This document shows, in pieces, positions 1-64,000 of a DNA stretch of 64,000 bases. How positions within the stretch are numbered: the stretch's first letter is position 1; each line of letters opens with the position of its first letter. The position numbers were made by a program, and so were the translations under genes. This DNA comes from Shinella daejeonensis (GTDB taxonomy: Bacteria > Pseudomonadota > Alphaproteobacteria > Rhizobiales > Rhizobiaceae): assembly GCF_024281235.1 (NCBI RefSeq), contig NZ_JAHWXY010000002.1, positions 372,001 to 436,000 of the forward strand, given 5' to 3'. Under the pieces are notes generated by a model. That model had not been told where the DNA came from. It ran no database searches and worked only from the letters and a program-made list of their open reading frames with translations.

Positions 1-746
1 GCAACAGGCTGAAGCCATTGGAGGGAGAGGGCGCGAAGCTGGATGTCGCGACATGCGTGCGCGGTTTTGGAACCAGCGACGACATCCATCAACTACGCAC
101 CACGGCGGTTTCCATAAGCCAGGCAACCGAATTCGGAACATATTATGCGGTGGAGCAGGTGGCGCAACTCGGCAGTTGGACCAAAAGCCGTGGCGTTGGG
201 CTCCATATGGACGGCACACGCTTCGCCAATGTTGTCGCCGCCTCCGGCTCCGACCCTGCCGAGCTTACATGGCGCTCCGGTGTCGATGTCTTGTGTCTCG
301 GCGCGACAAAAGGGGGAGCCATAGGCGCGGAAGTCGTCGTCTTCTTCGATCGTGAGAAGGCGCGTGATTTCAAACGGCTGATGAAGCGTTCCGGCCACCT
401 CGCTTCGCGCCTATGGTTTCTGGCAAGCCAGCTCGACGCCTATTTCCGGGATGACCTCTGGACGACCGCGGCGCATCACGCAAATGCGATGGCAAAAAGA
501 CTGGATGAGGCGCTCCGGCAAAATTCATCGCTGACCCCGCATTTTCCAGTGCAAACCAACATGGTTTTCTTGAAATTGGCCGGTTCCGCATATGAGAAGC
601 TGCAAGCCTCCGGCGTGAAATTCTATGTGATAGACGATGAGAAGGAAGGCCCGCTGGCAAGGTTCGTCACCTCATATGCAACCGAACCGGACGATGTCGA
701 TCGGTTGGCCGAGACGATAACCGGCATAGCGCGCGGATCCGCTTAA
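1..746 (+). CDS. ltaE: Low-specificity L-threonine aldolase, 3' part (gene enters from the left edge)
   Basis: PLP-dependent enzyme that splits L-threonine or L-allo-threonine into glycine and acetaldehyde. The frame is open back to base 3 (NRLKPLEGEGAKL), so the true start lies outside the window; the TTG at 18 is only an internal codon. About 245 residues of a roughly 350-residue family are present. Visible are the HMDGTRFAN segment and the GATKGG motif, whose lysine forms the internal aldimine with PLP. The C-terminal small domain ends normally. The next gene is 600 bp away, so it is probably the last gene of its unit. The family call is solid; the exact stereospecificity is not. Confidence 0.85.
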   Translation, partial: NRLKPLEGEGAKLDVATCVRGFGTSDDIHQLRTTAVSISQATEFGTYYAVEQVAQLGSWTKSRGVGLHMDGTRFANVVAASGSDPAELTWRSGVDVLCLGATKGGAIGAEVVVFFDREKARDFKRLMKRSGHLASRLWFLASQLDAYFRDDLWTTAAHHANAMAKRLDEALRQNSSLTPHFPVQTNMVFLKLAGSAYEKLQASGVKFYVIDDEKEGPLARFVTSYATEPDDVDRLAETITGIARGSA

Positions 747-1127
747 GAAAATCCGGATGGCCGCCCGCCCGGCCTGAACCGCCTGCAAGCCGGGTCACAC
801 GGTCCGTCCTGTGAAACCGGCGTGAGATCGATGCAAGAAGCCCTGCCGGTGTTCTTGTGTCGAGGCTCGCCAGATGGGGGCAGCTGACACCTGCCGACTG
901 ATCCGATCCCCGAAAACTGGACCGTCAGCGACCATCGCCCGGCATAGCGCATCCTGTCCATTGTTTGGAGGCTTCGGGACCGCGTCTTTCTGCACCCGCT
1001 CTATTTATCCAGAGGGGACCGTGCGTGCGGCAACTCCCGGCGCAACGATTTCATCCGTTGACGGCTTGCCCCGCGAGATTCTCCCGATAAGCTCCTGGCC
1101 GTTACCGCAGATCGAAAGGAAAACATC
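747..1127. other. Intergenic stretch without a recognisable gene
   Basis: About 380 bases between the threonine aldolase stop and a possible small ORF. Several short open frames occur on both strands, but none has a family-like sequence or a good ribosome binding site. No clear terminator hairpin, promoter or repeat was recognised. Confidence 0.4.
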
Positions 1128-1253
1128 GTGGCCGCAACCTCGCTTTCCTCGCTCAAGACCGCAACTCCGCAGGAAGGGTTCGAACTTGCGGCCAAAAGAT
1201 GGATTAAAATCGCAGATCATGTCATGCCCGGCAAGAGTCCGGCTCTGGAATGA
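1128..1253 (+). CDS. Possible small protein of 41 residues, unknown
   Basis: A GTG codon at 1128 lies 7-8 bases after a good Shine-Dalgarno (AAAGGAAA, 1115-1122) and opens a 41-codon frame ending TGA at 1251. The predicted peptide begins MAATSLSSLKTATPQEG and contains an ELAAKRWIKIADHV stretch that could be an amphipathic helix. It has no signal peptide and no membrane segment. It is in the same direction as the MFS gene about 100 bases downstream. I do not recognise the family. The support is only the ribosome binding site and the protein-like composition, so it could be chance. Confidence 0.3.
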   Translation: MAATSLSSLKTATPQEGFELAAKRWIKIADHVMPGKSPALE

Positions 1254-1350
1254 GCCGTCTTTACGATATCAAACCACCGCATCGAGGGCTCAATGCGGTA
1301 TTTGTTCCCTCTCCCCCTGTTTCGCCAAAGTCATTGGTCTGTAGGAAGAA

Positions 1351-2835
1351 TTGTCGCCAACACACAATCAGGAACCTTCAGGACTGCCCGATACCGATCT
1401 GATCTCGGATGCGGTACGATGGCGCATTCTGGCGGTGCTCCTTACCGTCATTTTCATGTCGCTTGTCGGCGTGAGCATCGTCAACGTGGCTCTCCCGTCC
1501 ATACAGCGCGACCTCAATGCTTCGCTATCCGACATGCAATGGGTGCTGTCCGGCTATGCGCTGACATTCGGTATCGTTCTGGTCGCCGCCGGCCGCGCAG
1601 GCGACATCATGGGCCGCGGCGGCATCTTCCTTTTCGGGGTCGGTATCTTCACGGCCGCCTCGGTGGCCGCCGGTCTCGCCCCCAACGCCATGTGGCTCAA
1701 CATGGCCCGGTTCGCTCAAGGCCTCGGCTCCGGTCTGTTGAACCCGCAAGGGCTTGGCATGATCCAGCAATATTTCCGCGGCGACGCGCGCGGACGCGCC
1801 TTCGGTTACTTTGGAACCGCCGTGGGCGTCTCCGTCGCGATAGGTCCCGTCCTGGGCGGATTCCTGATCGAAATGGGCGGTCCGGACCTGGGATGGCGGC
1901 TGACGTTTCTGGTGAATGTTCCCATCGGCGTCATCGCCCTCACCCTGGGATGGCTATGGTTCCCCAAGCCCCTCATCAGCCTCACGCCGCACTCGGCTCG
2001 GGGCAGTTGGGGAAACACGATGCAGCGGCTGCGTTCACTGGACCCGATCGGGGCGGCGCTTCTGGGTCTGGCGGTGCTCGCAATCCTGTTCCCGTTCGTG
2101 GAATCGCACAACTCGGCCCTGATATGGCTGTTGCTGCCGCTTGGCGTCCTTCTCGTCTATCTCTGGGTAAGATGGGAGCAGCGCCACGCGCGCCGAGGCG
2201 GCAGCCCGATGGTCGATCTGGAGATATTCTCCACCCGCAGCTTCACCAACGGCGCCATCATCATGACGCTGTATTTCCTGGGCATGACGAGCATCTGGGT
2301 GCTGGTTGCGCTGTATGTTCAGGAAGGCAACGGCAATACCGCACTCGAATCCGGACTATTCGGCGTTCCTGCCGCCCTGCTCTCCGCATATGCATCGGAT
2401 TGGGCGGGAAAACGCGTGATGCGGTACGGCCGCAAAATCGTCATCGGCGGATTGATTCTCGGCATCATCGGGCTCGCCGCAAGTATTGCCGTCGTTCAAC
2501 TGCATGAGAGCGGCGATCTCAGCGTGTGGTGGCTATTGCTGTCGCTATCGCTCGTCGGTCTCGCGCAGGGCTCGGTAATCAGCCCGAACCAGACGCTGAC
2601 ACTGGCCGATGTGCCGCTGGATTATGCGGGAAGTTCCGGCGCCATCATGCAGACCGGCCAGCGTATCGGGACGTCCGTTGGCATCGCCATGATTACGGCG
2701 GCGGTCTTCGCTTCCCTTTCGGCGTCGTCATGGTCGACCGCCGTAACGGTCGGGTTTGGATTGATCGGCCTTGTGATCCTCGTTGCGCTTGGCGTGGCCA
2801 TCAAGGACCTGATCGATCGCGGGCCCAGTCGATAG
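1351..2835 (+). CDS. MFS drug/metabolite exporter, DHA2 (EmrB/QacA) type, 14 TM
   Basis: Inner-membrane proton-driven exporter of 494 residues, the usual length for the 14-helix DHA2 family. It starts at TTG 1351 after GGAAG. The N-terminal helix carries the VSIVNVALPSIQRDL segment typical of EmrB-like proteins. A GRAGDIMGRG loop (motif A) lies between helices 2 and 3, and an RFAQGLGSGLLNPQGLGMI motif C-like helix follows. A second GKRVMRYGRK loop in the middle marks the second half. The substrate cannot be read from sequence. No partner membrane-fusion protein or TetR/MarR regulator is adjacent, so it may work alone. Confidence 0.88.
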   Translation: MSPTHNQEPSGLPDTDLISDAVRWRILAVLLTVIFMSLVGVSIVNVALPSIQRDLNASLSDMQWVLSGYALTFGIVLVAAGRAGDIMGRGGIFLFGVGIFTAASVAAGLAPNAMWLNMARFAQGLGSGLLNPQGLGMIQQYFRGDARGRAFGYFGTAVGVSVAIGPVLGGFLIEMGGPDLGWRLTFLVNVPIGVIALTLGWLWFPKPLISLTPHSARGSWGNTMQRLRSLDPIGAALLGLAVLAILFPFVESHNSALIWLLLPLGVLLVYLWVRWEQRHARRGGSPMVDLEIFSTRSFTNGAIIMTLYFLGMTSIWVLVALYVQEGNGNTALESGLFGVPAALLSAYASDWAGKRVMRYGRKIVIGGLILGIIGLAASIAVVQLHESGDLSVWWLLLSLSLVGLAQGSVISPNQTLTLADVPLDYAGSSGAIMQTGQRIGTSVGIAMITAAVFASLSASSWSTAVTVGFGLIGLVILVALGVAIKDLIDRGPSR

Positions 2836-2929
2836 ATCCGGGTCACAGTGACTCGATATGATCGACCGGCTGCCAACCACCTGTCGGCGGTCACCCTTGC
2901 CGCCACCCTGATCGCAGGGATATGAATGA

Positions 2930-2965
2930 GCAGAAACGATCTCGCTTCGGCTGGAAATGCTCTAG
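2930..2965. repeat. Dispersed palindromic repeat, partial copy (a)
   Basis: The core ACGATCTCGCTTCGGCTGG is shared with copies near 4100, 11140 and 28580. This short copy sits just before galM. It supplies the Shine-Dalgarno-proximal sequence and a spurious upstream extension of the galM frame. Confidence 0.75.
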
Positions 2966-2975
2966 GAAACCATCG

Positions 2976-4040
2976 ATGACAATCACCCAGTCCCCCTATG
3001 GATCGCTTTGCGGCAAGTCCATCGTGAAATTTGTCCTGAAGAACGCCAACGGGCTTGAAGCGGCCGTGATCAGCTATGGCGCGCGGCTGGTGTCCATGAC
3101 CGCTCCCGACCGGGCCGGCACGCTGGCCGACGTTGTTCTCGGCTTCGACACGCTCGATGACTACGTCAGATCGGACACCTATTTCGGCGCGACCTGCGGC
3201 CGTTATGGCAACAGGATCACCGGGGGCCGCTTCCTTGTCGCCGGCGAGGAAATTCAGGTCACGGCGAACGAAGGCCCGAACCACCTGCATGGGGGACACA
3301 AGGCATTCGATCAGGAAGTTTGGGACGCTCACGCCAATGAGGCGGAAAACTCCGTCACTTTTACGCTGGTGTCAAACGACGGCCAGGAAGGTTTTCCAGG
3401 GAACCTGATACTGACGGTAAAATACACTTTGACGGACGACGACCGGCTTACGATCACCATGACCGGCGTGACGGACAAGGCCACCGTTCTGAACATGGTC
3501 AACCATTCCTACTGGAACATGGCCGGCCATGCGGGCGGCGATCTGAAGAACCAGCTTCTTCAGGTCGAAGCGGATTTCTACACACCCGTCGATGACGAGC
3601 TTCTGGCTACCGGCGAAATTCGAACCGTCATCGGCACACCTTTCGATTTCCGGCAGGAAAAGACGCTCGGCGAGGATCGGGACCAGATCGTCAATGCCGG
3701 ATCTGGCCGCCGCACCGAGGACGGCAGCGGCTACGATCACAATTGGGTTCTGCGTGGCTTCGGTCCGGGCCTGCGTCCCGTCGCGACCCTGCGCGATCCG
3801 ACGTCGGGAAGAGCTATGCGCCTAAGTTCCAGCGAACCCGGCGTGCAGATTTATGCCGGCGGCTATCTCAATCCGAAGATCGTTGGAAAAGGCGGCCACC
3901 CCTATGAGAAGTATTCCGGCGTCGCGTTCGAGACCCAGAAATACCCGTGCTCTCCCAATTATGCGCATTTCCCTTCCACCAGCCTTCAACCCGGCGAAAT
4001 ATATCGCCACGACATGGAGGTTCGATTCTTTGTGGAATAG
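2976..4040 (+). CDS. galM: Aldose 1-epimerase (galactose mutarotase)
   Basis: Interconverts the alpha and beta anomers of free aldoses in the cytoplasm. The frame is open from 2922, but that extension is translated repeat sequence. The ATG at 2976, with AGGAAA 7 bases upstream, gives a normal 354-residue protein beginning MTITQSPYG. Family landmarks are GRYGNRI near residue 75, NEGPNHLHGG near 95, and NHSYWNMAGH near 180 with the catalytic histidine. A YAGGYL segment follows, and GVAFETQKYPCSPN near the C-terminus carries the catalytic base glutamate. The gene stands alone between repeats, and its sugar cannot be inferred from context. Confidence 0.93.
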   Translation: MTITQSPYGSLCGKSIVKFVLKNANGLEAAVISYGARLVSMTAPDRAGTLADVVLGFDTLDDYVRSDTYFGATCGRYGNRITGGRFLVAGEEIQVTANEGPNHLHGGHKAFDQEVWDAHANEAENSVTFTLVSNDGQEGFPGNLILTVKYTLTDDDRLTITMTGVTDKATVLNMVNHSYWNMAGHAGGDLKNQLLQVEADFYTPVDDELLATGEIRTVIGTPFDFRQEKTLGEDRDQIVNAGSGRRTEDGSGYDHNWVLRGFGPGLRPVATLRDPTSGRAMRLSSSEPGVQIYAGGYLNPKIVGKGGHPYEKYSGVAFETQKYPCSPNYAHFPSTSLQPGEIYRHDMEVRFFVE

Positions 4041-4062
4041 CAGGCCCGGCGGAATCCGGCCG

Positions 4063-4145
4063 GGATTGCTCTAATATATTGTTTTACCGCATTATCCGAC
4101 GTCGAAGCGATCCACTTCGGCTGGAATTTCGGCGGAATCCGGAGC
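4063..4145. repeat. Dispersed palindromic repeat, copy (b)
   Basis: Contains TTTTACCGCATTATCCGACG, the hairpin TCGAAGCGATCCACTTCGG and the following GGCTGGAATTTCGGCGGAA, matching the copies at 11098 and 28497 in the same order. It lies between the convergent galM and proC-like genes and could also affect transcript ends. Confidence 0.8.
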
Positions 4146-4203
4146 CATAGCCATAGGGTCCCGCTTTTGGGACGTACCCTTCAGACCGGCATGAGAAGGT
4201 CCC

Positions 4204-4992
4204 CTATCCCTGGTTTTGCTGGCGCACGCGCGCAAGCACGCTATCCAGAGCCTCTATCAACGCCGCCGTGCCGCCCTGCGTCTCGAAGACGGAGAACATC
4301 TGCTCGTTGAGTCCGCCCCGGGTCGAGAATTCGTGACGCAGGTCTGTAAGCGAGGCCTGCGGCGCGCCTTGCGCAGTCCGGCCGAGGCTGGAGAAAAGTG
4401 CAACGAGATAGGCACGGGCGTCCACCTCGGCGATACCCTGTTCCGAAAGCCAGCCCACCGCCCGTTCGAGAAGACCGAAGTAGGTGCCCATGAGCGCGCT
4501 TGCGGCGCACAGAAGCTCGAACGCTTCCACCGTCGGGCTTTCTACGACCGTTCCGAGCGGCTCGAAAAGCGCGCGCATGGCCGCGTCGGGCGGGAAGATC
4601 GCCGTCACGCCATGCCGCTCGGCGACGAAGGGGAGCGGTACGGCACGCACGATGGACACGTCGGCATCGATCCATCTACCCAGCCGCTCGCTGTCGACGG
4701 CGGCGATCAGGCTCAGCACCCGCTGCCCGGTGCGGAAACGCAACTCGCGCACGACAGCCTCCGCCACCTGCGGGCGGATGGCGAGCACGACTATTTCAGC
4801 ATCGTCGACCACCGCCTGATTGTCACTGGCGATACGGACGTTCGGATAACCGGCGGCAAGCTGGGCCGCGCGCGATACGCTGCGGGGGGAAACGATGATA
4901 TCGGGCGTCGCTCGTCCGTCCGCCAGCAACCCCTCGACGATCGCCTGCGTGATCGTGCCGGTCCCGACAAAACCCAGAACCGCTTCGGCCAT
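4204..4992 (-). CDS. ProC-like NAD(P)-dependent reductase (pyrroline-5-carboxylate reductase family)
   Basis: 262 residues, the normal length for ProC. The N-terminal Rossmann motif is GFVGTGTITQAIVEGLL (residues about 7-23), followed by the VLAIRPQ segment seen in P5C reductases. The C-terminal dimerisation region holds STRGGLNEQMF, a divergent form of the usual T-x-GGTT-x-A loop. The usual VRAMPN-P motif is altered to VRAVPLPFVAER, so the substrate may not be pyrroline-5-carboxylate; another cyclic imine or small keto/imino acid is possible. The start has an AGGAGA site. It lies 12 bases downstream of the SDR pair and is probably the last gene of a three-gene unit. Confidence 0.8.
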   Translation of the reverse strand: MAEAVLGFVGTGTITQAIVEGLLADGRATPDIIVSPRSVSRAAQLAAGYPNVRIASDNQAVVDDAEIVVLAIRPQVAEAVVRELRFRTGQRVLSLIAAVDSERLGRWIDADVSIVRAVPLPFVAERHGVTAIFPPDAAMRALFEPLGTVVESPTVEAFELLCAASALMGTYFGLLERAVGWLSEQGIAEVDARAYLVALFSSLGRTAQGAPQASLTDLRHEFSTRGGLNEQMFSVFETQGGTAALIEALDSVLARVRQQNQG

Positions 4993-5004
4993 ACATTCTC
5001 CTTC

Positions 5005-5745
5005 TCAGATGGGGAACTTCACCATCGTTCCGCCGCCCGTCGCTTGATCGGTCGGGAAGACCTCGACGCGGGCAACGTCAACATAGACAGGAAGTGCGAT
5101 CACGTCACTGATAATGCGGGCGACATGTTCCGGCTGGATCGGCCGGTAGCCGTCATAAAGCACGGCTTGCGCCTGACCATCGGCGATCGAGGTGCGGTAA
5201 AGGTCCGTCTGGACACGGCCGGGGACAATCTCGCTGACCCGGACGGAGGTGCCGAGCAGGTCGAGCCGGAGATTGTCGCAGAACAGGCTGATCCCGGCCT
5301 TGGAAGCGCCATAGGCCCCCATGTTCGGATAGGGCGCCTGCCCGCCGCTGGAGCCGATATAGATCAGATGGCCGCGCTTGCGGGCCACCATGCCCGGAAG
5401 CACGGCACGCGTCAGATGCAGCGGCGCCTTGAGGTTGACGTCGATCATCGCGTCGATCTCGGCCGGATCGATTTCCTGGAACGCCGCGCGGGTCGAGAGG
5501 ATGCCGGCATTGTTGACGAGAATGTCGACCTCGACGCCCTCGAGCGCTTCAGCGATGCGGGCGGTATCGCGCACATCCGCCTGCACCGGGATCGCGCCGG
5601 TCGAAGCCGCAAGTTCGTCAAGCTGCGCCTCGTTACGGCCGACGGCGTAGACCGTGAGGCCACGGGCACGCAGCACCGGCACGACGGCCTTGCCAATACC
5701 GCTTGTGGCGCCGGTGACGACGGCGACGCGATAGGCCTCAGACAT
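5005..5745 (-). CDS. Short-chain dehydrogenase/reductase (SDR)
   Basis: 246 residues counted from ATG 5745 ([12 protein letters not shown]). The start overlaps the previous stop by 8 bases (ATGTCTGA), so translation is coupled. Features of a classical SDR are the [10 protein letters not shown] cofactor loop, NNAGIL, and the catalytic IGSSGG serine with Y-G-A-S-K (YGASKAG). The [11 protein letters not shown] segment and the sequence overall recall YdfG-type hydroxy-acid dehydrogenases. The substrate is unknown. It is co-transcribed with a second SDR and the ProC-like gene and faces a YdiJ-like dehydrogenase, which suggests stepwise oxidation of a hydroxylated small acid (inference). Confidence 0.88.
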
Positions 5746-6487
5746 AGATGTAGCCTCCGCTGATGACGACATTCTCGCCGGTGGCATAGGTGTTGCGGCT
5801 CGATGCCATCATGACGATCCATTCCGCCATTTCGACGGGTTCGGCCGCACGGCCGAGCGCGCTTGCCCTGGCAAGCTCCGGCAGGAAGCCGAGTTCCTTG
5901 GCGCGATCCGTCGCAAAGCCGGCGGGCGCGACCGAATTCACCAGGATCTGGTCTGCGGCGCATTCCTGCGCGAAGGACTTGGTGAGGCTGACGACGGCGG
6001 CCTTGGTGGCGGCGTAATGGGCATTCTGCGGATGGGCCTTGAAGGCATCGACGGAGGTCACGTTGACGATGCGGCCGGTTACCTCCGGCGCATTGACGAA
6101 CTGGCGCATATGGCGCACCGCCGCCACCATCATGTGGTAGGTGCCCTTCACGTTGACGGCGTTTTCGAGGTCCCAGTCCTCGTCGGTGATCTCGAGGATG
6201 GGCTTGCGCGGATAGATCGCCGCGCTGTTGACGAGCGTATGAATGCGGCCGAGCCGGTCGGCGACCGCCTCGAAGCCGCCATGGGCTGTCTCGGCGCGGG
6301 AAATATCGGCAACGGTGGTCGCGACCTCCGCGCCAAGCGCTTCCAGGGCCGCGGCGGAAGAGGCCAGCAGCGCCTCGTTACGATCGATCAGGCCGATTTT
6401 CGTCGCGCCCTGCGCGATCATCAGCTTGGCCGTCACGAGCCCCAGACCCGAAGCGCCGCCGACGATGACAACAGACTGGTTCTTCAT
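5738..6487 (-). CDS. Short-chain dehydrogenase/reductase (SDR)
   Basis: 249-residue classical SDR. It has the [13 protein letters not shown] cofactor loop near the N-terminus, NSAAIYP in place of the canonical NNAG, the catalytic VTSVDAF serine, and YAATK as the Y-x-x-x-K pair. The C-terminus GGYIYV lies at the tetramer interface typical of this family. The Shine-Dalgarno AGGAAG precedes ATG 6487. It is the first gene of the minus-strand unit and diverges from the YdiJ-like gene across a 98-bp region containing a palindrome. Confidence 0.88.
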
Positions 6488-6537
6488 GCTTCCTGCCTCG
6501 TGATTTCGGGTTGTGCCACTGCATTAGTGTGCTATCA

Positions 6538-6552
6538 CTTATATGATAAGTT
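6538..6552. promoter_or_regulatory. Palindromic operator candidate in the SDR/YdiJ divergent promoter
   Basis: ACTTAT-ATG-ATAAGT: perfect 6-bp arms around a 3-base centre, midway between the divergent start codons at 6487 and 6586. GntR/FadR-type regulators commonly bind short AT-rich palindromes of this size, and a GntR/FCD gene lies at the end of the plus-strand unit. A related ATATGAT core recurs before that regulator (9629-9641). Confidence 0.5.
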
Positions 6553-6585
6553 TTAGGAAGCGCAAGTTCGTTCTTTGGCCTCTCC

Positions 6586-9500
6586 ATGATCCCTCGCCTC
6601 ACCTGCGCAGCGCATGCCTCCATCCTCAGCGCGGCTTTCCTGCGGCATCTCGCCGGTTCCGGCTTTAAAGGCACGATTGCGCAGGCGGCGGCGAATCGAA
6701 ATGTCTTTGCCACCGACAATTCGATCTATCAGGTCGAGCCGGCCGGCATTCTATTCCCGAAAGATATCGACGACCTGAAGCGCATCGCCAGGGCGCTTGC
6801 CCGTCCGGAATTTTCCGGCGTCACGCTTGCCCCGCGCGGCGGCGGCACCGGCACCAACGGCCAGTCGCTGACGACAGGCATCGTCGTCGATTGTTCACGC
6901 TATATGAACCGCATTCTGGAGATCGATCCGGTACGCCGCATCGCCCGGGTGGAAGCGGGCGTCGTCAAGGACCAGCTCAACAAGGCGCTCGCCCCCTACG
7001 GCCTGTTCTTCGCGCCCGAACTTTCCACCTCGAACCGGGCGACGATCGGCGGCATGATTTCGACGGATGCCTGCGGTCAGGGCTCCTGTCTCTACGGCAA
7101 GACAAGCAATCATGTTGTCGGCTTGCGGGTCGTTCTGACGGACGGCACCGATTTCTCCTCCCGACCGGCAGGCGAGGAGGAATTGCGGGCATTGCAGGCA
7201 CGGGACGACCGCATCGGCAGCATCCACCGCACGCTTGCGCGCATCGCCACCGATGACCGCGAGGATATCGAGCGCATCTTTCCGAAACTTAACCGCTTCA
7301 TGACCGGCTACAATCTCGCCCATCTGATCCGGGAGGACGGCGCGTTCGATCTCAACGCCGTGCTGTGCGGCTCGGAAGGCACGCTGGCGATGATTGCGGA
7401 AGCGGAACTCAATCTGCTGCCGCTTCCGGCCCACGCTGCGCTTGTCAATATCCGCTACGACAATTTCGATGCAGCGCTGGAAGACGCCCGCAACCTCGTG
7501 GCTCTGAACGTCGCTTCGGTCGAGACGATCGACGAGACGGTGCTGCGGCTGGCGAAAAGCGACATCGTCTGGCCCCGCATCGCGGCCTTCTTTCCCGACG
7601 ATGCGAACGGGCCCGCAAACGGCATCAACATCGCCGAAATCCTGGCGGATACGCCGAAGGAACTGGCGGAAAAGCTTTCGGCCGTGACGGCGGCGCTGGA
7701 GAACAGCCCCTTTCCCGGCCGCAGGGGTTTTACGACGACCCACGGCACGGCCGAGATCGACGCCGTCTGGACGATGAGGAAGCGCGCGGTCGGCCTGCTT
7801 GGCAATGTCGAAGGACCGGTCCGCCCGGTCGCCTTCGTCGAGGATACGGCCGTTCCGCCGGAAAACCTCGCCGCCTATATCCGGGAGTTCCGGGCGTTGC
7901 TCGACGGGGAAGGCCTTGCCTACGGCATGTTCGGCCATGTCGATGCCGGCGTGCTGCATGTGCGCCCGGCACTCGATCTCACCCGCCCCGAGCACGCGGC
8001 ATTGGTGCGTCGGGTCAGCGACGCCGTCGTGGCGCTGACGAAGAAATATGGCGGCGTTCTCTGGGGCGAGCATGGCAAGGGCGTGCGCTCGGAATATGTG
8101 CCGGACTTCTTCGGGCCGCTCTATCCACGCTTGCAGGCGGTCAAGGCGGCCTTCGATCCGCTCGGCCAGCTCAATCCCGGCAAGATCGTCGCGCCCGCCG
8201 GCAAGGCGTTGCCGAAAATCGACGAGATTCCGCTACGCGGCACTTTCGACCGCGACATCGGCAACGAGATCCGCGCCGCCTTCGACAATGCCGCCTATTG
8301 CAACGGCAACGGCGCCTGCTTCGATTTCGATGCCGATGGGCTGATGTGCCCCTCCTACAAGGCGACGCGCGACCGACGCTTCTCGCCGAAGGGCCGCGCC
8401 TCGCTGATGCGCGAATGGCTGCGGCGGCTTGCCGAAAAGGGCGTCGATCCACGCCGCGAGGCCGCACGGCGGCAGCCGCTCGGCCTCGTGCACCGTCTGT
8501 GGAACAGCCTCAATCCCGCCAATCGCGACGATTTTTCGCATGAGGTGCGCGCGGCGATGGATACCTGCCTCGCCTGCAAGGCCTGTGCCGGGCAATGTCC
8601 CGTCAAGGTCAGCGTGCCGGCGTTCCGCGCCAAGTTCCTTGCACTCTATTACCAGCGTTATCTGCGGCCGCTGAAGGATCCGCTGGTCGCCGCCATCGAA
8701 ACCACCCTGCCGCTGATGGCGCGGATGCGACCGCTCTACAATCTCGTCGCCGGCTCCGCGGCGGGACAGGCCGCGATGCGCCGCGTGGACCTCACGGCGC
8801 TGCCCCTCCTGCCACCGCTGTCGCCGCGCCGGGAACTTCACCGGCGAAACGTGCCTCTCGCCACCCCGGCGGCGCTGGCGCGGCTCGATGCGGCGGCGCG
8901 GGAAAACGCCATCGTCTTCGTGCCGGATGCCTTTACCGAGCATTTCGATCCGCAGGTCCTTCTGGATGCTGTCGAGGTGGCGCGACTGCTCGGATATTCT
9001 CCCTTCATCACGCCGCCGTTGGTCAACGGCAAGGCACTGCATGTGCATGGTTACCTTGGCGCCTTCGGGAAGGCCGCGCGCCGCACCGCCGCCGCTCTGG
9101 ACCGGATTGCGCAAACGGGCGTGACGCTCGTCGGCATCGACCCGTCCATGACGCTCGCCTTTCGGAGCGAATATGCCGGCACCGGCCTTCAGGCCCGCGT
9201 TCTCCTGCCGCAGGAATGGCTGGCCATGGCGCTCGACAGCCGTCCTGTGCCGGCCCGCCCGCAGCGACGAAGCTACCGGCTCATGGCCCATTGCACGGAG
9301 CGCACCAACGCACTGGCAGCCGTTGGCCAGTGGCAGGCCGTCTTCGAAAAACTGGGCGTAAACCTTGCTGCGGACGAAACCGGCTGCTGCGGCATGGCCG
9401 GTACCTTCGGCCATGAGGTACGCAACCGCAAAATTTCAGAAACGCTCTACGCGATGAGCTGGCAGCCCGCGCTTGCCGCCACCGGCCCGCAGGATATCGT

Positions 9501-9642
9501 GATGGCAACCGGCTATTCCTGCCGCTCGCAGGCCAGGATCATCGACGGCCGCAGACTTCCTCATCCGCTTCATGCCATCCGCGCGCTTCTACAAGGCGAT
9601 CCCGCCCTTCCTTCCGGTATGGATACCACATATGATGTATGA
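6586..9642 (+). CDS. YdiJ-like FAD/Fe-S dehydrogenase (D-2-hydroxy-acid oxidising)
   Basis: 1018 residues, the same length as E. coli YdiJ. The N-terminal half is a VAO-type FAD domain: PRGGGTGTNGQS near residue 85 binds the pyrophosphate, and GGMISTDACGQGS follows. A C-terminal FAD-oxidase lobe contains GMFGHVDAGVLHVRP and GGVLWGEHGKG. The second half is an iron-sulfur module with CLACKACAGQCPVKV near residue 665 and a glycolate-oxidase-like CCG domain (ETGCCGMAGTFGHE) near 940. Family members oxidise D-2-hydroxyglutarate or D-lactate and pass electrons to the quinone pool. The physiological substrate here is open. The stop is 3 bases before the GntR regulator start. Confidence 0.9.
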   Translation: MIPRLTCAAHASILSAAFLRHLAGSGFKGTIAQAAANRNVFATDNSIYQVEPAGILFPKDIDDLKRIARALARPEFSGVTLAPRGGGTGTNGQSLTTGIVVDCSRYMNRILEIDPVRRIARVEAGVVKDQLNKALAPYGLFFAPELSTSNRATIGGMISTDACGQGSCLYGKTSNHVVGLRVVLTDGTDFSSRPAGEEELRALQARDDRIGSIHRTLARIATDDREDIERIFPKLNRFMTGYNLAHLIREDGAFDLNAVLCGSEGTLAMIAEAELNLLPLPAHAALVNIRYDNFDAALEDARNLVALNVASVETIDETVLRLAKSDIVWPRIAAFFPDDANGPANGINIAEILADTPKELAEKLSAVTAALENSPFPGRRGFTTTHGTAEIDAVWTMRKRAVGLLGNVEGPVRPVAFVEDTAVPPENLAAYIREFRALLDGEGLAYGMFGHVDAGVLHVRPALDLTRPEHAALVRRVSDAVVALTKKYGGVLWGEHGKGVRSEYVPDFFGPLYPRLQAVKAAFDPLGQLNPGKIVAPAGKALPKIDEIPLRGTFDRDIGNEIRAAFDNAAYCNGNGACFDFDADGLMCPSYKATRDRRFSPKGRASLMREWLRRLAEKGVDPRREAARRQPLGLVHRLWNSLNPANRDDFSHEVRAAMDTCLACKACAGQCPVKVSVPAFRAKFLALYYQRYLRPLKDPLVAAIETTLPLMARMRPLYNLVAGSAAGQAAMRRVDLTALPLLPPLSPRRELHRRNVPLATPAALARLDAAARENAIVFVPDAFTEHFDPQVLLDAVEVARLLGYSPFITPPLVNGKALHVHGYLGAFGKAARRTAAALDRIAQTGVTLVGIDPSMTLAFRSEYAGTGLQARVLLPQEWLAMALDSRPVPARPQRRSYRLMAHCTERTNALAAVGQWQAVFEKLGVNLAADETGCCGMAGTFGHEVRNRKISETLYAMSWQPALAATGPQDIVMATGYSCRSQARIIDGRRLPHPLHAIRALLQGDPALPSGMDTTYDV
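9629..9641. promoter_or_regulatory. Weak palindrome overlapping the ydiJ-like stop codon
   Basis: CATATGATGTATG has 4-bp arms (CATA/TATG) and shares ATATGAT with the palindrome at 6538-6552. It lies immediately before the GntR gene and could be an autoregulatory site. The evidence is only the shared core. Confidence 0.25.
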
Positions 9643-9645
9643 TGA

Positions 9646-10398
9646 ATGCCAGGAATAACGCAGGGCTGTATCGGTATGTCGATCATCACGCAGCGCGGCA
9701 ATCTTGCTGAAATCGTCGTCGCCAAACTCGTGGAACGCATCGATTCCGGCCTCTATGCGCCGGGCGAAAAAATTCCGTCGAGCGCGCGGCTCTGCGAGGA
9801 GTTCGGCGTTTCCCGCACCGTCATCCGCGAAGCGCTGACCTCGCTGAAGGTCGCGGGCCGCGTCATCGCCCGTCAGGGTTCGGGCGTCTATGTGACGGAA
9901 CGGGATGCAAAGACGCTGAATTTCGAGATCAGCCGCATCGACGACATCCGCTCGGCCATGCAGATTCTGGAATTACGCCTCGGCGTCGAGATGCAGTCGG
10001 TGGCGCTTGCGGCCCTGCGCCGCACGCCGGAAGCGCTTGCCGAAATCGCCCGCGCCTTCGACCGTATCGAAAACCTCGACACCGACAATGCCGAGATCGA
10101 GGCACACGCCGATTTCGAATTCCATCTCGCCATCGCCAGAGCGACGCGCAACCCGCATTTTCCGCGCTTTCTGGAAGCCGTCATGGGCGAGATCAATTTC
10201 GACCTCGTGCTGAAGCACAGCCAGTCCGGCCGCTCCTACAATGCCTATCTGAAGAAGATCAACAAGGAGCACGCCGCCATCCTCGCGGCCATCACGCAAG
10301 GCGACGCCAAGGCCGCAAAACAGGCGCTTGCCGCGCATCTGGAGGAAAGCCTCAGCCGCTACCGTGCCTTGCTGGCCGAGCCGCCGACCCTGAAATGA
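9646..10398 (+). CDS. GntR-family transcriptional regulator, FCD (FadR) subfamily
   Basis: About 240-250 residues. The N-terminal winged helix contains SSARLCEEFGVSRTVIREALTSL with the recognition helix, then a RQGSGVYV wing. The C-terminal all-helical FCD domain carries histidine-rich metal/ligand positions (DFEFHLAIARATRNPHF and EHAAILAAI). The listed start is ATG 9646; ATG 9676 (MSIITQRGN) is an alternative and matches the usual family N-terminus better. It is directly downstream of, and probably co-transcribed with, the YdiJ-like gene. It is the obvious candidate to control the divergent SDR/YdiJ promoter, with a hydroxy-acid effector likely. Confidence 0.92.
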   Translation: MPGITQGCIGMSIITQRGNLAEIVVAKLVERIDSGLYAPGEKIPSSARLCEEFGVSRTVIREALTSLKVAGRVIARQGSGVYVTERDAKTLNFEISRIDDIRSAMQILELRLGVEMQSVALAALRRTPEALAEIARAFDRIENLDTDNAEIEAHADFEFHLAIARATRNPHFPRFLEAVMGEINFDLVLKHSQSGRSYNAYLKKINKEHAAILAAITQGDAKAAKQALAAHLEESLSRYRALLAEPPTLK

Positions 10399-10440
10399 AC
10401 GCCCGGCCTTGCCGGTAACAGCCAGTCCTGAGGTTCACGC

Positions 10441-11085
10441 TTATTTGAGGCCCTGCCCGGGCCGTCGAACAACCCGGATCTTTCCGCTGCTCCCGCCTCC
10501 GCAGAAAAAGCGGTCACCGCCGTCGGCTTCAAGCCCCGAGACACCGACCCCGGGCGGCATGTCCAGTCGCTCGAGCACTTCACCCGTCTCGGGGTCGATG
10601 CGGCGGAGATCGCTCCCGCTGTCTTCCCATGTGCCGTGCCAAAGCTCGCCGTCAACCCAGGTGACGCCGGTGACGAACCGGTCGGATTCTACCGTGCGCA
10701 GCACTTCTCCGGTCTCCGGATCCACCTGATGGATCTTACGGCCGCGATGCTGGCCGACCCAGAGCGAACCTTCCGCCCAGGCCAGCCCCGAGTCGCCGCC
10801 GCCGCCGGGTGCCGGTATCGTGGCGACCACCGCGCCGGTCCGGGGATCGATCTTGCGGATCACGGCATCCCCGATCTGGAACAGGTGCTTGCCGTCGAAT
10901 GCCGTTCCCGCATGGGCGGCGACGGCGAGCGATCTCGATATCTCTCCGCTTTCGGGATCGAGAGCATGCAGCCTTTCGCCGGTTGCGACCCAGACCAGAT
11001 CGCCGTCGAAGCTGACCCCGGCCACCTCGTCCACATCGGCAAGGGGGCCATACTCACGGATGATTTCGGCGGCTGAATGTTTCAT
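10441..11085 (-). CDS. Vgb/SMP-30-like beta-propeller protein
   Basis: 214 residues from ATG 11085 (MKHSAAEII), which has GAGGA 8 bases upstream. The open frame to 11124 has no site and was rejected. The sequence is built of repeated blades such as LHALDPESGEI, IRKIDPRTGAVV, IHQVDPETGEVL and LRRIDPETGEVL, each following a W-V-A/W-V-G strand. This is the pattern of virginiamycin-lyase-like and PQQ-like propellers. There is no signal peptide, so it is probably cytoplasmic. No catalytic residues can be assigned. The adjacent minus-strand regulator gene is separated from it by a repeat. Confidence 0.7.
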   Translation of the reverse strand: MKHSAAEIIREYGPLADVDEVAGVSFDGDLVWVATGERLHALDPESGEISRSLAVAAHAGTAFDGKHLFQIGDAVIRKIDPRTGAVVATIPAPGGGGDSGLAWAEGSLWVGQHRGRKIHQVDPETGEVLRTVESDRFVTGVTWVDGELWHGTWEDSGSDLRRIDPETGEVLERLDMPPGVGVSGLEADGGDRFFCGGGSSGKIRVVRRPGQGLK

Positions 11086-11097
11086 GTCCTCACCCTG

Positions 11098-11167
11098 GAG
11101 AAATTCCGGTGAAATCCGGCTCACCGCATTATCCGATGCCGAAGCGATCTCGCTTCGGCTGGAAAGA
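11098..11167. repeat. Dispersed palindromic repeat, copy (c)
   Basis: Begins AATTCCGGTGAAATCCGGC, continues CACCGCATTATCCGATG and contains the perfect hairpin CCGAAGCGA-TC-TCGCTTCGG, then CTGGAAAGACT. It lies between two minus-strand genes. The order of blocks matches the copy at 28497 and resembles the RIME class of rhizobial intergenic mosaic elements (inference). Confidence 0.85.
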
Positions 11168-11169
11168 CT

Positions 11170-12390
11170 TTAACCGGAAAGGCGCTCGACCGGGAGCAAC
11201 AAGCTTGTCGGGAATCCGGGCACGATCGGGGCGACCCAGCGGCAGGCACGCCCGCGCCCGAGGACTTCGACCTTGCTGTCACGGGCGAGATTTTCGAGTG
11301 CCCGCTGCACCGTACGCGGGCTCACGCCCAATGCCAGCGCCAATGCGGAACTCGACCAGGCTTCGCCGTCGCCGAGCAGTGCGAGCACTTCGGCATGGTC
11401 TCCTTCGACGGGCGGCGCCAGCACCGCAACGTCGCCCGTGGTGCGAGGCCGCAGCACAAAGCCATGTTTGGTCGCACCCAGCGCCGCCAGCGGTTTGACC
11501 GCCTCGCGCAGCCGGGCGATTTCGACACGCAGTCGCGCCCGGTGGGACTCGTCGGCCTGCCGCGCCCGGAAAGCGCGCAGGAGAAGCGTTTCACGCGCCA
11601 CATCTTCCGGCCATGCTTCCGCAAGGGCACGCATGAGTGCGAGCAGCACCGGACGAGTGGCGATCGGAACGATCGTCCTCCCCGCACGCACGACGTTGCG
11701 GCAGGCGTCCACAATCAGCGTATCCGAAGCCAATAGCGTTTCGACTTCTTCCAGGTGGAGCAGCCGTTCGGCGTCGCGGGTGACGAGACGCGCCGCCGGC
11801 GCCGCGAACGCCCGCGCGGCCCGGTCGACCTCGGCGGCAAGCGCCGGGATGCGCGCGTCTTGCGCGGCCCCTCTTGCCCGTTCCAGAGCGCGTCCCGCCG
11901 GCTCCGTCCTGATGCGACGGATGGCTATGCCCGCTGCCACCAACTCGCGTCCGACCCGCGAAGCAGGTGGCAGGGTGTCGGCATCGAACCGATCGAGCAC
12001 CGCCTCGGCTTCATCGAGACGGCCGATCAGGAGCAGATATCGGGCTTCGAGATAGCCGGCGTGCGCGGTGTTCCTTCGGTCGCCGGACGCGTCGAGTACC
12101 GCCCGCGCCGCCTTGAGCGTTTGCAAGGATCGGCCCAGATCGCGCGACACAAGCGCGATTTCGGCTTCGGCAACGGCACAACGCGCACGGGCCACGCGCT
12201 CATTCGGGCCGAAACTACGTGCCGCATTTCGCAGAAGCTCCCGGGCGCGCGCAAGGTCGCCGAGTTGCGCCATCGCGATGCCGCGCAACGCCAGCGCCGG
12301 TGGGTCGTCGCGCAGGGCGATCCACTTCAGCGCGGCTAGCGGATCGCCAGCCGAGAGCGCACGTGCGGCGGCCGTGATCAGCGAATCCAT
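11170..12390 (-). CDS. HTH transcriptional regulator with helical (TPR-like) N-terminal region
   Basis: 406 residues. The N-terminal 200 are alanine/arginine-rich paired helices (ALSAGDPLAALKWIALRDD, then IAMAQLGDLARARELLRNA) that read as TPR-like repeats. The C-terminal 60 hold a helix-turn-helix, SSALALALGVSPRTVQRALENL, followed by a wing (EVLGRGRACRWV). It diverges from the small membrane-protein/DUF899 pair across about 100 bp and is the likely regulator of that pair. No ligand is deducible. The domain assignment is by eye; the paired arrangement with a DUF899 gene supports it as a local regulator. Confidence 0.75.
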   Translation of the reverse strand: MDSLITAAARALSAGDPLAALKWIALRDDPPALALRGIAMAQLGDLARARELLRNAARSFGPNERVARARCAVAEAEIALVSRDLGRSLQTLKAARAVLDASGDRRNTAHAGYLEARYLLLIGRLDEAEAVLDRFDADTLPPASRVGRELVAAGIAIRRIRTEPAGRALERARGAAQDARIPALAAEVDRAARAFAAPAARLVTRDAERLLHLEEVETLLASDTLIVDACRNVVRAGRTIVPIATRPVLLALMRALAEAWPEDVARETLLLRAFRARQADESHRARLRVEIARLREAVKPLAALGATKHGFVLRPRTTGDVAVLAPPVEGDHAEVLALLGDGEAWSSSALALALGVSPRTVQRALENLARDSKVEVLGRGRACRWVAPIVPGFPTSLLLPVERLSG

Positions 12391-12491
12391 AGAAATCCCG
12401 TCACACTTGTAACTCTCATCCGGCCCTTTGCCCGCGTTAGCCTCTTTGTATCACAACCGCCGGAGCGGAAAATTCGGTGAAAGGAGCGGAA

Positions 12492-12796
12492 ATGACAATG
12501 CGCACAATAACAGGAAAGGTCGCTTCGTCCCCCGTGCCGCCCCCGTGCCGCCGGTCGATGCGGCTTGCCGGTTAAGGCTCGCCGCCGCCCCGACCCTCGC
12601 GCTGATGGCCTGGATTTCTGCCGTCGGCTCGCCGGGCATGGCGCTGTGTTCCGCCGCCCCGGCTTTCCTGCCGATCAACGACATGGCCCTGATGTACGCA
12701 CTGATGAGCCTCTTTCACCTGTCGCCGTGGCTGAAATTCCTTTCCGCCCACGCGCAGCGTTCCAAAACCCCCGTCACCCAAACCGAAGGAGACTGA
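12492..12796 (+). pseudogene. Small membrane-protein gene broken by an 11-bp tandem duplication
   Basis: ATG 12492 follows a strong AAGGAGCGG site, but its frame (MTMRTITGKVASSP...) stops after 27 codons. A second frame starting within the same region continues as ACRLRLAAAPTLALMAW, then GMALCSAAPAFLPINDM, and a hydrophobic ALMYALMSLFHLSPWLKFLS, ending at 12796. An exact tandem duplication of CCCCCGTGCCG (12529-12539 and 12540-12550) separates them. Removing one copy joins the two frames into a single 97-residue protein. A GTG at 12545 could restart the second frame but has no ribosome site. The gene precedes DUF899 by 2 bases. I infer a recent frameshift; a sequencing artefact is possible. 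Confidence 0.65.
12529..12550 (+). repeat. Exact 11-bp tandem duplication
   Basis: Two adjacent copies of CCCCCGTGCCG. Eleven is not a multiple of three, so the duplication shifts the reading frame of the small membrane-protein gene. Confidence 0.95.
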
Positions 12797-12798
12797 CA

Positions 12799-13491
12799 AT
12801 GCAACACGCTGTTGTTTCACACCATGACTGGCTGATCGCCCGCCGGGATCTTCTCAAAGCGGAGAAGGAACTCACGCGTCTTCGCGACGAAGTCGCTCGT
12901 GAGCGGCTCGCCCTGCCCTGGGTGCGCATCGACAAGGAATATGTGTTCGACACGCTGGAGGGGCCGCGCAAGCTGGCCGATCTCTTCGACGGCCGGTCAC
13001 AGCTTCTGGTGCAGCATTTCATGTTCGCGCCGGGATGGAAGGAAGGCTGCCCGAGCTGCTCCTACATGGCCGATCACACCGACGGCATGAACAAGCATCT
13101 GGCGCATCACGACGTCACCATGATCGCTGTCTCGCGCGCGCCGCTGGCCGAGATCGAGCGCTATCGCAAACGCATGGGCTGGCAGTTTAAATGGGTGTCG
13201 TCCTTCGGCAACGATTTCAACTACGATTTTCGTGTCAGCTTCACCCCGGAAGAGGTCGCCACCGGAAGTATCGACTACAACTTTGGCGAATGGCGGGAAA
13301 CCGGTGAGGAATGGCCCGGCGTCAGCGCCTTCTACAAGGACGACGCGGGTGAGATCTTCCGTACCTACTCCACCTACGGGCGCGGCGTCGAGGTGATGAT
13401 GGGCGCCTACGACATGCTCGATCTGGCTCCGAAGGGTCGCAACGAGGCCGAGGGAATGGATTGGGTGCGCCGCCACGATCGCTACGAATAA
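12799..13491 (+). CDS. DUF899 family (thioredoxin-like) protein
   Basis: 230 residues from ATG 12799, with GAAGGAG 8 bases upstream; the longer open frame from 12565 runs through the neighbouring small gene and is not coding. Typical DUF899 features are an N-terminal helical segment (LLKAEKELTRLRDEVARERLALPWV), the KEYVFDTLEG strand, LVQHFMFAPGWKEGCPSCSYMAD with a C-x-x-C-like pair, and the C-terminal FYKDDAGEIFRTYSTYGRG. The fold resembles thioredoxin, but the reaction is not established for the family. It is cytoplasmic, in one unit with the broken small membrane-protein gene, and divergent from the HTH regulator. Confidence 0.88.
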   Translation: MQHAVVSHHDWLIARRDLLKAEKELTRLRDEVARERLALPWVRIDKEYVFDTLEGPRKLADLFDGRSQLLVQHFMFAPGWKEGCPSCSYMADHTDGMNKHLAHHDVTMIAVSRAPLAEIERYRKRMGWQFKWVSSFGNDFNYDFRVSFTPEEVATGSIDYNFGEWRETGEEWPGVSAFYKDDAGEIFRTYSTYGRGVEVMMGAYDMLDLAPKGRNEAEGMDWVRRHDRYE

Positions 13492-13615
13492 CCGCCCCGG
13501 AGAACAGTGGCGCGTTAGCCTGCCGGTTGTTTGGGCCCCGATCTACATGGCCCGTCGTCTACACGGAGGAAAAGATCGAACCATCAGGCTCCGGATCCGA
13601 CAACGACCGTCTCCC

Positions 13616-14263
13616 TCAAGAGTTCTTCAGCCGCAGGTCCGGTTCGGCGCTCATGGAAATAATGGCCAGCCCGTTCGGAAGGTCGTTTTCTTCGACCTTC
13701 CGGGTGACCTCGGCCTCGTCAAGGCCGAAACCGCGCCAGCGTTCCCGCAGGCGGCGACGCAATTCATCTTCGCCGACATCAACGAAGATCGTGTAATCGA
13801 AGATCGGCTTGAGGCGATCCCAGGGCGATTGTGTTGCGAGAAGATAATTCCCCTCGCAGATGATGATGCTGGTTGATTGCGGGATGAGCCTGCCGCCGGC
13901 GCGCGCGATCTCGATCGCACGGTCAAAGAGCGGAATAGCGACAACATCATCCGTGTTCGCTTTCAGGCGTTGCAGCATATGCCTCAGGCCGTGCGCATCG
14001 AACGTGTCGATCGCCCCCTTGAAGGAGCGCCGTCCCAAGGCCTCCAGCACGATATCGTCATAATGATAGCCATCCATGGGAAAGAGCGCCGCGCTCCCTC
14101 CATGCTGCGCGTTGAGGCTTTCGACGGCACGTTCCGCAAGCGTCGACTTTCCCGACCCCGGCGCTCCGGCAACGGCGATGAGAACGCGACGGTTTCCGGC
14201 CTCGGCGAGCCTTTGCAGGGCCGCTTCGGCGATCCGGCGTGCATTGTCTTCCATGCTACTCAT
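13616..14263 (-). CDS. P-loop small-molecule kinase (FrcK/uridine-kinase-like)
   Basis: 215 residues. The Walker A motif is AGAPGSGKST (near residue 32). FPMDGYHYDD follows with the acidic substrate/Mg ligands, then IIICEGNYLL as the Walker B-like strand and RRRLRERWRGFG as a lid arginine cluster. Proteins of this kind sit in rhizobial sugar ABC operons (for example FrcK in fructose uptake). Here it is the last gene of the LacI-controlled operon, after D-allulose 3-epimerase, and is the likely phosphorylating step for the ketose (inference). GAGGAC precedes the start. Confidence 0.82.
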   Translation of the reverse strand: MSSMEDNARRIAEAALQRLAEAGNRRVLIAVAGAPGSGKSTLAERAVESLNAQHGGSAALFPMDGYHYDDIVLEALGRRSFKGAIDTFDAHGLRHMLQRLKANTDDVVAIPLFDRAIEIARAGGRLIPQSTSIIICEGNYLLATQSPWDRLKPIFDYTIFVDVGEDELRRRLRERWRGFGLDEAEVTRKVEENDLPNGLAIISMSAEPDLRLKNS

Positions 14264-14337
14264 GGTAACGTCCTCAGGTCATCGACAGGGCTCCGCGTCG
14301 CGGAGGCCCTGGCCGAGTTTCACGAATGCTTCATCAC

Positions 14338-14364
14338 AAGCGCCCGGCATCATACCGGGCGCTT
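14338..14364. promoter_or_regulatory. Intercistronic hairpin between the kinase and epimerase genes
   Basis: AAGCGCCCGG-CATCATA-CCGGGCGCTT: perfect 10-bp arms and a 7-base loop. There is no long T-run on the minus strand, so it may act as an mRNA stabiliser or partial terminator that lowers kinase expression, rather than as a full terminator. A second GC-rich inverted repeat (GGGCTCCGCG...GGAGGCCC) lies at about 14288-14310. Confidence 0.6.
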
Positions 14365-14432
14365 CCCATTCAGCCGAGTGCGCAGGACAGCCGGAGCAGT
14401 CGCACGTTCCGTCGGCATTGCCGCGGCGACGA

Positions 14433-15302
14433 TCAGCCCCCAAGCACGAAGCGGGAAAATGCCAGCGCGTCGCGTGCATCCTCATCCATTTTCGCTTCGT
14501 CCGCACCATCGCTGAGATCGCGCCAGACCCGGATATCCGACCCGATCGTTCCACCGGTCTTGACGAAGGGCTCCATCACGACAGCGCCGGTATAATCGAT
14601 CTCGCGCAGGGCAAGACCGATCTCGTGCCAGGGAATTCTACCCTTGCCCGGAACACGACGATTGCTTTCGCCGGTATGGAAGTGACCCAGCAACGACCCG
14701 GCGGTGCGGATGGCCTCACCGAAGCTGTCTTCCTCGATGTTCATATGGAACGTATCGAGCATCACCTTGACATTCGACTTGCCGACATCCTTCACGAAGG
14801 CCACGCCTTCGGCAGCCGTATTGATGACGTGATTTTCGAAGCGATTGAGAACTTCAATACAGAGATCGACACCGAGATCGTTGGCAAAGTCCGCAATGTC
14901 GTGAATACCTTCGACCCCGCGCGCCCGGTCGCCTTCCTTGTCGACCGGCTGGGAGTAATCCACCGGCCAGTAGGAGTGCAGTGCGCCACCGATCGTCCGG
15001 ATGTCGAGCTTGGCGACATTCCTCAGTGTCTGTTCGAAGAACATCCGGCCCGCCTTTCGGACGGCGCTGTCGGGCGACGACAGGTTCTTCGTCTTCGAAG
15101 GACCGATTCCCGCCGTCAGGATAATCCCATTATCCTTTGCGGCCTGCCTGATGAGGGCAAGATCCGCATCGCTGTATTCGTTGATATGATGCGCGGCGAC
15201 TTCGGCGACATCGAAGCCAAGCCTGGCGATCTTCTCGATATAGGGTGCGAACGGGGCGCTCCACTCCTGTTCCCAATACGAATAATAGATTCCATGCTTC
15301 AT
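14433..15302 (-). CDS. D-allulose (D-psicose) 3-epimerase
   Basis: Epimerises C-3 of ketohexoses, interconverting D-allulose and D-fructose, in an (alpha/beta)8 barrel with a divalent metal. It has 289 residues, exactly the length of the Agrobacterium tumefaciens enzyme, with the same MKHGIYYSYW start and FVLGG end. All four metal ligands of that enzyme are present at the same numbers: Glu150, Asp183, His209 and Glu244. HHINEYSDA and GIGPSKTKNLSS are family signatures. It belongs to the minus-strand sugar operon between an SDR and the kinase, so it feeds a rare ketose or its polyol into fructose metabolism. Confidence 0.93.
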   Translation of the reverse strand: MKHGIYYSYWEQEWSAPFAPYIEKIARLGFDVAEVAAHHINEYSDADLALIRQAAKDNGIILTAGIGPSKTKNLSSPDSAVRKAGRMFFEQTLRNVAKLDIRTIGGALHSYWPVDYSQPVDKEGDRARGVEGIHDIADFANDLGVDLCIEVLNRFENHVINTAAEGVAFVKDVGKSNVKVMLDTFHMNIEEDSFGEAIRTAGSLLGHFHTGESNRRVPGKGRIPWHEIGLALREIDYTGAVVMEPFVKTGGTIGSDIRVWRDLSDGADEAKMDEDARDALAFSRFVLGG

Positions 15303-15413
15303 TGGAGCCTCTCCATGTTTTCAGCTGTGCGTGCTCGCAGCGCCGGGCGCCCGGGCGGTTACGACCACAAAAGGAAATTGCGCTGACTGCTTCGAGCGTC
15401 GGGCCGGCCGCCC

Positions 15414-16190
15414 TCACCAGCAGGTGAAACCGCCGTCGACCGGAACGACCGCTCCCGTCATCAGACTGGCGGCGTCCGAGACCAGGAAATGCACAACGCT
15501 GGCGACTTCGTGCGCCTGGCCGAAACGGCCCATCGGGGTGTCCCGCCGCCATTCGGCGGCAAGGCCGCTGGCTTCCGCGTGAGCGATGAGCGGGGTTTCG
15601 ATATAGGTCGGCGCCACGGCGTTGACGCGTACCCCGCGCGCGCCCCATTCGGCAGCCAGCGAGTGGGTCAGATGATGAACGGCCGCCTTGGAGGCGTTGT
15701 AATGAGACTGCCCCTGCGGGCGGTTGACGATGAGGCCGGACATCGAGCCGATATTGACGATCGCACCGCCGCCCTTTGCCAGCATATGGCGCCCGAAGGC
15801 GCGGTTGCACCAGAAGACCCCGTTCAGGTTGACGTCGTTGACGGCGAGCCAGTCGGCGTCCTCTATGTCTTCGGCAGCAACCGGCGGGCGCCCGATACCG
15901 GCATTGGCAACGAGGATGTCGGCGGCGCCGTGCTCGGCGGCAATCGCATCGGCCGCCTGCTGAACGGCAGCAGAGACGGTCACGTCAACGATATGGATCG
16001 CAGCGCTCAAGCCTTTGGCCTGCAACGACTTTTTCGCTTCTTCCAGCGACGCCGCATCGCGGTCGAGCAGGACAAGACGCGCGCCGGCCTCGCCGAGGGC
16101 CTCGGCAATGGCCAGTCCGATGCCTCGGCTGCCGCCCGTCACGACAGCGAGTTTGTCGTCGAGCCTCAGTTTTTCCATATACATGGTCAT
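15414..16190 (-). CDS. SDR oxidoreductase (polyol/sugar dehydrogenase type)
   Basis: 258 residues as listed; a second ATG two codons in (16184) has better spacing to AAGGA, so the start is uncertain by a few residues. It is a classical SDR with TGGSRGIGLAIA, NAGIGRP, the IGSMSG serine and YNASK as Y-x-x-x-K, ending in VPVDGGFTCW. The family includes galactitol, sorbitol and gluconate dehydrogenases. Its position immediately before the epimerase gene suggests oxidation of a polyol to D-allulose or of a related sugar (inference). It lies 24 bases after the ATPase gene, in the same operon. Confidence 0.85.
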   Translation of the reverse strand: MTMYMEKLRLDDKLAVVTGGSRGIGLAIAEALGEAGARLVLLDRDAASLEEAKKSLQAKGLSAAIHIVDVTVSAAVQQAADAIAAEHGAADILVANAGIGRPPVAAEDIEDADWLAVNDVNLNGVFWCNRAFGRHMLAKGGGAIVNIGSMSGLIVNRPQGQSHYNASKAAVHHLTHSLAAEWGARGVRVNAVAPTYIETPLIAHAEASGLAAEWRRDTPMGRFGQAHEVASVVHFLVSDAASLMTGAVVPVDGGFTCW

Positions 16191-16214
16191 TTTCCTTGAG
16201 ATGTATGGTGCCGG

Positions 16215-17333
16215 TCAGGGGGTGTCTGCCTGCGCCTGCGGTTCACGCATTCCCGAAGCCGGGATTTTCGACCGGGCGAGAGCGTTGCCATCCTCATCGA
16301 AAACGTGAGAACGGTCCGGGTCAGGCGTCAGGAAGATGGTGTCGCCGCGACGATAACCCCGTTCGCCGACCGCACGAACGGTCAGCATACCGAGCGCCTT
16401 GACGTCGACAGTGAAATAGGCGTCGCTCCCGAGTTGCTCCTCCACGAGGATCGTGCCGCTCCACACACCGATATGACGGTCATAGTGCAGATGCTCGGGG
16501 CGTATGCCGAAGGTGAGCTTGCCGGCGGGAAGCGGCGCTTCGAGGTTGGCAATATCCACTCCGCCCGCGGTCGTCTCGATACGTGCGGGGCCGGCTGCCG
16601 TCGCGTCGATAAAGTTCATTTTCGGCGAGCCGATAAAACCTGCGACGAAGCGGTTTGCGGGCGCATCGTAAAGGGCGATCGGCGTGTCGAACTGCTCAAC
16701 CCGGCCTGCATTGAGAACGACGATCCGATCGGCCATGGTCATGGCCTCCACCTGATCATGCGTTACATAGATCATCGTCGTCTTCAGTTCGTCATGAAGA
16801 CGGATCAACTCCAGCCGCATCTGAACCCGCAGAGCGGCATCGAGGTTCGACAGAGGCTCGTCGAACAGGAAGGCGGTGGGCGCGCGCACGATCGCCCGGC
16901 CGATGGCGACGCGCTGGCGCTGGCCGCCGGAGAGCTGGCGCGGAAAACGGTCGAGATAGGGCTCCAGTTCCAAAGCGCGAGCGGCGGTCAGAACCCGTTC
17001 GCGGATCTCCGCCTTCGGCCGTCCCGAAACGCGAAGGCCGAAGCCGATATTGTCGGCGACCGTCAGGTGCGGGAACAATGCGTAGGACTGGAAGACCATC
17101 GCGAGTTGCCGCTCGGCGGGCGCAAGGCTCGTCACGTTGCGTCCGTCAATGAGAACCTGACCCTCCGTCACATCCTCAAGGCCGGTGATCAGCCGCAGCA
17201 GGGAAGACTTGCCGCAACCGGATGGTCCGACGAACACGACGAACTCGCCGTCCTTCACCGTGAGGCTGACATTCCGGATGACATCGTGGTCGCCGAAGCG
17301 CTTGACGATGTTCTGGAGCGCTATTTCACCCAT
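16215..17333 (-). CDS. Sugar ABC transporter ATP-binding protein (MalK/UgpC type)
   Basis: 372 residues, the length of MalK-type ATPases with a regulatory C-terminal TOBE domain. Walker A is GPSGCGKSS near residue 37, the signature is [14 protein letters not shown], and Walker B is [12 protein letters not shown] with the H-loop in [12 protein letters not shown]. The C-terminal half has FGIRPEHL and a last MOP-like strand. GGAGAT precedes the ATG. It energises the two permeases 18183-19932. The ATPase lying between two SDR genes rather than beside the permeases is typical of rhizobial polyol operons. Confidence 0.93.
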
Positions 17334-17390
17334 GATAATATCTCCTCTTGCGCGCAGCGACAGGCGGCCGCGCCTTGTCCAGGCGCGGCC

Positions 17391-18155
17391 TCAGTGGAAG
17401 AGAATTCCGCCGTCGACGTTCAGCGACTGGCCGGTGATGAAGGCGGCGTCGTCGGAGGCGAAGAATGCAACCGCGCCGACCACGTCCTGCGGGTTCCCCA
17501 CACGACCCATCGCCGTCTTTTCGAGAACCTTTCTGAGCGTCTCGGCATCTTCCAGATGCGTGCGGCCCATATCCGTGTCGATCACGCCGGGGCAGACGGC
17601 GTTCACGGTGATGCCTTCCTTAGCAACCTCGACCGCCAGGCCTTGGGTGAAATTGATCACCGCGGCCTTGGAGGCGCAGTAATGGGTCTCGGTCGGGCCG
17701 CCGCGCTTTCCGCCGATGGAGGCGATGTTGACGATGCGACCGGCCGACTTGGCCCGGAAGTGGGGCAGGAAGGCCTTCGTCACAAGGAACGTGCCCTTGG
17801 TGTTGACGGCGAACATGCGATCCCATTCGTCAGGCCCGATATCGCCCGCCTCATGGACGGAACGCACGCCGGCATTGTTGACCAGCAGATCGAGACCGCC
17901 GCTTTTGGCGAGAAGATCCTTCGCCATGGTCTCTACCGAGGCGGGGTCGCTGACGTCGCAGTAAAGGATCTCGCAGAGATCGCCGGCCTTGCGTACGGTT
18001 GCGACAAGATCGTCAAGCTCGGCTTCGCGCGCTTTCAGATCATTGGCGAACACCCGGTAGCCCTCGGCTGCCAGACGTTCGGCGATAGCCCGGCCGATGC
18101 CCCGCGAGGCGCCGGTGACCAGAGCCGTCTTGTTTTCTCCACGTCGGTAAATCAT
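17391..18155 (-). CDS. SDR oxidoreductase
   Basis: 254-residue classical SDR: TGASRGIGRAIAERL, NNAGVRSVHEAGD, the IASIGG serine, and YCASK as Y-x-x-x-K (HYCASKAAVINF), ending in NVDGGILFH. CPGVIDTDMGRTHLED recalls sugar-alcohol and 3-ketoacyl reductase relatives. AAGGA lies 8 bases before the start. It is the second SDR in this sugar operon. With two SDRs and a C-3 epimerase, the operon could process more than one polyol or run an oxidise-epimerise-reduce sequence (inference). Confidence 0.86.
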   Translation of the reverse strand: MIYRRGENKTALVTGASRGIGRAIAERLAAEGYRVFANDLKAREAELDDLVATVRKAGDLCEILYCDVSDPASVETMAKDLLAKSGGLDLLVNNAGVRSVHEAGDIGPDEWDRMFAVNTKGTFLVTKAFLPHFRAKSAGRIVNIASIGGKRGGPTETHYCASKAAVINFTQGLAVEVAKEGITVNAVCPGVIDTDMGRTHLEDAETLRKVLEKTAMGRVGNPQDVVGAVAFFASDDAAFITGQSLNVDGGILFH

Positions 18156-18182
18156 TGCGGTTTTCCTTGAAAGTGTCGTTGA

Positions 18183-19007
18183 TCAGTCTTTTACGGCGCC
18201 CATCGTGACGCCGGAGACAATGTGTTTCTGCATGAAGAAGGTGAAAAGCACCGGAGGAAGGCATTGGATCACGGAGGCCGCCGCGATGTATTCCCAATAG
18301 ACCCGTCCGGTGCCGACGAAAGACGAGATCACCACCGGGAATGTCTTGGCTTCGCGTGTCGTCAGGAACAGGGCGAGCATGAATTCATTCCAGGCGAAGA
18401 TGAAGACGAAGGTCGCGACCGCCGCCAGACCGCTTTTGCTGAGCGGAAGGACGACATCCTTCAACACCTGCCACCAGGTGCAGCCTTCGAGCCGCGCGGC
18501 CTCGATAAGCTCCTTCGGCACGCGACGGATGAACGACATGGTCATCCAGACAGCGAAGGGCAGGTTGAAGCCCGCATAGGCGATAACGAGCCCCCACAGG
18601 GAATCGAGCAGGCCGGCTCCACGGAAGATCACGAAAAGCGGTACGGCTGCGGCGATCGGCGGCATCATGCGGGTGGACAGGATCCAGTCGGCGAGCGCCT
18701 CCCTTCCCCTGAAACGGTGATTAACCAGCGCAAAGGCCGTGGGGACAGCCAGGATCAGCGCCAGGATCGTCGCCCCGAGGGTCGCGACCAGCGAGTTCAC
18801 GATGAACGGCCAGAACTGTGTCAGCACATCCCGGAAATTCTGGAGATAGGTGAAGTCCGGGATCCAGACCGGCGGGACCGCGATGATCTCGGCCGTCGGC
18901 TTGAAGGCGGCGAGCATCAGCCAGAGCAGCGGCGCGATCGAGATGAAGACGAAGGCGAGGACAAGGACGAGCGGAACGACGTCGCGAAGACGGAAGGCAT
19001 TATTCAT
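18183..19007 (-). CDS. Sugar ABC transporter permease (MalG type)
   Basis: 274 residues with six predicted membrane helices. The first is VVPLVLVLAFVFISIAPLLWLML. The cytoplasmic EAA loop reads EAARLEGCTWWQVLKDVVLPLSK near residue 190 and contacts the ATPase. The start overlaps the end of the partner permease gene by 8 bases, so the two are translationally coupled. It forms the heterodimeric channel with the 19000-19932 product. Confidence 0.93.
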   Translation of the reverse strand: MNNAFRLRDVVPLVLVLAFVFISIAPLLWLMLAAFKPTAEIIAVPPVWIPDFTYLQNFRDVLTQFWPFIVNSLVATLGATILALILAVPTAFALVNHRFRGREALADWILSTRMMPPIAAAVPLFVIFRGAGLLDSLWGLVIAYAGFNLPFAVWMTMSFIRRVPKELIEAARLEGCTWWQVLKDVVLPLSKSGLAAVATFVFIFAWNEFMLALFLTTREAKTFPVVISSFVGTGRVYWEYIAAASVIQCLPPVLFTFFMQKHIVSGVTMGAVKD

Positions 19008-19932
19008 CTTCGATCCTCCGGAGAAGCTTCACGGCGAAGGTGGTGATGACGATGGAGATGACCAGGATGATCACCGCGGCGGCCGAGCCGACACCCGCCT
19101 GGAAGAACTGGAAGTTCTGCTGGTAAGCGTAGAGCGTCAGCACCATGGTGGAATCGCCGGGGCCTCCCCGGGTGGTCACATAGACAACATCGAAGAAACG
19201 CAGCGTGTCGATGATGCGCAGGATGATACCCAGCAGCACGATGCCCCTGATCGAAGGGATTTCAAGGAAGCGCAGCACGTGATGCCACTTCGCTCCGTCG
19301 ACGCGCGCTGCCTCGTAGAGATCCGAACGGATGGACAGAAGGCCGGCCATGATCAGGAGCATCATGAAGGGCGTCCACTGCCAGATGTTGATCAGCAGGA
19401 TCGAAATCATCGCCGCGGTGGTATCCCCGAACCACGCGACGGGGCCTGCGCCGATGCCGCTCAGGAGGTAGTTGGCAATGCCGAGAACCGGGTTGAACAC
19501 ATAGGAAAAGACCATGCCGACGATCAGCGGCGTCGCCATCATCGGGATCATGAACAGCGAACGCAGGCCGTTGACCCATTTGAGATGGCTGAGGCTGACA
19601 AAAGCCTTGGCGATCACGAAGGCGATGACGATCTCGAAGGTGATCGACGTAACCGCGAGCAAGCCGGTGTTCAGCATGGCGCGCAGGAAGAGCGAATCCG
19701 ACAGGAGATTGATGTAATTGTCGAAACCCACGAAGACGGCGCGGTGCAACGCCGTCAGCTTCACCGAATGCACGCTGAGATAGACCGAGTAGACGAACGG
19801 CCAGATGGTCAGGAGCGCAAGGAAGATGCAGGTCGGCGCGATGAACGCCGTCATCTGGAATCGATCGCCCTGAAGGAAGGAGCGTCTGCTCGCCTCGTGG
19901 GGCGCCCGCGTCGTTGAAACGGCGTGAGCCAT
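19000..19932 (-). CDS. Sugar ABC transporter permease (MalF type)
   Basis: 310 residues. An N-terminal cytoplasmic tail of about 25 residues is followed by six membrane helices, the first being APTCIFLALLTIWPFVYSVYLS. The EAA loop EAARVDGAKWHHVLRFLEIPSI lies near residue 225. GGAGGA is 8 bases before the ATG. It is encoded between the binding protein and the MalG-type permease, the usual order for carbohydrate uptake CUT1 systems. Confidence 0.93.
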   Translation of the reverse strand: MAHAVSTTRAPHEASRRSFLQGDRFQMTAFIAPTCIFLALLTIWPFVYSVYLSVHSVKLTALHRAVFVGFDNYINLLSDSLFLRAMLNTGLLAVTSITFEIVIAFVIAKAFVSLSHLKWVNGLRSLFMIPMMATPLIVGMVFSYVFNPVLGIANYLLSGIGAGPVAWFGDTTAAMISILLINIWQWTPFMMLLIMAGLLSIRSDLYEAARVDGAKWHHVLRFLEIPSIRGIVLLGIILRIIDTLRFFDVVYVTTRGGPGDSTMVLTLYAYQQNFQFFQAGVGSAAAVIILVISIVITTFAVKLLRRIEDE

Positions 19933-19993
19933 CTGGAAATCCTCCGTGAAGCAAGAGCCGGGGGAGACGGGTGCCTCCCCCGGCGGAGAGCGT

Positions 19994-21328
19994 TTAGAGC
20001 AGGCCGTTCTGTTCCAGCAGCCTAGTCACGTCGTCCTGTGCCCCGTCCATCGCCTCCTTGGCGCTTTTCTCGCCGATGATCGCCTTGTTGACCTGCGCGC
20101 CGACCGTGTCGATGAGCTGGAATGCAAGGGGATGACGCGGACGCAGTTCGAACCAGGATTCCTTCTGCGCCTCGTAGAGGACCTCGGTCCAGGGATACTT
20201 CGCCTGCACGTCCTTGTCCTGCATGGCGGAGAGCCGGCTCGGCGGACCGCCTTCAAGAACGAATTCACGATGGATTTCCTTGCTGGCGAACCACTTCAGG
20301 TAGTCCCATGCCGCATCCTTCTGGGCGCCATGCGTGTTGACGCAAGCAATCCAGCCGCCGACCGGCGAAACGGTCTTGCCGCCTGCCTTGTGCGGCATCA
20401 GCGCTGCCTTGAACTTTCCGGCGATCTGGCTCTGCTGCGGATCGTTGGCGATCTGGGCGCGAACCGACCAGTCGTTGATCATAGCCAGCTTGCCGGCTGC
20501 AAAGGCCGTGGCGCGCTCATCCCATGCGAACGCTTCGACGCCCGGCGGTCCATAGGCAACCATGTCGCGGAAGAACTGCACGAGATCGATCGATTCCTGC
20601 GAGTTCAGTGTCGGCGTCTGATCCTTGTACGGCTCTTGCGAGCCGACCTCGTTGGAAACCCACGGCTTGCCGCCGGCGCTATAGATCCATTCGAACCATT
20701 GCTGGCCAGCCGCAGCACCGCGCTTGTTGTTCATGGCATAGCCGAACACGCCGGGGAAATCTGGATTGTTGGTGAAGGTGGCCGCTGCTTCCTTCAGTTC
20801 ATCAAAGGTTTCCGGCACCTTGATGCCCGCCTTTTCGAACAGATCCGTGCGGTAGTACATCAGTTCATAGTACGTGCCGACCGGCAGGCACATGCGCTGG
20901 CCTTCCCAGCTCGCCTGCCCCGCGCCCGCCGGAGTGAAATCGTCCCAGGCAAAAACATCGGCGTTCTCAGCGAGCTTTTCCTCGACGCTGTCAAGGCAGC
21001 CGGCTTCCGCAAACTCACCGATCCAGATGCCGTCGATCAGCAGAACGTCATAGGCGCCGTCGTTTTGCGAGCAGGCAAGAAGCTGCTTTTCATGCAGGGC
21101 GTCATAGCCATAGCCGTCGATCTCGACTTTGGCTCCGGTGGCCTGCGTGAAACCGTCCTTTACCGCATTCATCGAGTCGATGAAGGGATCCGTGATGGTC
21201 ATGACGCGCAGCGTCTTGTCCGCGTGATCTCCGAGCTGGCTTTTCCAGTCGGTCTCCTGTGCAGCCGCCGCCGACGCCGCGAGCAGGGCCGCGATGGAAA
21301 TCGAGCTGATCAATCGTGCATTGTTCAT
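19994..21328 (-). CDS. Sugar ABC transporter substrate-binding protein (CUT1 type)
   Basis: 444 residues from ATG 21328 (MNNARLISSIS), which has GGAGGAG upstream; the open frame to 21424 is not supported by a ribosome site. A Sec signal peptide (ISIAALLAASAAAAQE) cleaves near residue 22. The mature protein is a two-lobed periplasmic binding protein of the MalE/UgpB class (for example the internal GYAMNNKRGAAAGQQWFEW and DYLKWFAS segments). It is the first structural gene after lacI. The ligand is inferred, from the epimerase and SDRs, to be a ketose such as allulose or its polyol. Confidence 0.92.
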   Translation of the reverse strand: MNNARLISSISIAALLAASAAAAQETDWKSQLGDHADKTLRVMTITDPFIDSMNAVKDGFTQATGAKVEIDGYGYDALHEKQLLACSQNDGAYDVLLIDGIWIGEFAEAGCLDSVEEKLAENADVFAWDDFTPAGAGQASWEGQRMCLPVGTYYELMYYRTDLFEKAGIKVPETFDELKEAAATFTNNPDFPGVFGYAMNNKRGAAAGQQWFEWIYSAGGKPWVSNEVGSQEPYKDQTPTLNSQESIDLVQFFRDMVAYGPPGVEAFAWDERATAFAAGKLAMINDWSVRAQIANDPQQSQIAGKFKAALMPHKAGGKTVSPVGGWIACVNTHGAQKDAAWDYLKWFASKEIHREFVLEGGPPSRLSAMQDKDVQAKYPWTEVLYEAQKESWFELRPRHPLAFQLIDTVGAQVNKAIIGEKSAKEAMDGAQDDVTRLLEQNGLL

Positions 21329-21469
21329 GTCATGCTCCTCCTGCGGGCGCGCCATCACAATCCCTGACGACGGCGCCCGCGCGTCGACAAAGGGCTTCCC
21401 GTGCGGTGAAGACATCCACCACATCGTCAGGTCTTGAAAAATCGAACTCCTCGCTAGCCGCAGCCTACA

Positions 21470-22495
21470 TCACGCAATGCGCAGCGCATCTCCCACCGAG
21501 GGAGGGCTCGCCGTCGATGCCCTCACGACCAGATCACACGAAAGCCTTTCATCCGCCACCGGCTCCGACCGACCGACGATGTGCCTCCGCAAGCGGCTCC
21601 AGATCACGCGGCCCATCATATCCACCGGCTGACGAATGGCCGTCAGCGGCGGCGAGACGGCATGCATCCAGGAATAGTCATCGAAACCCACGACCGAGAG
21701 ATCGCGGGGGACCGACAGCCCGCTACGGTTCGCGGAGGCGAGAATGCCAAGCGTGGCGAAATTGGTGAGCGCGATAAACGCCGTGGCCTGCTGCTCTCCC
21801 TCCATGAAGACACCGAGGCGTTCGGATGCCGTATCGAAATCGAGCCCCACCTCTATCAGCGTGGGCGACGCCAGACCTTCCCGCGCGAGAACCGCCTCGA
21901 TCCCCTCACAGCGGTCGCGAATGTTCTGAAGCCTCAGCGTGGACGCGGCAACAACGAACCGACGATGACCGAGGCGGACGAGGTGCTCGGCGGCCTGTGT
22001 GCCCGCGCCGACGTTGTCGACCGTAACGGCCTCCCCGTCGAAATGCGAAGGAACACGGTCCGCGACGACGAACGGAACGCCTCCGCCAGATACAAGCTTG
22101 CGACTGACGAATGCGTCGCTACAGGGCACGATCACCAGACCGGCAGGACGCCATGCGAGAAGCGCCGACAAGCGACGGGCCTCCTCCACGGCATCGCCAT
22201 GCGAACTCGCCACGATGATGTCGAAGCCCTCATCGCGCACATTCGCTTCGATCGACGCGACAAGACTGGTGAAGAAAGGATTGTCGAGATCGGGAAGCAG
22301 GACAGCGACAACCCGCGCCTTCCCCGCCCGAAGCTGGGAGGCCGCACGATCGGGCTCGTATCCAAGCTCTGCCGCCGCCTTGCGAACCCGCTCGACAAGC
22401 TCCGCCTTGACCGCGCGATTGCTGCTGAAAACGTTGGAAACCGTCCCGGGAGAAACGCCGGCGAGCTTGGCCACGTCCTTGATGGTTACAACCAT
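21470..22495 (-). CDS. LacI-family transcriptional regulator
   Basis: 341 residues from ATG 22495 (MVVTIKDVAKLAGVSPGTVSNVF). The longer frame to 22600 would translate the operator and is rejected. The N-terminal helix-turn-helix has VTIKDVAKLAGVS and the hinge-helix region AASQLRAGKARVVAVLLPDL. The ribose-binding-protein-like effector domain follows, with LVRLGHRRFVVAAS and the typical VVGFDDYSW. It is upstream of, and co-directional with, the sugar operon, 141 bp from the binding-protein gene. A perfect 16-bp palindrome lies 38 bp before its start, consistent with autoregulation. Confidence 0.95.
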   Translation of the reverse strand: MVVTIKDVAKLAGVSPGTVSNVFSSNRAVKAELVERVRKAAAELGYEPDRAASQLRAGKARVVAVLLPDLDNPFFTSLVASIEANVRDEGFDIIVASSHGDAVEEARRLSALLAWRPAGLVIVPCSDAFVSRKLVSGGGVPFVVADRVPSHFDGEAVTVDNVGAGTQAAEHLVRLGHRRFVVAASTLRLQNIRDRCEGIEAVLAREGLASPTLIEVGLDFDTASERLGVFMEGEQQATAFIALTNFATLGILASANRSGLSVPRDLSVVGFDDYSWMHAVSPPLTAIRQPVDMMGRVIWSRLRRHIVGRSEPVADERLSCDLVVRASTASPPSVGDALRIA

Positions 22496-22532
22496 ATTGC
22501 CCGCCCACTCCCGTCGAACAACCTCAGAAAAT

Positions 22533-22548
22533 CGATTTACGTAAATCG
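22533..22548. promoter_or_regulatory. LacI-type operator, perfect 16-bp palindrome
   Basis: CGATTTAC-GTAAATCG is perfectly symmetric, with the central CG typical of LacI-family operators. It lies 38 bp upstream of the lacI-family ATG. The same box was not obvious before the binding-protein gene, so regulation may act on a lacI-operon transcript. Confidence 0.8.
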
Positions 22549-22938
22549 TTTTACAGAATTTCGAACGGAGTGCAAGCACGATTTTTTTTGGCTGGAACAA
22601 GAGCCGTGGCCTGCCACGGAGCTTTCATCCGGCGGCGATCAGAGCCTCGTCGGCTTTGAACCGCCCCAAGTTTCTGGACCGGCGGATGGTAGAATTTTCC
22701 GGCCTATCTCAGGGACGCGGGCTGGCGGCGCTTCCCGGATTCATCAGTGAGATCGGTGTCTTGTTGCCAATCGCACCGTTGCGCCAATCCCCCTATTTTT
22801 CGGCGTGATCGGCAAGTAACCGCAACCGGTGCGCGTTCGGACATTCTGACCGGAAGCGGCCGCTCAAGGCCTCGATCTATACCGACCATCGCTCTTCCGC
22901 CTGGCCACGCGTGTCTCGATCAACCGCCCCGCTGGCGC
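22549..22938. other. Intergenic region between the sugar and carnitine blocks
   Basis: About 390 bases, AT-richer next to the operator. It must hold the lacI-operon promoter in its right-to-left direction. Short open frames on both strands have no family resemblance. No hairpin terminator was recognised behind the thioesterase gene. Confidence 0.4.
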
Positions 22939-23385
22939 CTAGGAAATATGCTTGCGGGCAATCGCGAGCCTGGTTTCGCACCCGGACTTCGATACGGGGA
23001 TCGACGCAAGGCACCCGATCATATCGGGCGAGAATTTCGCGACCTTTCTGATCTCCGGATCAAAGCATAAATTAAGCGTTTCCACCGTGCACATGAGTTC
23101 CGCCCCGCTTTTAATGTTATGAAGCAGGTGAAAACGCTTGTCGTCATATGCGACAAGCTGCGTCTCGACTTCCACCGCCATCCCCAACCTGAGTTCCCGA
23201 AGATAACGGACATATGTCTCCGTCATCACAAACTCGAGCTTGTTATCGGAAGCGCCTTTAACCCGCTTCCAGATGGCGAGGGAGGCGTGATCGGCCACGC
23301 GTTGATATTCAAGAAAATTCACATGATCGAGTTCATCGATCCAACTTTGATCGACCCGGCCCGTCCAGCTCACCAGGGCGTCCAT
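22939..23385 (-). CDS. Hot-dog thioesterase, probable betainyl-CoA thioesterase
   Basis: 148 residues from ATG 23385, which overlaps the carnitine-dehydrogenase stop by one base (TGATG). It has the 4HBT hot-dog fold: an acidic HVNFLEYQRVADHA segment near residue 20 supplies the catalytic region, and YVRYLRELRLGMAVEVETQL the central helix and strand. In carnitine degraders a thioesterase of this family hydrolyses betainyl-CoA to glycine betaine and is encoded next to, or fused with, carnitine dehydrogenase. The function is inferred from that context and from the BKACE gene nearby. Confidence 0.85.
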   Translation of the reverse strand: MDALVSWTGRVDQSWIDELDHVNFLEYQRVADHASLAIWKRVKGASDNKLEFVMTETYVRYLRELRLGMAVEVETQLVAYDDKRFHLLHNIKSGAELMCTVETLNLCFDPEIRKVAKFSPDMIGCLASIPVSKSGCETRLAIARKHIS

Positions 23386-24335
23386 CACGAACGCCCCTTC
23401 CGCTGCCTCAGCGCTTCGAGAAGGACCCTGATTTCGGCAACACCATCGTTACGAAGTGCGATCAGCGGATCCTGACCTTCAGATCCCAGGGTCCTTGTGA
23501 CCTCATCGGCATAGGCGGCCATCAGCGCCTTATCCGGCGCGAAATCGGCAGGAGCCGTATAGCCGCTATCAAGCTCGTGAACGAGCAGATCCACAAATTC
23601 CTGATAGAGGGAGGGATCGCGCGCGCCCAGGTAGAACACGGAAGACGGACCCATCACGGCCCACCGTATAGCCGGTCCGGCGGCAACAGCGCGGTCGATT
23701 GCCTCGAGGTCCGCCACGCCCTGCGACAGCAGATACAGGATCTCACGGAAAACTGCGAATTGAATTCGGTTGCCAATGTAGCCGTCAATCTCGCGCTTGA
23801 GCTCGACAACCTCGCAACCTGTGCTGGTGTAGAACGCTGCCGCCATGGCAATGGCATCTCTGGCGACATCTCCTCCCGCCAGTTCGACCAGCGGCACCAG
23901 ATATGGAGGGTTGAAGGGATGGCCGATGATGATGCGCTCGCCATGACGCGCTTTCCGGCGCAGGTCCGCAGCCAGGAATCCTGATGAGCTCGACGCAATG
24001 ACGGCGTGGCGCGGGGCAAGACGATCGATTTCGGTGATAAGCCCAATTTTCGCGTCGACGTTCTCCGTGGCGCTTTCCTGCACGAAATCGCAGGCCGCCA
24101 ACGCTTCTTCCAGATTGGTCGTGAAGCTGACACGATCCGGAGACGCTCCGGCCGCAAGACCAAGCTTCTCCAATGAAGGCATCGCTTGCTCCAAAGAGGC
24201 CCTGAGATAGCCTTCGCGATCGGCAGACTGATCATGAACGATCACATCGAGGCCTGCGCGCATGAAATGCGCTGCCCAGCCGGAGCCGATAAGGCCGGCG
24301 CCCACGCAGGTAACTCTCGTAATCGGATGGTTCAT
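23385..24335 (-). CDS. L-carnitine 3-dehydrogenase
   Basis: Oxidises L-carnitine to 3-dehydrocarnitine with NAD. It has 316 residues of the 3-hydroxyacyl-CoA dehydrogenase fold: VGAGLIGSGWAAHFMRAGLDVIVHD is the N-terminal Rossmann motif with an Asp for NAD. QESATEN, ASSSSGF and GHPFNPPYLVPLVEL carry the catalytic Ser and His region, and the C-terminal helical domain starts near YIGNRIQ. The NPPYLVPLVE form is the one seen in carnitine dehydrogenases. GGAG precedes the ATG. Some rhizobia encode this enzyme fused to the thioesterase; here the two are separate but coupled. Confidence 0.9.
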   Translation of the reverse strand: MNHPITRVTCVGAGLIGSGWAAHFMRAGLDVIVHDQSADREGYLRASLEQAMPSLEKLGLAAGASPDRVSFTTNLEEALAACDFVQESATENVDAKIGLITEIDRLAPRHAVIASSSSGFLAADLRRKARHGERIIIGHPFNPPYLVPLVELAGGDVARDAIAMAAAFYTSTGCEVVELKREIDGYIGNRIQFAVFREILYLLSQGVADLEAIDRAVAAGPAIRWAVMGPSSVFYLGARDPSLYQEFVDLLVHELDSGYTAPADFAPDKALMAAYADEVTRTLGSEGQDPLIALRNDGVAEIRVLLEALRQRKGRS

Positions 24336-24451
24336 TGGGCGGCTCCAAAATTATTGCTGTGGCCAATCGTCGGCAGAGGTCCGGCCGGTGGCGCCTCTGC
24401 GACCTATGGGTACAACCGAATTTGTGTCATCATCCGTTCGTATTGCGCATC

Positions 24452-24470
24452 GATATGTGAATATGATAGA
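24452..24470. promoter_or_regulatory. Carnitine-island motif, site 4 (divergent CDH/LysR promoter)
   Basis: GATATGTGAATATGATAGA; its reverse complement contains ATTCACAT and aligns with the site at 32507 at about 16 of 21 positions. It ends 10 bases before the LysR start codon, so binding there could also repress lysR. Confidence 0.45.
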
Positions 24471-24479
24471 CGAGTCGCC

Positions 24480-25400
24480 ATGAAGCTCCCCCCTTTGCAG
24501 TCCCTTCGATCGTTCGAAGCCGTCGCGCGCCTTCTGAGCGTCACGCGCGCAGCGGACGATCTATGCGTTTCGCACTCGGCCGTTAGCCATCAAATCCGGA
24601 AGCTTGAGGAGTGGATCGGGATCCAGCTGGTCGAGCGCAACGGTCGAGGCATTCGCCTCACGGAAGCTGGCGAGCGGTACAAGTTCAAAGTCTGTGAAGC
24701 ATTCGAAAGCATTAGCGCCGAGACCGAGCTGCTTCGGAAAAGAAACGCGTCTCCCCTTGTCCGGGTGTCTTGCCTTCCGATGTTCGCAGTCGCCTGGCTG
24801 ATGCCGCAGATGCACGATTTCTGGGGCAAGTTTCCAGATGTGCAGGTCGCCATCCAATACGCCCGTGCGGCAAAAGTCCTGGATCCCGATACCGTGGATG
24901 TTGCGATCGAGCACGGAAATCCAAGTGATTTTCCTGACTTCGTAGCTATCCCGCTGTTGGACGGGACGACCGTCCCCGTCGCGTCCCCAGACTACCTGCA
25001 GCGCAACAATTATCAGTCACCAGCCGACCTGAAAGGCTTGTCTCTGCTTCACGACGCCGAACGTAAATTCTGGCATCTGTGGCTGAAAAAGATGTCCATC
25101 GACTTCGACCTGGATCTGGCCATGGCGGAGACGGGCCTCCTCTTCCCCGACGGCAATCTGACGTTGGCAGCCTGTCTTGCCGGAGAGGGCGTGGCCCTGC
25201 TACCGCGAAGCGTCGTCCTCTCTCAGTTGCGGGCAAAGACCCTGGTGTCGCTGTCCACTGTCGCGATAGAGGAAGAGAAATCATATCTCCTGCTGACCCC
25301 CAAAAACCGCCCGGTTACGAGAAGCGCCCTCCTCTTCGCGCACTGGATGCAGTCTCTTCCGGGAACGATAAAAATCGGAGTGCCAAAAGGGATCCAATGA
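24480..25400 (+). CDS. LysR-family transcriptional regulator (GcvA-like)
   Basis: 306 residues. The N-terminal helix-turn-helix is LQSLRSFEAVARLLSVTRAADDLCVSHSAVSHQIRKLEE split over residues 6-45, followed by the linker helix. The effector domain begins near VRVSCLPMFAVAWLMPQM. ALLPRSVV near the C-terminus is typical of GcvA/AmpR-type members. It lies between the carnitine dehydrogenase operon (divergent) and the BKACE gene (same strand), so it is the local candidate regulator of carnitine catabolism. Its effector is unknown; carnitine, gamma-butyrobetaine or a CoA ester are reasonable guesses. Confidence 0.92.
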   Translation: MKLPPLQSLRSFEAVARLLSVTRAADDLCVSHSAVSHQIRKLEEWIGIQLVERNGRGIRLTEAGERYKFKVCEAFESISAETELLRKRNASPLVRVSCLPMFAVAWLMPQMHDFWGKFPDVQVAIQYARAAKVLDPDTVDVAIEHGNPSDFPDFVAIPLLDGTTVPVASPDYLQRNNYQSPADLKGLSLLHDAERKFWHLWLKKMSIDFDLDLAMAETGLLFPDGNLTLAACLAGEGVALLPRSVVLSQLRAKTLVSLSTVAIEEEKSYLLLTPKNRPVTRSALLFAHWMQSLPGTIKIGVPKGIQ

Positions 25401-25593
25401 TCCCGCCTCCGCGAACGGTCTATCTGAGTCAACTCTCGCAGCCGCTTTTCACTTGTCGCGGCGCGCCTTTTCTCCGCTAGCTGGCATACGCTTTGAAACG
25501 GGATCGGCAAATCAGGCCGGATCGCGTCGACTGCTACTTCCGCCGGACTCCCGGGGAATTTCTGCGGAAAGCGCATGCCAACGATTGGAGACG

Positions 25594-26481
25594 ATGATGA
25601 ACCGCGAACCATTTATCACATGTGCCGTGACCGGCGGAGCCGACTTCGCCGGCAAAAGCCCGCATGTTCCCGTCACCCCTTTGGAAATAGCCGATAGCGC
25701 GCTCGAAGCGCATGAAGCGGGGGCGGCGATCGTGCATCTACACGTTCGCGACCCCGAAACCCGGATCGGGAGCAGGGATACAGGGCTTTACCGCGAGCTT
25801 GTAACCATCATTCGCGAACGCAACACGGATGTGATCATCAATCTGACCGGCGGGATGGGCGGCGAAATACTTTTTGGCTCCGCACAGGCGCCGTTGCCGC
25901 CCGCTCCGGGCACCGACTTCGTTGGTCCGGCCGAACGAATGGAGCATATTCTGGAGCTTCAGCCCGAGCTGGCGAGCCTGGACACCGGCTCTCTGAATTT
26001 CGACGATTCGCTTTATGCCACGACCCCAACATGGTTGCGGGAAATGGCATCAGCGTACAAGGGCGCAAAGGTTCTTCCCGAAATCGAAGTTTTTGAACTT
26101 GGCCATATCGAACTGGCAAAGCAGCTGATCAAGGAAGGCCACATCCCTCAGCCGGCACTTTTTCAATTGTGCCTCGGCATCAAATATGGCGCGCCCGCAA
26201 CGCCGGATGCAATGATCGCCATGCGAAATGCTCTTCCCGCCAACTCCAACTGGGCCGCATTCGGTCTCGGCGCCATGCAACTTCCGATGGCCGCCCAAGC
26301 CGTGCTGCTGGGCGGAAACATCAGAGTAGGGCTGGAAGATAATCTGTATCTCGAACGCGGCGTTCTCGCCACGAATGCGCAGCTCGTTGCCAAGGCGCGA
26401 CAGGTTGTCGAGGCTATGGGCGCGACAATTCGCACCGCCGCCGAGACCCGCACGCTACTCGGCCTTCAGCCGAGGGGATGA
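25594..26481 (+). CDS. BKACE (DUF849) beta-keto acid cleavage enzyme, probable 3-dehydrocarnitine cleavage
   Basis: Condenses a beta-keto acid with acetyl-CoA to give acetoacetate plus a new acyl-CoA; for 3-dehydrocarnitine the products are betainyl-CoA and acetoacetate. It has 295 residues from ATG 25594 or 25597, with TTGGAG upstream. The Zn-binding HLHVRDPET motif gives His48 and His50. KSPHVPVTPLEIADSALEAHEAGA is the conserved family N-terminus, and VLPEIEVFELGH with MPMAAQAVLLGG-like QLPMAAQAVLLGGNIRVG supplies the conserved Glu and the CoA-side loop. The context of dehydrogenase, thioesterase and CoA-transferase supports the dehydrocarnitine subclass. Confidence 0.9.
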   Translation: MMNREPFITCAVTGGADFAGKSPHVPVTPLEIADSALEAHEAGAAIVHLHVRDPETRIGSRDTGLYRELVTIIRERNTDVIINLTGGMGGEILFGSAQAPLPPAPGTDFVGPAERMEHILELQPELASLDTGSLNFDDSLYATTPTWLREMASAYKGAKVLPEIEVFELGHIELAKQLIKEGHIPQPALFQLCLGIKYGAPATPDAMIAMRNALPANSNWAAFGLGAMQLPMAAQAVLLGGNIRVGLEDNLYLERGVLATNAQLVAKARQVVEAMGATIRTAAETRTLLGLQPRG

Positions 26482-26585
26482 TTGTCCCCAAGGGCGCTCT
26501 CATGACGCGGGAGCGCCTTCTTCCCATGATGCGCCCTCAGGCTCTTACAGGATCGGCGGCACTGATCGATCATGTCGTGCCGGGT

Positions 26586-27383
26586 TCAGGCGATAAGGCT
26601 TCCGCCATCGACAGGAAGGGCAATACCGGTAATGGACCGTGCAGCTTCGCTGCACAGGAACAGGACGGCAGCGGCGACCTCATGCGTCTCAACGAAGCGG
26701 CGGGTCGGCATGTCGGTGACGAAATAGTTTCTTGCCGCTTCTTCGAACGAGTATTGGAGTTCCGCGGCTTTTTCTTCCACCTGCTTTGCGACCAATGGGG
26801 TCAGCACCCAGGCCGGGCAAACGGCGTTGCACGTAATGCCGAGCTGCGCCCCTTCAAGCGCCACCTCGCGGGTCAATCCCAAAATTCCGTGTTTCGTAGC
26901 GACATAAGCTGACTTTCGCGTTTCGGCGGTGAAGGCCAAGGTGGACGCCGTGTTGATGATGCGCCCCCAGCCGCGATCTCTCATCTGCGGCCAAACTGCT
27001 CTTATCGTAGCAAAGGCCGCCGTAAGATTTACGGCAATCAACCGGTTCCACTGCTCATCGGGAAATTCATCCACCGAAGCCATATGTTGAGCGCCGGCGT
27101 TGTTGACCAGGATGTCGACCCGGCCGAATTGAGCCGTTACCGCTTCTACAAGGCGGCCCGCCTCGTCGATAGCGGCAAGGTCGTGGCCGAAGTGGGCCAC
27201 CCGGCGCCCGGAGTCGGCAGCCAGGGCTTTTGTTACTTCATCGATTTCCTCAGCCGAACCAAATCCGTTTATCGCCACGTCAGCGCCATTCGCGACGAGC
27301 GCTCTTGCAATTGCCAGACCAATTCCGCTTGTCGATCCCGTTACAAGAGCGACTTTGTCTTTCAGAGGCACAGAGATGTCCAT
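26586..27383 (-). CDS. D-3-hydroxybutyrate dehydrogenase
   Basis: Interconverts 3-hydroxybutyrate and acetoacetate with NAD. It is a 265-residue classical SDR: TGSTSGIGLAIARAL, NNAGAQHMASVDEF, the NTASTLAF serine and YVATK as Y-x-x-x-K. CPAWVLTPLVAKQVEE is the loop characteristic of BdhA enzymes. In this island it can dispose of, or regenerate, the acetoacetate released by the BKACE reaction. It is convergent with the BKACE gene and divergent from the ABC transporter across a 300-bp region holding an operator-like palindrome. Confidence 0.88.
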   Translation of the reverse strand: MDISVPLKDKVALVTGSTSGIGLAIARALVANGADVAINGFGSAEEIDEVTKALAADSGRRVAHFGHDLAAIDEAGRLVEAVTAQFGRVDILVNNAGAQHMASVDEFPDEQWNRLIAVNLTAAFATIRAVWPQMRDRGWGRIINTASTLAFTAETRKSAYVATKHGILGLTREVALEGAQLGITCNAVCPAWVLTPLVAKQVEEKAAELQYSFEEAARNYFVTDMPTRRFVETHEVAAAVLFLCSEAARSITGIALPVDGGSLIA

Positions 27384-27577
27384 CTTTCGACCTTTCCGGT
27401 AATAGCGTCAGATTTCATCCGATACACACCGGCCGATATGCCGGGTACAAGTGAATCTACGCAGCCGACCGTGACTACAATTCACCTAACGAAGCGCAAT
27501 CATTGCGTGGCCCTCGCGCGTTCGCGATCCGCGTCGTTCGCACGCGGGCCGAGACGGGCGGGCCGCAATGCCTACAG

Positions 27578-27598
27578 TGTGAATCCGATTCACATGTT
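27578..27598. promoter_or_regulatory. Carnitine-island motif, site 1 (before the ABC transporter)
   Basis: TGTGAATC-C-GATTCACA is a perfect 8-1-8 inverted repeat, followed by TGTT. It matches the site before the acyl-CoA dehydrogenase (32510-32530) at 18 of 21 positions and lies about 90 bp upstream of the ATPase start. This is the best-formed of the four sites. Confidence 0.75.
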
Positions 27599-27687
27599 TG
27601 GCGTGAAAGATCAATTGATAGACGCCGAGCTGTCCGCGAACTTACTATGAGTGGAATTATAAAAACATCAGGACGAGAACAGTCCCG

Positions 27688-28494
27688 ATGGCTGAAAGGG
27701 AAACCTCCGTGGGCCCGAGTTTATCGCCTTCTCCTAAGACGCTGCTGGAAGTCCGAAACCTTCGCAAGTCGTTTGGATCGCTCGAAGTATTGAAGGGCGT
27801 GAACGTCAAGGCAGCCAAGGGTGACATCGTCACGCTGATCGGAAGCTCAGGTTCGGGCAAAAGCACGCTCATCCGGTGCATCAATTTTCTGGAAGAGCCA
27901 TCGGCTGGCGAAATCGTGCTCGACGGGCAGGTTTTCCCCGCGTTGGGGGAGCATCGCCGCACGCGCAAGCATAACGCTGACCTGATTGCTCTGCGCCGCA
28001 AGGTCGGGATGGTGTTTCAATCCTTCAATCTGTGGCCGCATCGCAACGCTCTTGAAAATGTGATGGAGGGTCCGGTTCAGGCCCTCGGAGTTCCCAGGAA
28101 GGACGCTCGCGAACGCGCTCATAGCTATCTTGAGAAGGTGGGCCTCGGCGATCGAACCGATCACTATCCATCACAACTCTCGGGCGGGCAGCAGCAGCGC
28201 GTAGCCATCGCTCGGGCTCTTGCGATGGAGCCTGAAATCCTGCTTTTCGACGAGCCGACATCGGCGCTGGATCCGGAACTGGTCGGCGAAGTCCTTCGCG
28301 TCATGCAGGGGTTAGCCTCCGAGGGAAGAACGATGATCATCGTGACCCACGAGATGCAGTTTGCGCTCGAGGTCTCGTCCGAGGTCGTCTTCCTCTCGAA
28401 GGGTAATATCGAAGAGAGAGGCGCTCCCTCGGATATTCTTAGATCGCCGAAGTCGGAGGCCCTGGCCTCATTCCTTCAGAGATACAGGTCCTAG
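27688..28494 (+). CDS. Polar amino-acid-type ABC transporter ATPase (HisP/GlnQ family)
   Basis: 268 residues. Walker A is GSSGSGKST, the Q-loop MVFQSFNLWPH, the signature LSGGQQQRVAIARA, Walker B ILLFDEPTSALD and the H-loop VTHEMQFA. These are exact hallmarks of the PAAT (HisP/GlnQ/ArtP) ATPases. The start at 27688 lacks a strong ribosome site. It is the first gene of a four-gene importer inside the carnitine island; a quaternary-ammonium ligand such as gamma-butyrobetaine or carnitine is inferred from context only. Confidence 0.93.
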   Translation: MAERETSVGPSLSPSPKTLLEVRNLRKSFGSLEVLKGVNVKAAKGDIVTLIGSSGSGKSTLIRCINFLEEPSAGEIVLDGQVFPALGEHRRTRKHNADLIALRRKVGMVFQSFNLWPHRNALENVMEGPVQALGVPRKDARERAHSYLEKVGLGDRTDHYPSQLSGGQQQRVAIARALAMEPEILLFDEPTSALDPELVGEVLRVMQGLASEGRTMIIVTHEMQFALEVSSEVVFLSKGNIEERGAPSDILRSPKSEALASFLQRYRS

Positions 28495-28496
28495 CG

Positions 28497-28592
28497 CAAT
28501 TCCGGTGAAATCAGGCTCACCGGGGTCGCTCTCATATAGTGCTTTTACCGCGTTATCCGACGCCGAAACGATCTCGCTCCGGCTGGAAATAC
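28497..28592. repeat. Dispersed palindromic repeat, copy (d), longest
   Basis: Starts CAATTCCGGTGAAATCAGGC, passes CATATAGTGCTTTTACCGCG and TTATCCGACG, and ends with CCGAAACGATCTCGCTCCGG and CTGGAAATACTCT. It sits inside the transporter operon between the ATPase and binding-protein genes, where its hairpin could set differential expression of the binding protein. Confidence 0.85.
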
Positions 28593-28625
28593 TCTCGTCA
28601 TCGCCAACCAAAAAGGGGAACTTCG

Positions 28626-29405
28626 ATGAAAATGATCAAGAATCTCACGGCTACGGTATTCGCAGCCGCGGTATCTTTTGTTTCGGTCACCTGCGCGCAG
28701 GCGGAGGACACGATCAAGATCGGGATCGACGCATCCTACAAGCCCTATGCCTACGTCGATCCGGATGGCCAGCTTGCGGGCTTCGAGATCGAGCTGATCG
28801 AGGCGGTGTGCTCCGAAATCAAAGCGAATTGCGAGCTGTCGAACGTTCCATGGGACGGGATTTTCACAGCCCTGGAGACAGGGACGATCGACATGATCGG
28901 CACGACCGTCACGATGTCGAAGGTGCGGCTGGAGAAAAACGATGCGTCCCGCATGATCTACAGGGTCGGTTTCGCATTCATGGTTCTCGAGGACGCCGAC
29001 ACGTCGAAGGGGATCGAAGGGCTCAAGGGACAGGCTATCGGAACGATCGTAGGCACACAGTCCTATTACGACTACATCAAGAGCGTACTGGGCGCCGATA
29101 CCGATATACGCGGCTACGACACGGCAGACGCTGCGGTGCTCGATCTGGACGCGGGACGTATCGCCGCGTTCCAGAGCGACAATCTTCAGCTTGAGCAATC
29201 CTATGTGAGCACCGGAAACTACAAGCTGGTAGGGCAGCCGACATTTGACCCCAAATATGTCGGCGACGGACGCGCCTGGTTCTTCAAGAAAGGTTCGCCG
29301 GAGCTTGTCGGCAAGATCAACAAGGGCCTGGATGCTGTCATTGCCGCAGGAAAGGTCGACGAACTTGGGATGAAGTATTTCAAGACGAAGCTCGTCACGA
29401 AGTAA
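28626..29405 (+). CDS. Polar amino-acid-type ABC substrate-binding protein
   Basis: 259 residues from ATG 28626 (MKMIKNLTATVFAAAVSF), with GGGGAA upstream; the longer open frame translates the repeat and is rejected. The Sec signal peptide ends at ...CAQA-ED, about residue 25. The mature domain is SBP family 3: IKIGIDASYKPYAYVDPDGQLAGFEIEL, DGIFTALETGTIDMIG and GTIVGTQSYYDYI are the family blocks. The usual arginine/aspartate ligand clamp for alpha-amino acids is not clearly preserved by eye. That would fit a betaine ligand but is not proof. Confidence 0.92.
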   Translation: MKMIKNLTATVFAAAVSFVSVTCAQAEDTIKIGIDASYKPYAYVDPDGQLAGFEIELIEAVCSEIKANCELSNVPWDGIFTALETGTIDMIGTTVTMSKVRLEKNDASRMIYRVGFAFMVLEDADTSKGIEGLKGQAIGTIVGTQSYYDYIKSVLGADTDIRGYDTADAAVLDLDAGRIAAFQSDNLQLEQSYVSTGNYKLVGQPTFDPKYVGDGRAWFFKKGSPELVGKINKGLDAVIAAGKVDELGMKYFKTKLVTK

Positions 29406-29444
29406 TGCGGCCCAATTTGAACCGAGGGAAGGGAAGATACCGTG

Positions 29445-30122
29445 ATGGAAGTCGTCGCGCCCTACTTTAGCTTCTGGTTGAAGGGCGCGGCTCTCACGCT
29501 CGGGCTGTCTGCGGCGTCCTTTCCCATTAGCGCCTTTCTCGGGTTGATCGTTGCTTTTGCAGCGGTCTCCCCGTCTCGTCCGGCTGCTCTTGCGGCAGCC
29601 ATGTATATCAATCTGTTTCGCGGCCTGCCGGAAATCATTGTGATTTTCCTGATATTCTACGGCTCCAACATCGTCCTCACGATGCTGGCCCAGCCGTTTG
29701 GCATTCAAATCGGCGGGACGAATCCGGCTATCGCCGCGTTGATCGCGTTATCGATCCAGTTTGGTTCTTATGCAGCCGTAATCTTTAAAGACTGGATGGG
29801 TGTGTTTCCCAGAGGCTACACCGAAGCCGGTCTTGCGATCGGGATGACGCGCCTGCAAATCCGCCGACGTATTGTCGTGCCGCTCCTGCTCAGGTCGGCC
29901 ACACCTGCGCTCGGCAACCTCTTTCTCGTCATGCTGAAGATTTCCGCGCTCGCATCGTTGATAGGGGTCGAGGAACTCAGCCGTACAACCAGCATCATCG
30001 CAGGCTCCACGCGCGAGCCGCTCGTATGTTATTTGATCGCCGCAGGAATGTACCTCGTCATCTCGGCGGTTTCCGGTTTCGTTCAACACCGGTTTGAAGT
30101 CGCGATGGAAAGGTCGATCTGA
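29445..30122 (+). CDS. Polar amino-acid-type ABC permease (HisQ type)
   Basis: 225 residues from ATG 29445; a GTG directly before it is an alternative. GGGAAGGGAAG lies upstream. Membrane helices begin with FWLKGAALTLGLSAASF. The FRGLPEIIVIFLIFYG segment and the EAGLAIGMTRLQIRRRIVVP EAA loop are diagnostic of His/Glu/Gln/Arg permeases. The gene overlaps the next permease by one base (TGATG), so they form a coupled heterodimer. Confidence 0.9.
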   Translation: MEVVAPYFSFWLKGAALTLGLSAASFPISAFLGLIVAFAAVSPSRPAALAAAMYINLFRGLPEIIVIFLIFYGSNIVLTMLAQPFGIQIGGTNPAIAALIALSIQFGSYAAVIFKDWMGVFPRGYTEAGLAIGMTRLQIRRRIVVPLLLRSATPALGNLFLVMLKISALASLIGVEELSRTTSIIAGSTREPLVCYLIAAGMYLVISAVSGFVQHRFEVAMERSI

Positions 30123-30832
30123 TGCTCAATTTCGCGATCCTTGAAACAAGCGCTTTCTGGTGGGCGGTCTTGAACGGATTGGGAGTGACCGCGGCACTCA
30201 CAGTGCTGAGCATGATCTTTGGCTTCATCACCGGCGGCATCCTCGCGTCCATGAATTTTTATGGCGGGCCCGGGGTCAGAATGGGTGCGAAGATCTACAT
30301 CTTCGTTTTCCGCGGCGTGCCACTTCTGATCCTCCTGTACCTATTCTACTACGGGCTTCCGCGGGTGACCTGGCTGCGAGGAAGCTATTTTTGGGACCTG
30401 ATCCTTACGTCCCCGTTCCGAACGGCCGTATTCGTTCTTACGATCAATAACGCGGCCTATCTCGGCGAAATGATCCGTGGCGGCTTGAGGATGGTTCCTG
30501 CCGGTTTGCTCGAAGCCGCAGCCGCTGTAGGAATGACGAAAACACGCATATTCTTCAGGGTCCACGCCCCGCTGGCGCTTCGCTCGATCCTGGGGAACCT
30601 CGGCAGCGAAACCATTGCTGTTGTAAAGGCGTCGGCGATCACGAGCGTCATTACGGTCCGCGACCTCATGGGCGGACCGACTGTTCTTGGTAAGGTTTAT
30701 CTCGATCCGTTGACGCCGCTCCTTGTGGTCGGCCTGATCTACGTTGTCATCGTGCAGCTTATAGATCTCGTGACGAGGATGGTCGGAAGACGCTTATCTC
30801 ATCCGGGAACCGTGCAGGCACATCACGTATAA
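30122..30832 (+). CDS. Polar amino-acid-type ABC permease (HisM type)
   Basis: 236 residues. The first helix is FWWAVLNGLGVTAALTVLS, then VFRGVPLLILLYLFYYGLP, and the EAA loop LEAAAAVGMTKTRIFFRVHAP faces the ATPase. A strong intrinsic terminator follows at 30850, closing the four-gene transport unit. Confidence 0.92.
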   Translation: MLNFAILETSAFWWAVLNGLGVTAALTVLSMIFGFITGGILASMNFYGGPGVRMGAKIYIFVFRGVPLLILLYLFYYGLPRVTWLRGSYFWDLILTSPFRTAVFVLTINNAAYLGEMIRGGLRMVPAGLLEAAAAVGMTKTRIFFRVHAPLALRSILGNLGSETIAVVKASAITSVITVRDLMGGPTVLGKVYLDPLTPLLVVGLIYVVIVQLIDLVTRMVGRRLSHPGTVQAHHV

Positions 30833-30849
30833 TCGGCAATTGCCATTTG

Positions 30850-30878
30850 AAAGGCGCGCCTCTCTCCGCGCGCCTTTT
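30850..30878 (+). terminator. Rho-independent terminator after the transporter operon
   Basis: AAAGGCGCGC and GCGCGCCTTT form a perfect 10-bp stem with an 8-base loop, ending in a short T-run. It lies 17 bases after the HisM-type permease stop. Confidence 0.88.
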
Positions 30879-30916
30879 GGCTGCCAGGTGTCGCATCCCG
30901 GCAAAATCCAGGATGA

Positions 30917-30937
30917 CATGTGTCTGAAATTCACATG
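30917..30937. promoter_or_regulatory. Carnitine-island motif, site 3 (before the CoA-transferase)
   Basis: CATGTGTCTGAAATTCACATG has outer arms CATGTG/CACATG around the spacer and keeps the TGTG-N6-ATTCACATG frame of site 1 (about 14 of 21 identical). It lies 100 bp upstream of the subunit A start and after the terminator. Confidence 0.6.
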
Positions 30938-31035
30938 CCGCAACCGAAACGCCACCATTTCGTAACCGGCAGCCTCGTTAGCATCGGGCCAATCAACGGC
31001 CTGCATCAATTCGCACGTAAAAGGGGATCGCTTCA

Positions 31036-31734
31036 GTGAACAAGGTATTTGAACGGCCCGAGGAAGCGCTACAGGGGCTCTTGTTCGACGGCATGTTTAT
31101 TGCTGCGGGCGGGTTTGGTCTTTGCGGCATTCCGGAGCTCATGATCGACGCCATTCAAGCAGCCGGCACAAAGGACCTGACGATTGCTTCGAACAATTGC
31201 GGCGCCGACGATTTCGGGCTCGGCGTGCTGCTGAAGACGAAACAGATCAGGAAGATGATCTCCTCCTATGTCGGCGAGAACGCCGAGTTCATGCGGCAAT
31301 ATCTCAGTGGAGAACTGGAACTGGAGTTCAACCCTCAGGGAACGCTGGCGGAGCGCATGCGAGCGGGTGGCGCCGGCATCGCCGGCTTTTATACGAAGAC
31401 CGGGGTTGGCACGGTCGTGGCCGAGGGCAAGGAAACGAAGGTCTTCAACGGCGAGACCTTCGTTCTCGAGACAGGCATCGTCGCCGACTTGTCGATCGTC
31501 AAGGCGTGGAAGGCCGACACCTCCGGCAACCTCGTCTTCCGCAAGACGGCCCGCAACTTCAATCCGCCGGCTGCGACCTGCGGCAAGATCTGCATCGCCG
31601 AGGTCGAAGAGATCGTGCCCGTCGGCAGCCTGGATCCCGATCATATCCACGTGCCGGGGATCTACGTGCATCGTCTGATCCAGGGGCGACATGAGAAACG
31701 GATCGAACAGCGCACAACGCGCGCGGCAGCTTGA
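31036..31734 (+). CDS. 3-oxoacid CoA-transferase subunit A (DhcA/AtoD/ScoA type)
   Basis: 232 residues starting GTG 31036, with AAGGGGA upstream. [21 protein letters not shown] is the family CoA-binding loop, and [15 protein letters not shown] and [14 protein letters not shown] follow. With subunit B it moves CoA between succinyl-CoA or acetyl-CoA and acetoacetate. In Pseudomonas carnitine catabolism the homologous pair is named dhcAB. Here it would activate the acetoacetate released by the BKACE step for thiolysis. Confidence 0.92.
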
Positions 31735-31754
31735 AAGGCAGGGGGACAGGAGAC

Positions 31755-32384
31755 ATGGCCTGGGACAGAAACCAGATGGCGGCCCGTGCGGCGCGCGAAC
31801 TCGAGGACGGCACCTACGTCAATCTCGGCATCGGCATTCCGACGCTCGTCGCCAACTATATTCCGGAAGGCGTTCACGTGACGCTGCAATCGGAGAACGG
31901 CCTCCTCGGCATCGGTCCCTTCCCGACCGAAGATCAGATCGACGCCGATCTCATCAATGCCGGCAAGCAGACGGTGACGGCGCTCCCGCATTCGGCCTTC
32001 TTTGATTCCGCCCAGAGCTTCGCAATGATCCGCGGCGGCAAGATCGCCATGGCGATCCTCGGCGCCATGGAGGTGGCCGAGAATGGCGATCTCGCCAACT
32101 GGATGATCCCCGGAAAGCTTGTCAAGGGCATGGGCGGCGCGATGGACCTCGTGGCAGGCGTCAAGCGAGTGGTGGTCGTGATGGACCACACCAACAAGGC
32201 GGGAGAATCCAAGGTCCTGAGAGCCTGCACCCTGCCGCTCACAGGAAAGAGCGTTGTCGATCGGATCATCACCAATCTTGGTGTGCTGGACGTCGTCGAT
32301 GGCGGACTGAGGCTGGTCGAGCTTGCCGAAGGCGTCACCGACGGCGAAATCCGCCGCGCCACCGAGGCGACGATCATCAACTGA
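31755..32384 (+). CDS. 3-oxoacid CoA-transferase subunit B
   Basis: 209 residues from ATG 31755 ([19 protein letters not shown]), with AGGAG 6 bases upstream; an in-frame ATG at 31731 overlaps subunit A and is less likely. The [10 protein letters not shown] block contains the catalytic glutamate (E of S-E-N-G). [23 protein letters not shown] and [20 protein letters not shown] complete the family signature. It is translated together with subunit A as a heterotetramer. Confidence 0.93.
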
Positions 32385-32506
32385 TCCGACGGCGTCTCGC
32401 TAATGCTTCCGAGGCCGCAGGAGCCTGGAAATTTGTCGCGAGGTCGCACCGCCGCAGATCGCAAGGCGATGCTGATTTACACGACAGACCTTAGTCATAC
32501 CGGAAA

Positions 32507-32529
32507 ACATGTCGATCCTATTCACATGT
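32507..32529. promoter_or_regulatory. Carnitine-island motif, site 2 (before the acyl-CoA dehydrogenases)
   Basis: The outer arms ACATGT/ACATGT flank CGATCCTATTC. It is 18 of 21 identical to site 1 over 32510-32530 and lies about 70 bp before the acyl-CoA dehydrogenase start. Confidence 0.7.
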
Positions 32530-32597
32530 TCTCCGGCAATAATAAAGTGACGATTGATGTGCTGCACTCTAGCTTTAGGTGTAGCGGAGGGCGGAAA

Positions 32598-33794
32598 ATG
32601 GAACGGCTTGACAGCATCTTGAACTCACATGACGCCATTGCGTTTCGCGATCGCGTGAAACGGCTTCTCGTCGACCATTTGCCGAAACACATCCGGATCC
32701 AGGTCGAGCAGGAAAAAATGGATCTTTCCAAGGAAGATCAGAGAACCTGGCATAAAATACTGCGAGCGCACGGGCTGGCCTGCCCGTCATGGCCCGTCGA
32801 ATACGGCGGTCCCGGGCTTGCAGATCACGAACTCTACATACTGGAGCGGGAGTTTGCGCTCGGAGGCGCGCCCCGTCCGATGATCTACGGGGTGACGATG
32901 CTGGGCCCGGCCCTCATCGCCCATGGAACGCCGGAGCAGCAGCAGCGATTCCTTCCAGGTATTCTGGAAGGGGACACCTTCTGGTGCCAGGGCTTCTCCG
33001 AAACCAACGCCGGCTCGGACCTTGCCAGTCTGAAGTGCGCCGTTCGGCGTGAGGGTGACGAATATGTCATAAACGGTCACAAGATGTGGACCAGCGAGGG
33101 ACACATCGCCGATTGGATGTTCGGGATTTTCCGCACGGATTCGTCCGGAAGGAAGCAACAGGGCATCACCTTCCTGCTTCTCGATATGCGCAGCCCTGGT
33201 GTCAGCGTTCAGCCCATCCAGACCTTCGACGGCACCGGGATCGAAATCAACCAGGTATTCTTTGACAACGTAAGGGTTCCTGTCGATCAGCGCATCGGCG
33301 ATGAAGGCGCGGGATGGGATATCGCCAAGTCGGTGCTTACCGCCGAAAGATTTGGCAACGCCGAAGTCTCGCGATCCATCGCATCGCTGGAGCGCTTGAA
33401 GGATTACTGCCGCGCGACCAGCCTTGACGGAAGGCCGCTGATTCAAGACCCGATCATCGCCAGACGTCTTGTCGAACTCGAAATTTCACTTCAGGCCGTT
33501 GAACAGACCGAGCTTCGGTTCCTTTTTCATGCCGGCGACGAACTCGGGGCAGAGGCGGCGCTGCTCAAGCTGCGAGGAACGGAGGTGCAGAACGCGATCC
33601 TCGCGGCTGCCACCGACCTTCGGGGGCCATCGGCATCGCTCCTGCTGGATGAGGACCATCCGGGCGCATCGGCTGAATACACCAGTGCGAGCCACGCGTT
33701 GAAGGCTCATATGAACTATCGGAAAACGATGATCTACGGCGGCTCGAGTGAAGTGCAGCGTAACATTCTTGCCAAGGGGGCCTTGGGTCTATGA
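32598..33794 (+). CDS. Acyl-CoA dehydrogenase, probable gamma-butyrobetainyl-CoA dehydrogenase subunit
   Basis: 398 residues from ATG 32598, with GGAGGG 8 bases upstream; the open frame from 32403 runs through the operator and is rejected. It has the acyl-CoA dehydrogenase fold: WPVEYGGPGL near residue 65, CQGFSETNAGSDLASLKC in the middle beta-domain with the FAD-contacting Thr/Ser region, NGHKMWTSEGHIADW, and the C-terminal IYGGSSEVQRNILAKGALG. It overlaps the second dehydrogenase by 4 bases (ATGA). The pair likely forms a heteromeric enzyme that introduces the double bond giving crotonobetainyl-CoA. Confidence 0.86.
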   Translation: MERLDSILNSHDAIAFRDRVKRLLVDHLPKHIRIQVEQEKMDLSKEDQRTWHKILRAHGLACPSWPVEYGGPGLADHELYILEREFALGGAPRPMIYGVTMLGPALIAHGTPEQQQRFLPGILEGDTFWCQGFSETNAGSDLASLKCAVRREGDEYVINGHKMWTSEGHIADWMFGIFRTDSSGRKQQGITFLLLDMRSPGVSVQPIQTFDGTGIEINQVFFDNVRVPVDQRIGDEGAGWDIAKSVLTAERFGNAEVSRSIASLERLKDYCRATSLDGRPLIQDPIIARRLVELEISLQAVEQTELRFLFHAGDELGAEAALLKLRGTEVQNAILAAATDLRGPSASLLLDEDHPGASAEYTSASHALKAHMNYRKTMIYGGSSEVQRNILAKGALGL

Positions 33795-34906
33795 TCAAGT
33801 CTTTGGGATTGAATGAAACCGAGCGCTTGGTACGCGATTCCGTTACCGACTGCGTATCGGATATCGCGGGTGCCGGAGGCACCGCACGGGCGCAGGGACA
33901 CGGCGCCTTGTCCTCGCTCGCCAAGCTGGGGGTCCTGGCAGCGCCTCTATCCGAAAATCTGGGCGGGATGGGTGAAGGCCTCGGCACGGCGATGCTGGTT
34001 CTTGAGCCGCTTGGTCGCAAAGCCCTTGTCACCCCTTACGTTGAAAAGATCTGCGTGCCAGCCGCCGTGGCGGAGTTTTATCCGGGACACGAAGACCTAC
34101 GCAAACATCTTGAATCAGCGGCAAATGCCGGCCCCGGCGCGGTCATGGCCTGGGTCGAGGCGGGGCGGGGCTGGAATAGAATCCCCAAATCGACGACCGC
34201 CAGGCGGGAGGCGGACGCCTGGCGTCTCGAAGGCAGAAAGAGCCTCGTGCGCTGGGGAGATCAGGCCGCCGCTTTCATTGTGACTTCAAAAGTCGATGAT
34301 GAGCCAGCTCTATTTCTGGTAGCTGCCGATTTGGAGGGCGTGGAGATAAAAAGCTATCCGTCAGGCGACGGACGGGTGATGAGCGACATCGTCTTCCACA
34401 ATGTCCAGCTTCCGAACAACAGCCGGATGGATGACGGAAACGCCCGGCAGGTTATCGAATATGCCCTGGATGCCGGTTCAGCGCTATCGCTCGCCGAAGC
34501 TGTCGGCCTGATGGACGGGTCGCTCGAAATGACGGTCGACTACCTGAAAACTCGCGAGCAATTCGGTACGGCCCTGTCGAAAATGCAAGTTCTACAACAT
34601 CGGCTTGTCGAGATGTATGCATCGACAGAATGCGCATGGTCGCTGGCCCATGAGGCGGCCTCCAGTCTCGCCAGGGACGTTCCGCCAAAGTCTCGGGCGT
34701 GCGCCGTGTCTCGGGCCAAAGCTTATATTGGCCGGATGGGGCGTTTCGTGGGCCAGGAGGCACTCCAGATGCATGGCGCCATCGGGATGACGGAGGAATA
34801 CCCGCTCGGCCGGTATCTTCAGCGGTTGACCGCGATTGACCTCGATTACGGAGACAGTGACTGGCACCTGAGCCGTCTTTCTAACGTCATGCAGGAAATT
34901 GACTGA
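33791..34906 (+). CDS. Acyl-CoA dehydrogenase, second subunit
   Basis: 371 residues. LGVLAAPLSENLGGMGEG near residue 50 is the helical N-domain block. YLKTREQFGTALSKMQVLQHRLVEMY and the C-terminal GAIGMTEEYPLGRYLQRL identify the class that partners another dehydrogenase of similar size. The canonical E-T-N-A-G-S-D beta-domain motif is absent here, so this protein is probably not active alone. It overlaps its neighbours on both sides (ATGA upstream, TGATG downstream). Confidence 0.84.
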   Translation: MIKSLGLNETERLVRDSVTDCVSDIAGAGGTARAQGHGALSSLAKLGVLAAPLSENLGGMGEGLGTAMLVLEPLGRKALVTPYVEKICVPAAVAEFYPGHEDLRKHLESAANAGPGAVMAWVEAGRGWNRIPKSTTARREADAWRLEGRKSLVRWGDQAAAFIVTSKVDDEPALFLVAADLEGVEIKSYPSGDGRVMSDIVFHNVQLPNNSRMDDGNARQVIEYALDAGSALSLAEAVGLMDGSLEMTVDYLKTREQFGTALSKMQVLQHRLVEMYASTECAWSLAHEAASSLARDVPPKSRACAVSRAKAYIGRMGRFVGQEALQMHGAIGMTEEYPLGRYLQRLTAIDLDYGDSDWHLSRLSNVMQEID

Positions 34907-36963
34907 TGAATCGCGATTTGACGCCTCTATTTTCTCCGTCTGCCGTCGCAATTTTCGGGGCGAGTGGCCGGGAAGGCCGCCCTGGCTACGAAATCGTCAA
35001 GGCGTTGCAGTCTTTTCCGAAGGGGCCGCGTCTGTATCCGGTGACGCCCGTCTACCAGGACATTGACGGGATCAAATGCTACGCCAGCATCAACGACATT
35101 CCCGAAAAAATCGACCTTGGGGTTATCGCAAGCGGCGCCGCCCGGGTCATCGATGACGCCCGAAGCGCGATTTCCGCCGGCGCTCGCGCACTTCATGTCG
35201 TCGGTGATCTCGCACAGGAAGACAGTACGCGCCTTGCGGCAATCGCAAAGGATGCCGGCGCGGTCCTGCTTGGTCCGAACTCCATCGGTTACGTCGACTT
35301 TACGGGCGGCATCGCTTCAACCTGGGCAATGCCCCCGGAAGATCACCGCGCGGCAGGAAATATCGCACTCATACTGCAATCGGGCGCGCTATTTTCTTAC
35401 GCTAACGCCATCGATCCGCGTCTTACGTTCAGCATGACCGTTCATCTCGGCCGGGAACTGGACGTGAACCTGGTCGACATGATTTACCGTGCGCTCTCGG
35501 ATGCGCAAACGCGTGTGATAGGCGTTTATCTCGAAAGCATAGGCGACAGCCGGCTTCTTGGGGAGGCGCTCGCTGCGGCGGCGTCTCAAGGCGTCCCGGT
35601 TGTCGTACTCGCTCCGGGAAGGACAGCTGAAGCCGCAGAAGCGATTGCGACGCATGCAGGTCGAATGGCGGGCGGCAAAGCGCCGCTGGAAGCCATCGTC
35701 CGTCGCTACCGATTGATCGAGTGCATTACGCTCGATCAGTTTTGGTGCACGCTTCATGTACTGTCCACCGGAATAAAGTTCGATCGTGGCGGCGTCGCGG
35801 TCATCACCGATTCAGGGGCGCAGCGGGCCATGGCGCTGGACGCGGCCAGCCGGTCCAGGCTGCCGCTTGCGAGGTTCTCGAAAGAAACTGAAGATGCGTT
35901 GCGGAACATTCTGGCGCCCGAGTTGTCGACATCCAATCCCATCGACATCTGGGCCGGCGAGAACGATGTTTCGGCTCATGTCGCAAACTGCCTTTCGACT
36001 GCGATGGCCGATGACGACGTGACGATCGGAGCGTTCGTTACCGAATTCGGAGTGCCGGCCGCCGACACCTTCTCTACAAGGATTGCGGAGGGTGTCGCCA
36101 GGCTGTCCAATGGTTCAAAGCCGGTTTTCGCAATCGGTTTTTCGACCCGCCATTTCGTTTCGGACCGCATCATGACCCTGGAGCGCGCAGGCGTTCCTGT
36201 CCTTGATGGGCTTGAGACCTCATTTACGGCTCTTGCGCAGCTTCATCAGTACGGCTCCGGGCAGGACTACCCCGCTGCGGCTCGACTTGAAGATACCTTG
36301 AAGCCCAGCATCGAAGCCGCGCTTGAGAAGATGTCGGAGAACGATGAGACCAGTACACTGGATGTCATCGAGGCGGCGGGGATACCCACGGTCGCCCGCA
36401 AGACAGTCCAGAGTCTGGAGGCTGCCTTACACGCCGCACATGCGATAGGCTATCCCGTTGTCATGAAGACCGCAGAAGCCGTCGCTCACAAGACCGAGGT
36501 CGCGGGCGTAGTCCTGGATATTACGGACGACGCCAAGCTGGAAGCTGCATACCGCGACCTGGAGAGCCGTATCGGGCCGAGAATCCTGATTGCCTCGATG
36601 CTGAAAGGCGGCGTCGAACTGGCTCTTGGTGCAGTCATCGATCCCATAGCAGGCCCCATGGTGATGGTCGCCGCGGGCGGCGTCAAAGCAGAGATTCTGG
36701 CTGACCGGCAGTTCGCTCTGGCTCCAGTCAGCGAGGAAGAAGCGGCCGATATGCTTCGATCGCTGCAAATAAGTCCCACCCTTGATCCATACAGGGGCAA
36801 ACCGGGGATAAACAGACAGGCGATCGCCAAAGCGATTGCGAGCTTGTCGCGGCTTATCGGCGAGTATCCCCAGACCATTGCCGCGATCGACATCAATCCG
36901 ATCATCGCGACACCAGAGGGTGTCGTAGCCGTAGATGCGCTGATTTCACGCTCTTTGAAGTAG
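34906..36963 (+). CDS. NDP-forming acyl-CoA synthetase, probable gamma-butyrobetaine:CoA ligase
   Basis: 685 residues. The N-terminal CoA-binding domain begins SPSAVAIFGASGREGRPGYEI, followed by two succinyl-CoA-synthetase-like flavodoxin domains with LLGPNSIGYVDF. The active-site histidine is His250 in IATHAGRMAGG. The C-terminal third is an ATP-grasp domain (PVVMKTAEAVAHKTEVAGVVL, then FALAPVSEEEA and IDINPIIATPEGVVAVDA). In the aerobic gamma-butyrobetaine route the substrate is first activated to its CoA ester; this is the only ligase in the island. It starts on the TGATG of the dehydrogenase gene. Confidence 0.85.
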   Translation: MNRDLTPLFSPSAVAIFGASGREGRPGYEIVKALQSFPKGPRLYPVTPVYQDIDGIKCYASINDIPEKIDLGVIASGAARVIDDARSAISAGARALHVVGDLAQEDSTRLAAIAKDAGAVLLGPNSIGYVDFTGGIASTWAMPPEDHRAAGNIALILQSGALFSYANAIDPRLTFSMTVHLGRELDVNLVDMIYRALSDAQTRVIGVYLESIGDSRLLGEALAAAASQGVPVVVLAPGRTAEAAEAIATHAGRMAGGKAPLEAIVRRYRLIECITLDQFWCTLHVLSTGIKFDRGGVAVITDSGAQRAMALDAASRSRLPLARFSKETEDALRNILAPELSTSNPIDIWAGENDVSAHVANCLSTAMADDDVTIGAFVTEFGVPAADTFSTRIAEGVARLSNGSKPVFAIGFSTRHFVSDRIMTLERAGVPVLDGLETSFTALAQLHQYGSGQDYPAAARLEDTLKPSIEAALEKMSENDETSTLDVIEAAGIPTVARKTVQSLEAALHAAHAIGYPVVMKTAEAVAHKTEVAGVVLDITDDAKLEAAYRDLESRIGPRILIASMLKGGVELALGAVIDPIAGPMVMVAAGGVKAEILADRQFALAPVSEEEAADMLRSLQISPTLDPYRGKPGINRQAIAKAIASLSRLIGEYPQTIAAIDINPIIATPEGVVAVDALISRSLK

Positions 36964-37003
36964 CGCGGCCCGGCCGTCAGACCGTTCAATCAAGGAAGTT
37001 TTC

Positions 37004-37819
37004 ATGTCAGAGCCAATCATCAAAACCAGTCGGATCGGGAACGTTCTTGAGATTGTTCTCAACAGACCACCCGTCAACGCCATCAACCGCGAGATGAGCA
37101 GGGCGATCCATGCGGCTCTCAGGTCGCTTCAAGAAGACCCCGAACTCAGTGTCGGCGTCATCATCGGATCGGGCGAGCGGATCTTCTCGGCAGGTTGGGA
37201 TCTCAAGGATGTCGCGGCGGCTGGTTTTGACCCCACGTCTGACGCAGACAACGAAACGGGCCACGGGGCCGGCGGGTTTGCAGGCATTACCGAGTATCAC
37301 GGTTTGCTGAAACCCGTGGTCGCGGCGATCAACGGTGTCGCCGTGGGCGGCGGTTTCGAAATGGCTCTCGCGTGCGATGTGATCATCGCTGCTGAACATG
37401 CTTACTTCGAACTGCCGGAGATGCAGCGGGGGTTCCTTGCGGATAGCGGGGCGATCCAGCGGCTTCCGAAACGCATCCCCTACAACGTTGCGAAAGAAAT
37501 GCTACTGACAGGCCGGCGGATGCCTGCCCGGGAAGCGCAGGAATGGGGCTTGGTAGCCTCCGTTCACGAAAGCGGCGAACTCCGCCAGGCCGCGCTCGAT
37601 CTAGCCACGAGCATCGCCAAGGGGGCTCCTTTGGCGCTTCAGGCGATGAAAGAGGTTTTAACGCATATTGAGACGCTTTCCACCGCCGACGCCATGGCGT
37701 TGACAAAGCCAGGCAGGAGCGGCCTTGAGATGTACGAGCGCATGTCGCATTCGGAAGACTTTATCGAAGGCCCCCGCGCCTTCGTGGAAAAGCGTGCTCC
37801 TGTCTGGAAAGGCAAATAA
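37004..37819 (+). CDS. Carnitinyl-CoA dehydratase (CaiD-like crotonase)
   Basis: Hydrates crotonobetainyl-CoA to L-carnitinyl-CoA. It has 271 residues of the crotonase fold. FSAGWDLKDVAAAG is the first oxyanion region, as in CaiD, and GGFAGITEYHGLLKP follows. GGGFEMALACDV supplies the first catalytic Glu, FELPEMQRGFLADSG the second, and the C-terminus ...IEGPRAFVEKRAPVWKGK is almost the CaiD ending. That specific similarity, rather than generic crotonase features, is why I name the reaction. AGGAAG lies before the ATG. It is the last gene of the ACAD-ACAD-ligase unit. Confidence 0.9.
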   Translation: MSEPIIKTSRIGNVLEIVLNRPPVNAINREMSRAIHAALRSLQEDPELSVGVIIGSGERIFSAGWDLKDVAAAGFDPTSDADNETGHGAGGFAGITEYHGLLKPVVAAINGVAVGGGFEMALACDVIIAAEHAYFELPEMQRGFLADSGAIQRLPKRIPYNVAKEMLLTGRRMPAREAQEWGLVASVHESGELRQAALDLATSIAKGAPLALQAMKEVLTHIETLSTADAMALTKPGRSGLEMYERMSHSEDFIEGPRAFVEKRAPVWKGK

Positions 37820-37964
37820 GCTGCCAGGCGAGCCGATCTCGCATGAATGCAGCGAAGAGCACCGGACATAACCTCATGGATCGGCTGGCCGGTTCCTTTC
37901 GTCACCCTTCGCGTCGTCAATACGTGCGGAGGAACGGACCGTTGCCATCGACACCCATGCGATT

Positions 37965-38198
37965 TCAGTCTTTCGGACCGTATCCTGGCATCCGATAGAT
38001 GGTGTCCCGGCGCTGATGGATGTCCGGCTCGTAGACCCGGGCCATCCAGTCGGCGTCCGCAACGTCCTCGATGGCGACGGAGACCAGATCTTCGCCGCAG
38101 CCTAGCGAAGCCGTCACAGCTTTGGTCAAGGCCTCGGCCAGCGCTTGCTTCTGGCTTTCAGATCGGCCTTCGACCATCTTCAGTATGACATGTGGCAT
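37965..38198 (-). CDS. Small tautomerase (4-oxalocrotonate tautomerase family)
   Basis: 77 residues if the second of two adjacent ATGs (38198) is used, giving MPHVILKM. After removal of Met this exposes the N-terminal proline that is the catalytic base of the family, so I chose this start. GGTGAGGAGGA lies upstream. EGRSESQKQALAEALTKAV is the conserved helix. The C-terminus (MARVYEPDIHQRRDTIYRMPGYGPKD) is longer than in the 62-residue 4-OT proteins and resembles PptA-like members. The substrate is unknown. It diverges from the DUF1344 gene across a long palindrome. Confidence 0.85.
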   Translation of the reverse strand: MPHVILKMVEGRSESQKQALAEALTKAVTASLGCGEDLVSVAIEDVADADWMARVYEPDIHQRRDTIYRMPGYGPKD

Positions 38199-38230
38199 CA
38201 TTCCTCCTCACCGCACACTGACGGGATAAC

Positions 38231-38263
38231 ACCATATCGTTCATTTTTAGTGAACGGTATGGT
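38231..38263. promoter_or_regulatory. Long inverted repeat between the tautomerase and DUF1344 genes
   Basis: ACCATATCGTTCA (38231-38243), a 7-base spacer, then TGAACGGTATGGT (38251-38263). The 13-bp arms differ at one position only. It starts 33 bp before the tautomerase start codon, on the divergent-promoter side, so it reads as an operator, probably for a TetR-type repressor not in this window. Confidence 0.75.
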
Positions 38264-38365
38264 TGGTATTCGATGTCTTCTCTGAACGATCCTGCGCGGC
38301 TATCTATTCCTCATCGAAACGGACAGACCGCTTCGAGCGACAAACAAACAAACAAGGTGACTGAA

Positions 38366-38611
38366 ATGAAAAAAATCGCTCTCTCCGCCGCCGCTTTCGC
38401 CCTGATCGCCGGTTCCGCTTTCGCAGCCATGCCCGTCAGCGGCGCGGTCCAGTCCTATGATCCCGCGGCCCGCGTCATCACGTTCGCAAGCGGCAAGACC
38501 GTCGCCATCGCCTCCGACGTCGCCATTCCGGCAAACCTCGGCGCCGGCTCCCATGCCACGGTGCAGATGAACGACGCCGGTGACGCCGGGATCGTGGTCC
38601 TCAGCCGCTGA
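38366..38611 (+). CDS. DUF1344 small periplasmic protein
   Basis: 81 residues from ATG 38366 (MKKIALSAAAFALIAGSAFAAM); the longer frame from 38273 has no ribosome site. The signal peptide cleaves after AFA-A, about residue 20. The mature 60 residues form a single small beta-domain with GAVQSYDPAARVITFASGKTVAIASDV, the pattern of DUF1344 proteins common in Rhizobiales. Function is not established. A strong terminator follows. Confidence 0.85.
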   Translation: MKKIALSAAAFALIAGSAFAAMPVSGAVQSYDPAARVITFASGKTVAIASDVAIPANLGAGSHATVQMNDAGDAGIVVLSR

Positions 38612-38645
38612 TAGTCCCCGCAATTCCTTTCCTGACTTTTTCAGG

Positions 38646-38677
38646 CCCGCTATCTCATTCGGATAGCGGGTCTTTTT
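38646..38677 (+). terminator. Rho-independent terminator after the DUF1344 gene
   Basis: CCCGCTATC-TCATTCG-GATAGCGGG: perfect 9-bp stem followed by TCTTTTT. Confidence 0.92.
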
Positions 38678-38776
38678 AATGACGCGTCTTGCGTCGCGGC
38701 TTGGCACGCTTGCCGTATGCGCCGGGGGTGCAATTTCGCGCGCCGTAGGTCTTTGACGCGATTGCGCTGCGATCCA

Positions 38777-39700
38777 CTAACCCAGCGCACCCGTATTCGA
38801 CCACTCCTCGGTCGAAATCCAGTCGCAAAAGGCAGAGATGATCTTTACCCGTTTATGGGCTTTCGGAACGACAAGGTAGAAACCGGGTATGTCCTTCTTG
38901 TCCATTGTATCGAGTATATCGATGCCGAGCGGCGCGACGAGCGTGCCCGCCTCGATATCGCCCAGCGCATCGAGCTTCGAGACGAGCCCGACGCCGATGC
39001 CGGAAATGCTGCCCCGGCGCATCGTCGCCGCATCCTGGAACTCGATCTCGCCCGCCATTTCCATCGATGGCAGGCCGAGATGCGCCAGCACCTTGCGCCA
39101 GAGGTCCCGCGCCATGACGGGATGCAGGAGGGTCATGCGGCCGAGGTCGGCGGGCGAATGGATCTGTCTGGCCAGTTCCGGCGAGCAGCAGATGATTTTC
39201 GGGTCATGCATCAGCAGCTTGACGTCATATTCCTTCCAGTTGCCGAAACCCCACTGGATGGAAACATCCACCTCATCGGCCGCAAAGTCCCGGACGTTGA
39301 CCATCGTCGTCATCCGGATATCGGCGCCGGGCATGCGCTGGCGAAAACGCTCAAGCCGTTCCATCAGGTAGCGCGTGGCGAAATATGGGCTGACATTGAT
39401 GTTGATGCGGTTGCGGTAGGCCGAATTGGTGACGCGGCGGATACCTTCCGTAAATTCATCGAATCCCGCCTGGACAAAATGCGAGAGGATGATCGCATGT
39501 TCCGTCGGCTCGATGACCCGCGCCTTCCGTTCGAACAGGGAGACATGCAAGGTATCCTCCAGCAACTTGATTTGCTGGCTGATGGCCTGCGGGGTGACGA
39601 GAAGCTCGTCCGCCGCGCTGCGAAACGTCCCCTGCCGCATGACCGCCCAGAAGGCGCGCAATGCGTTGAGAGGGGGAAGCCGCGTATGTTGTCCAGCCAA
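38777..39700 (-). CDS. LysR-family transcriptional regulator
   Basis: 307 residues. LPPLNALRAFWAVMRQGTF and the SAADELLVTPQAISQQIKLLE helix-turn-helix occupy residues 8-50. The effector domain begins INVSPYFATRYLMERL, a GcvA-like pattern. It lies 65 bp after the last enzyme gene of the HyuAB/ThDP operon, on the same strand, and is the only regulator in that block, so it probably controls it. It may be translated from the operon mRNA or its own promoter. Confidence 0.9.
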   Translation of the reverse strand: MAGQHTRLPPLNALRAFWAVMRQGTFRSAADELLVTPQAISQQIKLLEDTLHVSLFERKARVIEPTEHAIILSHFVQAGFDEFTEGIRRVTNSAYRNRININVSPYFATRYLMERLERFRQRMPGADIRMTTMVNVRDFAADEVDVSIQWGFGNWKEYDVKLLMHDPKIICCSPELARQIHSPADLGRMTLLHPVMARDLWRKVLAHLGLPSMEMAGEIEFQDAATMRRGSISGIGVGLVSKLDALGDIEAGTLVAPLGIDILDTMDKKDIPGFYLVVPKAHKRVKIISAFCDWISTEEWSNTGALG

Positions 39701-39765
39701 GGCGCTCTCCGGCAGGCGATTTCAGATGACGACCGGCCCCACCCGCGATTAAGAGCCGGCGGCCG

Positions 39766-40971
39766 TTATATCACAGCCTTTTCGAGGAAGGGTCGGTTCT
39801 CCACGATCCGCTCATAGCCGACTTCCGTCAGGTCCAATGTGCGATATTCGCCATAGGCGATCAATTCGGACACACCCCGCCCCGTCGCAGGCCCCTGTTG
39901 CAGGCCATGGCCGGAAAACCCGTTTGCGAAGACGAAATTGCGCACCGTGGGATGGCGGCCGACGACCAGATTATGGTCCAGCGTGTTGAAATCGTAGTGG
40001 CCCGCCCACTGGTTCACGACCTTGATCGCCTCGAAAGCCGGCGAGCGTTCGGCCAGAGCCGGCCAGATGATCTCCTCGAATTCCTCATAGCGCGGCTCGA
40101 AATCATCCCAATCGGTGGCCGGATCCTCCACCGGCGGGCAACCCGCCAGGAAGAAGCGGCCTTCGGGCCGGCAGAACACGCCGGACGGATCGATCATCAG
40201 CGGAAGGCGTCCCTGATTGACGTTTGCGGTTCCCTCGGGCGTGCGGGCGCAATCGAACACGAACAGGGTACGCTTGCGTGGCTCGACCGGAATATCGAGG
40301 CCGGCCATGCGCGCGGTGAGCGCCGCGCGCGGACCGGAGGCGTTGACGACCGTGCCGGCTTTGACGACCGCGCCCGATTTCAGCGTCACCGACGTCACCC
40401 TGTCGCCGTCGCGGCCGATGGCCACGGCTTCGTCCGTGACATAATCGACGCCCAGCGAGCGGGCCTTGTTCCTGAAGCCGTACATCAGGCCGGTATTGTT
40501 GAACCAGCCCTCGCCGGAACGACCGTAGGAGGCCAGTTCGATATCGCCCACGGCCAGATGCGGGAAGGCCTTCGCCAGTTCGTCGCGGCCCCAGAGCACG
40601 ACATCGGCGCCACAGGAAATCTGCGCCTCATGGTTTTCCTTCAGGATCTGCACCTGCTCGGCCGTATTGGCGAGGAACAGGTAGCCGCCGGGGTGGAAGC
40701 CGAGATCCGGCCTGTCATCGCCCACCTGCATCATCTCGCCGAAATTGCGGATGACTTCGGAACCGTACTGGCTGATCCTCACGTTGATCGGGTTGGAGAA
40801 TTGCGTACGGATCGAGGACGACGACAGCGCGGTCGCCGCCGTCAGATAGCTCGGGTCCCTTTCGACGACGAGTACAGACCCGTCGAAGTCGGGGTTGGCC
40901 GCAAGATAATAGGCAACGGCGGAACCGATCACCGCGCCGCCGACGATAACGACGTCGTACTGGTCTTTCAT
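39766..40971 (-). CDS. FAD-dependent amino-acid/glycine oxidase family (DAO, FOXRED1-like)
   Basis: 401 residues. The N-terminal FAD motif is VVIVGGAVIGSAVAYYLA, and SSSSIRTQFSNPINVRIS follows. The C-terminal ANGFSGHGLQQGPATGRGVSELI is the FAD-ribityl closing motif shared with FOXRED1 and sarcosine/dimethylglycine oxidases. The expected reaction is oxidative deamination or demethylation of an amino acid. The ATG overlaps the previous gene by 4 bases (ATGA). It is the last enzyme of the operon. Confidence 0.86.
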   Translation of the reverse strand: MKDQYDVVIVGGAVIGSAVAYYLAANPDFDGSVLVVERDPSYLTAATALSSSSIRTQFSNPINVRISQYGSEVIRNFGEMMQVGDDRPDLGFHPGGYLFLANTAEQVQILKENHEAQISCGADVVLWGRDELAKAFPHLAVGDIELASYGRSGEGWFNNTGLMYGFRNKARSLGVDYVTDEAVAIGRDGDRVTSVTLKSGAVVKAGTVVNASGPRAALTARMAGLDIPVEPRKRTLFVFDCARTPEGTANVNQGRLPLMIDPSGVFCRPEGRFFLAGCPPVEDPATDWDDFEPRYEEFEEIIWPALAERSPAFEAIKVVNQWAGHYDFNTLDHNLVVGRHPTVRNFVFANGFSGHGLQQGPATGRGVSELIAYGEYRTLDLTEVGYERIVENRPFLEKAVI

Positions 40972-41786
40972 TTCGATGCCTCGTCATTGGGATGGCCGAT
41001 ATCGACGAACCATCCGCCGAGATGAACGGTGGACGGCGCCTTCGGATCGGCCGGCGGTTTCTCCGCCTCGACCTTGTCACGGAAGCGCTCGGTATTGTCC
41101 TGCGGCACATAGCCGAGATGGCCGGCCCTGGAATTGTCGACCGGCTTCACCGCATTGTCGGAGAGGCCGAAGCTGATCGTGTGGCCGACATACGGCGCCG
41201 TCAGGCCGGCGGTGACGAGGCGGATGCAATCCTCGAAGGACAGCCAGGACCAGAGCATGCGGCGATCCGCCGGCTCGGGGAAGGAGGAGAAGATGCGCAG
41301 GCACACGCTCTCCAGCCCGAACTTGTCCCAGTAGAAGCGGCTCAGCGCCTCGACGAAGCATTTGGAAACGCCGTAGAGGCTATCGGGCCGGACCGGCGCA
41401 TCGGTGTCGATATGGGCTTCCAGCGTGTGATATCCGATCGCATGGACCGATGAAGCGTAGATGACGCGCTTGACGGCATGCTTCCGGGCGGCTTCGTAGA
41501 TGTGGTAGCTGCCGCGGATATTGGCGTCGAGGATATCCTGCCAGGGCCGTTCCAGCGGAATGCCGCCGAAATGCACGACGGCATCGACGCCTTCCACCGC
41601 CTTCATCACGGCGGCTTCGTCGGCGAGATCGAAGACCATCGCCTCCTCGTTCGGCTGCAAATCCCCGATTTCATCGATATCGGCCAGACGCAGACGGTCG
41701 GCCAACGGGGCCAGGCCGCGGCGCAGTTCCCGGCCGAGACGGCCGGCGGCTCCGGTGATCAGAATGGTCTTGTAGGGTTTGGACAT
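40968..41786 (-). CDS. Uronate-dehydrogenase-like NAD-dependent oxidoreductase (extended SDR)
   Basis: 272 residues from ATG 41786 (MSKPYKTILITGAAGRLGREL), with GGAAG 6 bases upstream; the listed frame to 42137 is spurious. The Rossmann motif TGAAGRLG, VVHFGGIPLERPW, the ASSVHAIGYH Ser-active region and the catalytic YGVSKCFVEALSRFYWDKFG match the Agrobacterium uronate dehydrogenase closely. That enzyme oxidises glucuronate or galacturonate to the aldaric lactone. No other uronate gene is present, so the substrate here may be different. It is coupled to the FAD oxidase gene. Confidence 0.85.
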   Translation of the reverse strand: MSKPYKTILITGAAGRLGRELRRGLAPLADRLRLADIDEIGDLQPNEEAMVFDLADEAAVMKAVEGVDAVVHFGGIPLERPWQDILDANIRGSYHIYEAARKHAVKRVIYASSVHAIGYHTLEAHIDTDAPVRPDSLYGVSKCFVEALSRFYWDKFGLESVCLRIFSSFPEPADRRMLWSWLSFEDCIRLVTAGLTAPYVGHTISFGLSDNAVKPVDNSRAGHLGYVPQDNTERFRDKVEAEKPPADPKAPSTVHLGGWFVDIGHPNDEASK

Positions 41787-41797
41787 TCTTGCTTCCA

Positions 41798-43003
41798 TCA
41801 GAATTCGAGTTTGGCAACGGCCGCAGCGATGCGCCGCACCGCCTCGCTCAGGATCGCCTCGGAGGTGGCGGTGGAGATGCGGAAGAAGGGCGACAGACCG
41901 TAGGCAGTGCCCGGAACGGCCGCCACATGCCCCTCGTCGAGAAGATATTTCGCGACCGCGACATCGTCGTCCAGGATCCGGCCGGCGGGAGTCCGGGCGC
42001 CAATCAGCGCGGCGCAGCCGATATAGGCATAAAAGGCGCCCTCCGGCGGGTCGAGGCTGAGCGCATTGATTTTCGCGATGCCCGCGACGACGAGATCGCG
42101 GCGGCGCTCGAACGCCGTGCGAAACGCCGCGACGCAATCCTGCGGGCCTTCCAGTGCTGCCTTGGCGGCGATCTGCGCCGGTGCGGAGACGGAGGTGCAG
42201 GACTGGCTCTGGATCGTCGCCATCGCCCTGATCAGGTCCTTCGGGCCGGCGGCATAGCCGACCCGCCAGCCGGTCATGGCATAGGCCTTGGACATGCCGT
42301 TGACGATCAACGAGCGATCGCGCAATTCCGGGCAGGCCGCGCCGAAGGAAACGAACGTGCGGCCGTCGAAGATGATGTGCTCGTAGATCTCGTCCGAGAG
42401 GATCATGACCTTGGGATACCGGGCGAGCACCGCGCCCAGCGCCTTCAACTGCGCCTCGCTATAGACCGCGCCCGACGGGTTGCCCGGCATGTTGAGGAAC
42501 AGCCAGCGGGTCTTTTCGGTAAGCGCCGCCGCCAGCACCTCCGGCGTCAGGCGAAACCCGTTCTCGGCCGCGCAGGCCGGGGTGACGGGCACGCCGCCGA
42601 AGAGCTTCACCATTTCCGGATAGGAGACGAAATAGGGGGCGGGCAGGATCGCCTCGTCGCCCTCCTCCACGGTCGCCATCAGCGCGTTGAAGATGATCTG
42701 CTTGGCCCCGTTGGCGACCGCGATCTCGTCGATGGCATAATCGAGGCCGTTTTCTCGGCTGAACTTGGCGGCGATCGCCTTGCGCAGTTCCATCGTGCCG
42801 AGCGAGGCGGTGTAGAGCATGCGCTCCTTGCGCGCCGCCTCGAACGCGGCCTCGGTGACGTGGGCGGGAGCGGGAAAGTCCGGCTCGCCGAGGCCGAGGT
42901 CGATCACGTCCACCCCGGTCGCCGCCAGATCCCTGGCGGCCTGCGAGACGGCCATGGAGGCGGAAGGTTTCACGGCGGAAAGCCGGCTGGCGATATGGCT
43001 CAT
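41798..43003 (-). CDS. Class I PLP-dependent aminotransferase (AspC type)
   Basis: 401 residues. GLGEPDFPAPAHV near residue 38, NGAKQIIFNALMA, LNMPGNPSGAVYS near residue 170, LSDEIYEHIIFDG, and the PLP lysine in VNGMSKAYAMTGWRVGY (near 236) are all conserved. FFRISTATSE near the end carries the carboxylate-binding arginine. It transfers an amino group from an aspartate- or aromatic-like donor to a keto acid. Its start overlaps the HyuB stop by 4 bases. Confidence 0.92.
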   Translation of the reverse strand: MSHIASRLSAVKPSASMAVSQAARDLAATGVDVIDLGLGEPDFPAPAHVTEAAFEAARKERMLYTASLGTMELRKAIAAKFSRENGLDYAIDEIAVANGAKQIIFNALMATVEEGDEAILPAPYFVSYPEMVKLFGGVPVTPACAAENGFRLTPEVLAAALTEKTRWLFLNMPGNPSGAVYSEAQLKALGAVLARYPKVMILSDEIYEHIIFDGRTFVSFGAACPELRDRSLIVNGMSKAYAMTGWRVGYAAGPKDLIRAMATIQSQSCTSVSAPAQIAAKAALEGPQDCVAAFRTAFERRRDLVVAGIAKINALSLDPPEGAFYAYIGCAALIGARTPAGRILDDDVAVAKYLLDEGHVAAVPGTAYGLSPFFRISTATSEAILSEAVRRIAAAVAKLEF

Positions 43004-44619
43004 CGTTTCTTCTCCGTCACGTAACCCTTGGACAGGTCTTCGGCCCTGGCTTCGGCCGAGCGCTCGGCCGGGTTTCCGAACCCGCCGCCGCCCGGCAGTT
43101 CCAGCACCAGCCGGCGGCCCGTCGGCACATGTTGCCAGCCCTTGGAGCGCACCGTCGTTCCATCGTCGAGCCTTGCCGAACCCGGTGCGCCGTCCTCGCC
43201 GCCATCGCGCCCGCGCGGCGGTGTCGCGATCCGGTCGAACATTGCCGAGAAGTCGAACTCATGGCCCTCCGCCGGCGCGATCTCGATAATCTGGCCGAGG
43301 CCGCCGCGATACTTGCCCGCGCCGCCGGAATCGGGACGCAGTTCCTTGCGCCAGACGACGATGGGGCCGGTATGCTCGGTCGCCTCGATCGGCATGGTAT
43401 GCACGCCCGAAGGAAACGCCGTCGACGACAGGCCGTCAATACAAGGCCGCGCACCCATGCCGCCCGAATTGAACATCAGCACCTCCGCGCGCCGCCCGGA
43501 CGTTCCGGCAAGCGGGCGGGCCGAAATATGAATATTCCACAGGGCCGCCGCGCCCTCGGCGAGAATCTTGCCGGGCAGCGCCTTGGCCAGCGCGCCGAGC
43601 ACGAGATCCGGCACCATGTGGCCGATGACATGGCGCACCGAAACCGGCGCCGGCCGCTCCGCGTTGAGGATATTGACCGGCGAGGAAACATTGAAGACGG
43701 CGAGAGAGGCCGCATTGTTCGGAATATCGGGCGCCACCACGCATTTCAGCGCGTAGCTGGCATAGGCCTTGGTGTAGATCAGCGGCACGTTGATGCCCCA
43801 GCGGCTCATGGCGTCCGTGCCGGAAAAATCGACGTTGACGCCCGTATCGGTAATCGAGACCTCGGCCGCAAGCCTGATCGGCTCGTCATAGCCGTCCGTC
43901 AGCATGTCGTTCGTCCATGACCCCTTCGGCAGGCCGGCGATCCGCTCCATCGTCGCCGCATGCGTACGCGACAGGATGAAATCGCCGAGCGTATCGAGAT
44001 TGTCGTAGCCGACCTCATCCAGCATCTCGATCAATCGCTTGTGGCCGACGTCGTTGCAGGCGGCGAGCGAATAGAAATCGCCGATCACCTGGTTCGGCTC
44101 GCGCACATTGAGGCGCAGGATCTTCAGGAGATCCCGGTTCACCGTGCCGCGTTCGGCGAATTTCATGATCGGGATCTGGATGCCTTCCTCATAGACCGAC
44201 TTGCCATCGGCCCCAAAGCCGCGCCCGCCGACATCCACCACATGCGCCGTGCAGGCGAAGAAACCGATCAGTTCGTCGCCCCTGAACGAGGGCGAGACCA
44301 TGGTGATGTCGTGCAGGTGGCCGGTGCCTTTCCACGGATCGTTGGTGACGTAGGTATCGCCCGGATACATCTCCTCGCGCGGGATTTCGGCGATGAAGTG
44401 CAGAACCGCCTCGGCCATGGTGTTGACATGGCCCGGCGTGCCGGTGACGGCCTGCGCCAGCATCTCACCCTTCGCGTTGTAGACGCCGGCCGAAAGGTCA
44501 CCCGCCTCGCGGACGGACGTGGAGAACGCGGTGCGCAGCAGCGTCAGCGCCTGTTCCTCGACGACCGAGATCAGGCGGTTCCACATGACCTGCATGCGAA
44601 TTTCATTGATATCGCTCAT
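43000..44619 (-). CDS. Hydantoinase/oxoprolinase B-type subunit (HyuB)
   Basis: 539 residues from ATG 44619 (MSDINEIRMQVMWNRLISVVEEQA), 2 bases after the HyuA stop. EQALTLLRTAFSTSVREAGDLSAGVY and GTPGHVNTMAEAVLHF are the family N-terminus, YVTNDPWKGTGHLHD carries the conserved metal-site segment, and PGGGGFGNPAER closes the protein. With HyuA it forms an ATP-dependent amidohydrolase acting on hydantoins, 5-oxoproline or, in acetone carboxylase relatives, carboxylation substrates. The specific substrate is not known. Confidence 0.9.
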   Translation of the reverse strand: MSDINEIRMQVMWNRLISVVEEQALTLLRTAFSTSVREAGDLSAGVYNAKGEMLAQAVTGTPGHVNTMAEAVLHFIAEIPREEMYPGDTYVTNDPWKGTGHLHDITMVSPSFRGDELIGFFACTAHVVDVGGRGFGADGKSVYEEGIQIPIMKFAERGTVNRDLLKILRLNVREPNQVIGDFYSLAACNDVGHKRLIEMLDEVGYDNLDTLGDFILSRTHAATMERIAGLPKGSWTNDMLTDGYDEPIRLAAEVSITDTGVNVDFSGTDAMSRWGINVPLIYTKAYASYALKCVVAPDIPNNAASLAVFNVSSPVNILNAERPAPVSVRHVIGHMVPDLVLGALAKALPGKILAEGAAALWNIHISARPLAGTSGRRAEVLMFNSGGMGARPCIDGLSSTAFPSGVHTMPIEATEHTGPIVVWRKELRPDSGGAGKYRGGLGQIIEIAPAEGHEFDFSAMFDRIATPPRGRDGGEDGAPGSARLDDGTTVRSKGWQHVPTGRRLVLELPGGGGFGNPAERSAEARAEDLSKGYVTEKKR

Positions 44620-44621
44620 GA

Positions 44622-46700
44622 TCACTGATCCTTGCGCACGAGAAGAATGGTGCCGTCGATCTGGATGACGGCATCGAACGGCGACGTGACGATCGTCGAA
44701 GTTTCCCGTTCGACGATGACGGCGGGACCCGTCACGCATGCACCGGGCGACAGCGTGTCGCGCGGCACGATCGCTGTTTCCAGTGTTTTGCCCGAAGCCG
44801 GATCGAAGACGGCTCTCGTCGCGGGTACGGCCATCGGGGCGCCGCCCGTTTCAAGGGCAAAGCGCTCACCGTCGGGGCGAACGTCCTGCGCCTTGACGGA
44901 CCAGGTGACGAATTCGATTTCCGGACCTTCGACCGCACGGCCGAAGAACTGCGCGTATCGCTCCTTGAAGGCCGCTTCGATCATCACCGTATCCGCACCC
45001 GTGAAGGCGCGGTCGGGCAGCGGCACGGGGATTTCCCAACCCTGGCCTGCGTAGCGCATGAACACGGTGACTTCACGCACGATCGTGCCATCCGTTCCGG
45101 CGCGCACGAAGCCTTCGGCCGTCGCCTTCAGGTCGTCGAGCATGACGTTGATCGCCGCGGCATCGAACGTCGACAGACGCATGATCTTGGAGGCAAGCGC
45201 TTCATAGCCGAACGGCGCCTTGAGGAAGCCGATGGCCGAACCGACGCCCGCACCTTGCGGAATGAGGCACTGGTTCACACCGAGCTTCTCGCAAAGACGA
45301 GCCGCGTGCAAAGGCGCAGCGCCGCCGAAGGCGATCATGATGTTGTCCGAAATATTCTTGCCGTTTTCGACCGCATGGACGCGCGCCGCATTGGCCATGT
45401 TCTCATCCACCACCTCGACGATGCCGAAGGCCGCGGCCTCGGGGGCGAGCTTCAGCTTCTCGCCCACATCGCGCGCGATCGCGGCACTGGCGTTTTCGAC
45501 CGAAAGCCTGATCTTGCCACCGGCGAAATTATCGGGGTCGAGCTTGCCGAGCACGAGATCGGCATCGGTGATCGCCGGCCGTTCGCCGCCACGCTGGTAG
45601 CAGGCCGGACCTGGCTCCGAGGCTGCCGATTCCGGACCGGCCTGGATGCGGCCCATGGCATCGACCCAGGCGATGGACCCGCCGCCCGCGCCGATTTCGA
45701 TCATCTCGATCACCGGAATGGAGATCGGCATGCCCGAGCCCTTGCAGAAACGATAGGTGCGGGCGACCTCGAAGGTGCGCGCCGTTTGGGGTTGGTAGTC
45801 CTCGATCAGGCAGATCTTCGCCGTCGTGCCGCCCATATCGTAGGAGACCACGCGGTCGAGGCTGAAGCGACGGGCGATGTCGGCGGCGAAGATCGCTCCG
45901 CCGGCAGGTCCCGATTCGACGAGGCGGACCGGGAATTCGGAGGCCGTCTCCACCGAGATGAGCCCGCCACCGGAATGGATCATGAAGACCGGGCATTCCG
46001 CGCCCATCTCCTTCAGCCGCACCTGTAGGCGCGAGAGGTAGTCCGCCATCTGCGGCCGCACATAAGCATTGGCGCAAACCGTATTGAAACGCTCGAATTC
46101 GCGCATCTGCGGCGACACTTCCGCCGAAATCGAGATCGGGATCGAGAGTTTCTTCGACAGGATCTCGCGGGCGCGCTGCTCATGCGCCGGATTCATGTAG
46201 GAATGGATGAAACCGATGGCGACGGCCTTGAAGCCGCGTTCCTCGATAACGTCGGCAAGCGCTTCCAGCGCCGCTTCATCGAGCGCCTGAAGCTCCCTGC
46301 CCTGCGCGTCGATGCGGCCCTTGACCGGGAAGCGGTCCTCGCGCGGGATCAGCGGCTTCGGCAGGACGAGGCTGAGATCGTACTGCTCGAAACGGTTTTC
46401 CGTGCGCATCTCGATGACGTCGCGGAAACCCTCCGTGGTCACGAGCGCCGTCCTGGCGCCACGGCGCTCGATGAGCGCATTGGTGGCGAGCGTCGTGCCG
46501 TGGATAACGATGTCGATATCGCGCAGTGTGATGCCCGCATCCCGGACGACGATCCCGATACCATCGAGGATCGCCTGCTCGGGGGCGGAATAATTGGTCA
46601 GCACCTTGGTGGAGAAGAGCTTGCCGCGCACATCGAGCGCGATGTCGGTAAAGGTGCCGCCGATATCGGCGCCGAGGCGGATGTCGTGACGCTGTGTCAT
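44622..46700 (-). CDS. Hydantoinase/oxoprolinase A-type subunit (HyuA)
   Basis: 692 residues. The ASKHA ATPase begins LGADIGGTFTDIALD, with VIHGTTLATNALIERRG near residue 68, VESGPAGGAIFAADIA, VSYDMGGTTAKICL as the second phosphate loop, and AFGGAAPLHAARLCEKLG near 470. The C-terminal beta-rich domain is complete. It starts on the ATGA overlap with the ThDP enzyme stop. Its pairing with HyuB and a racemase-family gene upstream argues for a hydantoin- or lactam-like substrate. Confidence 0.92.
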   Translation of the reverse strand: MTQRHDIRLGADIGGTFTDIALDVRGKLFSTKVLTNYSAPEQAILDGIGIVVRDAGITLRDIDIVIHGTTLATNALIERRGARTALVTTEGFRDVIEMRTENRFEQYDLSLVLPKPLIPREDRFPVKGRIDAQGRELQALDEAALEALADVIEERGFKAVAIGFIHSYMNPAHEQRAREILSKKLSIPISISAEVSPQMREFERFNTVCANAYVRPQMADYLSRLQVRLKEMGAECPVFMIHSGGGLISVETASEFPVRLVESGPAGGAIFAADIARRFSLDRVVSYDMGGTTAKICLIEDYQPQTARTFEVARTYRFCKGSGMPISIPVIEMIEIGAGGGSIAWVDAMGRIQAGPESAASEPGPACYQRGGERPAITDADLVLGKLDPDNFAGGKIRLSVENASAAIARDVGEKLKLAPEAAAFGIVEVVDENMANAARVHAVENGKNISDNIMIAFGGAAPLHAARLCEKLGVNQCLIPQGAGVGSAIGFLKAPFGYEALASKIMRLSTFDAAAINVMLDDLKATAEGFVRAGTDGTIVREVTVFMRYAGQGWEIPVPLPDRAFTGADTVMIEAAFKERYAQFFGRAVEGPEIEFVTWSVKAQDVRPDGERFALETGGAPMAVPATRAVFDPASGKTLETAIVPRDTLSPGACVTGPAVIVERETSTIVTSPFDAVIQIDGTILLVRKDQ

Positions 46701-48373
46701 GCGGTTTCCTTTGCAGAAAGGGCGGCCTTGCGCATCTGGCTCAATGTCTGGCGCGGGCTCAGCGCTTCAGGCGAAATGGCAAGGTCGAGGAGAGCGCCGG
46801 TCTTCGACGCCCGGGCGCGCTCGAATGCGGCCGGAAAGTCCGCTGTGGCTTCCACGCGCTCGGCATGGAAACCGTATGATTTCGCCAGCGCCACGAAATC
46901 CGGATTGACCATCGTCGTGCCGGAGACGCGCTCCGGGTAATGCCGCTCCTGATGGGCGCGGATCGTGCCGTAGATGCCGTTGTTGACGAGCAGGATGATC
47001 GGCTGCGCCCCATGCTGAAGGGCGGTCGCCAGTTCCTGGCAGTTCATCTGGAAGTCGCCGTCGCCGGCAAAGCAGACGACGGTGCGCTCGGGATGGACGA
47101 CCTTGGCGGCGACGGCCGCCGGAACGCCGTAGCCCATCGCGCCCGATTGCGGGGCGAGAAGGCGCGCCTTCGGCCCGAATTTGAAGAATTTATTGGGCCA
47201 GACCGTGAAATTGCCCGCGCCGTTGGTCAGGATCACATCCTCCGGCAGGACATCGTTCAGATGGGCCGTGACCTTGCCCATGTCGACCGGTGACGGCAGG
47301 TCGGGAAGATCGAAGCCCTTTTCGTAAGCCGTGCGTCCCCTGGCCCGCCATTCCGCCCACCCGCCCTTGACGGGTTCGAAAGTGCCCAGCGCCTGCGCGA
47401 AGGCATTCGGGCCGGCATGGATGCCGAGCGCCGGCCGGTAGACCTTGCCGATCTCCAGTTCCGAGCCGTGGACATGGATGATCCGCTGGAGCGGCTGCGG
47501 CACGTCGAACAGCGTATAGCCGTCCGTGGAATTCTCTCCGAAGCGGTTATTGATCGCGAGGATCACATCGGCTTCGCGCAGCAGTTCCTTCACGGACGCA
47601 ACCATGCCGACGCCGGCTTCGCCGCAGAAGGTCGGCGAGGCGTTGTCATACTGGTCCTGGTAGCGGAAGACGGAAACGACCGGGATGTCGGACGCTTCGG
47701 CAAAGCGCTGGACGGCGGCCATCGAGCCTTCGGCCCAGTTGCAGCCGCCGTAGAGAACGACGGGACGTTCCGCGCCCGCCAGCATTTCACGCAGGCGCAG
47801 CATGGCCGTAGCCGACGGCGCGGGCTCGGCGATCTCGACGGGACCGGAAAGCGACGCCATCCCGGTGAGCGAGGTCAGCATATCCTCCGGCAGCGCGATC
47901 ACGACCGGGCCGGGACGGCCCGAAACCGCAAGCGTCCAGGCGCGCGACAGGATTTCCGGGATGCGCTCGACCTGATCGATCTCGACGGCCCATTTGACCA
48001 TGGTTCCGAAGACCGCCTTGTAATCGACCTCCTGAAACGCCTCGCGACCCTTCATGTCGGTTCCGACCTGGCCGACAAAGAGGATCATCGGCGCGGAATC
48101 CTGCATGGCGGTATGCACGCCGATCGAGGCATTGGTGGCGCCGGGGCCGCGGGTCACGAAGCAGATGCCGGGCTGGCCGGTCAGCTTGCCATAGGCAGCC
48201 GCCATGTAAGCCGCGCCCCCTTCATTGCGGCACAGAACATAGTCGAGGCGCCCCCCGGTGTCGTGCAGTGCGTCGAGCACGGCGAGATAGCTTTCCCCCG
48301 GCACCCCGAAGCTCTTCGTCGCCCCCAGCGCCAAGAGGCACTCGACGAGCAACTGCCCTCCGTTACGTTCCAT
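46697..48373 (-). CDS. Thiamine-diphosphate enzyme, acetolactate-synthase-like
   Basis: 558 residues in the three-domain layout. The PYR domain has CRNEGGAAYMAAAYGKLTG with the cofactor-activating Glu near residue 50. The central domain is Rossmann-like (VVLYGGCNWAEGSM). The PP domain has the ThDP motif GDGDFQMNCQELATALQHGAQPIILLVNN. No anabolic ilvN partner is present and the context is catabolic, so a decarboxylase or carboligase acting on a 2-keto acid is more likely than acetolactate synthesis. It overlaps the SDR-like gene by 11 bases. Confidence 0.87.
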   Translation of the reverse strand: MERNGGQLLVECLLALGATKSFGVPGESYLAVLDALHDTGGRLDYVLCRNEGGAAYMAAAYGKLTGQPGICFVTRGPGATNASIGVHTAMQDSAPMILFVGQVGTDMKGREAFQEVDYKAVFGTMVKWAVEIDQVERIPEILSRAWTLAVSGRPGPVVIALPEDMLTSLTGMASLSGPVEIAEPAPSATAMLRLREMLAGAERPVVLYGGCNWAEGSMAAVQRFAEASDIPVVSVFRYQDQYDNASPTFCGEAGVGMVASVKELLREADVILAINNRFGENSTDGYTLFDVPQPLQRIIHVHGSELEIGKVYRPALGIHAGPNAFAQALGTFEPVKGGWAEWRARGRTAYEKGFDLPDLPSPVDMGKVTAHLNDVLPEDVILTNGAGNFTVWPNKFFKFGPKARLLAPQSGAMGYGVPAAVAAKVVHPERTVVCFAGDGDFQMNCQELATALQHGAQPIILLVNNGIYGTIRAHQERHYPERVSGTTMVNPDFVALAKSYGFHAERVEATADFPAAFERARASKTGALLDLAISPEALSPRQTLSQMRKAALSAKETA

Positions 48374-48971
48374 TTCCGTGTCCCTGTTTCATGATTTGAG
48401 ATTGAAAGCCGGATGTCGACAACAGGCCAAGAACCTGTGCGCCCAAATGCTGGAATGGCGACTTTCCCGAAGAGAGGCGATGAACGGATACCCCGCTGCC
48501 CCGGAGTTCGTCGGCAAGAGCCCGCGAGAACCCGTCGAGCGCCCCTGCTGCGGTCCGTTCGATTGTGCTTTTCGCGTCACGGTCATCCACGGAGAGCATG
48601 ACGAGCACTCCGCGACCGCGTTCGATCATCGAAGGCAGGACGGCACGCGTGATATGCACGGTGGCGGACAGATTGACTTCGAGAGCCATGTCGACGTCGG
48701 CTTCCGCTAGAGCGAGAAAACGGGTTTCCTCCGGCCATCGGAGTGCTGCATGGACGAGAACATCCGGCTCCAGGCCTTCCGTAACGACGCGAACGTATTC
48801 GCGATCCGTCAGGTCCATGGCCAGCGGCACGATCCCGTACTCGCCACGCATCTCGTCAAGCGCGATACGATCGCGGCCGAGCGCATGCACTTCCCAACCA
48901 TCTTTTGCCAGTGTCGTTGCGATCGCGCGTCCGGGAGCACGCGTCGCCCCCGTAACCAGTGCTTTCATCAT
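48363..48971 (-). CDS. SDR-like protein lacking the catalytic Y-x-x-x-K segment
   Basis: 202 residues from ATG 48971 (or 48968), with GGAG upstream. The Rossmann start is ALVTGATRAPGRAIATTLA, with the second conserved Gly region altered to A-P-G. The catalytic-region strand LVMLSVDDRD is present. Where a classical SDR has Y-x-x-x-K followed by A-L-D-G-F-S-R-A-L, this protein reads ERTAAGALDGFSRALADEL, as if about five residues with the Tyr and Lys had been deleted. It is therefore unlikely to be an ordinary dehydrogenase; it may bind nucleotide or be decaying. It is coupled to the ThDP gene. Confidence 0.75.
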   Translation of the reverse strand: MMKALVTGATRAPGRAIATTLAKDGWEVHALGRDRIALDEMRGEYGIVPLAMDLTDREYVRVVTEGLEPDVLVHAALRWPEETRFLALAEADVDMALEVNLSATVHITRAVLPSMIERGRGVLVMLSVDDRDAKSTIERTAAGALDGFSRALADELRGSGVSVHRLSSGKSPFQHLGAQVLGLLSTSGFQSQIMKQGHGNGT

Positions 48972-49090
48972 CACACGAACTCCATGAGGCGGGTTAGACG
49001 ATGCCTGCGGATGCCCGTGCACGAAACGAAGAAATTGGTGCGCTTAGACAAGTTCTTCTTGTTTCTCGCAGGCCCTGTCGACAGGCGCGT

Positions 49091-49822
49091 TCAGACCCAT
49101 CCGGCATAGCGGTTGCGGACGAGCGACGCGTGGACATAGTCGATCATCGTGATGAAATCGAACACCGGCAAACCCGTCGCCTTCTGGACATCGTGGGCAT
49201 AGGGCGGAAGATCCGAGCATTCGAGGAGAATGGCGCCGAGGTCGGGATGCCGGCGTTGCAAGCCGGTCGCGACATCGACGACACCTTCTCTCACGGCATC
49301 ATCGTCGAGCGTTCCATCCGGGAAGAATATTGCCTGCCTGAAGGCCTCGCAATTTTCCATTCCGCCGACCGCCAGCGGCGTTTCGCGCGCAATCCCGCTT
49401 TTAGCAAGATGCTCTTCCGTGAGGTTCGCGCTATCGGCCGAGATGATCCCGACCCGTTTTCCGGTGATGGTATGGATGAAGGGAACCTGCAACAGGCTGG
49501 ACATGAAGACCGGTATGTCGACGGCCGCGGCGATCTCCTTCTGGAACAGCGCCATGAACCCGCAAGCACCGGTAATCGCCCTCACGCCCTCCGCCTCCAG
49601 CTTCCGGGCCGCGGCGATGAACAGATCCAGAAGCGCCGGGTCCCGGTCAAAGATGAGGCGGTGATTGTCGGCCCCTTCCACAACGGCGTAACGAACGGGA
49701 AAGGAGAAGGTCGTCGCATTGGCGACGTTGCCGGGAATATAGGGATACTCGCAGTCCAGCACCATGATGCCAACGGTTTCACCGGTCCAGTTCTGCCTTC
49801 TCGATCGTGTCGTATAAATCAT
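49091..49822 (-). CDS. Aspartate/glutamate/hydantoin racemase family protein
   Basis: 243 residues. The two catalytic cysteines of the cofactor-independent racemase family are visible in AITGACGFMALFQ (near residue 87) and LLECSDLPPY (near 200), each in one half of the pseudo-symmetric fold. GNVANATTFSFPV and VFDFITMIDYVH are further family-like segments. A hydantoin racemase would fit the HyuAB genes downstream, though maleate isomerase or aspartate racemase activity cannot be excluded. It is separated by 119 bp from the SDR-like gene. Confidence 0.82.
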   Translation of the reverse strand: MIYTTRSRRQNWTGETVGIMVLDCEYPYIPGNVANATTFSFPVRYAVVEGADNHRLIFDRDPALLDLFIAAARKLEAEGVRAITGACGFMALFQKEIAAAVDIPVFMSSLLQVPFIHTITGKRVGIISADSANLTEEHLAKSGIARETPLAVGGMENCEAFRQAIFFPDGTLDDDAVREGVVDVATGLQRRHPDLGAILLECSDLPPYAHDVQKATGLPVFDFITMIDYVHASLVRNRYAGWV

Positions 49823-49864
49823 CGTTCAGCCTTGTGAGACCACCGGCCCTGACAAAAGGGAAAG

Positions 49865-49885
49865 AGCAATTCCGGCATGCGCCGT
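49865..49885. repeat. Fragment of the dispersed repeat
   Basis: GAGCAATTCCGGCATGCGCC resembles the first block (CAATTCCGGTGAAATC) of the repeat at 28497. The rest of the element is missing. Confidence 0.4.
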
Positions 49886-49981
49886 CCCGCGCGCGCGATA
49901 TTTGTCGCTCGCACGATGTCGGGACTGGCCGGTGCAGATGCGGGCGCTCGCCCGATTGACGTGAGCGAGCGCCCCTTGCGG

Positions 49982-50824
49982 TTACTTGATCAGGCGCGGT
50001 TCGCCGACGTCGGCCGCACTCCTTTGAAGCCCGGACTTCTCGAGAATCTCGACCAGCTTGCCGGAGGACCGGATTTCCGCCAGGTCCGCATTCACCGCGG
50101 CAAGCAGATCGGCGTTGTCCTTCGACAGCGGAAGACCCGCCTGTGCGGCATTCACCGAAGCCTGAACGCGTTCGTCCTTCTCCGCCACTTTGAGCTGGAT
50201 GCCCTTCAGCGCGCTGCCGCTCTGCTGTGCCGCGGCGCCGACGCCGAGGCCGTCGATGGCGACCTGGATACGGCCGGTATCGAGATCCTGGTAGAGAGCG
50301 ACGTAGTTGTTGTAGAGCTTCAGGTCCTCGCCGAGGATCGCTTTCAGTTCATCCACCCAGAGATAGCCCTGAACCGTGCCCACGGAATGGCCCTTCAGGT
50401 CTTCGATCTTGCTGATCCCGTCCCTGGAGAAGATCCCCATTTCATCGAGATACAGCGGGTCGGAGATCGCAACGACTGCGGCACGCGCCTCGGTGCGATA
50501 GTAGTTGCCGATGGCGACGTCGGTGCGGCCGGAGGAAACGTAGGGGACAGCCGTGGCATATTCCACCTTCGTGACCTTGATCTTCAGGCATTCCATTTCA
50601 GCGATCGCAGTGACGATATCACCGTCGATACCGCTGACCTCGTTTTCTCCCTTCGGGATCGAGAAGGGAGGGAATGTCGGTGCGGATACGGTGAGATATC
50701 CTTCCTCGACCGTCTTGAAAGCGTGCTTGGGCGTGCATTCCTGCGCATTCGAGCTGGTTGCAAACGCCACGCCCGAAGCAGCGACGAGCATGCAGAGCGC
50801 CGAGCGGCTGGTGATATTGTTCAT
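49982..50824 (-). CDS. Polar amino-acid-type ABC substrate-binding protein
   Basis: 280 residues. The Sec signal peptide (SALCMLVAASGVAFATSSNAQE) cleaves near residue 27. SBP family 3 blocks are YLTVSAPTFPPFSIPKGENEVSGIDGDIV split over residues 43-72, VPYVSSGRTDVAIGNYYRT and VGTVQGYLWVDEL. The family binds amino acids, opines and related ligands. It supplies the HyuAB/ThDP pathway with its substrate by inference from the operon order (uptake genes first, enzymes after). Confidence 0.9.
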   Translation of the reverse strand: MNNITSRSALCMLVAASGVAFATSSNAQECTPKHAFKTVEEGYLTVSAPTFPPFSIPKGENEVSGIDGDIVTAIAEMECLKIKVTKVEYATAVPYVSSGRTDVAIGNYYRTEARAAVVAISDPLYLDEMGIFSRDGISKIEDLKGHSVGTVQGYLWVDELKAILGEDLKLYNNYVALYQDLDTGRIQVAIDGLGVGAAAQQSGSALKGIQLKVAEKDERVQASVNAAQAGLPLSKDNADLLAAVNADLAEIRSSGKLVEILEKSGLQRSAADVGEPRLIK

Positions 50825-50855
50825 GAAATTCCCCTTTTCCGTTTGTGATGGCCGA

Positions 50856-51506
50856 TTAAGACGCCGCCCGTGCCTCGACCCAGCTCACGATCAGGGTCGC
50901 GGGCACACAGACCGCGAGATAGAGAAGGCCTGCAAGTGTCAATGCGGGCAGGTATTGGAACGTGTTCGTCCCAATTTCGTAGGCGCGGCTGGTCAGCTCC
51001 GGCAGCGCGATTGCAAAACACAGCGACGTCGTCTGGAAGATCAGGATCGCAAATCCAAGAAGCGCCGGGATCGCGATGCGCAGTCCCTGGGGCAGGACGA
51101 CGAAACGCATCGTGTCGAGCCGCGTCATCCCGGTCGCCAGAGCCGCCTCGCTCTGTCCCGCGGGGACGGACTGGAGCCCGGCGCGGATGATCTCGCTCGA
51201 ATAGGCCGCCGTCGACCAACTGAGGGCGGCGACGCTTGCGGCAAACGACGAGAATACCAGGCCCGTCGACGGCAGGCCGAAATAGGCGAATTGAAGCAGC
51301 ACCAGCGACGGCGCCCCACGCCCGATTTCAACGACGGCAAGCGCACCATAGCGGACCGCCCTGCTGCGCGAGATCACGCCCAGCGACAGCAGAAATCCAA
51401 GCGGCAACCCGATCAGCAGACTTGCGACCGTAACGCCGAGGCTGAGCTTGAGACCATTCCAGAGGTGCGGCAGCCAGTTTCCCGCTTGTTCGAAAAGGAC
51501 GTTCAT
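50856..51506 (-). CDS. Polar amino-acid-type ABC permease
   Basis: 216 residues from ATG 51506 (MNVLFEQAGNWLPHLWNGLKLSLGVTVASL), which overlaps the previous permease stop by 4 bases (ATGA); the longer frame to 52019 is antisense-like noise. The EAA loop is EAALATGMTRLDTMRFVVLPQ near residue 130, and VVEIGRGAPSLVLLQFAYFGLP is the PAAT permease block. Confidence 0.9.
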   Translation of the reverse strand: MNVLFEQAGNWLPHLWNGLKLSLGVTVASLLIGLPLGFLLSLGVISRSRAVRYGALAVVEIGRGAPSLVLLQFAYFGLPSTGLVFSSFAASVAALSWSTAAYSSEIIRAGLQSVPAGQSEAALATGMTRLDTMRFVVLPQGLRIAIPALLGFAILIFQTTSLCFAIALPELTSRAYEIGTNTFQYLPALTLAGLLYLAVCVPATLIVSWVEARAAS

Positions 51507-52144
51507 CTTGACACCTTTGCGCGCAGGCGGCGGTCGAGGATACGCGAGAGCCATGCCACCGGCACGCTGAGCGCGATGTAGACGGCAGCGACGAAACTGA
51601 AGACTTCCATGCCCCGGTAGGTCGCCATGGATTGCGCATTGGCCTGGAAGGTGAGTTCGGGCACGCCGATCGTCGAGGAGACCGCGCTGTCTTTCAGAAG
51701 CCCGATCGCAAACGTGGCCATTGCCGGCAGCGCCACACGGAACAACTGGGGCGCGACGACATCGATCCAGACCCGAACGGGATGCAGCCCAAGCGCCGAG
51801 GCGCCTTCCATCTGGCCCGAATGGATCGACAGCAGGGCGCCCCGGTAGATCTCGGCCATATAGGCGGACGATATCAGGCCCATCCCGACGACGGCGGCAG
51901 CGAAGGGCGATATCTTGAAGTAGCCGCTGCCGATACCGAAGAAAATCAGGAACAACCAGACAATGGGCGGAATGCTTCGCACGAGTGTGATGAGACTTCC
52001 GGTAAGGAACCTCAACCACGGCCAGCGGCTACGGCGCGCAAGCATTACCGGCATGCCCAGAACCAGTCCGATCGCCAATGCCAGGGCGGTTACGGCAATG
52101 GTCCAGGGAAGCCCGAGAAGGACCTGAGCGGCAATCTCGGCCAT
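51503..52144 (-). CDS. Polar amino-acid-type ABC permease
   Basis: 213 residues. It begins MAEIAAQVLLGLPWTIAVTALALAIGL; LVRSIPPIVWLFLIFFGIG is the conserved periplasmic/TM segment, and MEGASALGLHPVRVWIDVVAPQ is the EAA loop. Its ATG shares one base with the ATPase stop (TGATG). Confidence 0.9.
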   Translation of the reverse strand: MAEIAAQVLLGLPWTIAVTALALAIGLVLGMPVMLARRSRWPWLRFLTGSLITLVRSIPPIVWLFLIFFGIGSGYFKISPFAAAVVGMGLISSAYMAEIYRGALLSIHSGQMEGASALGLHPVRVWIDVVAPQLFRVALPAMATFAIGLLKDSAVSSTIGVPELTFQANAQSMATYRGMEVFSFVAAVYIALSVPVAWLSRILDRRLRAKVSR

Positions 52145-52938
52145 CAGCGATCCCTCACTGCATGCAGAAAACGTTGTGCGCGAGCGGATTGGGGGTTGCG
52201 CATGATTTCGGCGCTCGGCCCATATTCGATGATGCGGCCGTCCGCCATGATCATCACATGGTCCGAGACGCTTTCAGCGAAGTGCATTTCGTGCGTCACG
52301 ACGATCATCGTCATGCCGTCCTGCGCCAGTTCACGCATGACCGAGAGAACCTCCAGACCCAGCTCCGGGTCGAGCGCCGAGGTCGGCTCGTCGAACAACA
52401 TGACTTTCGGATTGAGCGCCAGCGCGCGGGCAATCGCGATGCGCTGCTGCTGACCGCCGGAACAGCGGTACGGATATTCCCTGGCCTTGTCGGAAAGACC
52501 GACCCGATCGAGAAGCTCCATCGACCGGGCATCCGCTTCGGACTGGGAGCGCGTCAGCACCCGCTTTTGCGCCAGGCTGACATTTTCGAGGACCGTCATA
52601 TGCGGAAACAGATTGAAGGACTGGAAGACCATGCCGGCCAGACGCCGAAGCTGCAGGACCTGCTTCTGCCCCGGATGACGCCCGGCATCGATTTCGACGC
52701 CCGCCAGGCGGATTCGGCCTTCGTCGGGGGTCTCCAGGAAGTTGATGCAACGCAGCAGCGTGCTCTTGCCCGACCCGCTCGGACCGATGATGGCAAGCAC
52801 CTCGCCCTGCGCAACGTCGAAATCGATCCGATCCAGCACCGTCAGCGACCCGAAGCTCTTTTTCAGCTCCGAAACGTGAACCAAAGGCTGTTTCGGCATG
52901 TTTTCGCTCAGTGTGCTCAATGCTTGTTCCCCTGACAT
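52144..52938 (-). CDS. Polar amino-acid-type ABC transporter ATPase
   Basis: 264 residues. Walker A is GPSGSGKST, the Q-loop MVFQSFNLFPH, the signature CSGGQQQRIAIARA, Walker B VMLFDEPTSALD and the H-loop VTHEMHFA. ATG 52938 has a GAGG site; ATG 52899 (MPKQPLVHVSEL) is a weaker alternative. It is the first gene of the roughly 14-kb minus-strand operon. Confidence 0.92.
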   Translation of the reverse strand: MSGEQALSTLSENMPKQPLVHVSELKKSFGSLTVLDRIDFDVAQGEVLAIIGPSGSGKSTLLRCINFLETPDEGRIRLAGVEIDAGRHPGQKQVLQLRRLAGMVFQSFNLFPHMTVLENVSLAQKRVLTRSQSEADARSMELLDRVGLSDKAREYPYRCSGGQQQRIAIARALALNPKVMLFDEPTSALDPELGLEVLSVMRELAQDGMTMIVVTHEMHFAESVSDHVMIMADGRIIEYGPSAEIMRNPQSARAQRFLHAVRDR

Positions 52939-53496
52939 CGCAACGCCTCATCGACGGTCGGTGGCCAGCCCACATCGACGGGACCGGCAAATTCACAGAC
53001 AGATCAAAACGAGATCGCGTGATCTACGCCCCGCAAGCCCTGGAGTCCGTTGGGGGACCGTTACCGATGAACGCCTATTTTCCAGCGTCACTGTGCAGGA
53101 AGGCGGGCCTGGCCCAAATCAAGAAAATTGGCAGAACGGCAAGAATTTCTTGCCTCCCTATGGCGACGTCCGTGGCAAAATCCACGATCGCGAGGTCCTT
53201 GCCGGGCGTCGTCGCCTCGGCCATCCCCATGCGCCTGTCATCGTCAACGGGTCGAAAGGCAAAGGCCCTTGCCAGACGCCGTCACGTTCGTCGACTGCGG
53301 CGCGATGATCGGTGGCAGGTTCGTTGGCGGGAACGGCAGCCTGATCTCCCGCGACACGATCAGGAGGGCGGAGGAACCGCGCCAGGTGCTCCTGCGCCAC
53401 GAGCCGGAGGAAAGTCGATGAAGGTCAGGCCGTCTCAATGATTTGCATGGGGCCGGGCTGCGTCAGCCCCGCCGCTGAATAGGAACCGGCCACCTG
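52939..53496. other. Intergenic stretch, 558 bases, no recognisable gene
   Basis: Holds the promoter region of the ATPase-led operon at its left end. Open frames up to 176 codons exist on the plus strand, but their composition (arginine/serine-rich, no family blocks) is that of chance frames in GC-rich DNA. No clear palindromic operator was seen. Confidence 0.45.
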
Positions 53497-53600
53497 GAGC
53501 ATTTCCAGCAAAAGTGTGAAACGGCTTTGCGTCCGGAAATGCGGCTAAAACAATAAGATAGAGCGGTTCTGCCGATTTTGTGAAAACCGGAACCGCTATA
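53497..53600. repeat. Rhizobial intergenic repeat of a second family
   Basis: Begins GAGCATTTCCAGCAAAAGTG, continues GCGTCCGGAAATGCGGC and ends with a hairpin TAGAGCGGTTC...GAACCGCTATA. The sequence is of the kind found many times in Rhizobium/Agrobacterium intergenic regions (recognised from memory). It lies 25 bp behind the MFS stop and could help end that transcript. Confidence 0.8.
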
Positions 53601-53625
53601 GGCTTCAATGGAGAATGCGGTTTGT

Positions 53626-54855
53626 TCAGTCGCTCTCTTTTTCCAGCGGCATCAGTGCGACCATCGTCGGCGCGGTAGTCGAAAGGTCGAATTCGCTGCG
53701 CTCTTCCCTCGGCACCGGGTGACTTGTCCTGATCCGCCAGATAACGAAAGCGGCCAGCATGAGATGCGCGCCTGCCGTGGCAATGAACAGCCCGCCCGGC
53801 CCAAGGGGTCCCATGAAGAAAGCCGCCGCAATCGGGCCGGCAATGGCGCCGATTCCGTTGGCGAGGAGCAGGCCGGATGAGGTTTCCACCGTATCCTGCG
53901 TTTCGATATGATCGAAGGCGTGGGCCGCGCAAATCGCATAGAGCGGCATGGCGGAGGCGCCGAAGGCGGCGACCAGAATTGCGGTGACCACTCGCTCCTC
54001 AATATTGGCCAATGCCAGAATCAACGCGGCGAACACGCCTATTCCGCAGAGCCCGATGACAACGATCCGCCGATCGAAGGCGTCCGAGAGCCGGCCGATT
54101 GGCCATTGCACCAGCGCGCCGCCCAAAACGGTGATGGACATGAAGATCGCGATCTCGGACGTGTTCGCGCCGAATGCGATCGCATAGGCCGGGCCAAGCG
54201 ACCAGAACGCACCGGTCGCAACGCCGGCAAGCAAGACGCCGACCACCCCGACAGGCGATCCGGTATATAATTTGACAGGTCGCAGCCGCGACTCCATCAG
54301 GCGGGCAGGTGGACGGGCCGCGGTAAGCGCGACTGGAACCGCGGCGAGCGAGATCAGGATCGAAGCCAATGCGAAGAGCGGAAAATCCGCCGGATCGCCA
54401 AGGGTCAGCATCATTTGTCCGACGATCGTCACCGACAGGTTGATCATGGTGTAAATCCCCATGACCAGACCGCGATTATCGTTGGTCGCACGCTCGTTCA
54501 GCCAACTCTCGATAACGAGATACAGCCCCGCGAAACAGAAGCCGGTTATCGACCGCAAAGCCCACCACGCCATCGGGTTGCTGGTGAGCGCGTGGAGCAT
54601 CGCCACCGTCGACGCAATCGCGGTGAGCGCGGTAAACGTACGAATATGCCCCACACGCTGGATGACGCGGCCGCCGAGGATGCAACCGAGCGCGAAGCCA
54701 AGGTAATAGGAGGAACCGAGCAGTCCGATCTCTATCGGATCGAAAGCCAGAATGCTTGCCCTGACTGGTATCAGTGTCCATTGAAGGCCATTCCCCGTGA
54801 CTAAGATGCCAATGGACAACAACAGCGCGGAGACGGTGGGAAGAAGTGCTCTCAA
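53626..54855 (-). CDS. MFS transporter, YcaD-like, 12 TM
   Basis: 409 residues with about twelve membrane segments. It starts at TTG 54855, as no ATG or GTG is well placed. SSYYLGFALGCILGGRVIQRVGHIRTF carries motif A, RSITGFCFAGLYLVIESWLNERATNDNRG is the characteristic block of this MFS subgroup, and QWPIGRLSDAFDRR is the second-half motif A. The substrate is unknown. The gene is isolated, with a repeat behind it and a truncated regulator beside it. Confidence 0.87.
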   Translation of the reverse strand: MRALLPTVSALLLSIGILVTGNGLQWTLIPVRASILAFDPIEIGLLGSSYYLGFALGCILGGRVIQRVGHIRTFTALTAIASTVAMLHALTSNPMAWWALRSITGFCFAGLYLVIESWLNERATNDNRGLVMGIYTMINLSVTIVGQMMLTLGDPADFPLFALASILISLAAVPVALTAARPPARLMESRLRPVKLYTGSPVGVVGVLLAGVATGAFWSLGPAYAIAFGANTSEIAIFMSITVLGGALVQWPIGRLSDAFDRRIVVIGLCGIGVFAALILALANIEERVVTAILVAAFGASAMPLYAICAAHAFDHIETQDTVETSSGLLLANGIGAIAGPIAAAFFMGPLGPGGLFIATAGAHLMLAAFVIWRIRTSHPVPREERSEFDLSTTAPTMVALMPLEKESD

Positions 54856-55138
54856 GGGATTTTTGTCGCTCTATCAAGAAACATGATCCCGATGCTTCTC
54901 CTGTTTTCAGCTTTTCATCAAGTTGCGGTGATCCGACAACACTCCGTGGGCCGCCGGAAGGTGGAGTTTTCGGGCTACCTCCCGATAGCGGCTGGAGTGC
55001 GGGTCAAGCACCGGCGCGGTTCAAGAATGTATCGACGACCGTCAGGACGCTCGGCGAAGCCGGCTATCCGGCGAAGCGCAGGGATCAGCCAACGGCCGCG
55101 TGAACATGCCGGGGCGCGGTGATATTCGTCGCGCACCC

Positions 55139-55990
55139 TCAGGAGGCGTGGCCGAAGCGTTGGCGATACTCGCCCGGTGTCAGCCCGATGAACCGGGCGA
55201 AGATCTTGCGGAAGGACCCCGGATCGCCATAGCCAGTTTCCCATGCGATCTGTTCGACCGTGAGACCGCTGAACTGCAACAGTTCGCAGGCCCTGCTGAC
55301 GCGCAGCCGCTGCCCGTATTCCGAGGTCGTCATGCCGGTCGCCTTGCGGAAGCGGCGCAGGAACGTGCGCCGTTCGAGCCCGGCTCTTGTCGCCAGCGTC
55401 TCCAGCGAAATATCTTTCGCTTCGGTTTCCTGAAGCCAGCGCTGGACCTCCAGAACCGCTGTGTCGCCATGGCCCGTCCGCGGCGGGAAGATGCTGTAAT
55501 AGCGTTGCTCGCGCCCCGGCGGGTCGACCAGCAGGAACCTTGCCGTCTGGGTCATCACCTCCGCGCCGCGCAGGCGTTCCACCAGCCGCAGGCACAGATC
55601 GGTCCAGGACATGACCCCGCCGGCCGTCAGGATCTGACCGCCATCGATCAGCAGCCGGTCCACATCGACCGGCACGCGGGGAAAGCGATCGCGGAACTGG
55701 TCTTCGAGGATCCAGTGCGTCGTCGATGGCCGTCCGTCGAGAAGGCCGGTCTCTCCAAGCAGGAACGCACCGGCGCAGACCGAAGCGAGAATGGCGCCTT
55801 CGGCGTGGCGACCGCGCAGCCAATCGACATAGGGCGCGGCGGTCCCGGCCGTTGCCGGCCCATCCAGACTGGGCGGCAGGATCAGGACGTCCGGCCCGGC
55901 GCGCGTGGAGGAACCGATATCATTGAGCCGTTGCGGCGGCCTCCGTCCAGGCTGCCATGATGTCGGCGCTCGGCTTCGCCTATGCGACGA
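55139..55990 (-). pseudogene. 5'-truncated GlxA-type AraC-family regulator
   Basis: The frame is open from 55990 down to 55139, but no ATG, GTG or TTG occurs before GTG 55675, which lies inside the conserved protein. Readable is the DJ-1/PfpI-like domain ([60 protein letters not shown]). An intact C-terminal AraC DNA-binding domain follows ([31 protein letters not shown], then [22 protein letters not shown]). About 60 N-terminal residues of a usual 320 are missing. Upstream sequence turns into [18 protein letters not shown], which is not family-like. A deletion or rearrangement removed the 5' end; a restart at 55675 would give only the C-terminal 178 residues. Confidence 0.7.
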
Positions 55991-56064
55991 TCACGGATAC
56001 CGAGGCTTATGTCGCGCAGTCGTCATCCGCCGACGGCCGGTAATGGCCGGATCGCCGTTCCGGC

Positions 56065-59000
56065 CTAAAACATCTGCGAGACGGTTTCCACGACGCGGGG
56101 TGTGAACGGGCCGCGGCCGCACTGCCGGGCGGACAGAAGCGTTCGGCAGTGCCGTGTAATCGCCGCGATGAGCTGCCGGTCGAGCCGCCCGTCGGGCCGG
56201 CCGGCCTTGACGCCCTGTTCGCGGAAACGGACTTTCGTCACATAGGCGAACAGATTGGCGTTGGTCTTCGGCAAAGCCCGGACGACGCGCCGGCGCTCCG
56301 GTTGCGTCAGATCCGCAAGGCGCTTTTCAAGGCGCGGGAAAGTCTTCAGCCTCGCAACGGCGGCTTCCAGCAGGAAGCCCTGGACACTGGCAGTCGGTTC
56401 GGAGAGCATATCGGCAGACGTCAGCAACAGCGCTTTCGCTTTGGCGATATCCTTGCGCACGAGCCGCACCCTGCCATCCCGCTTGCCGTCACGATAAGCC
56501 GCAACGAGGTCGAGCAGCGCACTGCGGTCCCATTCTGTCGCCGCCCGGTGGAGGAGCGCGAGAGCCTCTTTGCCATTACGTGCTATTCCGTAGCCATAGA
56601 ACAGCGCTTCGGCAAGCGCGGTGGGTGCGCCGACGACGTTTTCCCGCAGCGCGTGTTGCAGTTTTTCGACGCCGGCCGCAGCACTCCGACGGGGGAAGGT
56701 CGAGGCCTCAAGACGGCCCAGCGACAGCACCGCGCCGGAGCTGCCGGCCTCCCAGGCCATATGATAGTAGCGTGCGGCCTGCGCCCGGTCGCGCTTGCCG
56801 AAACGGCCGTCACCATAGGCGTCGCCGAGTCGCAGCATGGCAGAAATACTGCCCTGCGAGGCCGCCTCGCGATAGTATTTTTCGGCCCGCGCCGGATCGA
56901 TGCGGATGACCTGCGCCCTGCCGTAGAGATCGCCGAGCGCCAGGGAGGCTCGTATCGCTCCGGCGGCGGCGAGTGCCGCCAATTCATCCAGCGCAGCCTC
57001 CGGATCCTGCTCCAGACCCTGCCCATAGGCCTTCATTTCCGCAAGGCGGACCCGGGCATCCATGTCGCCCTCCCCGGCGGCTTGCCGATAATGGCCGATC
57101 GCCGCAGCGTAATCGGCCTTCACGTCCTCACCCGCCGAATAGAGATCGCCAAGACGCCGATGCGCCCGGCTGGAGCCGAGCCGTGACGCCTTGTCGAGCG
57201 CATCCACCGCAAGCCTGACTTGAAGCGGCACCCGCCCCGACAGGCTGAGATCGGCCAGCGTTTCCAGAAAGCCGGGATTTTCGCTGCCGGCCAGCGCCCG
57301 AAGGGCCGTTATCCCCGCATCGATGTCTTTTTCTGTGCCTTCCCCGCGAATAGTCAGTTCGGCGACGCGTAGCCTGCCTTCGAGATTTCCCCGTTCCGCA
57401 GCCGCGCTATAGGCGGCGAAAGCCTTTGCCGGGTCCGTCCGGCGGTCGCCATCGCCGAGGCGCAGCATCGCGACGGCATTGCCCGCCCGGGCCGCCTGCC
57501 GGTAATACCGTCGCGCGGTCTCCGGGTCGGCGGGCAGCACCTGCCCCCTGCCATAGAGATCGCCGAGGGAAAGTGCCGCCGTGACATCGCCACGGTCGGC
57601 AAGGGATCGCAGTTCCGCAAGCGCGGCCGGCACATCCTGCGCGATCCCCTGCCCGGCCGCCTGCATTTCCGCCAGACGGATTTTCGCTTCGGTGTTTTCG
57701 AGAGCGGCGGCCTGTCGATAATGATCCAGCGCCCGGGGATAATCGACCGGCAGAAATTCGCCTTCGGAATAGAGATCGCCGAGCCGCAGACGCGCCCTGA
57801 CCGAGCCGAGGCGCGCCGCCTTGTCAAGCGCCGCGACGGCCAGTTCCGGACGCATCGTCACCCGGCCGGAGAGACAAACCTCGGCCAACGTCTCGAGAAG
57901 ACCGGTGCTGTCGCTGTCGGCAAGAGCGCGCAACTCGGCCATTCCAGCCTCGATGTCCCGCGTCGTGCCCTCACCGCGGATCGTGAGTTCGGCGACCCGC
58001 AGCCGCCCGTCGAGGCTGCCCCGATCAGCCGCGGTGCGATAGGCGGCGAACGCCTCGCCGGGGGCGGCCGAGCGGTGGAGATCGCCGAGCCGCAGCAGCG
58101 CCGTGACGCTTCCATGCGATGCGGCTTCTCCGTAATACCGCAGGGCCAGATCCCGGTCGACCGGAACGACCTCCCCCCTGCCGTACATATCGCCGAGGGC
58201 GAGAAAGGCTCCCCCTTCGCCCGCCATGGCCAGCGTTTCCAGTTCCCGCCGGGCGGCGGCTACATCCTGCGCAAAACCCTGGCCACGCGACTTCATTTCA
58301 CCAAGGCGGATCCTTGCTTCCACATTCCCCCGCTCCGCCGCGCGGCGATAATTTTCGATCGCACCCGGATAATCGACGGACGACAGGCTGCTGTCGGAAT
58401 GAAAATCACCAAGCCGCAGCAGCGCGGTGACACTGCCCCGGGTCGCAGCCTGTCGATAATAATATTGCGCCAGCGCCGGCGTGGCGGCGGAAAAGGTTCC
58501 CCATCTGCCGTAGAGGTCTCCAAGCGCAAGAGAGGCATCCGCCTCGCCCAGCGCGGCAAGCTCTCCAAGCTCGATTTTCGCGCCACCGGCATTCTGCGCG
58601 AAGCCGTGGCCGCGAGCCTTCATCTCGGCAAGCCGGACCTTGGCGATCACATTTCCCCTCGCCCCCGCCGCACGGTAATATTCGATCGCCTGGCGATAAT
58701 CGGCCAGAACCGTCTCCTGCCGGGAGAAGAAATCGCCAAGGCGCAGCATCGCGGTGACGCTGCCCTGCGCCACGGCCTGACGATAGTAATCGAGCGCCAC
58801 CGGCAGAACGGGCGGCACCACGTCGCCCTTTGCGTAAAGGTCGCCCAGAACCAGCGAGGCATAGGCTTCACCGCGCGCGGAGAGGATATTCAGCTCGGCC
58901 GTGGCGGCGGCGATGTCCCGGGGCATTCCCTGCCCCTTCGTCTTCATTTCGGCAAGGCGGACCTTTGCGGCGATATTGCCCTTTTCCGCCGCGTCGCGGT

Positions 59001-60438
59001 AATGGGCAAGTGCAAGCGGATAATCGGTCTTTGCCGTTTCTCCTTCGGAATAGAAGTCACCGAGACGCAACTGCGCAGTGACGCTGCCCTGCGAAACGGC
59101 CTGGCGATAATAGGCAAGCGCGAGCTGCGAATCCGACGGCACGGTCGCCGGGCCCTTCCGATAGAGATCGCCGAGCGCAAGCGAAGCGCCCGGTTCCCCT
59201 TTCGCCGAGAGGATGTTCAGCGCGGTCTTCGCAGCGGCAGCGTCCTGGCGGACGCCCTGCCCCCAGGCCTGCATCTCCGCGACCCGTATCTTCGCCCCGA
59301 TATCCCCCTTCTCCGCCGCACGGTGGTAATAGTCGAGCGCGACGGCGTAATCGGCCAGTGCCGCGCCTCCTCCGGAATAGAAATCACCAAGACGCAGCAT
59401 GCCGCGAACGCTCCCCTGTTCAACGGCCTGCCGGTAATAAGCGACAGCGCGATCCGGATCGGACTGCATTTGCGGCCCCGCCGCGTAAATGTCCCCGAGA
59501 GCGATTGTGGCGGCGGCCTCGCCGCGATCGGCAAGGGTCTGCAATTCCGCGGTCGCGGTCCGGAGGTCCTGGGCCATTCCCTCCCCGCGCGCCCTCATTT
59601 CCGCAAGGCGTATCCTCGCTTCGATATTCCCCTGGCCCGCCGCCTGGCGATAATGATCGAGCGCCAGCGTATAATCGACGGGCAGCGCGTCCTGCGAGGA
59701 ATAGAAATCGCCGAGCCGCAAATGCGCCCTGTCGGAGCCGAGGGCCGCGGCCTTCTGCAATGCGCCGACTGCAAGCTCGCGCTGCACCGGCACCCGGCCG
59801 GAAAGACAAAGCTCGCCGAGTGCGTTCAGCACGCCGATCCTGTCACTATCGGCAAGGGCATGCAGCATGGCTGTCCCCTTCGCAACGTCACGGGTCGTAC
59901 CGGCACCCCGAATGGTCAGTTCCGCAACGTGTAGCGCGCCTTCCGCGCTTCCTTCCTTCGCGGCCGCGCTGAAGGCCGCAAAGGCCCTGGCCTCGTCCCT
60001 ACGCAGGAGATCCCCCTGCAGATAGAGTTCGCCAAGTCCGATCAGCGCGCCATGATAGCCATAGGCGATCGCCTGTTCGTAAAGCGCGCGCGCGCGATTG
60101 CCGTCCGGTCGTTCCGGGACGGGGTCGCCGCTATCTCTCGCCATGCCCGGCGCGGAAACGGCGATGATCGTATCCGGCCCGGCGGCGCGCAGCCGGCGTT
60201 CGTAACTCTCCAGCAGTTGCGCGACCTTCGCCTTGTCGATCCGGCGGTCGACGTAGAGATCGGCCAATTGCGAAAGGGTGCGGCCCAGGGCCGGCTGCAA
60301 CGCCGGAAACGGTCGGTTTTGCGAAAGGCCGCCGTGCAACGGGTCCGTGAAGGCCGTGGTTTCAAGCGGCATGGCGAGTGTCGTCGTGCTCCAGAGGAGG
60401 ACAGCAGCCAGAAGCCCCATCGTCCTCCGCGCACGCAT
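56065..60438 (-). CDS. Exported giant Sel1-repeat (TPR-like) protein of a polysaccharide locus
   Basis: 1457 residues from ATG 60438 (MRARRTMGLLAAVLLWSTTT), overlapping the deacetylase stop (TGATG); the open extension to 60912 is a shadow of that gene. A signal peptide ends near LA-MP. Almost the whole protein is Sel1 repeats of about 36 residues (pattern RLGDxYS...ALxHYRxAAExG). They combine into 109-residue three-unit blocks and larger blocks marked VAELTIRGEGT...LSGRV, near residues 150, 790 and 1005. A non-repeat tail carries LPKTNANLFAYVTKVRFREQG and several cysteines. By analogy with AlgK it may be a periplasmic scaffold for polymer export or modification (inference). Confidence 0.85.
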   Translation of the reverse strand: MRARRTMGLLAAVLLWSTTTLAMPLETTAFTDPLHGGLSQNRPFPALQPALGRTLSQLADLYVDRRIDKAKVAQLLESYERRLRAAGPDTIIAVSAPGMARDSGDPVPERPDGNRARALYEQAIAYGYHGALIGLGELYLQGDLLRRDEARAFAAFSAAAKEGSAEGALHVAELTIRGAGTTRDVAKGTAMLHALADSDRIGVLNALGELCLSGRVPVQRELAVGALQKAAALGSDRAHLRLGDFYSSQDALPVDYTLALDHYRQAAGQGNIEARIRLAEMRARGEGMAQDLRTATAELQTLADRGEAAATIALGDIYAAGPQMQSDPDRAVAYYRQAVEQGSVRGMLRLGDFYSGGGAALADYAVALDYYHRAAEKGDIGAKIRVAEMQAWGQGVRQDAAAAKTALNILSAKGEPGASLALGDLYRKGPATVPSDSQLALAYYRQAVSQGSVTAQLRLGDFYSEGETAKTDYPLALAHYRDAAEKGNIAAKVRLAEMKTKGQGMPRDIAAATAELNILSARGEAYASLVLGDLYAKGDVVPPVLPVALDYYRQAVAQGSVTAMLRLGDFFSRQETVLADYRQAIEYYRAAGARGNVIAKVRLAEMKARGHGFAQNAGGAKIELGELAALGEADASLALGDLYGRWGTFSAATPALAQYYYRQAATRGSVTALLRLGDFHSDSSLSSVDYPGAIENYRRAAERGNVEARIRLGEMKSRGQGFAQDVAAARRELETLAMAGEGGAFLALGDMYGRGEVVPVDRDLALRYYGEAASHGSVTALLRLGDLHRSAAPGEAFAAYRTAADRGSLDGRLRVAELTIRGEGTTRDIEAGMAELRALADSDSTGLLETLAEVCLSGRVTMRPELAVAALDKAARLGSVRARLRLGDLYSEGEFLPVDYPRALDHYRQAAALENTEAKIRLAEMQAAGQGIAQDVPAALAELRSLADRGDVTAALSLGDLYGRGQVLPADPETARRYYRQAARAGNAVAMLRLGDGDRRTDPAKAFAAYSAAAERGNLEGRLRVAELTIRGEGTEKDIDAGITALRALAGSENPGFLETLADLSLSGRVPLQVRLAVDALDKASRLGSSRAHRRLGDLYSAGEDVKADYAAAIGHYRQAAGEGDMDARVRLAEMKAYGQGLEQDPEAALDELAALAAAGAIRASLALGDLYGRAQVIRIDPARAEKYYREAASQGSISAMLRLGDAYGDGRFGKRDRAQAARYYHMAWEAGSSGAVLSLGRLEASTFPRRSAAAGVEKLQHALRENVVGAPTALAEALFYGYGIARNGKEALALLHRAATEWDRSALLDLVAAYRDGKRDGRVRLVRKDIAKAKALLLTSADMLSEPTASVQGFLLEAAVARLKTFPRLEKRLADLTQPERRRVVRALPKTNANLFAYVTKVRFREQGVKAGRPDGRLDRQLIAAITRHCRTLLSARQCGRGPFTPRVVETVSQMF

Positions 60439-61268
60439 CAGTCGACCTCTTCCGCAACGGCCTGTTGACGCGAGCGGGGCAACGTGCGGCGAAGCGCTTT
60501 GACGCGCCGGGCCGCCCGCCATCCGATGGCGACGATCCGGTCCGTCGCGGGAGCGACGGGAAGTTCGGGCCCCTCCATGAGTTCGATCAGATCGTCCGGC
60601 AGGATATCGCTGGTGACGATGATGCGCGACAGCGCGAAAAGGTTCTCCGCCTCGTCGCTGAGCGCATGACGCACCCGGCAGGCCGCCAGATACCCCGCGT
60701 CCTCGACGATCCGGCGGGTCACCCGTGACGCGTAGCCATACGGATAGGCGAAGGTCGTGACCGGCCGGTCGAGACCGTCCTCGAGCATGTGCTTGCTGTC
60801 GCGAATCTCGCGGGTCGCCCGCGCCCGCGACAGCGTGTCGAGTTCCAGATGGCCGACCGTATGGGCGCCGATCTCGATCCCGGCGTCGTGCAGGGCGCGC
60901 AATTCCTGCCAATCCAGCATGGGACGCTCACCCTCTCCCAGGCCGCTCAGCCAGCGGCCCGTTTCGCCCACCAGGCCGGAAACCACGAAAAGGGTGGCGG
61001 AAAAACCGAGGGCGACAAGGATCGGCAGCGCGCCCTGGGTGAAATCCTGCAAGCCATCGTCGAAGGTAACGAGACAGGTCCGTTCCGGGACGGGTTGACC
61101 GCTTCGCCGCAACAGCGCGAGTTCGTGAACGGTAATGGGACGATATCCCCGCTCCGCCACTACATCCATATGCGCTGCGAATTCCCGGGGCGATACCAGC
61201 CAGCGTCGGTAGGGCGACGCGCACTCCTCGCCGACGCTATGATAAAGCAGGATAGGAATTGCCGACAT
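60438..61268 (-). CDS. Polysaccharide deacetylase (NodB-homology, CE4)
   Basis: 276 residues. It begins PILLYHSVGEE, with LVTFDDGLQDF holding the catalytic Asp and metal Asp, and GAHTVGHLELDTL holding the H-x-x-x-H metal pair. FAYPYGYASRVTRRIVEDAGY is motif 3. It removes acetyl groups from N- or O-acetylated sugars. There is no signal peptide, so it is probably cytoplasmic or membrane-associated on precursors. It lies between glycosyltransferases and the Sel1 protein with almost no spacing. Confidence 0.9.
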   Translation of the reverse strand: MSAIPILLYHSVGEECASPYRRWLVSPREFAAHMDVVAERGYRPITVHELALLRRSGQPVPERTCLVTFDDGLQDFTQGALPILVALGFSATLFVVSGLVGETGRWLSGLGEGERPMLDWQELRALHDAGIEIGAHTVGHLELDTLSRARATREIRDSKHMLEDGLDRPVTTFAYPYGYASRVTRRIVEDAGYLAACRVRHALSDEAENLFALSRIIVTSDILPDDLIELMEGPELPVAPATDRIVAIGWRAARRVKALRRTLPRSRQQAVAEEVD

Positions 61269-61270
61269 CC

Positions 61271-62524
61271 TCAGGCCCCCCTGTTGGCCGGCATGCTGCC
61301 GGAAAGCCGGCCGAGCGGCCGATCGTCCCGCCGGCGCTGCGCCAGGCTACGCAGGTAGCCCGGCCCGCCGGCGAGAATGCCGAGACGCTCCATCCAGACC
61401 AGACGGCGCGGATAATCCGCAGGCAGACGCGCGATTTTCTCCGACGCAGGCCCGGCGATATGCAGGAGCCCAGCCGGAAAGGCGGCCGCAAGACGGAGGA
61501 AACGGCGCGGATCGTCCATCGCGATCTTCATCAGATAGGCGCCAAGTCCCATGCCATAGCAATAGGCCTGACGACGCATCCCGTCCTCGCTGCGGCGATG
61601 ATAATGCCAGACGATGCCCTGCGGCTGATAGACGAGACGATAACCGCCGTTGACGATGGAAAAGAAGGCTGCGAGATCGTCGCCGCCGCGTGCCCGCGTT
61701 CCGGCGCCCAATGCGGGGTCGAAACAACCCACGCTGCGCAATGCGCTGGTGCGGAACGCCATATTGGCGCCCGATCCGAACTGGCCGGCCGTGAATGGAA
61801 AAAGCGGTCCATCCGGGCGGTTCGCCTGAAGATCGTAGGTCCGGCGGTACAGGCCCTTGCCGAAGCCGCCGTGCCGTTCCGTCCACACCTGCGCCCGGGT
61901 CTCGAGTTCGGCCGGAAGGATCAGGCCGGTGACACAGCCCACCGCCTTGTCCTCCTCCATCGGTTCCGTCATGGCGGCCACCCAGTGCCGGTCGAGCACC
62001 ACATCGTCATCGGTGAAGAGCACAAGGTCGCTGGAGACATGCCGCATGCCCGTGTTGTGGGCACGACCAAGGCCGGGCGTCGGTTCCAGCACATGGCGCA
62101 CACGGCCGGGATAACGGGTCGCCAGAAGCGCCGCGGTCTCCGCCGACGCCGGGGCGTTGTCGACGACGACGATCTCGTCAGGAATACGCGTCTGTTCGAA
62201 AAGCGAGACGAGGCAACGGTCGAGGCTGACGGGCCGGTCCCGGGTCGCGATGACGACGGCGGTGTGCTCGCGCGCCGACGCCCGGCCGGCCGGCGGGAAC
62301 GGCAAGGGCTGAAGGGAACCGATGGCGGCGCGCAATTCTTCCGGCATTACGGCCGGGCCGGGATGATCCATCTCGACAATCGCCAACGGTTGCGCGCCGG
62401 ACCTCACAAGACAGAAGATGCCGCCATAGGCGATATCGCCCGCCCGCGTCAGATCGATCGGAGACAGCGGCCGGTCGATATCGAGACTGAGGACCTTAAT
62501 GGGGCGAAAGATCATGCCGCTCAT
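61271..62524 (-). CDS. Glycosyltransferase family 2
   Basis: 417 residues from ATG 62524 (MSGMIFRPIKVLSLD), overlapping the previous stop (ATGA). The first 95 residues form a small separate region. The GT-A domain starts TAVVIATRDRPVSLDRCLVSLFEQ, with VVDNAPAS and the metal-binding LFTDDDVVLD. GQFGSGANMAFR and the acidic RARGGDDLAAFF acceptor-site motif follow. No membrane helices are evident. It is probably a peripheral transferase adding one residue to a lipid-linked glycan. Confidence 0.88.
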   Translation of the reverse strand: MSGMIFRPIKVLSLDIDRPLSPIDLTRAGDIAYGGIFCLVRSGAQPLAIVEMDHPGPAVMPEELRAAIGSLQPLPFPPAGRASAREHTAVVIATRDRPVSLDRCLVSLFEQTRIPDEIVVVDNAPASAETAALLATRYPGRVRHVLEPTPGLGRAHNTGMRHVSSDLVLFTDDDVVLDRHWVAAMTEPMEEDKAVGCVTGLILPAELETRAQVWTERHGGFGKGLYRRTYDLQANRPDGPLFPFTAGQFGSGANMAFRTSALRSVGCFDPALGAGTRARGGDDLAAFFSIVNGGYRLVYQPQGIVWHYHRRSEDGMRRQAYCYGMGLGAYLMKIAMDDPRRFLRLAAAFPAGLLHIAGPASEKIARLPADYPRRLVWMERLGILAGGPGYLRSLAQRRRDDRPLGRLSGSMPANRGA

Positions 62525-63453
62525 GCCAATCTCCTTCCGCCGCTGAATTTTGCAGACGCATAGCCAGCCGTGGTGAAGGCGAGGCCGGCGACGATGCCAA
62601 GCGCCCGCAGCAGGCCCCACGGATCGAGCCGCACGGCGGTATCGAAAAGGCCGCGCAGGATGCCGGCCGGCAGAATGCGCCGGACATAGACCTGTTCCGC
62701 CCCCAGTTCATCGCCGCTGCCAATGGCCCGCACCACCGCGCTCTTCGATCGCCCTTCCGCAAGGCAGCGCCTGCGAAAATAGGTCCAGCGCGACCGGCCC
62801 GCCGTCACATGATGATGGACGACGGCCGCCGGGTCATAGAGGATATGTGAACCCGGCATCTGCTGTCGCAGGCGGATACACAGCTCCGTTTCCTCACAGC
62901 CCGCACCGTCCTGACCGGTACGGCCGATGCCTTCACGAAAGCCGCCGAAGCTGGCGAAGACCTCCCGACGAAATGACATGTTGCAGCCGATGGGGTTGCG
63001 CACCGGCCTGAGAGCGTCCGGCAAACCACGATAGCTGCAACCGACGACCCACTGGAATTCTTCCGGAAACCAGCGCGGACGGCCGGCTTGCCAGAGCGGC
63101 GTCACCTTGCCTCCGACGCCGATGACGGCGGCGTCGGCATAATGAGCCGCCAGCCGTTCGAGCCAATCGGGGTCCGCGACGGCATCGTCGTCGAGAAAGG
63201 CGACAATATCGGTGCCGCTATGGCGGATACCCGTGTTGCGGGCGCCGGAGAGACCCGGCTTGCCCGTATTTGCAACCACGGAAATATCCGCAAAAGCGGC
63301 ACGGATATCCAGCAGCAGGCCCTGGTTGTGGTCGATGACGACGACGACCCGGTCGGGCCGTCGCGTCTGGTCGAGAACCGAGCGGATCGCATCATCGAGC
63401 TGACGGCGACGCTCATCGCAATAAGCGCAAATCACGACTGTGGTGGAAAGCAT
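62521..63453 (-). CDS. Glycosyltransferase family 2
   Basis: 310 residues. STTVVICAYCDERRRQLDDAIRSVLDQ opens the GT-A fold, GLSGARNTGIRHSGTDIVAFLDDDAVADPDW contains the D-D-D metal site (residues about 75-100), and IGCNMSFRREVFASFGGF and EETELCIRLRQ are the acceptor-side blocks. The C-terminal LLRALGIVAGLAFTTAGYASA segment may be one membrane helix. It is coupled to the next glycosyltransferase gene. Confidence 0.9.
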   Translation of the reverse strand: MLSTTVVICAYCDERRRQLDDAIRSVLDQTRRPDRVVVVIDHNQGLLLDIRAAFADISVVANTGKPGLSGARNTGIRHSGTDIVAFLDDDAVADPDWLERLAAHYADAAVIGVGGKVTPLWQAGRPRWFPEEFQWVVGCSYRGLPDALRPVRNPIGCNMSFRREVFASFGGFREGIGRTGQDGAGCEETELCIRLRQQMPGSHILYDPAAVVHHHVTAGRSRWTYFRRRCLAEGRSKSAVVRAIGSGDELGAEQVYVRRILPAGILRGLFDTAVRLDPWGLLRALGIVAGLAFTTAGYASAKFSGGRRLA

Positions 63454-63462
63454 GACGCGGCC

Positions 63463-64000
63463 TCAACGGGCTTGCTGTGGATGGTTTCCGACTGTTGGAC
63501 GGGTGGCCCCGGGCTGGTTCAGCCCGAGCCGGACAATTGTCTTGAGAACCCGCCAGCCATCGGGGAAGGTTCGCAGATTGCTGACGCCGTGGATACGCAG
63601 GCGCTCCCTGCTGGGAAGTTCCGCGATGGACAACCCGGCCTGCAACGCGCGAATGTTCATCTGCGTCTCGATTTCGAAACCGGTCGCGGATTCGACTCGA
63701 AGATGCGGCAGGACATCGCGCCAGAAGGCGTTGTAGCCATAGCAAAGATCACTGTAACGGCCGCCGAAGCGCAGGCGCACCAGTTGCAGAAGACCCCAGT
63801 TTCCAAGCCGGCGATACCATTCCATGTCGCGCGTATCACCGCCCTGGAGAAAGCGCGACCCCTTGACGAAATCGGCGCCGGCCAGCAAGGCGCCCACGAA
63901 ACCGGCCATCTCTTCCGGATCGGCCGAACCGTCGGCATCGAGCGTGATCAGGATATCGCCGTTGGCGGCGGCAAAGCCGGCGGCAAGTGCCGCCCCCTTG
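63463..64000 (-). CDS. Glycosyltransferase family 2 (dolichyl-phosphate-mannose-synthase-like), N-terminus beyond the window
   Basis: The last 179 codons are present and the frame stays open to the right edge. KGAALAAGFAAANGDILITLDADGSADPEEM includes the LDADGS metal-binding motif. FVKGSRFLQGGDTRD, SDLCYGYNAFWR and FEIETQMNIRALQAGL are diagnostic of DPM1/DPG-type transferases that make polyprenyl-phosphate sugars or initiate chains. It ends 9 bases before the next glycosyltransferase gene. Confidence 0.88.
   Translation of the reverse strand, partial: KGAALAAGFAAANGDILITLDADGSADPEEMAGFVGALLAGADFVKGSRFLQGGDTRDMEWYRRLGNWGLLQLVRLRFGGRYSDLCYGYNAFWRDVLPHLRVESATGFEIETQMNIRALQAGLSIAELPSRERLRIHGVSNLRTFPDGWRVLKTIVRLGLNQPGATRPTVGNHPQQAR

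Follow-up and report, generated by a model that had tools for sequence, protein, structure and literature searches.

A rare gene island of Shinella daejeonensis that may encode a second, non-orthologous carnitine-type pathway

The question raised by this locus is whether a gene island in the 64,000-nucleotide stretch of Shinella daejeonensis DNA analyzed here (the window) encodes the conversion of gamma-butyrobetaine via L-carnitine to glycine betaine, as originally predicted, or a related pathway for another compound. All genes named in the original prediction were found as intact, correctly placed frames between positions 22939 and 37819, and they are tightly coupled: the frames of a thioesterase and a 3HCDH-family dehydrogenase (CDH) share 4 nt, as do those of the large and small acyl-CoA dehydrogenase subunits (ACAD-L and ACAD-S), ACAD-S overlaps the ligase gene by 1 nt, and a gap of 40 nt lies between ligase and hydratase. 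A Pfam-type scan of ten island proteins recognized 4HBT_2, 3HCDH, BKACE, SDR, SBP_bac_3, acyl-CoA dehydrogenase, CoA_binding/Succ_CoA_lig/ATP-grasp, ECH_1 and LysR families. The GC content of the island is 0.583 and that of its flanks 0.624 and 0.640. The regulator gene lysR1 (GcvA-like; 24480..25400, plus strand), divergent from CDH, has counterparts of 75-88% identity in five related loci. A second LysR gene (LysR2) and an FAD oxidoreductase gene at 38777-40971 were judged to lie outside the island: their GC3 is higher (0.77 and 0.80), no counterpart of the FAD oxidoreductase gene appeared in the Ensifer and G619 loci described below (E 1e-8), and LysR2 gave only 25-29% cross-hits there, at LysR1-type positions.

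The aerobic gamma-butyrobetaine/L-carnitine pathway of Sinorhizobium meliloti was reportedly characterized by Bazire and coworkers (Bazire et al. 2019). Its counterpart in the genome studied here is located on contig C11 (G000:C11, approximately 619.6-627.2 kb), where the genes are in the same order as in S. meliloti Ak57 and show 72-93% identity one by one, whereas the window proteins share 23-52% identity with the same S. meliloti genes. Hence, the predicted identity of the island with the Sinorhizobium cluster was not borne out, and annotation labels, once the C11 cluster had been found and matched to S. meliloti, were rejected as proof of a carnitine pathway. The paralogues closest to the window hydratase and ligase in their own genome both belong to the C11 cluster.

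The thioesterase (4HBT_2; 22939..23388, minus strand, GTG start) and CDH (23385..24335, minus strand) are unfused but adjacent, and each is a homologue of one half of the fused carnitine enzyme. The thioesterase matched PDB 2hlj (E 6.5e-10) and scored 46.9 bits against the part of the fused carnitine 3-dehydrogenase model that covers the thioesterase. CDH missed both curated carnitine cut-offs, with 216 of 414 bits for the Pseudomonas-type L-carnitine dehydrogenase (NF005471) and 204 of 592 bits for the fused carnitine 3-dehydrogenase/thioesterase (NF005716); its best model, 3-hydroxyacyl-CoA dehydrogenase NF004783, was missed too (228 of 347 bits). As positive controls, the C11 and S. meliloti enzymes reached 892 and 946 bits against NF005716 and that of P. 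alcaligenes (Pseudomonas) 661 bits against NF005471. In the phylogenetic tree, window-type CDHs form a clade of 15 rows (support 100/100), separate from the 12-row carnitine clade (99/97). Position 189 is Asn in 14 of 14 window-type rows and Asp in eight of nine carnitine dehydrogenases; Asn is also found there in three other relatives. The label carnitine dehydrogenase given in the original prediction is therefore replaced here by a carnitine-dehydrogenase-like beta-hydroxy-acid dehydrogenase outside the carnitine clade.

The beta-keto acid cleavage enzyme (BKACE; 25597..26481, plus strand) belongs to the Pfam BKACE family (311 bits over 24.8) and contains the HxH metal motif VHLHVRD, in agreement with the HLHVR zinc motif noted before. 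It is approximately 52-53% identical to the carnitine BKACEs of C11, S. meliloti and Pseudomonas, and the tree places it in its own six-row clade (100/100), whose branching relative to the carnitine and other BKACE clades is without resolution. Canonical BKACEs are reported in passages of PMC12871164 to have Tyr where the EVF segment of the window enzyme has Phe; this Phe was rejected as a substrate discriminator because the C11 and Pseudomonas BKACEs share it. The Asp of the TG.xD segment was likewise rejected, being common to the carnitine BKACEs (except L048) and those of R. giardinii, R. gallicum and S. garamanticum.

The SDR dehydrogenase (26586..27383, minus strand) falls in the 3-hydroxybutyrate dehydrogenase group, exceeding the cut-offs of NF009093 (295.7 over 258 bits) and TIGR01963 (307.1 over 307.05) and staying under that of NF009931 (240 of 340). 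It lacks His at the position aligned with residue 144 of 1wmb, which we take to be an active-site residue of 3-hydroxybutyrate dehydrogenase; this His is absent from all 13 SDRs aligned and kept in the other 3-hydroxybutyrate dehydrogenase of the genome, which scores higher. Thus, the proposed 3-hydroxybutyrate dehydrogenase agrees with two of three curated subfamily models and departs from the enzyme at an active-site residue. The importer was confirmed as PAAT-type by the Pfam assignment of its binding protein (SBP_bac_3, 105 bits; 28626..29405), adjoined by an ATPase (27688..28494) and permeases A (29442..30122) and B (30122..30832), all on the plus strand. In the alignment with 3tql, Arg101 and Asp185 of the binding protein, presumably amino-acid-binding residues, are conserved; the mean pLDDT of its predicted structure is 65 and drops below 50 over much of the second domain. 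The ATPase shares 65% identity with an annotated amino acid ABC transporter ATPase of S. terangae. Disposal of acetoacetate, as had been proposed, is plausible via the 3-oxoacid CoA-transferase (subunit A, 31036..31734; subunit B, 31755..32384; plus strand). However, no thiolase gene was found inside the island, whereas in S. terangae one follows the CoA-transferase, and the SDR assignment is uncertain.

The ligase block, entirely on the plus strand, comprises ACAD-L (PimC-like; 32598..33794, its start picked from likeness to the orthologue in related locus L017), ACAD-S (PimD-like; 33791..34906), an NDP-forming acyl-CoA ligase (34906..36963) and a CaiD-like enoyl-CoA hydratase (37004..37819). 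The best NCBIfam models of the dehydrogenase subunits are those of two-subunit pimeloyl-CoA dehydrogenase PimC/PimD, the equivalog cut-offs of which were missed (329 of 624 bits for ACAD-L and 230 of 653 bits for ACAD-S). The predicted active-site His250 of the ligase is present within THAGRMAGG and kept in the Ensifer orthologue. Similarly, the hydratase has the expected CaiD-like C-terminus, FVEKRAPVWKGK, which resembles the end of C11 CaiD, FAEKRDPVWKGR; Glu119 and Glu139, a pair to which we assign a catalytic role by assumption, are conserved. Among NCBIfam models, the hydratase comes closest to crotonobetainyl-CoA hydratase (272 of 500 bits), and this score was dropped as an argument against carnitine because S. 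meliloti CaiD itself (310 of 500) fails the same cut-off. Grouping with other acyl-CoA pathways, which the original prediction had named as evidence against itself, was thus seen in part, with the ACAD pair closest to PimCD and CDH falling outside the carnitine clade; the hydratase, by contrast, comes closest to the crotonobetainyl-CoA hydratase model.

All 15 island genes were found, rearranged, on plasmid p-2 of Ensifer adhaerens (59-92% identity), with 9 kb between the ligase block and the downstream block, i.e., CDH, thioesterase, BKACE, SDR, importer and CoA-transferase. Uncultured Rhizobium G619 has 13 of the 15, also rearranged (55-81% identity), with CDH and thioesterase placed between ligase and hydratase. 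Because orthologues of the set occur together on these two other replicons, the island genes are one conserved unit beyond chance; the downstream block is present in all three islands with the ligase block. In G619 (a MAG, 96% complete), the fused carnitine dehydrogenase had no match at E 1e-100, and it is therefore possible that the island replaces it there. The window-type ligase was detected in two of 394 family genomes (E 1e-200) and the window-type CDH in one of 397 order genomes (E 1e-90); the carnitine model was found in 124 of 199. Sinorhizobium sp. 8-89 and R. mongolense gave no ligase match at E 1e-60, though the downstream half is there, and both genomes also have a carnitine gene over the cut-off. 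Furthermore, CDH, SDR, BKACE, a PAAT-type importer and CoA-transferase lie in one neighbourhood on S. terangae pCB3126_2, on R. gallicum pRGM101a and in S. garamanticum, with a thioesterase annotated at the former two; ligase matches at E 1e-60 came from ten plasmid records, which include none of these three modules, and no ligase-block genes were found in the 41 kb examined in S. terangae. Unlike the window, all three modules have a thiolase, and those of R. gallicum and S. garamanticum additionally have an M20 peptidase, gamma-Glu-GABA hydrolase, RidA and FAD oxidase, as well as a BKACE of another clade. In S. garamanticum, approximately 5 kb separate a window-type CDH from pieces of carnitine-type BKACE and CDH; in Bradyrhizobium sp. 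132, such a CDH and the thioesterase lie 7-10 kb from carnitine-type CaiD-like (71%) and ligase (52%) genes. A search of viral contigs with the window CDH gave no lead.

Since a close counterpart of the known pathway is located elsewhere in the genome, we read the window island as a rare second version. With middling confidence, we propose that it is a probably mobile, non-orthologous carnitine-type pathway whose substrate is a zwitterion similar to carnitine but not gamma-butyrobetaine. This proposal builds on the observed gene content, families, co-inheritance, separate C11 cluster and clade separation, and is supported by the Asn/Asp difference at position 189, the SDRs lacking His, the rarity and lower GC of the island, and the downstream half occurring without ligase in genomes that have carnitine genes. 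The families and their co-inheritance also uphold the reaction order and the self-contained route from import to acetoacetate of the original prediction; it is the assignment to gamma-butyrobetaine, carnitine and betaine that they do not support. We consider the chemistry of activation, desaturation, hydration, hydrolysis, oxidation and BKACE cleavage to acetoacetate very likely to be correct. The variable group of the substrate is probably cationic and carnitine-like, and an analogue is a likelier normal substrate than gamma-butyrobetaine or L-carnitine, which are presumably served by the C11 cluster. Following this, a zwitterionic acid R-CH2-CH2-COOH, or its beta-hydroxy form, would be taken up by the PAAT importer; the ligase would convert the acid to its CoA ester, the two-subunit dehydrogenase would form the 2-enoyl-CoA, the hydratase the 3-hydroxyacyl-CoA and the thioesterase the free beta-hydroxy acid, which the 3HCDH enzyme would oxidize to the beta-keto acid. 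BKACE would then use acetyl-CoA to release acetoacetate, to be activated by the CoA-transferase, and an acyl-CoA two carbons shorter, to be hydrolysed by the thioesterase. The SDR might oxidize the other beta-hydroxy acid enantiomer, or 3-hydroxybutyrate as annotated; that it is a D-type dehydrogenase is a guess. D-carnitine as a substrate of the ligase-hydratase block was set aside on grounds of stereochemistry. For a D-carnitine dehydrogenase, passages of PMC2131755 give no sequence.

The evidence that runs against a different substrate, namely the likeness of hydratase and BKACE to carnitine enzymes, the placement of the closest own-genome paralogues of hydratase and ligase in the C11 cluster, and the proximity of CDH to carnitine genes in Bradyrhizobium sp. 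132 and S. garamanticum, would fit a redundant second pathway from gamma-butyrobetaine and L-carnitine to glycine betaine, built from other subfamilies, e.g., for another niche or under different regulation. Such redundancy, which we regard as less likely, would also be in line with the unfused homologues of both fused-enzyme halves standing side by side and with G619, where the island is present and the fused carnitine model found no match at E 1e-100. It is opposed by the S. meliloti-type cluster already in the same genome, by the separate CDH clade with its Asp/Asn difference, and by an importer of amino-acid type as compared to CaiX with CbcWV described for P. aeruginosa in passages of PMC5806209. 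The SDR, over two of three 3-hydroxybutyrate dehydrogenase models, counts against the second-version reading. That there is no single pathway, and a fatty-acid-type CoA operon lies by chance beside a separate beta-keto acid operon, is very improbable: the blocks are indeed separated by 9 kb in E. adhaerens, and elsewhere the downstream block is found without the ligase, but CDH and thioesterase stand between ligase and hydratase in G619 and each of the three islands with the ligase block also has the downstream block.

The downstream half without ligase match in Sinorhizobium sp. 8-89, R. mongolense and the S. terangae plasmid could alternatively degrade a symbiosis-linked gamma-amino-beta-hydroxy acid or similar zwitterion, with the ligase-hydratase half as an add-on feeding in the saturated acid. 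This is in accordance with nifH on three of four plasmids carrying a CDH at least 59% identical, and with ectC and NRPS/PKS genes among the plasmid neighbours of the downstream module. We consider it unlikely, however, as nifH had no match at E 1e-60 in the window genome, the sole ectC match there shows 44% identity and is distant from the island, the ectC link is one-sided (CDH in only four of the 27 plasmid records with ectC of that type) and no candidate compound is known. In a quite unlikely, more specific form of this idea, the island and its symbiotic-plasmid relatives would degrade a rhizopine-like zwitterion (a beta-hydroxy-gamma-amino acid) made or modified by the adjoining NRPS/PKS and lone EctC of legume symbionts: 3HCDH, SDR and BKACE would undo the acid, and the window organism would be a consumer also using the saturated precursor via the ligase block. 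If true, lone ectC genes would gain a pathway. Passages of PMC6344544 and PMC5924519 describe the role of orphan EctC proteins as unclear or unresolved. Since copies of the downstream half are found close to lone ectC genes on plasmids with nifH, these plasmids offer a concrete setting in which to test both this role and the island substrate. Annotation by likeness would label the island carnitine and overlook the existing carnitine cluster. With its importer, activating ligase and two distinct dehydrogenases, this full BKACE pathway is well suited to the search for a new rhizobial nutrient resembling a betaine or an amino acid.

Among known systems, PimC/PimD are the nearest models of the ACAD pair, but their gene context differs. 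The Pseudomonas loci examined resemble the island in that BKACE adjoins a 3HCDH dehydrogenase; their CDH, however, is of another clade, with 34-38% identity to that of the window, and their importer differs: passages of PMC5806209 describe the P. aeruginosa operon as caiX-cdhCAB-hocS, with carnitine uptake via CaiX with CbcWV. The S. meliloti pathway shares with the island a CoA ligase, an acyl-CoA dehydrogenase, a CaiD-type hydratase, a thioesterase, a beta-hydroxy-acid dehydrogenase and a BKACE. Contrarily, the acyl-CoA dehydrogenase has one subunit in S. meliloti and two in the window, dehydrogenase and thioesterase are fused in S. meliloti (the dual-function SM2011_c01638 in passages of PMC12482172) and separate in the window, the regulator is GlxA-type in the former and LysR in the latter, and the window, unlike the S. 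meliloti cluster, has its own amino-acid-type importer and CoA-transferase.

The island (window 22939–37819) holds 15 intact genes in 15 kb; the genes named by the original prediction exist. For ten proteins, scanning with Pfam and NCBIfam confirmed the family assignments, while the ATPase, two permeases and CoA-transferase subunits were named via blast likeness to annotated genes. The genes for the carnitine-dehydrogenase-like enzyme (CDH) and the thioesterase are translationally coupled on the minus strand (4 nt overlap), as is the plus-strand run of two acyl-CoA dehydrogenases (ACAD-L, ACAD-S), ligase and hydratase, with overlaps of 4 and 1 nt and then a 40 nt gap before the hydratase. GC content is 0.583 in the island as compared to 0.624 and 0.640 in the left and right flanks; third-position GC lies at 0.63–0.69 in most island genes (12 of 15), at 0.74 in that of the binding protein, at 0.77–0.81 in those of the CoA-transferase and at 0.73–0.80 in the four flanking genes measured. 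Behind the hydratase (window 37820–38776) lie short frames, one of which, on the minus strand, appears tautomerase-like by eye.

The island is rare, and it is probably mobile. At E 1e-200 the ligase was matched in two of 394 family genomes, one being the S. daejeonensis genome itself, and in none of the seven other same-genus genomes listed in that search; CDH was matched at E 1e-90 only in the own genome among 397 order genomes. Scanning 84,980 species genomes with an alignment of CDH sequences yielded 22 loci, 12 of them, from ten genomes, with at least 59% identity. The model of the fused carnitine 3-dehydrogenase, on the other hand, had matches at E 1e-100 in 124 of 199 family genomes, and 89 of these exceeded its cut-off. 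The literature covered on carnitine and on beta-keto acid cleavage enzymes (BKACE) in general, which excluded most subscription journals, contained no description of the island. Ensifer adhaerens plasmid p-2 (L017) carries all 15 genes (59–92% identity) in two blocks about 9 kb apart. A frame reading by eye as ETF-ubiquinone oxidoreductase stands ahead of its first block (L017:12702–14354), and a 765 aa CoA-transferase family III protein and a second ABC importer are encoded between the blocks (L017:23458–31114). In an uncultured Rhizobium of the same family (G619, contig C25, which is also the contig of L032), 13 island genes were found (55–81%), with CDH and thioesterase placed between ligase and hydratase; no CoA-transferase match was present within the 39.5 kb fetched.

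The downstream half also occurs without the ligase. Sinorhizobium sp. 8-89 possesses CoA-transferase, importer, the 3-hydroxybutyrate-dehydrogenase-group protein (SDR), BKACE, LysR and CDH at 80–99% and a thioesterase at 60%. The R. mongolense counterparts of this set are 79–87% identical and lie on a contig ending in CDH, with CoA-transferase A matched only in part and CoA-transferase B without a match. Neither genome showed a ligase match at E 1e-60, and therefore the module there cannot start from the saturated acid by this ligase. Both contain a fused carnitine dehydrogenase (931 and 918 bits), and therefore a carnitine cluster elsewhere. Among ten genomes searched, four matched the ligase (66% for the G619 orthologue, 30–33% for the rest) and eight the fused dehydrogenase at E 1e-100, four of them over cut-off. 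In Sinorhizobium sp. 8-89 a second copy of the window-type CDH, 76% identical, was seen (L022:15469–16422), and a frame between the copies, judged by eye, resembles a tyrosine recombinase. Genes for M20 peptidase, gamma-Glu-GABA hydrolase, RidA and FAD oxidase were observed in four of four further loci (L028:979–4594, L031:3–3189, L067:5061–8583, L068:5078–8649), standing ahead of a related CDH/BKACE/PAAT cluster; perhaps they release the substrate of the module from an amide.

The original prediction of a complete gamma-butyrobetaine to L-carnitine to glycine betaine route has very probably caught the pathway logic, while its substrate is left at split odds. Carnitine biochemistry is favored by the hydratase, with crotonobetainyl-CoA hydratase as best NCBIfam model (272 bits, next 231) and the CaiD of contig C11 as nearest own-genome paralogue (45%), by the ligase, for which the own genome gave just one further match at E 1e-10, the C11 ligase (27%), and by 53% identity between the window and C11 BKACEs. 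However, CDH counts against it, reaching 216 and 204 bits in two carnitine dehydrogenase models with cut-offs of 414 and 592 (controls 661, 892 and 946). Its best model, 3-hydroxyacyl-CoA dehydrogenase, was missed too (228 bits, cut-off 347), which leaves CDH without a place in any curated family. The 31-row tree sets apart two clades, one of 15 window-type rows (100/100, on a branch of 1.65) and one of 12 carnitine rows (99/97), under midpoint rooting only and with a program warning of long branches (omitted: L032, a G619 duplicate; L034, L036 and L038, further Pseudomonas; L041, a split frame; in the BKACE tree also the fragment L027). CDH position 189 is Asn in 14 of 14 window-type rows and three more distant relatives, and Asp in eight of nine carnitine rows, the exception being Bradyrhizobium L048, itself below the carnitine cut-off. 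ACAD-L and ACAD-S are nearest to PimC and PimD, below cut-off. The best evidence for a carnitine-like substrate is the neighborhood in Bradyrhizobium sp. 132, where window-type CDH and thioesterase have a CaiD-like gene in their vicinity, 71% identical to that of C11 in one locus and in two pieces (68%) in the other, with a ligase (52%) nearby in one locus. We give an even chance to the island being a second edition of the carnitine-type pathway for a carnitine-like analogue, and a smaller, though real, one to a redundant gamma-butyrobetaine/carnitine route.

A symbiosis-linked amino acid version of the pathway appears unlikely. Among the four plasmids with CDH of at least 59% identity, nifH is present on three (S. 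terangae, R. gallicum, S. garamanticum) and ectC, at 81–100%, on all four; nifH was over cut-off in ten of 15 genomes or records searched, with one more match below it, and gave no match at E 1e-60 in the own genome. Such ectC occurs in 27 plasmid records, only four of them with CDH, and is not in the window island. In S. terangae, the thioesterase gene is succeeded by those for an ectoine synthase and a LysR, and farther on by ATP-grasp and NRPS/PKS genes, and the catabolic genes of S. garamanticum come after ectC and PKS genes; the incomplete gene tables of these stretches list no ectA or ectB. Lone-looking ectC was seen on rhizobial replicons close to the window-type CDH module, at L066:21661–23062, L021:17500–18906, L017:14556–15936, L022:17762–18581 and L071:8297–8683, accompanied in the first four by a same-type LysR (a fragment in L022), and NRPS, PKS or ATP-grasp genes, not all three kinds in each, at L066:23725–39841 (S. 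terangae), L024:1165–9720 (R. mongolense) and L071:692–8249 (S. garamanticum). According to two papers, what orphan EctC does is so far unclear or unresolved (PMC6344544, PMC5924519).

The window binding protein is of the SBP_bac_3 family. Its alignment with an arginine-binding protein shows an Arg and an Asp retained, and Arg101 and Asp185 do not vary across five sequences. In such proteins the carboxylate and amino groups of the bound amino acid are held by Arg and Asp. The S. terangae binding protein is only about 33% identical, hence the importer is exchangeable. In P. aeruginosa, carnitine uptake runs via CaiX and CbcWV (PMC5806209). The SDR passes NF009093 (295.7 bits, cut-off 258) and TIGR01963 (307.1, cut-off 307.05) and fails NF009931 (240, cut-off 340). 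In the alignment it has Leu where 3v2h and 1wmb (P. fragi-type; position 144) carry His, a residue that in 3-hydroxybutyrate dehydrogenase binds the substrate carboxylate. All 13 SDRs aligned from these loci lack this His, while a paralogue elsewhere in the own genome (C11:813 kb, 382 bits) retains it. The SDR might act as a D-type dehydrogenase for a beta-hydroxy acid. 

That the island serves no single pathway is highly improbable: the ligase block is missing beside some downstream modules, but the same membership in different gene orders in the window, L017 and G619 argues for one functional unit.

Compared with known systems, the S. meliloti-type carnitine cluster of this genome, as judged by sequence, is elsewhere than the island, on C11 at about 619.6–627.2 kb (L012:13560–20000, L013:1–1244), where an own-genome search with CDH and BKACE located it. 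That search also met a third CDH-like/BKACE neighborhood with SDRs (C22:541872–545721; L014:9669–13728; 33–41% identical to window proteins) and another BKACE, the fourth in this genome (44% identical), next to two matches resembling ABC ATPases (C22:153302–154186; L015:8303–9190). Collinear with S. meliloti, the C11 cluster encodes a GlxA-type regulator, BKACE, a fused dehydrogenase-thioesterase (495 aa; 892 bits vs. cut-off 592), one acyl-CoA dehydrogenase, ligase and hydratase. Bazire et al. in 2019 reportedly described five enzymes for seven steps. The S. meliloti Ak57 plasmid-collection record carries the same cluster, annotated as carnitine 3-dehydrogenase and caiD; its ligase (L073:12970–15232) has no listed gene and matches as two pieces in different frames, and hence may be broken or misread in the record. 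The S. meliloti dehydrogenase SM2011_c01638 reportedly oxidizes carnitine and converts betainyl-CoA to glycine betaine (PMC12482172). The C11 proteins are 72–93% identical to those of Ak57, in the same order, whereas window proteins reach 23–52%, and the window dehydrogenase pair shares only 24–26% identity with the S. meliloti enzyme, which counts against the same biochemistry.
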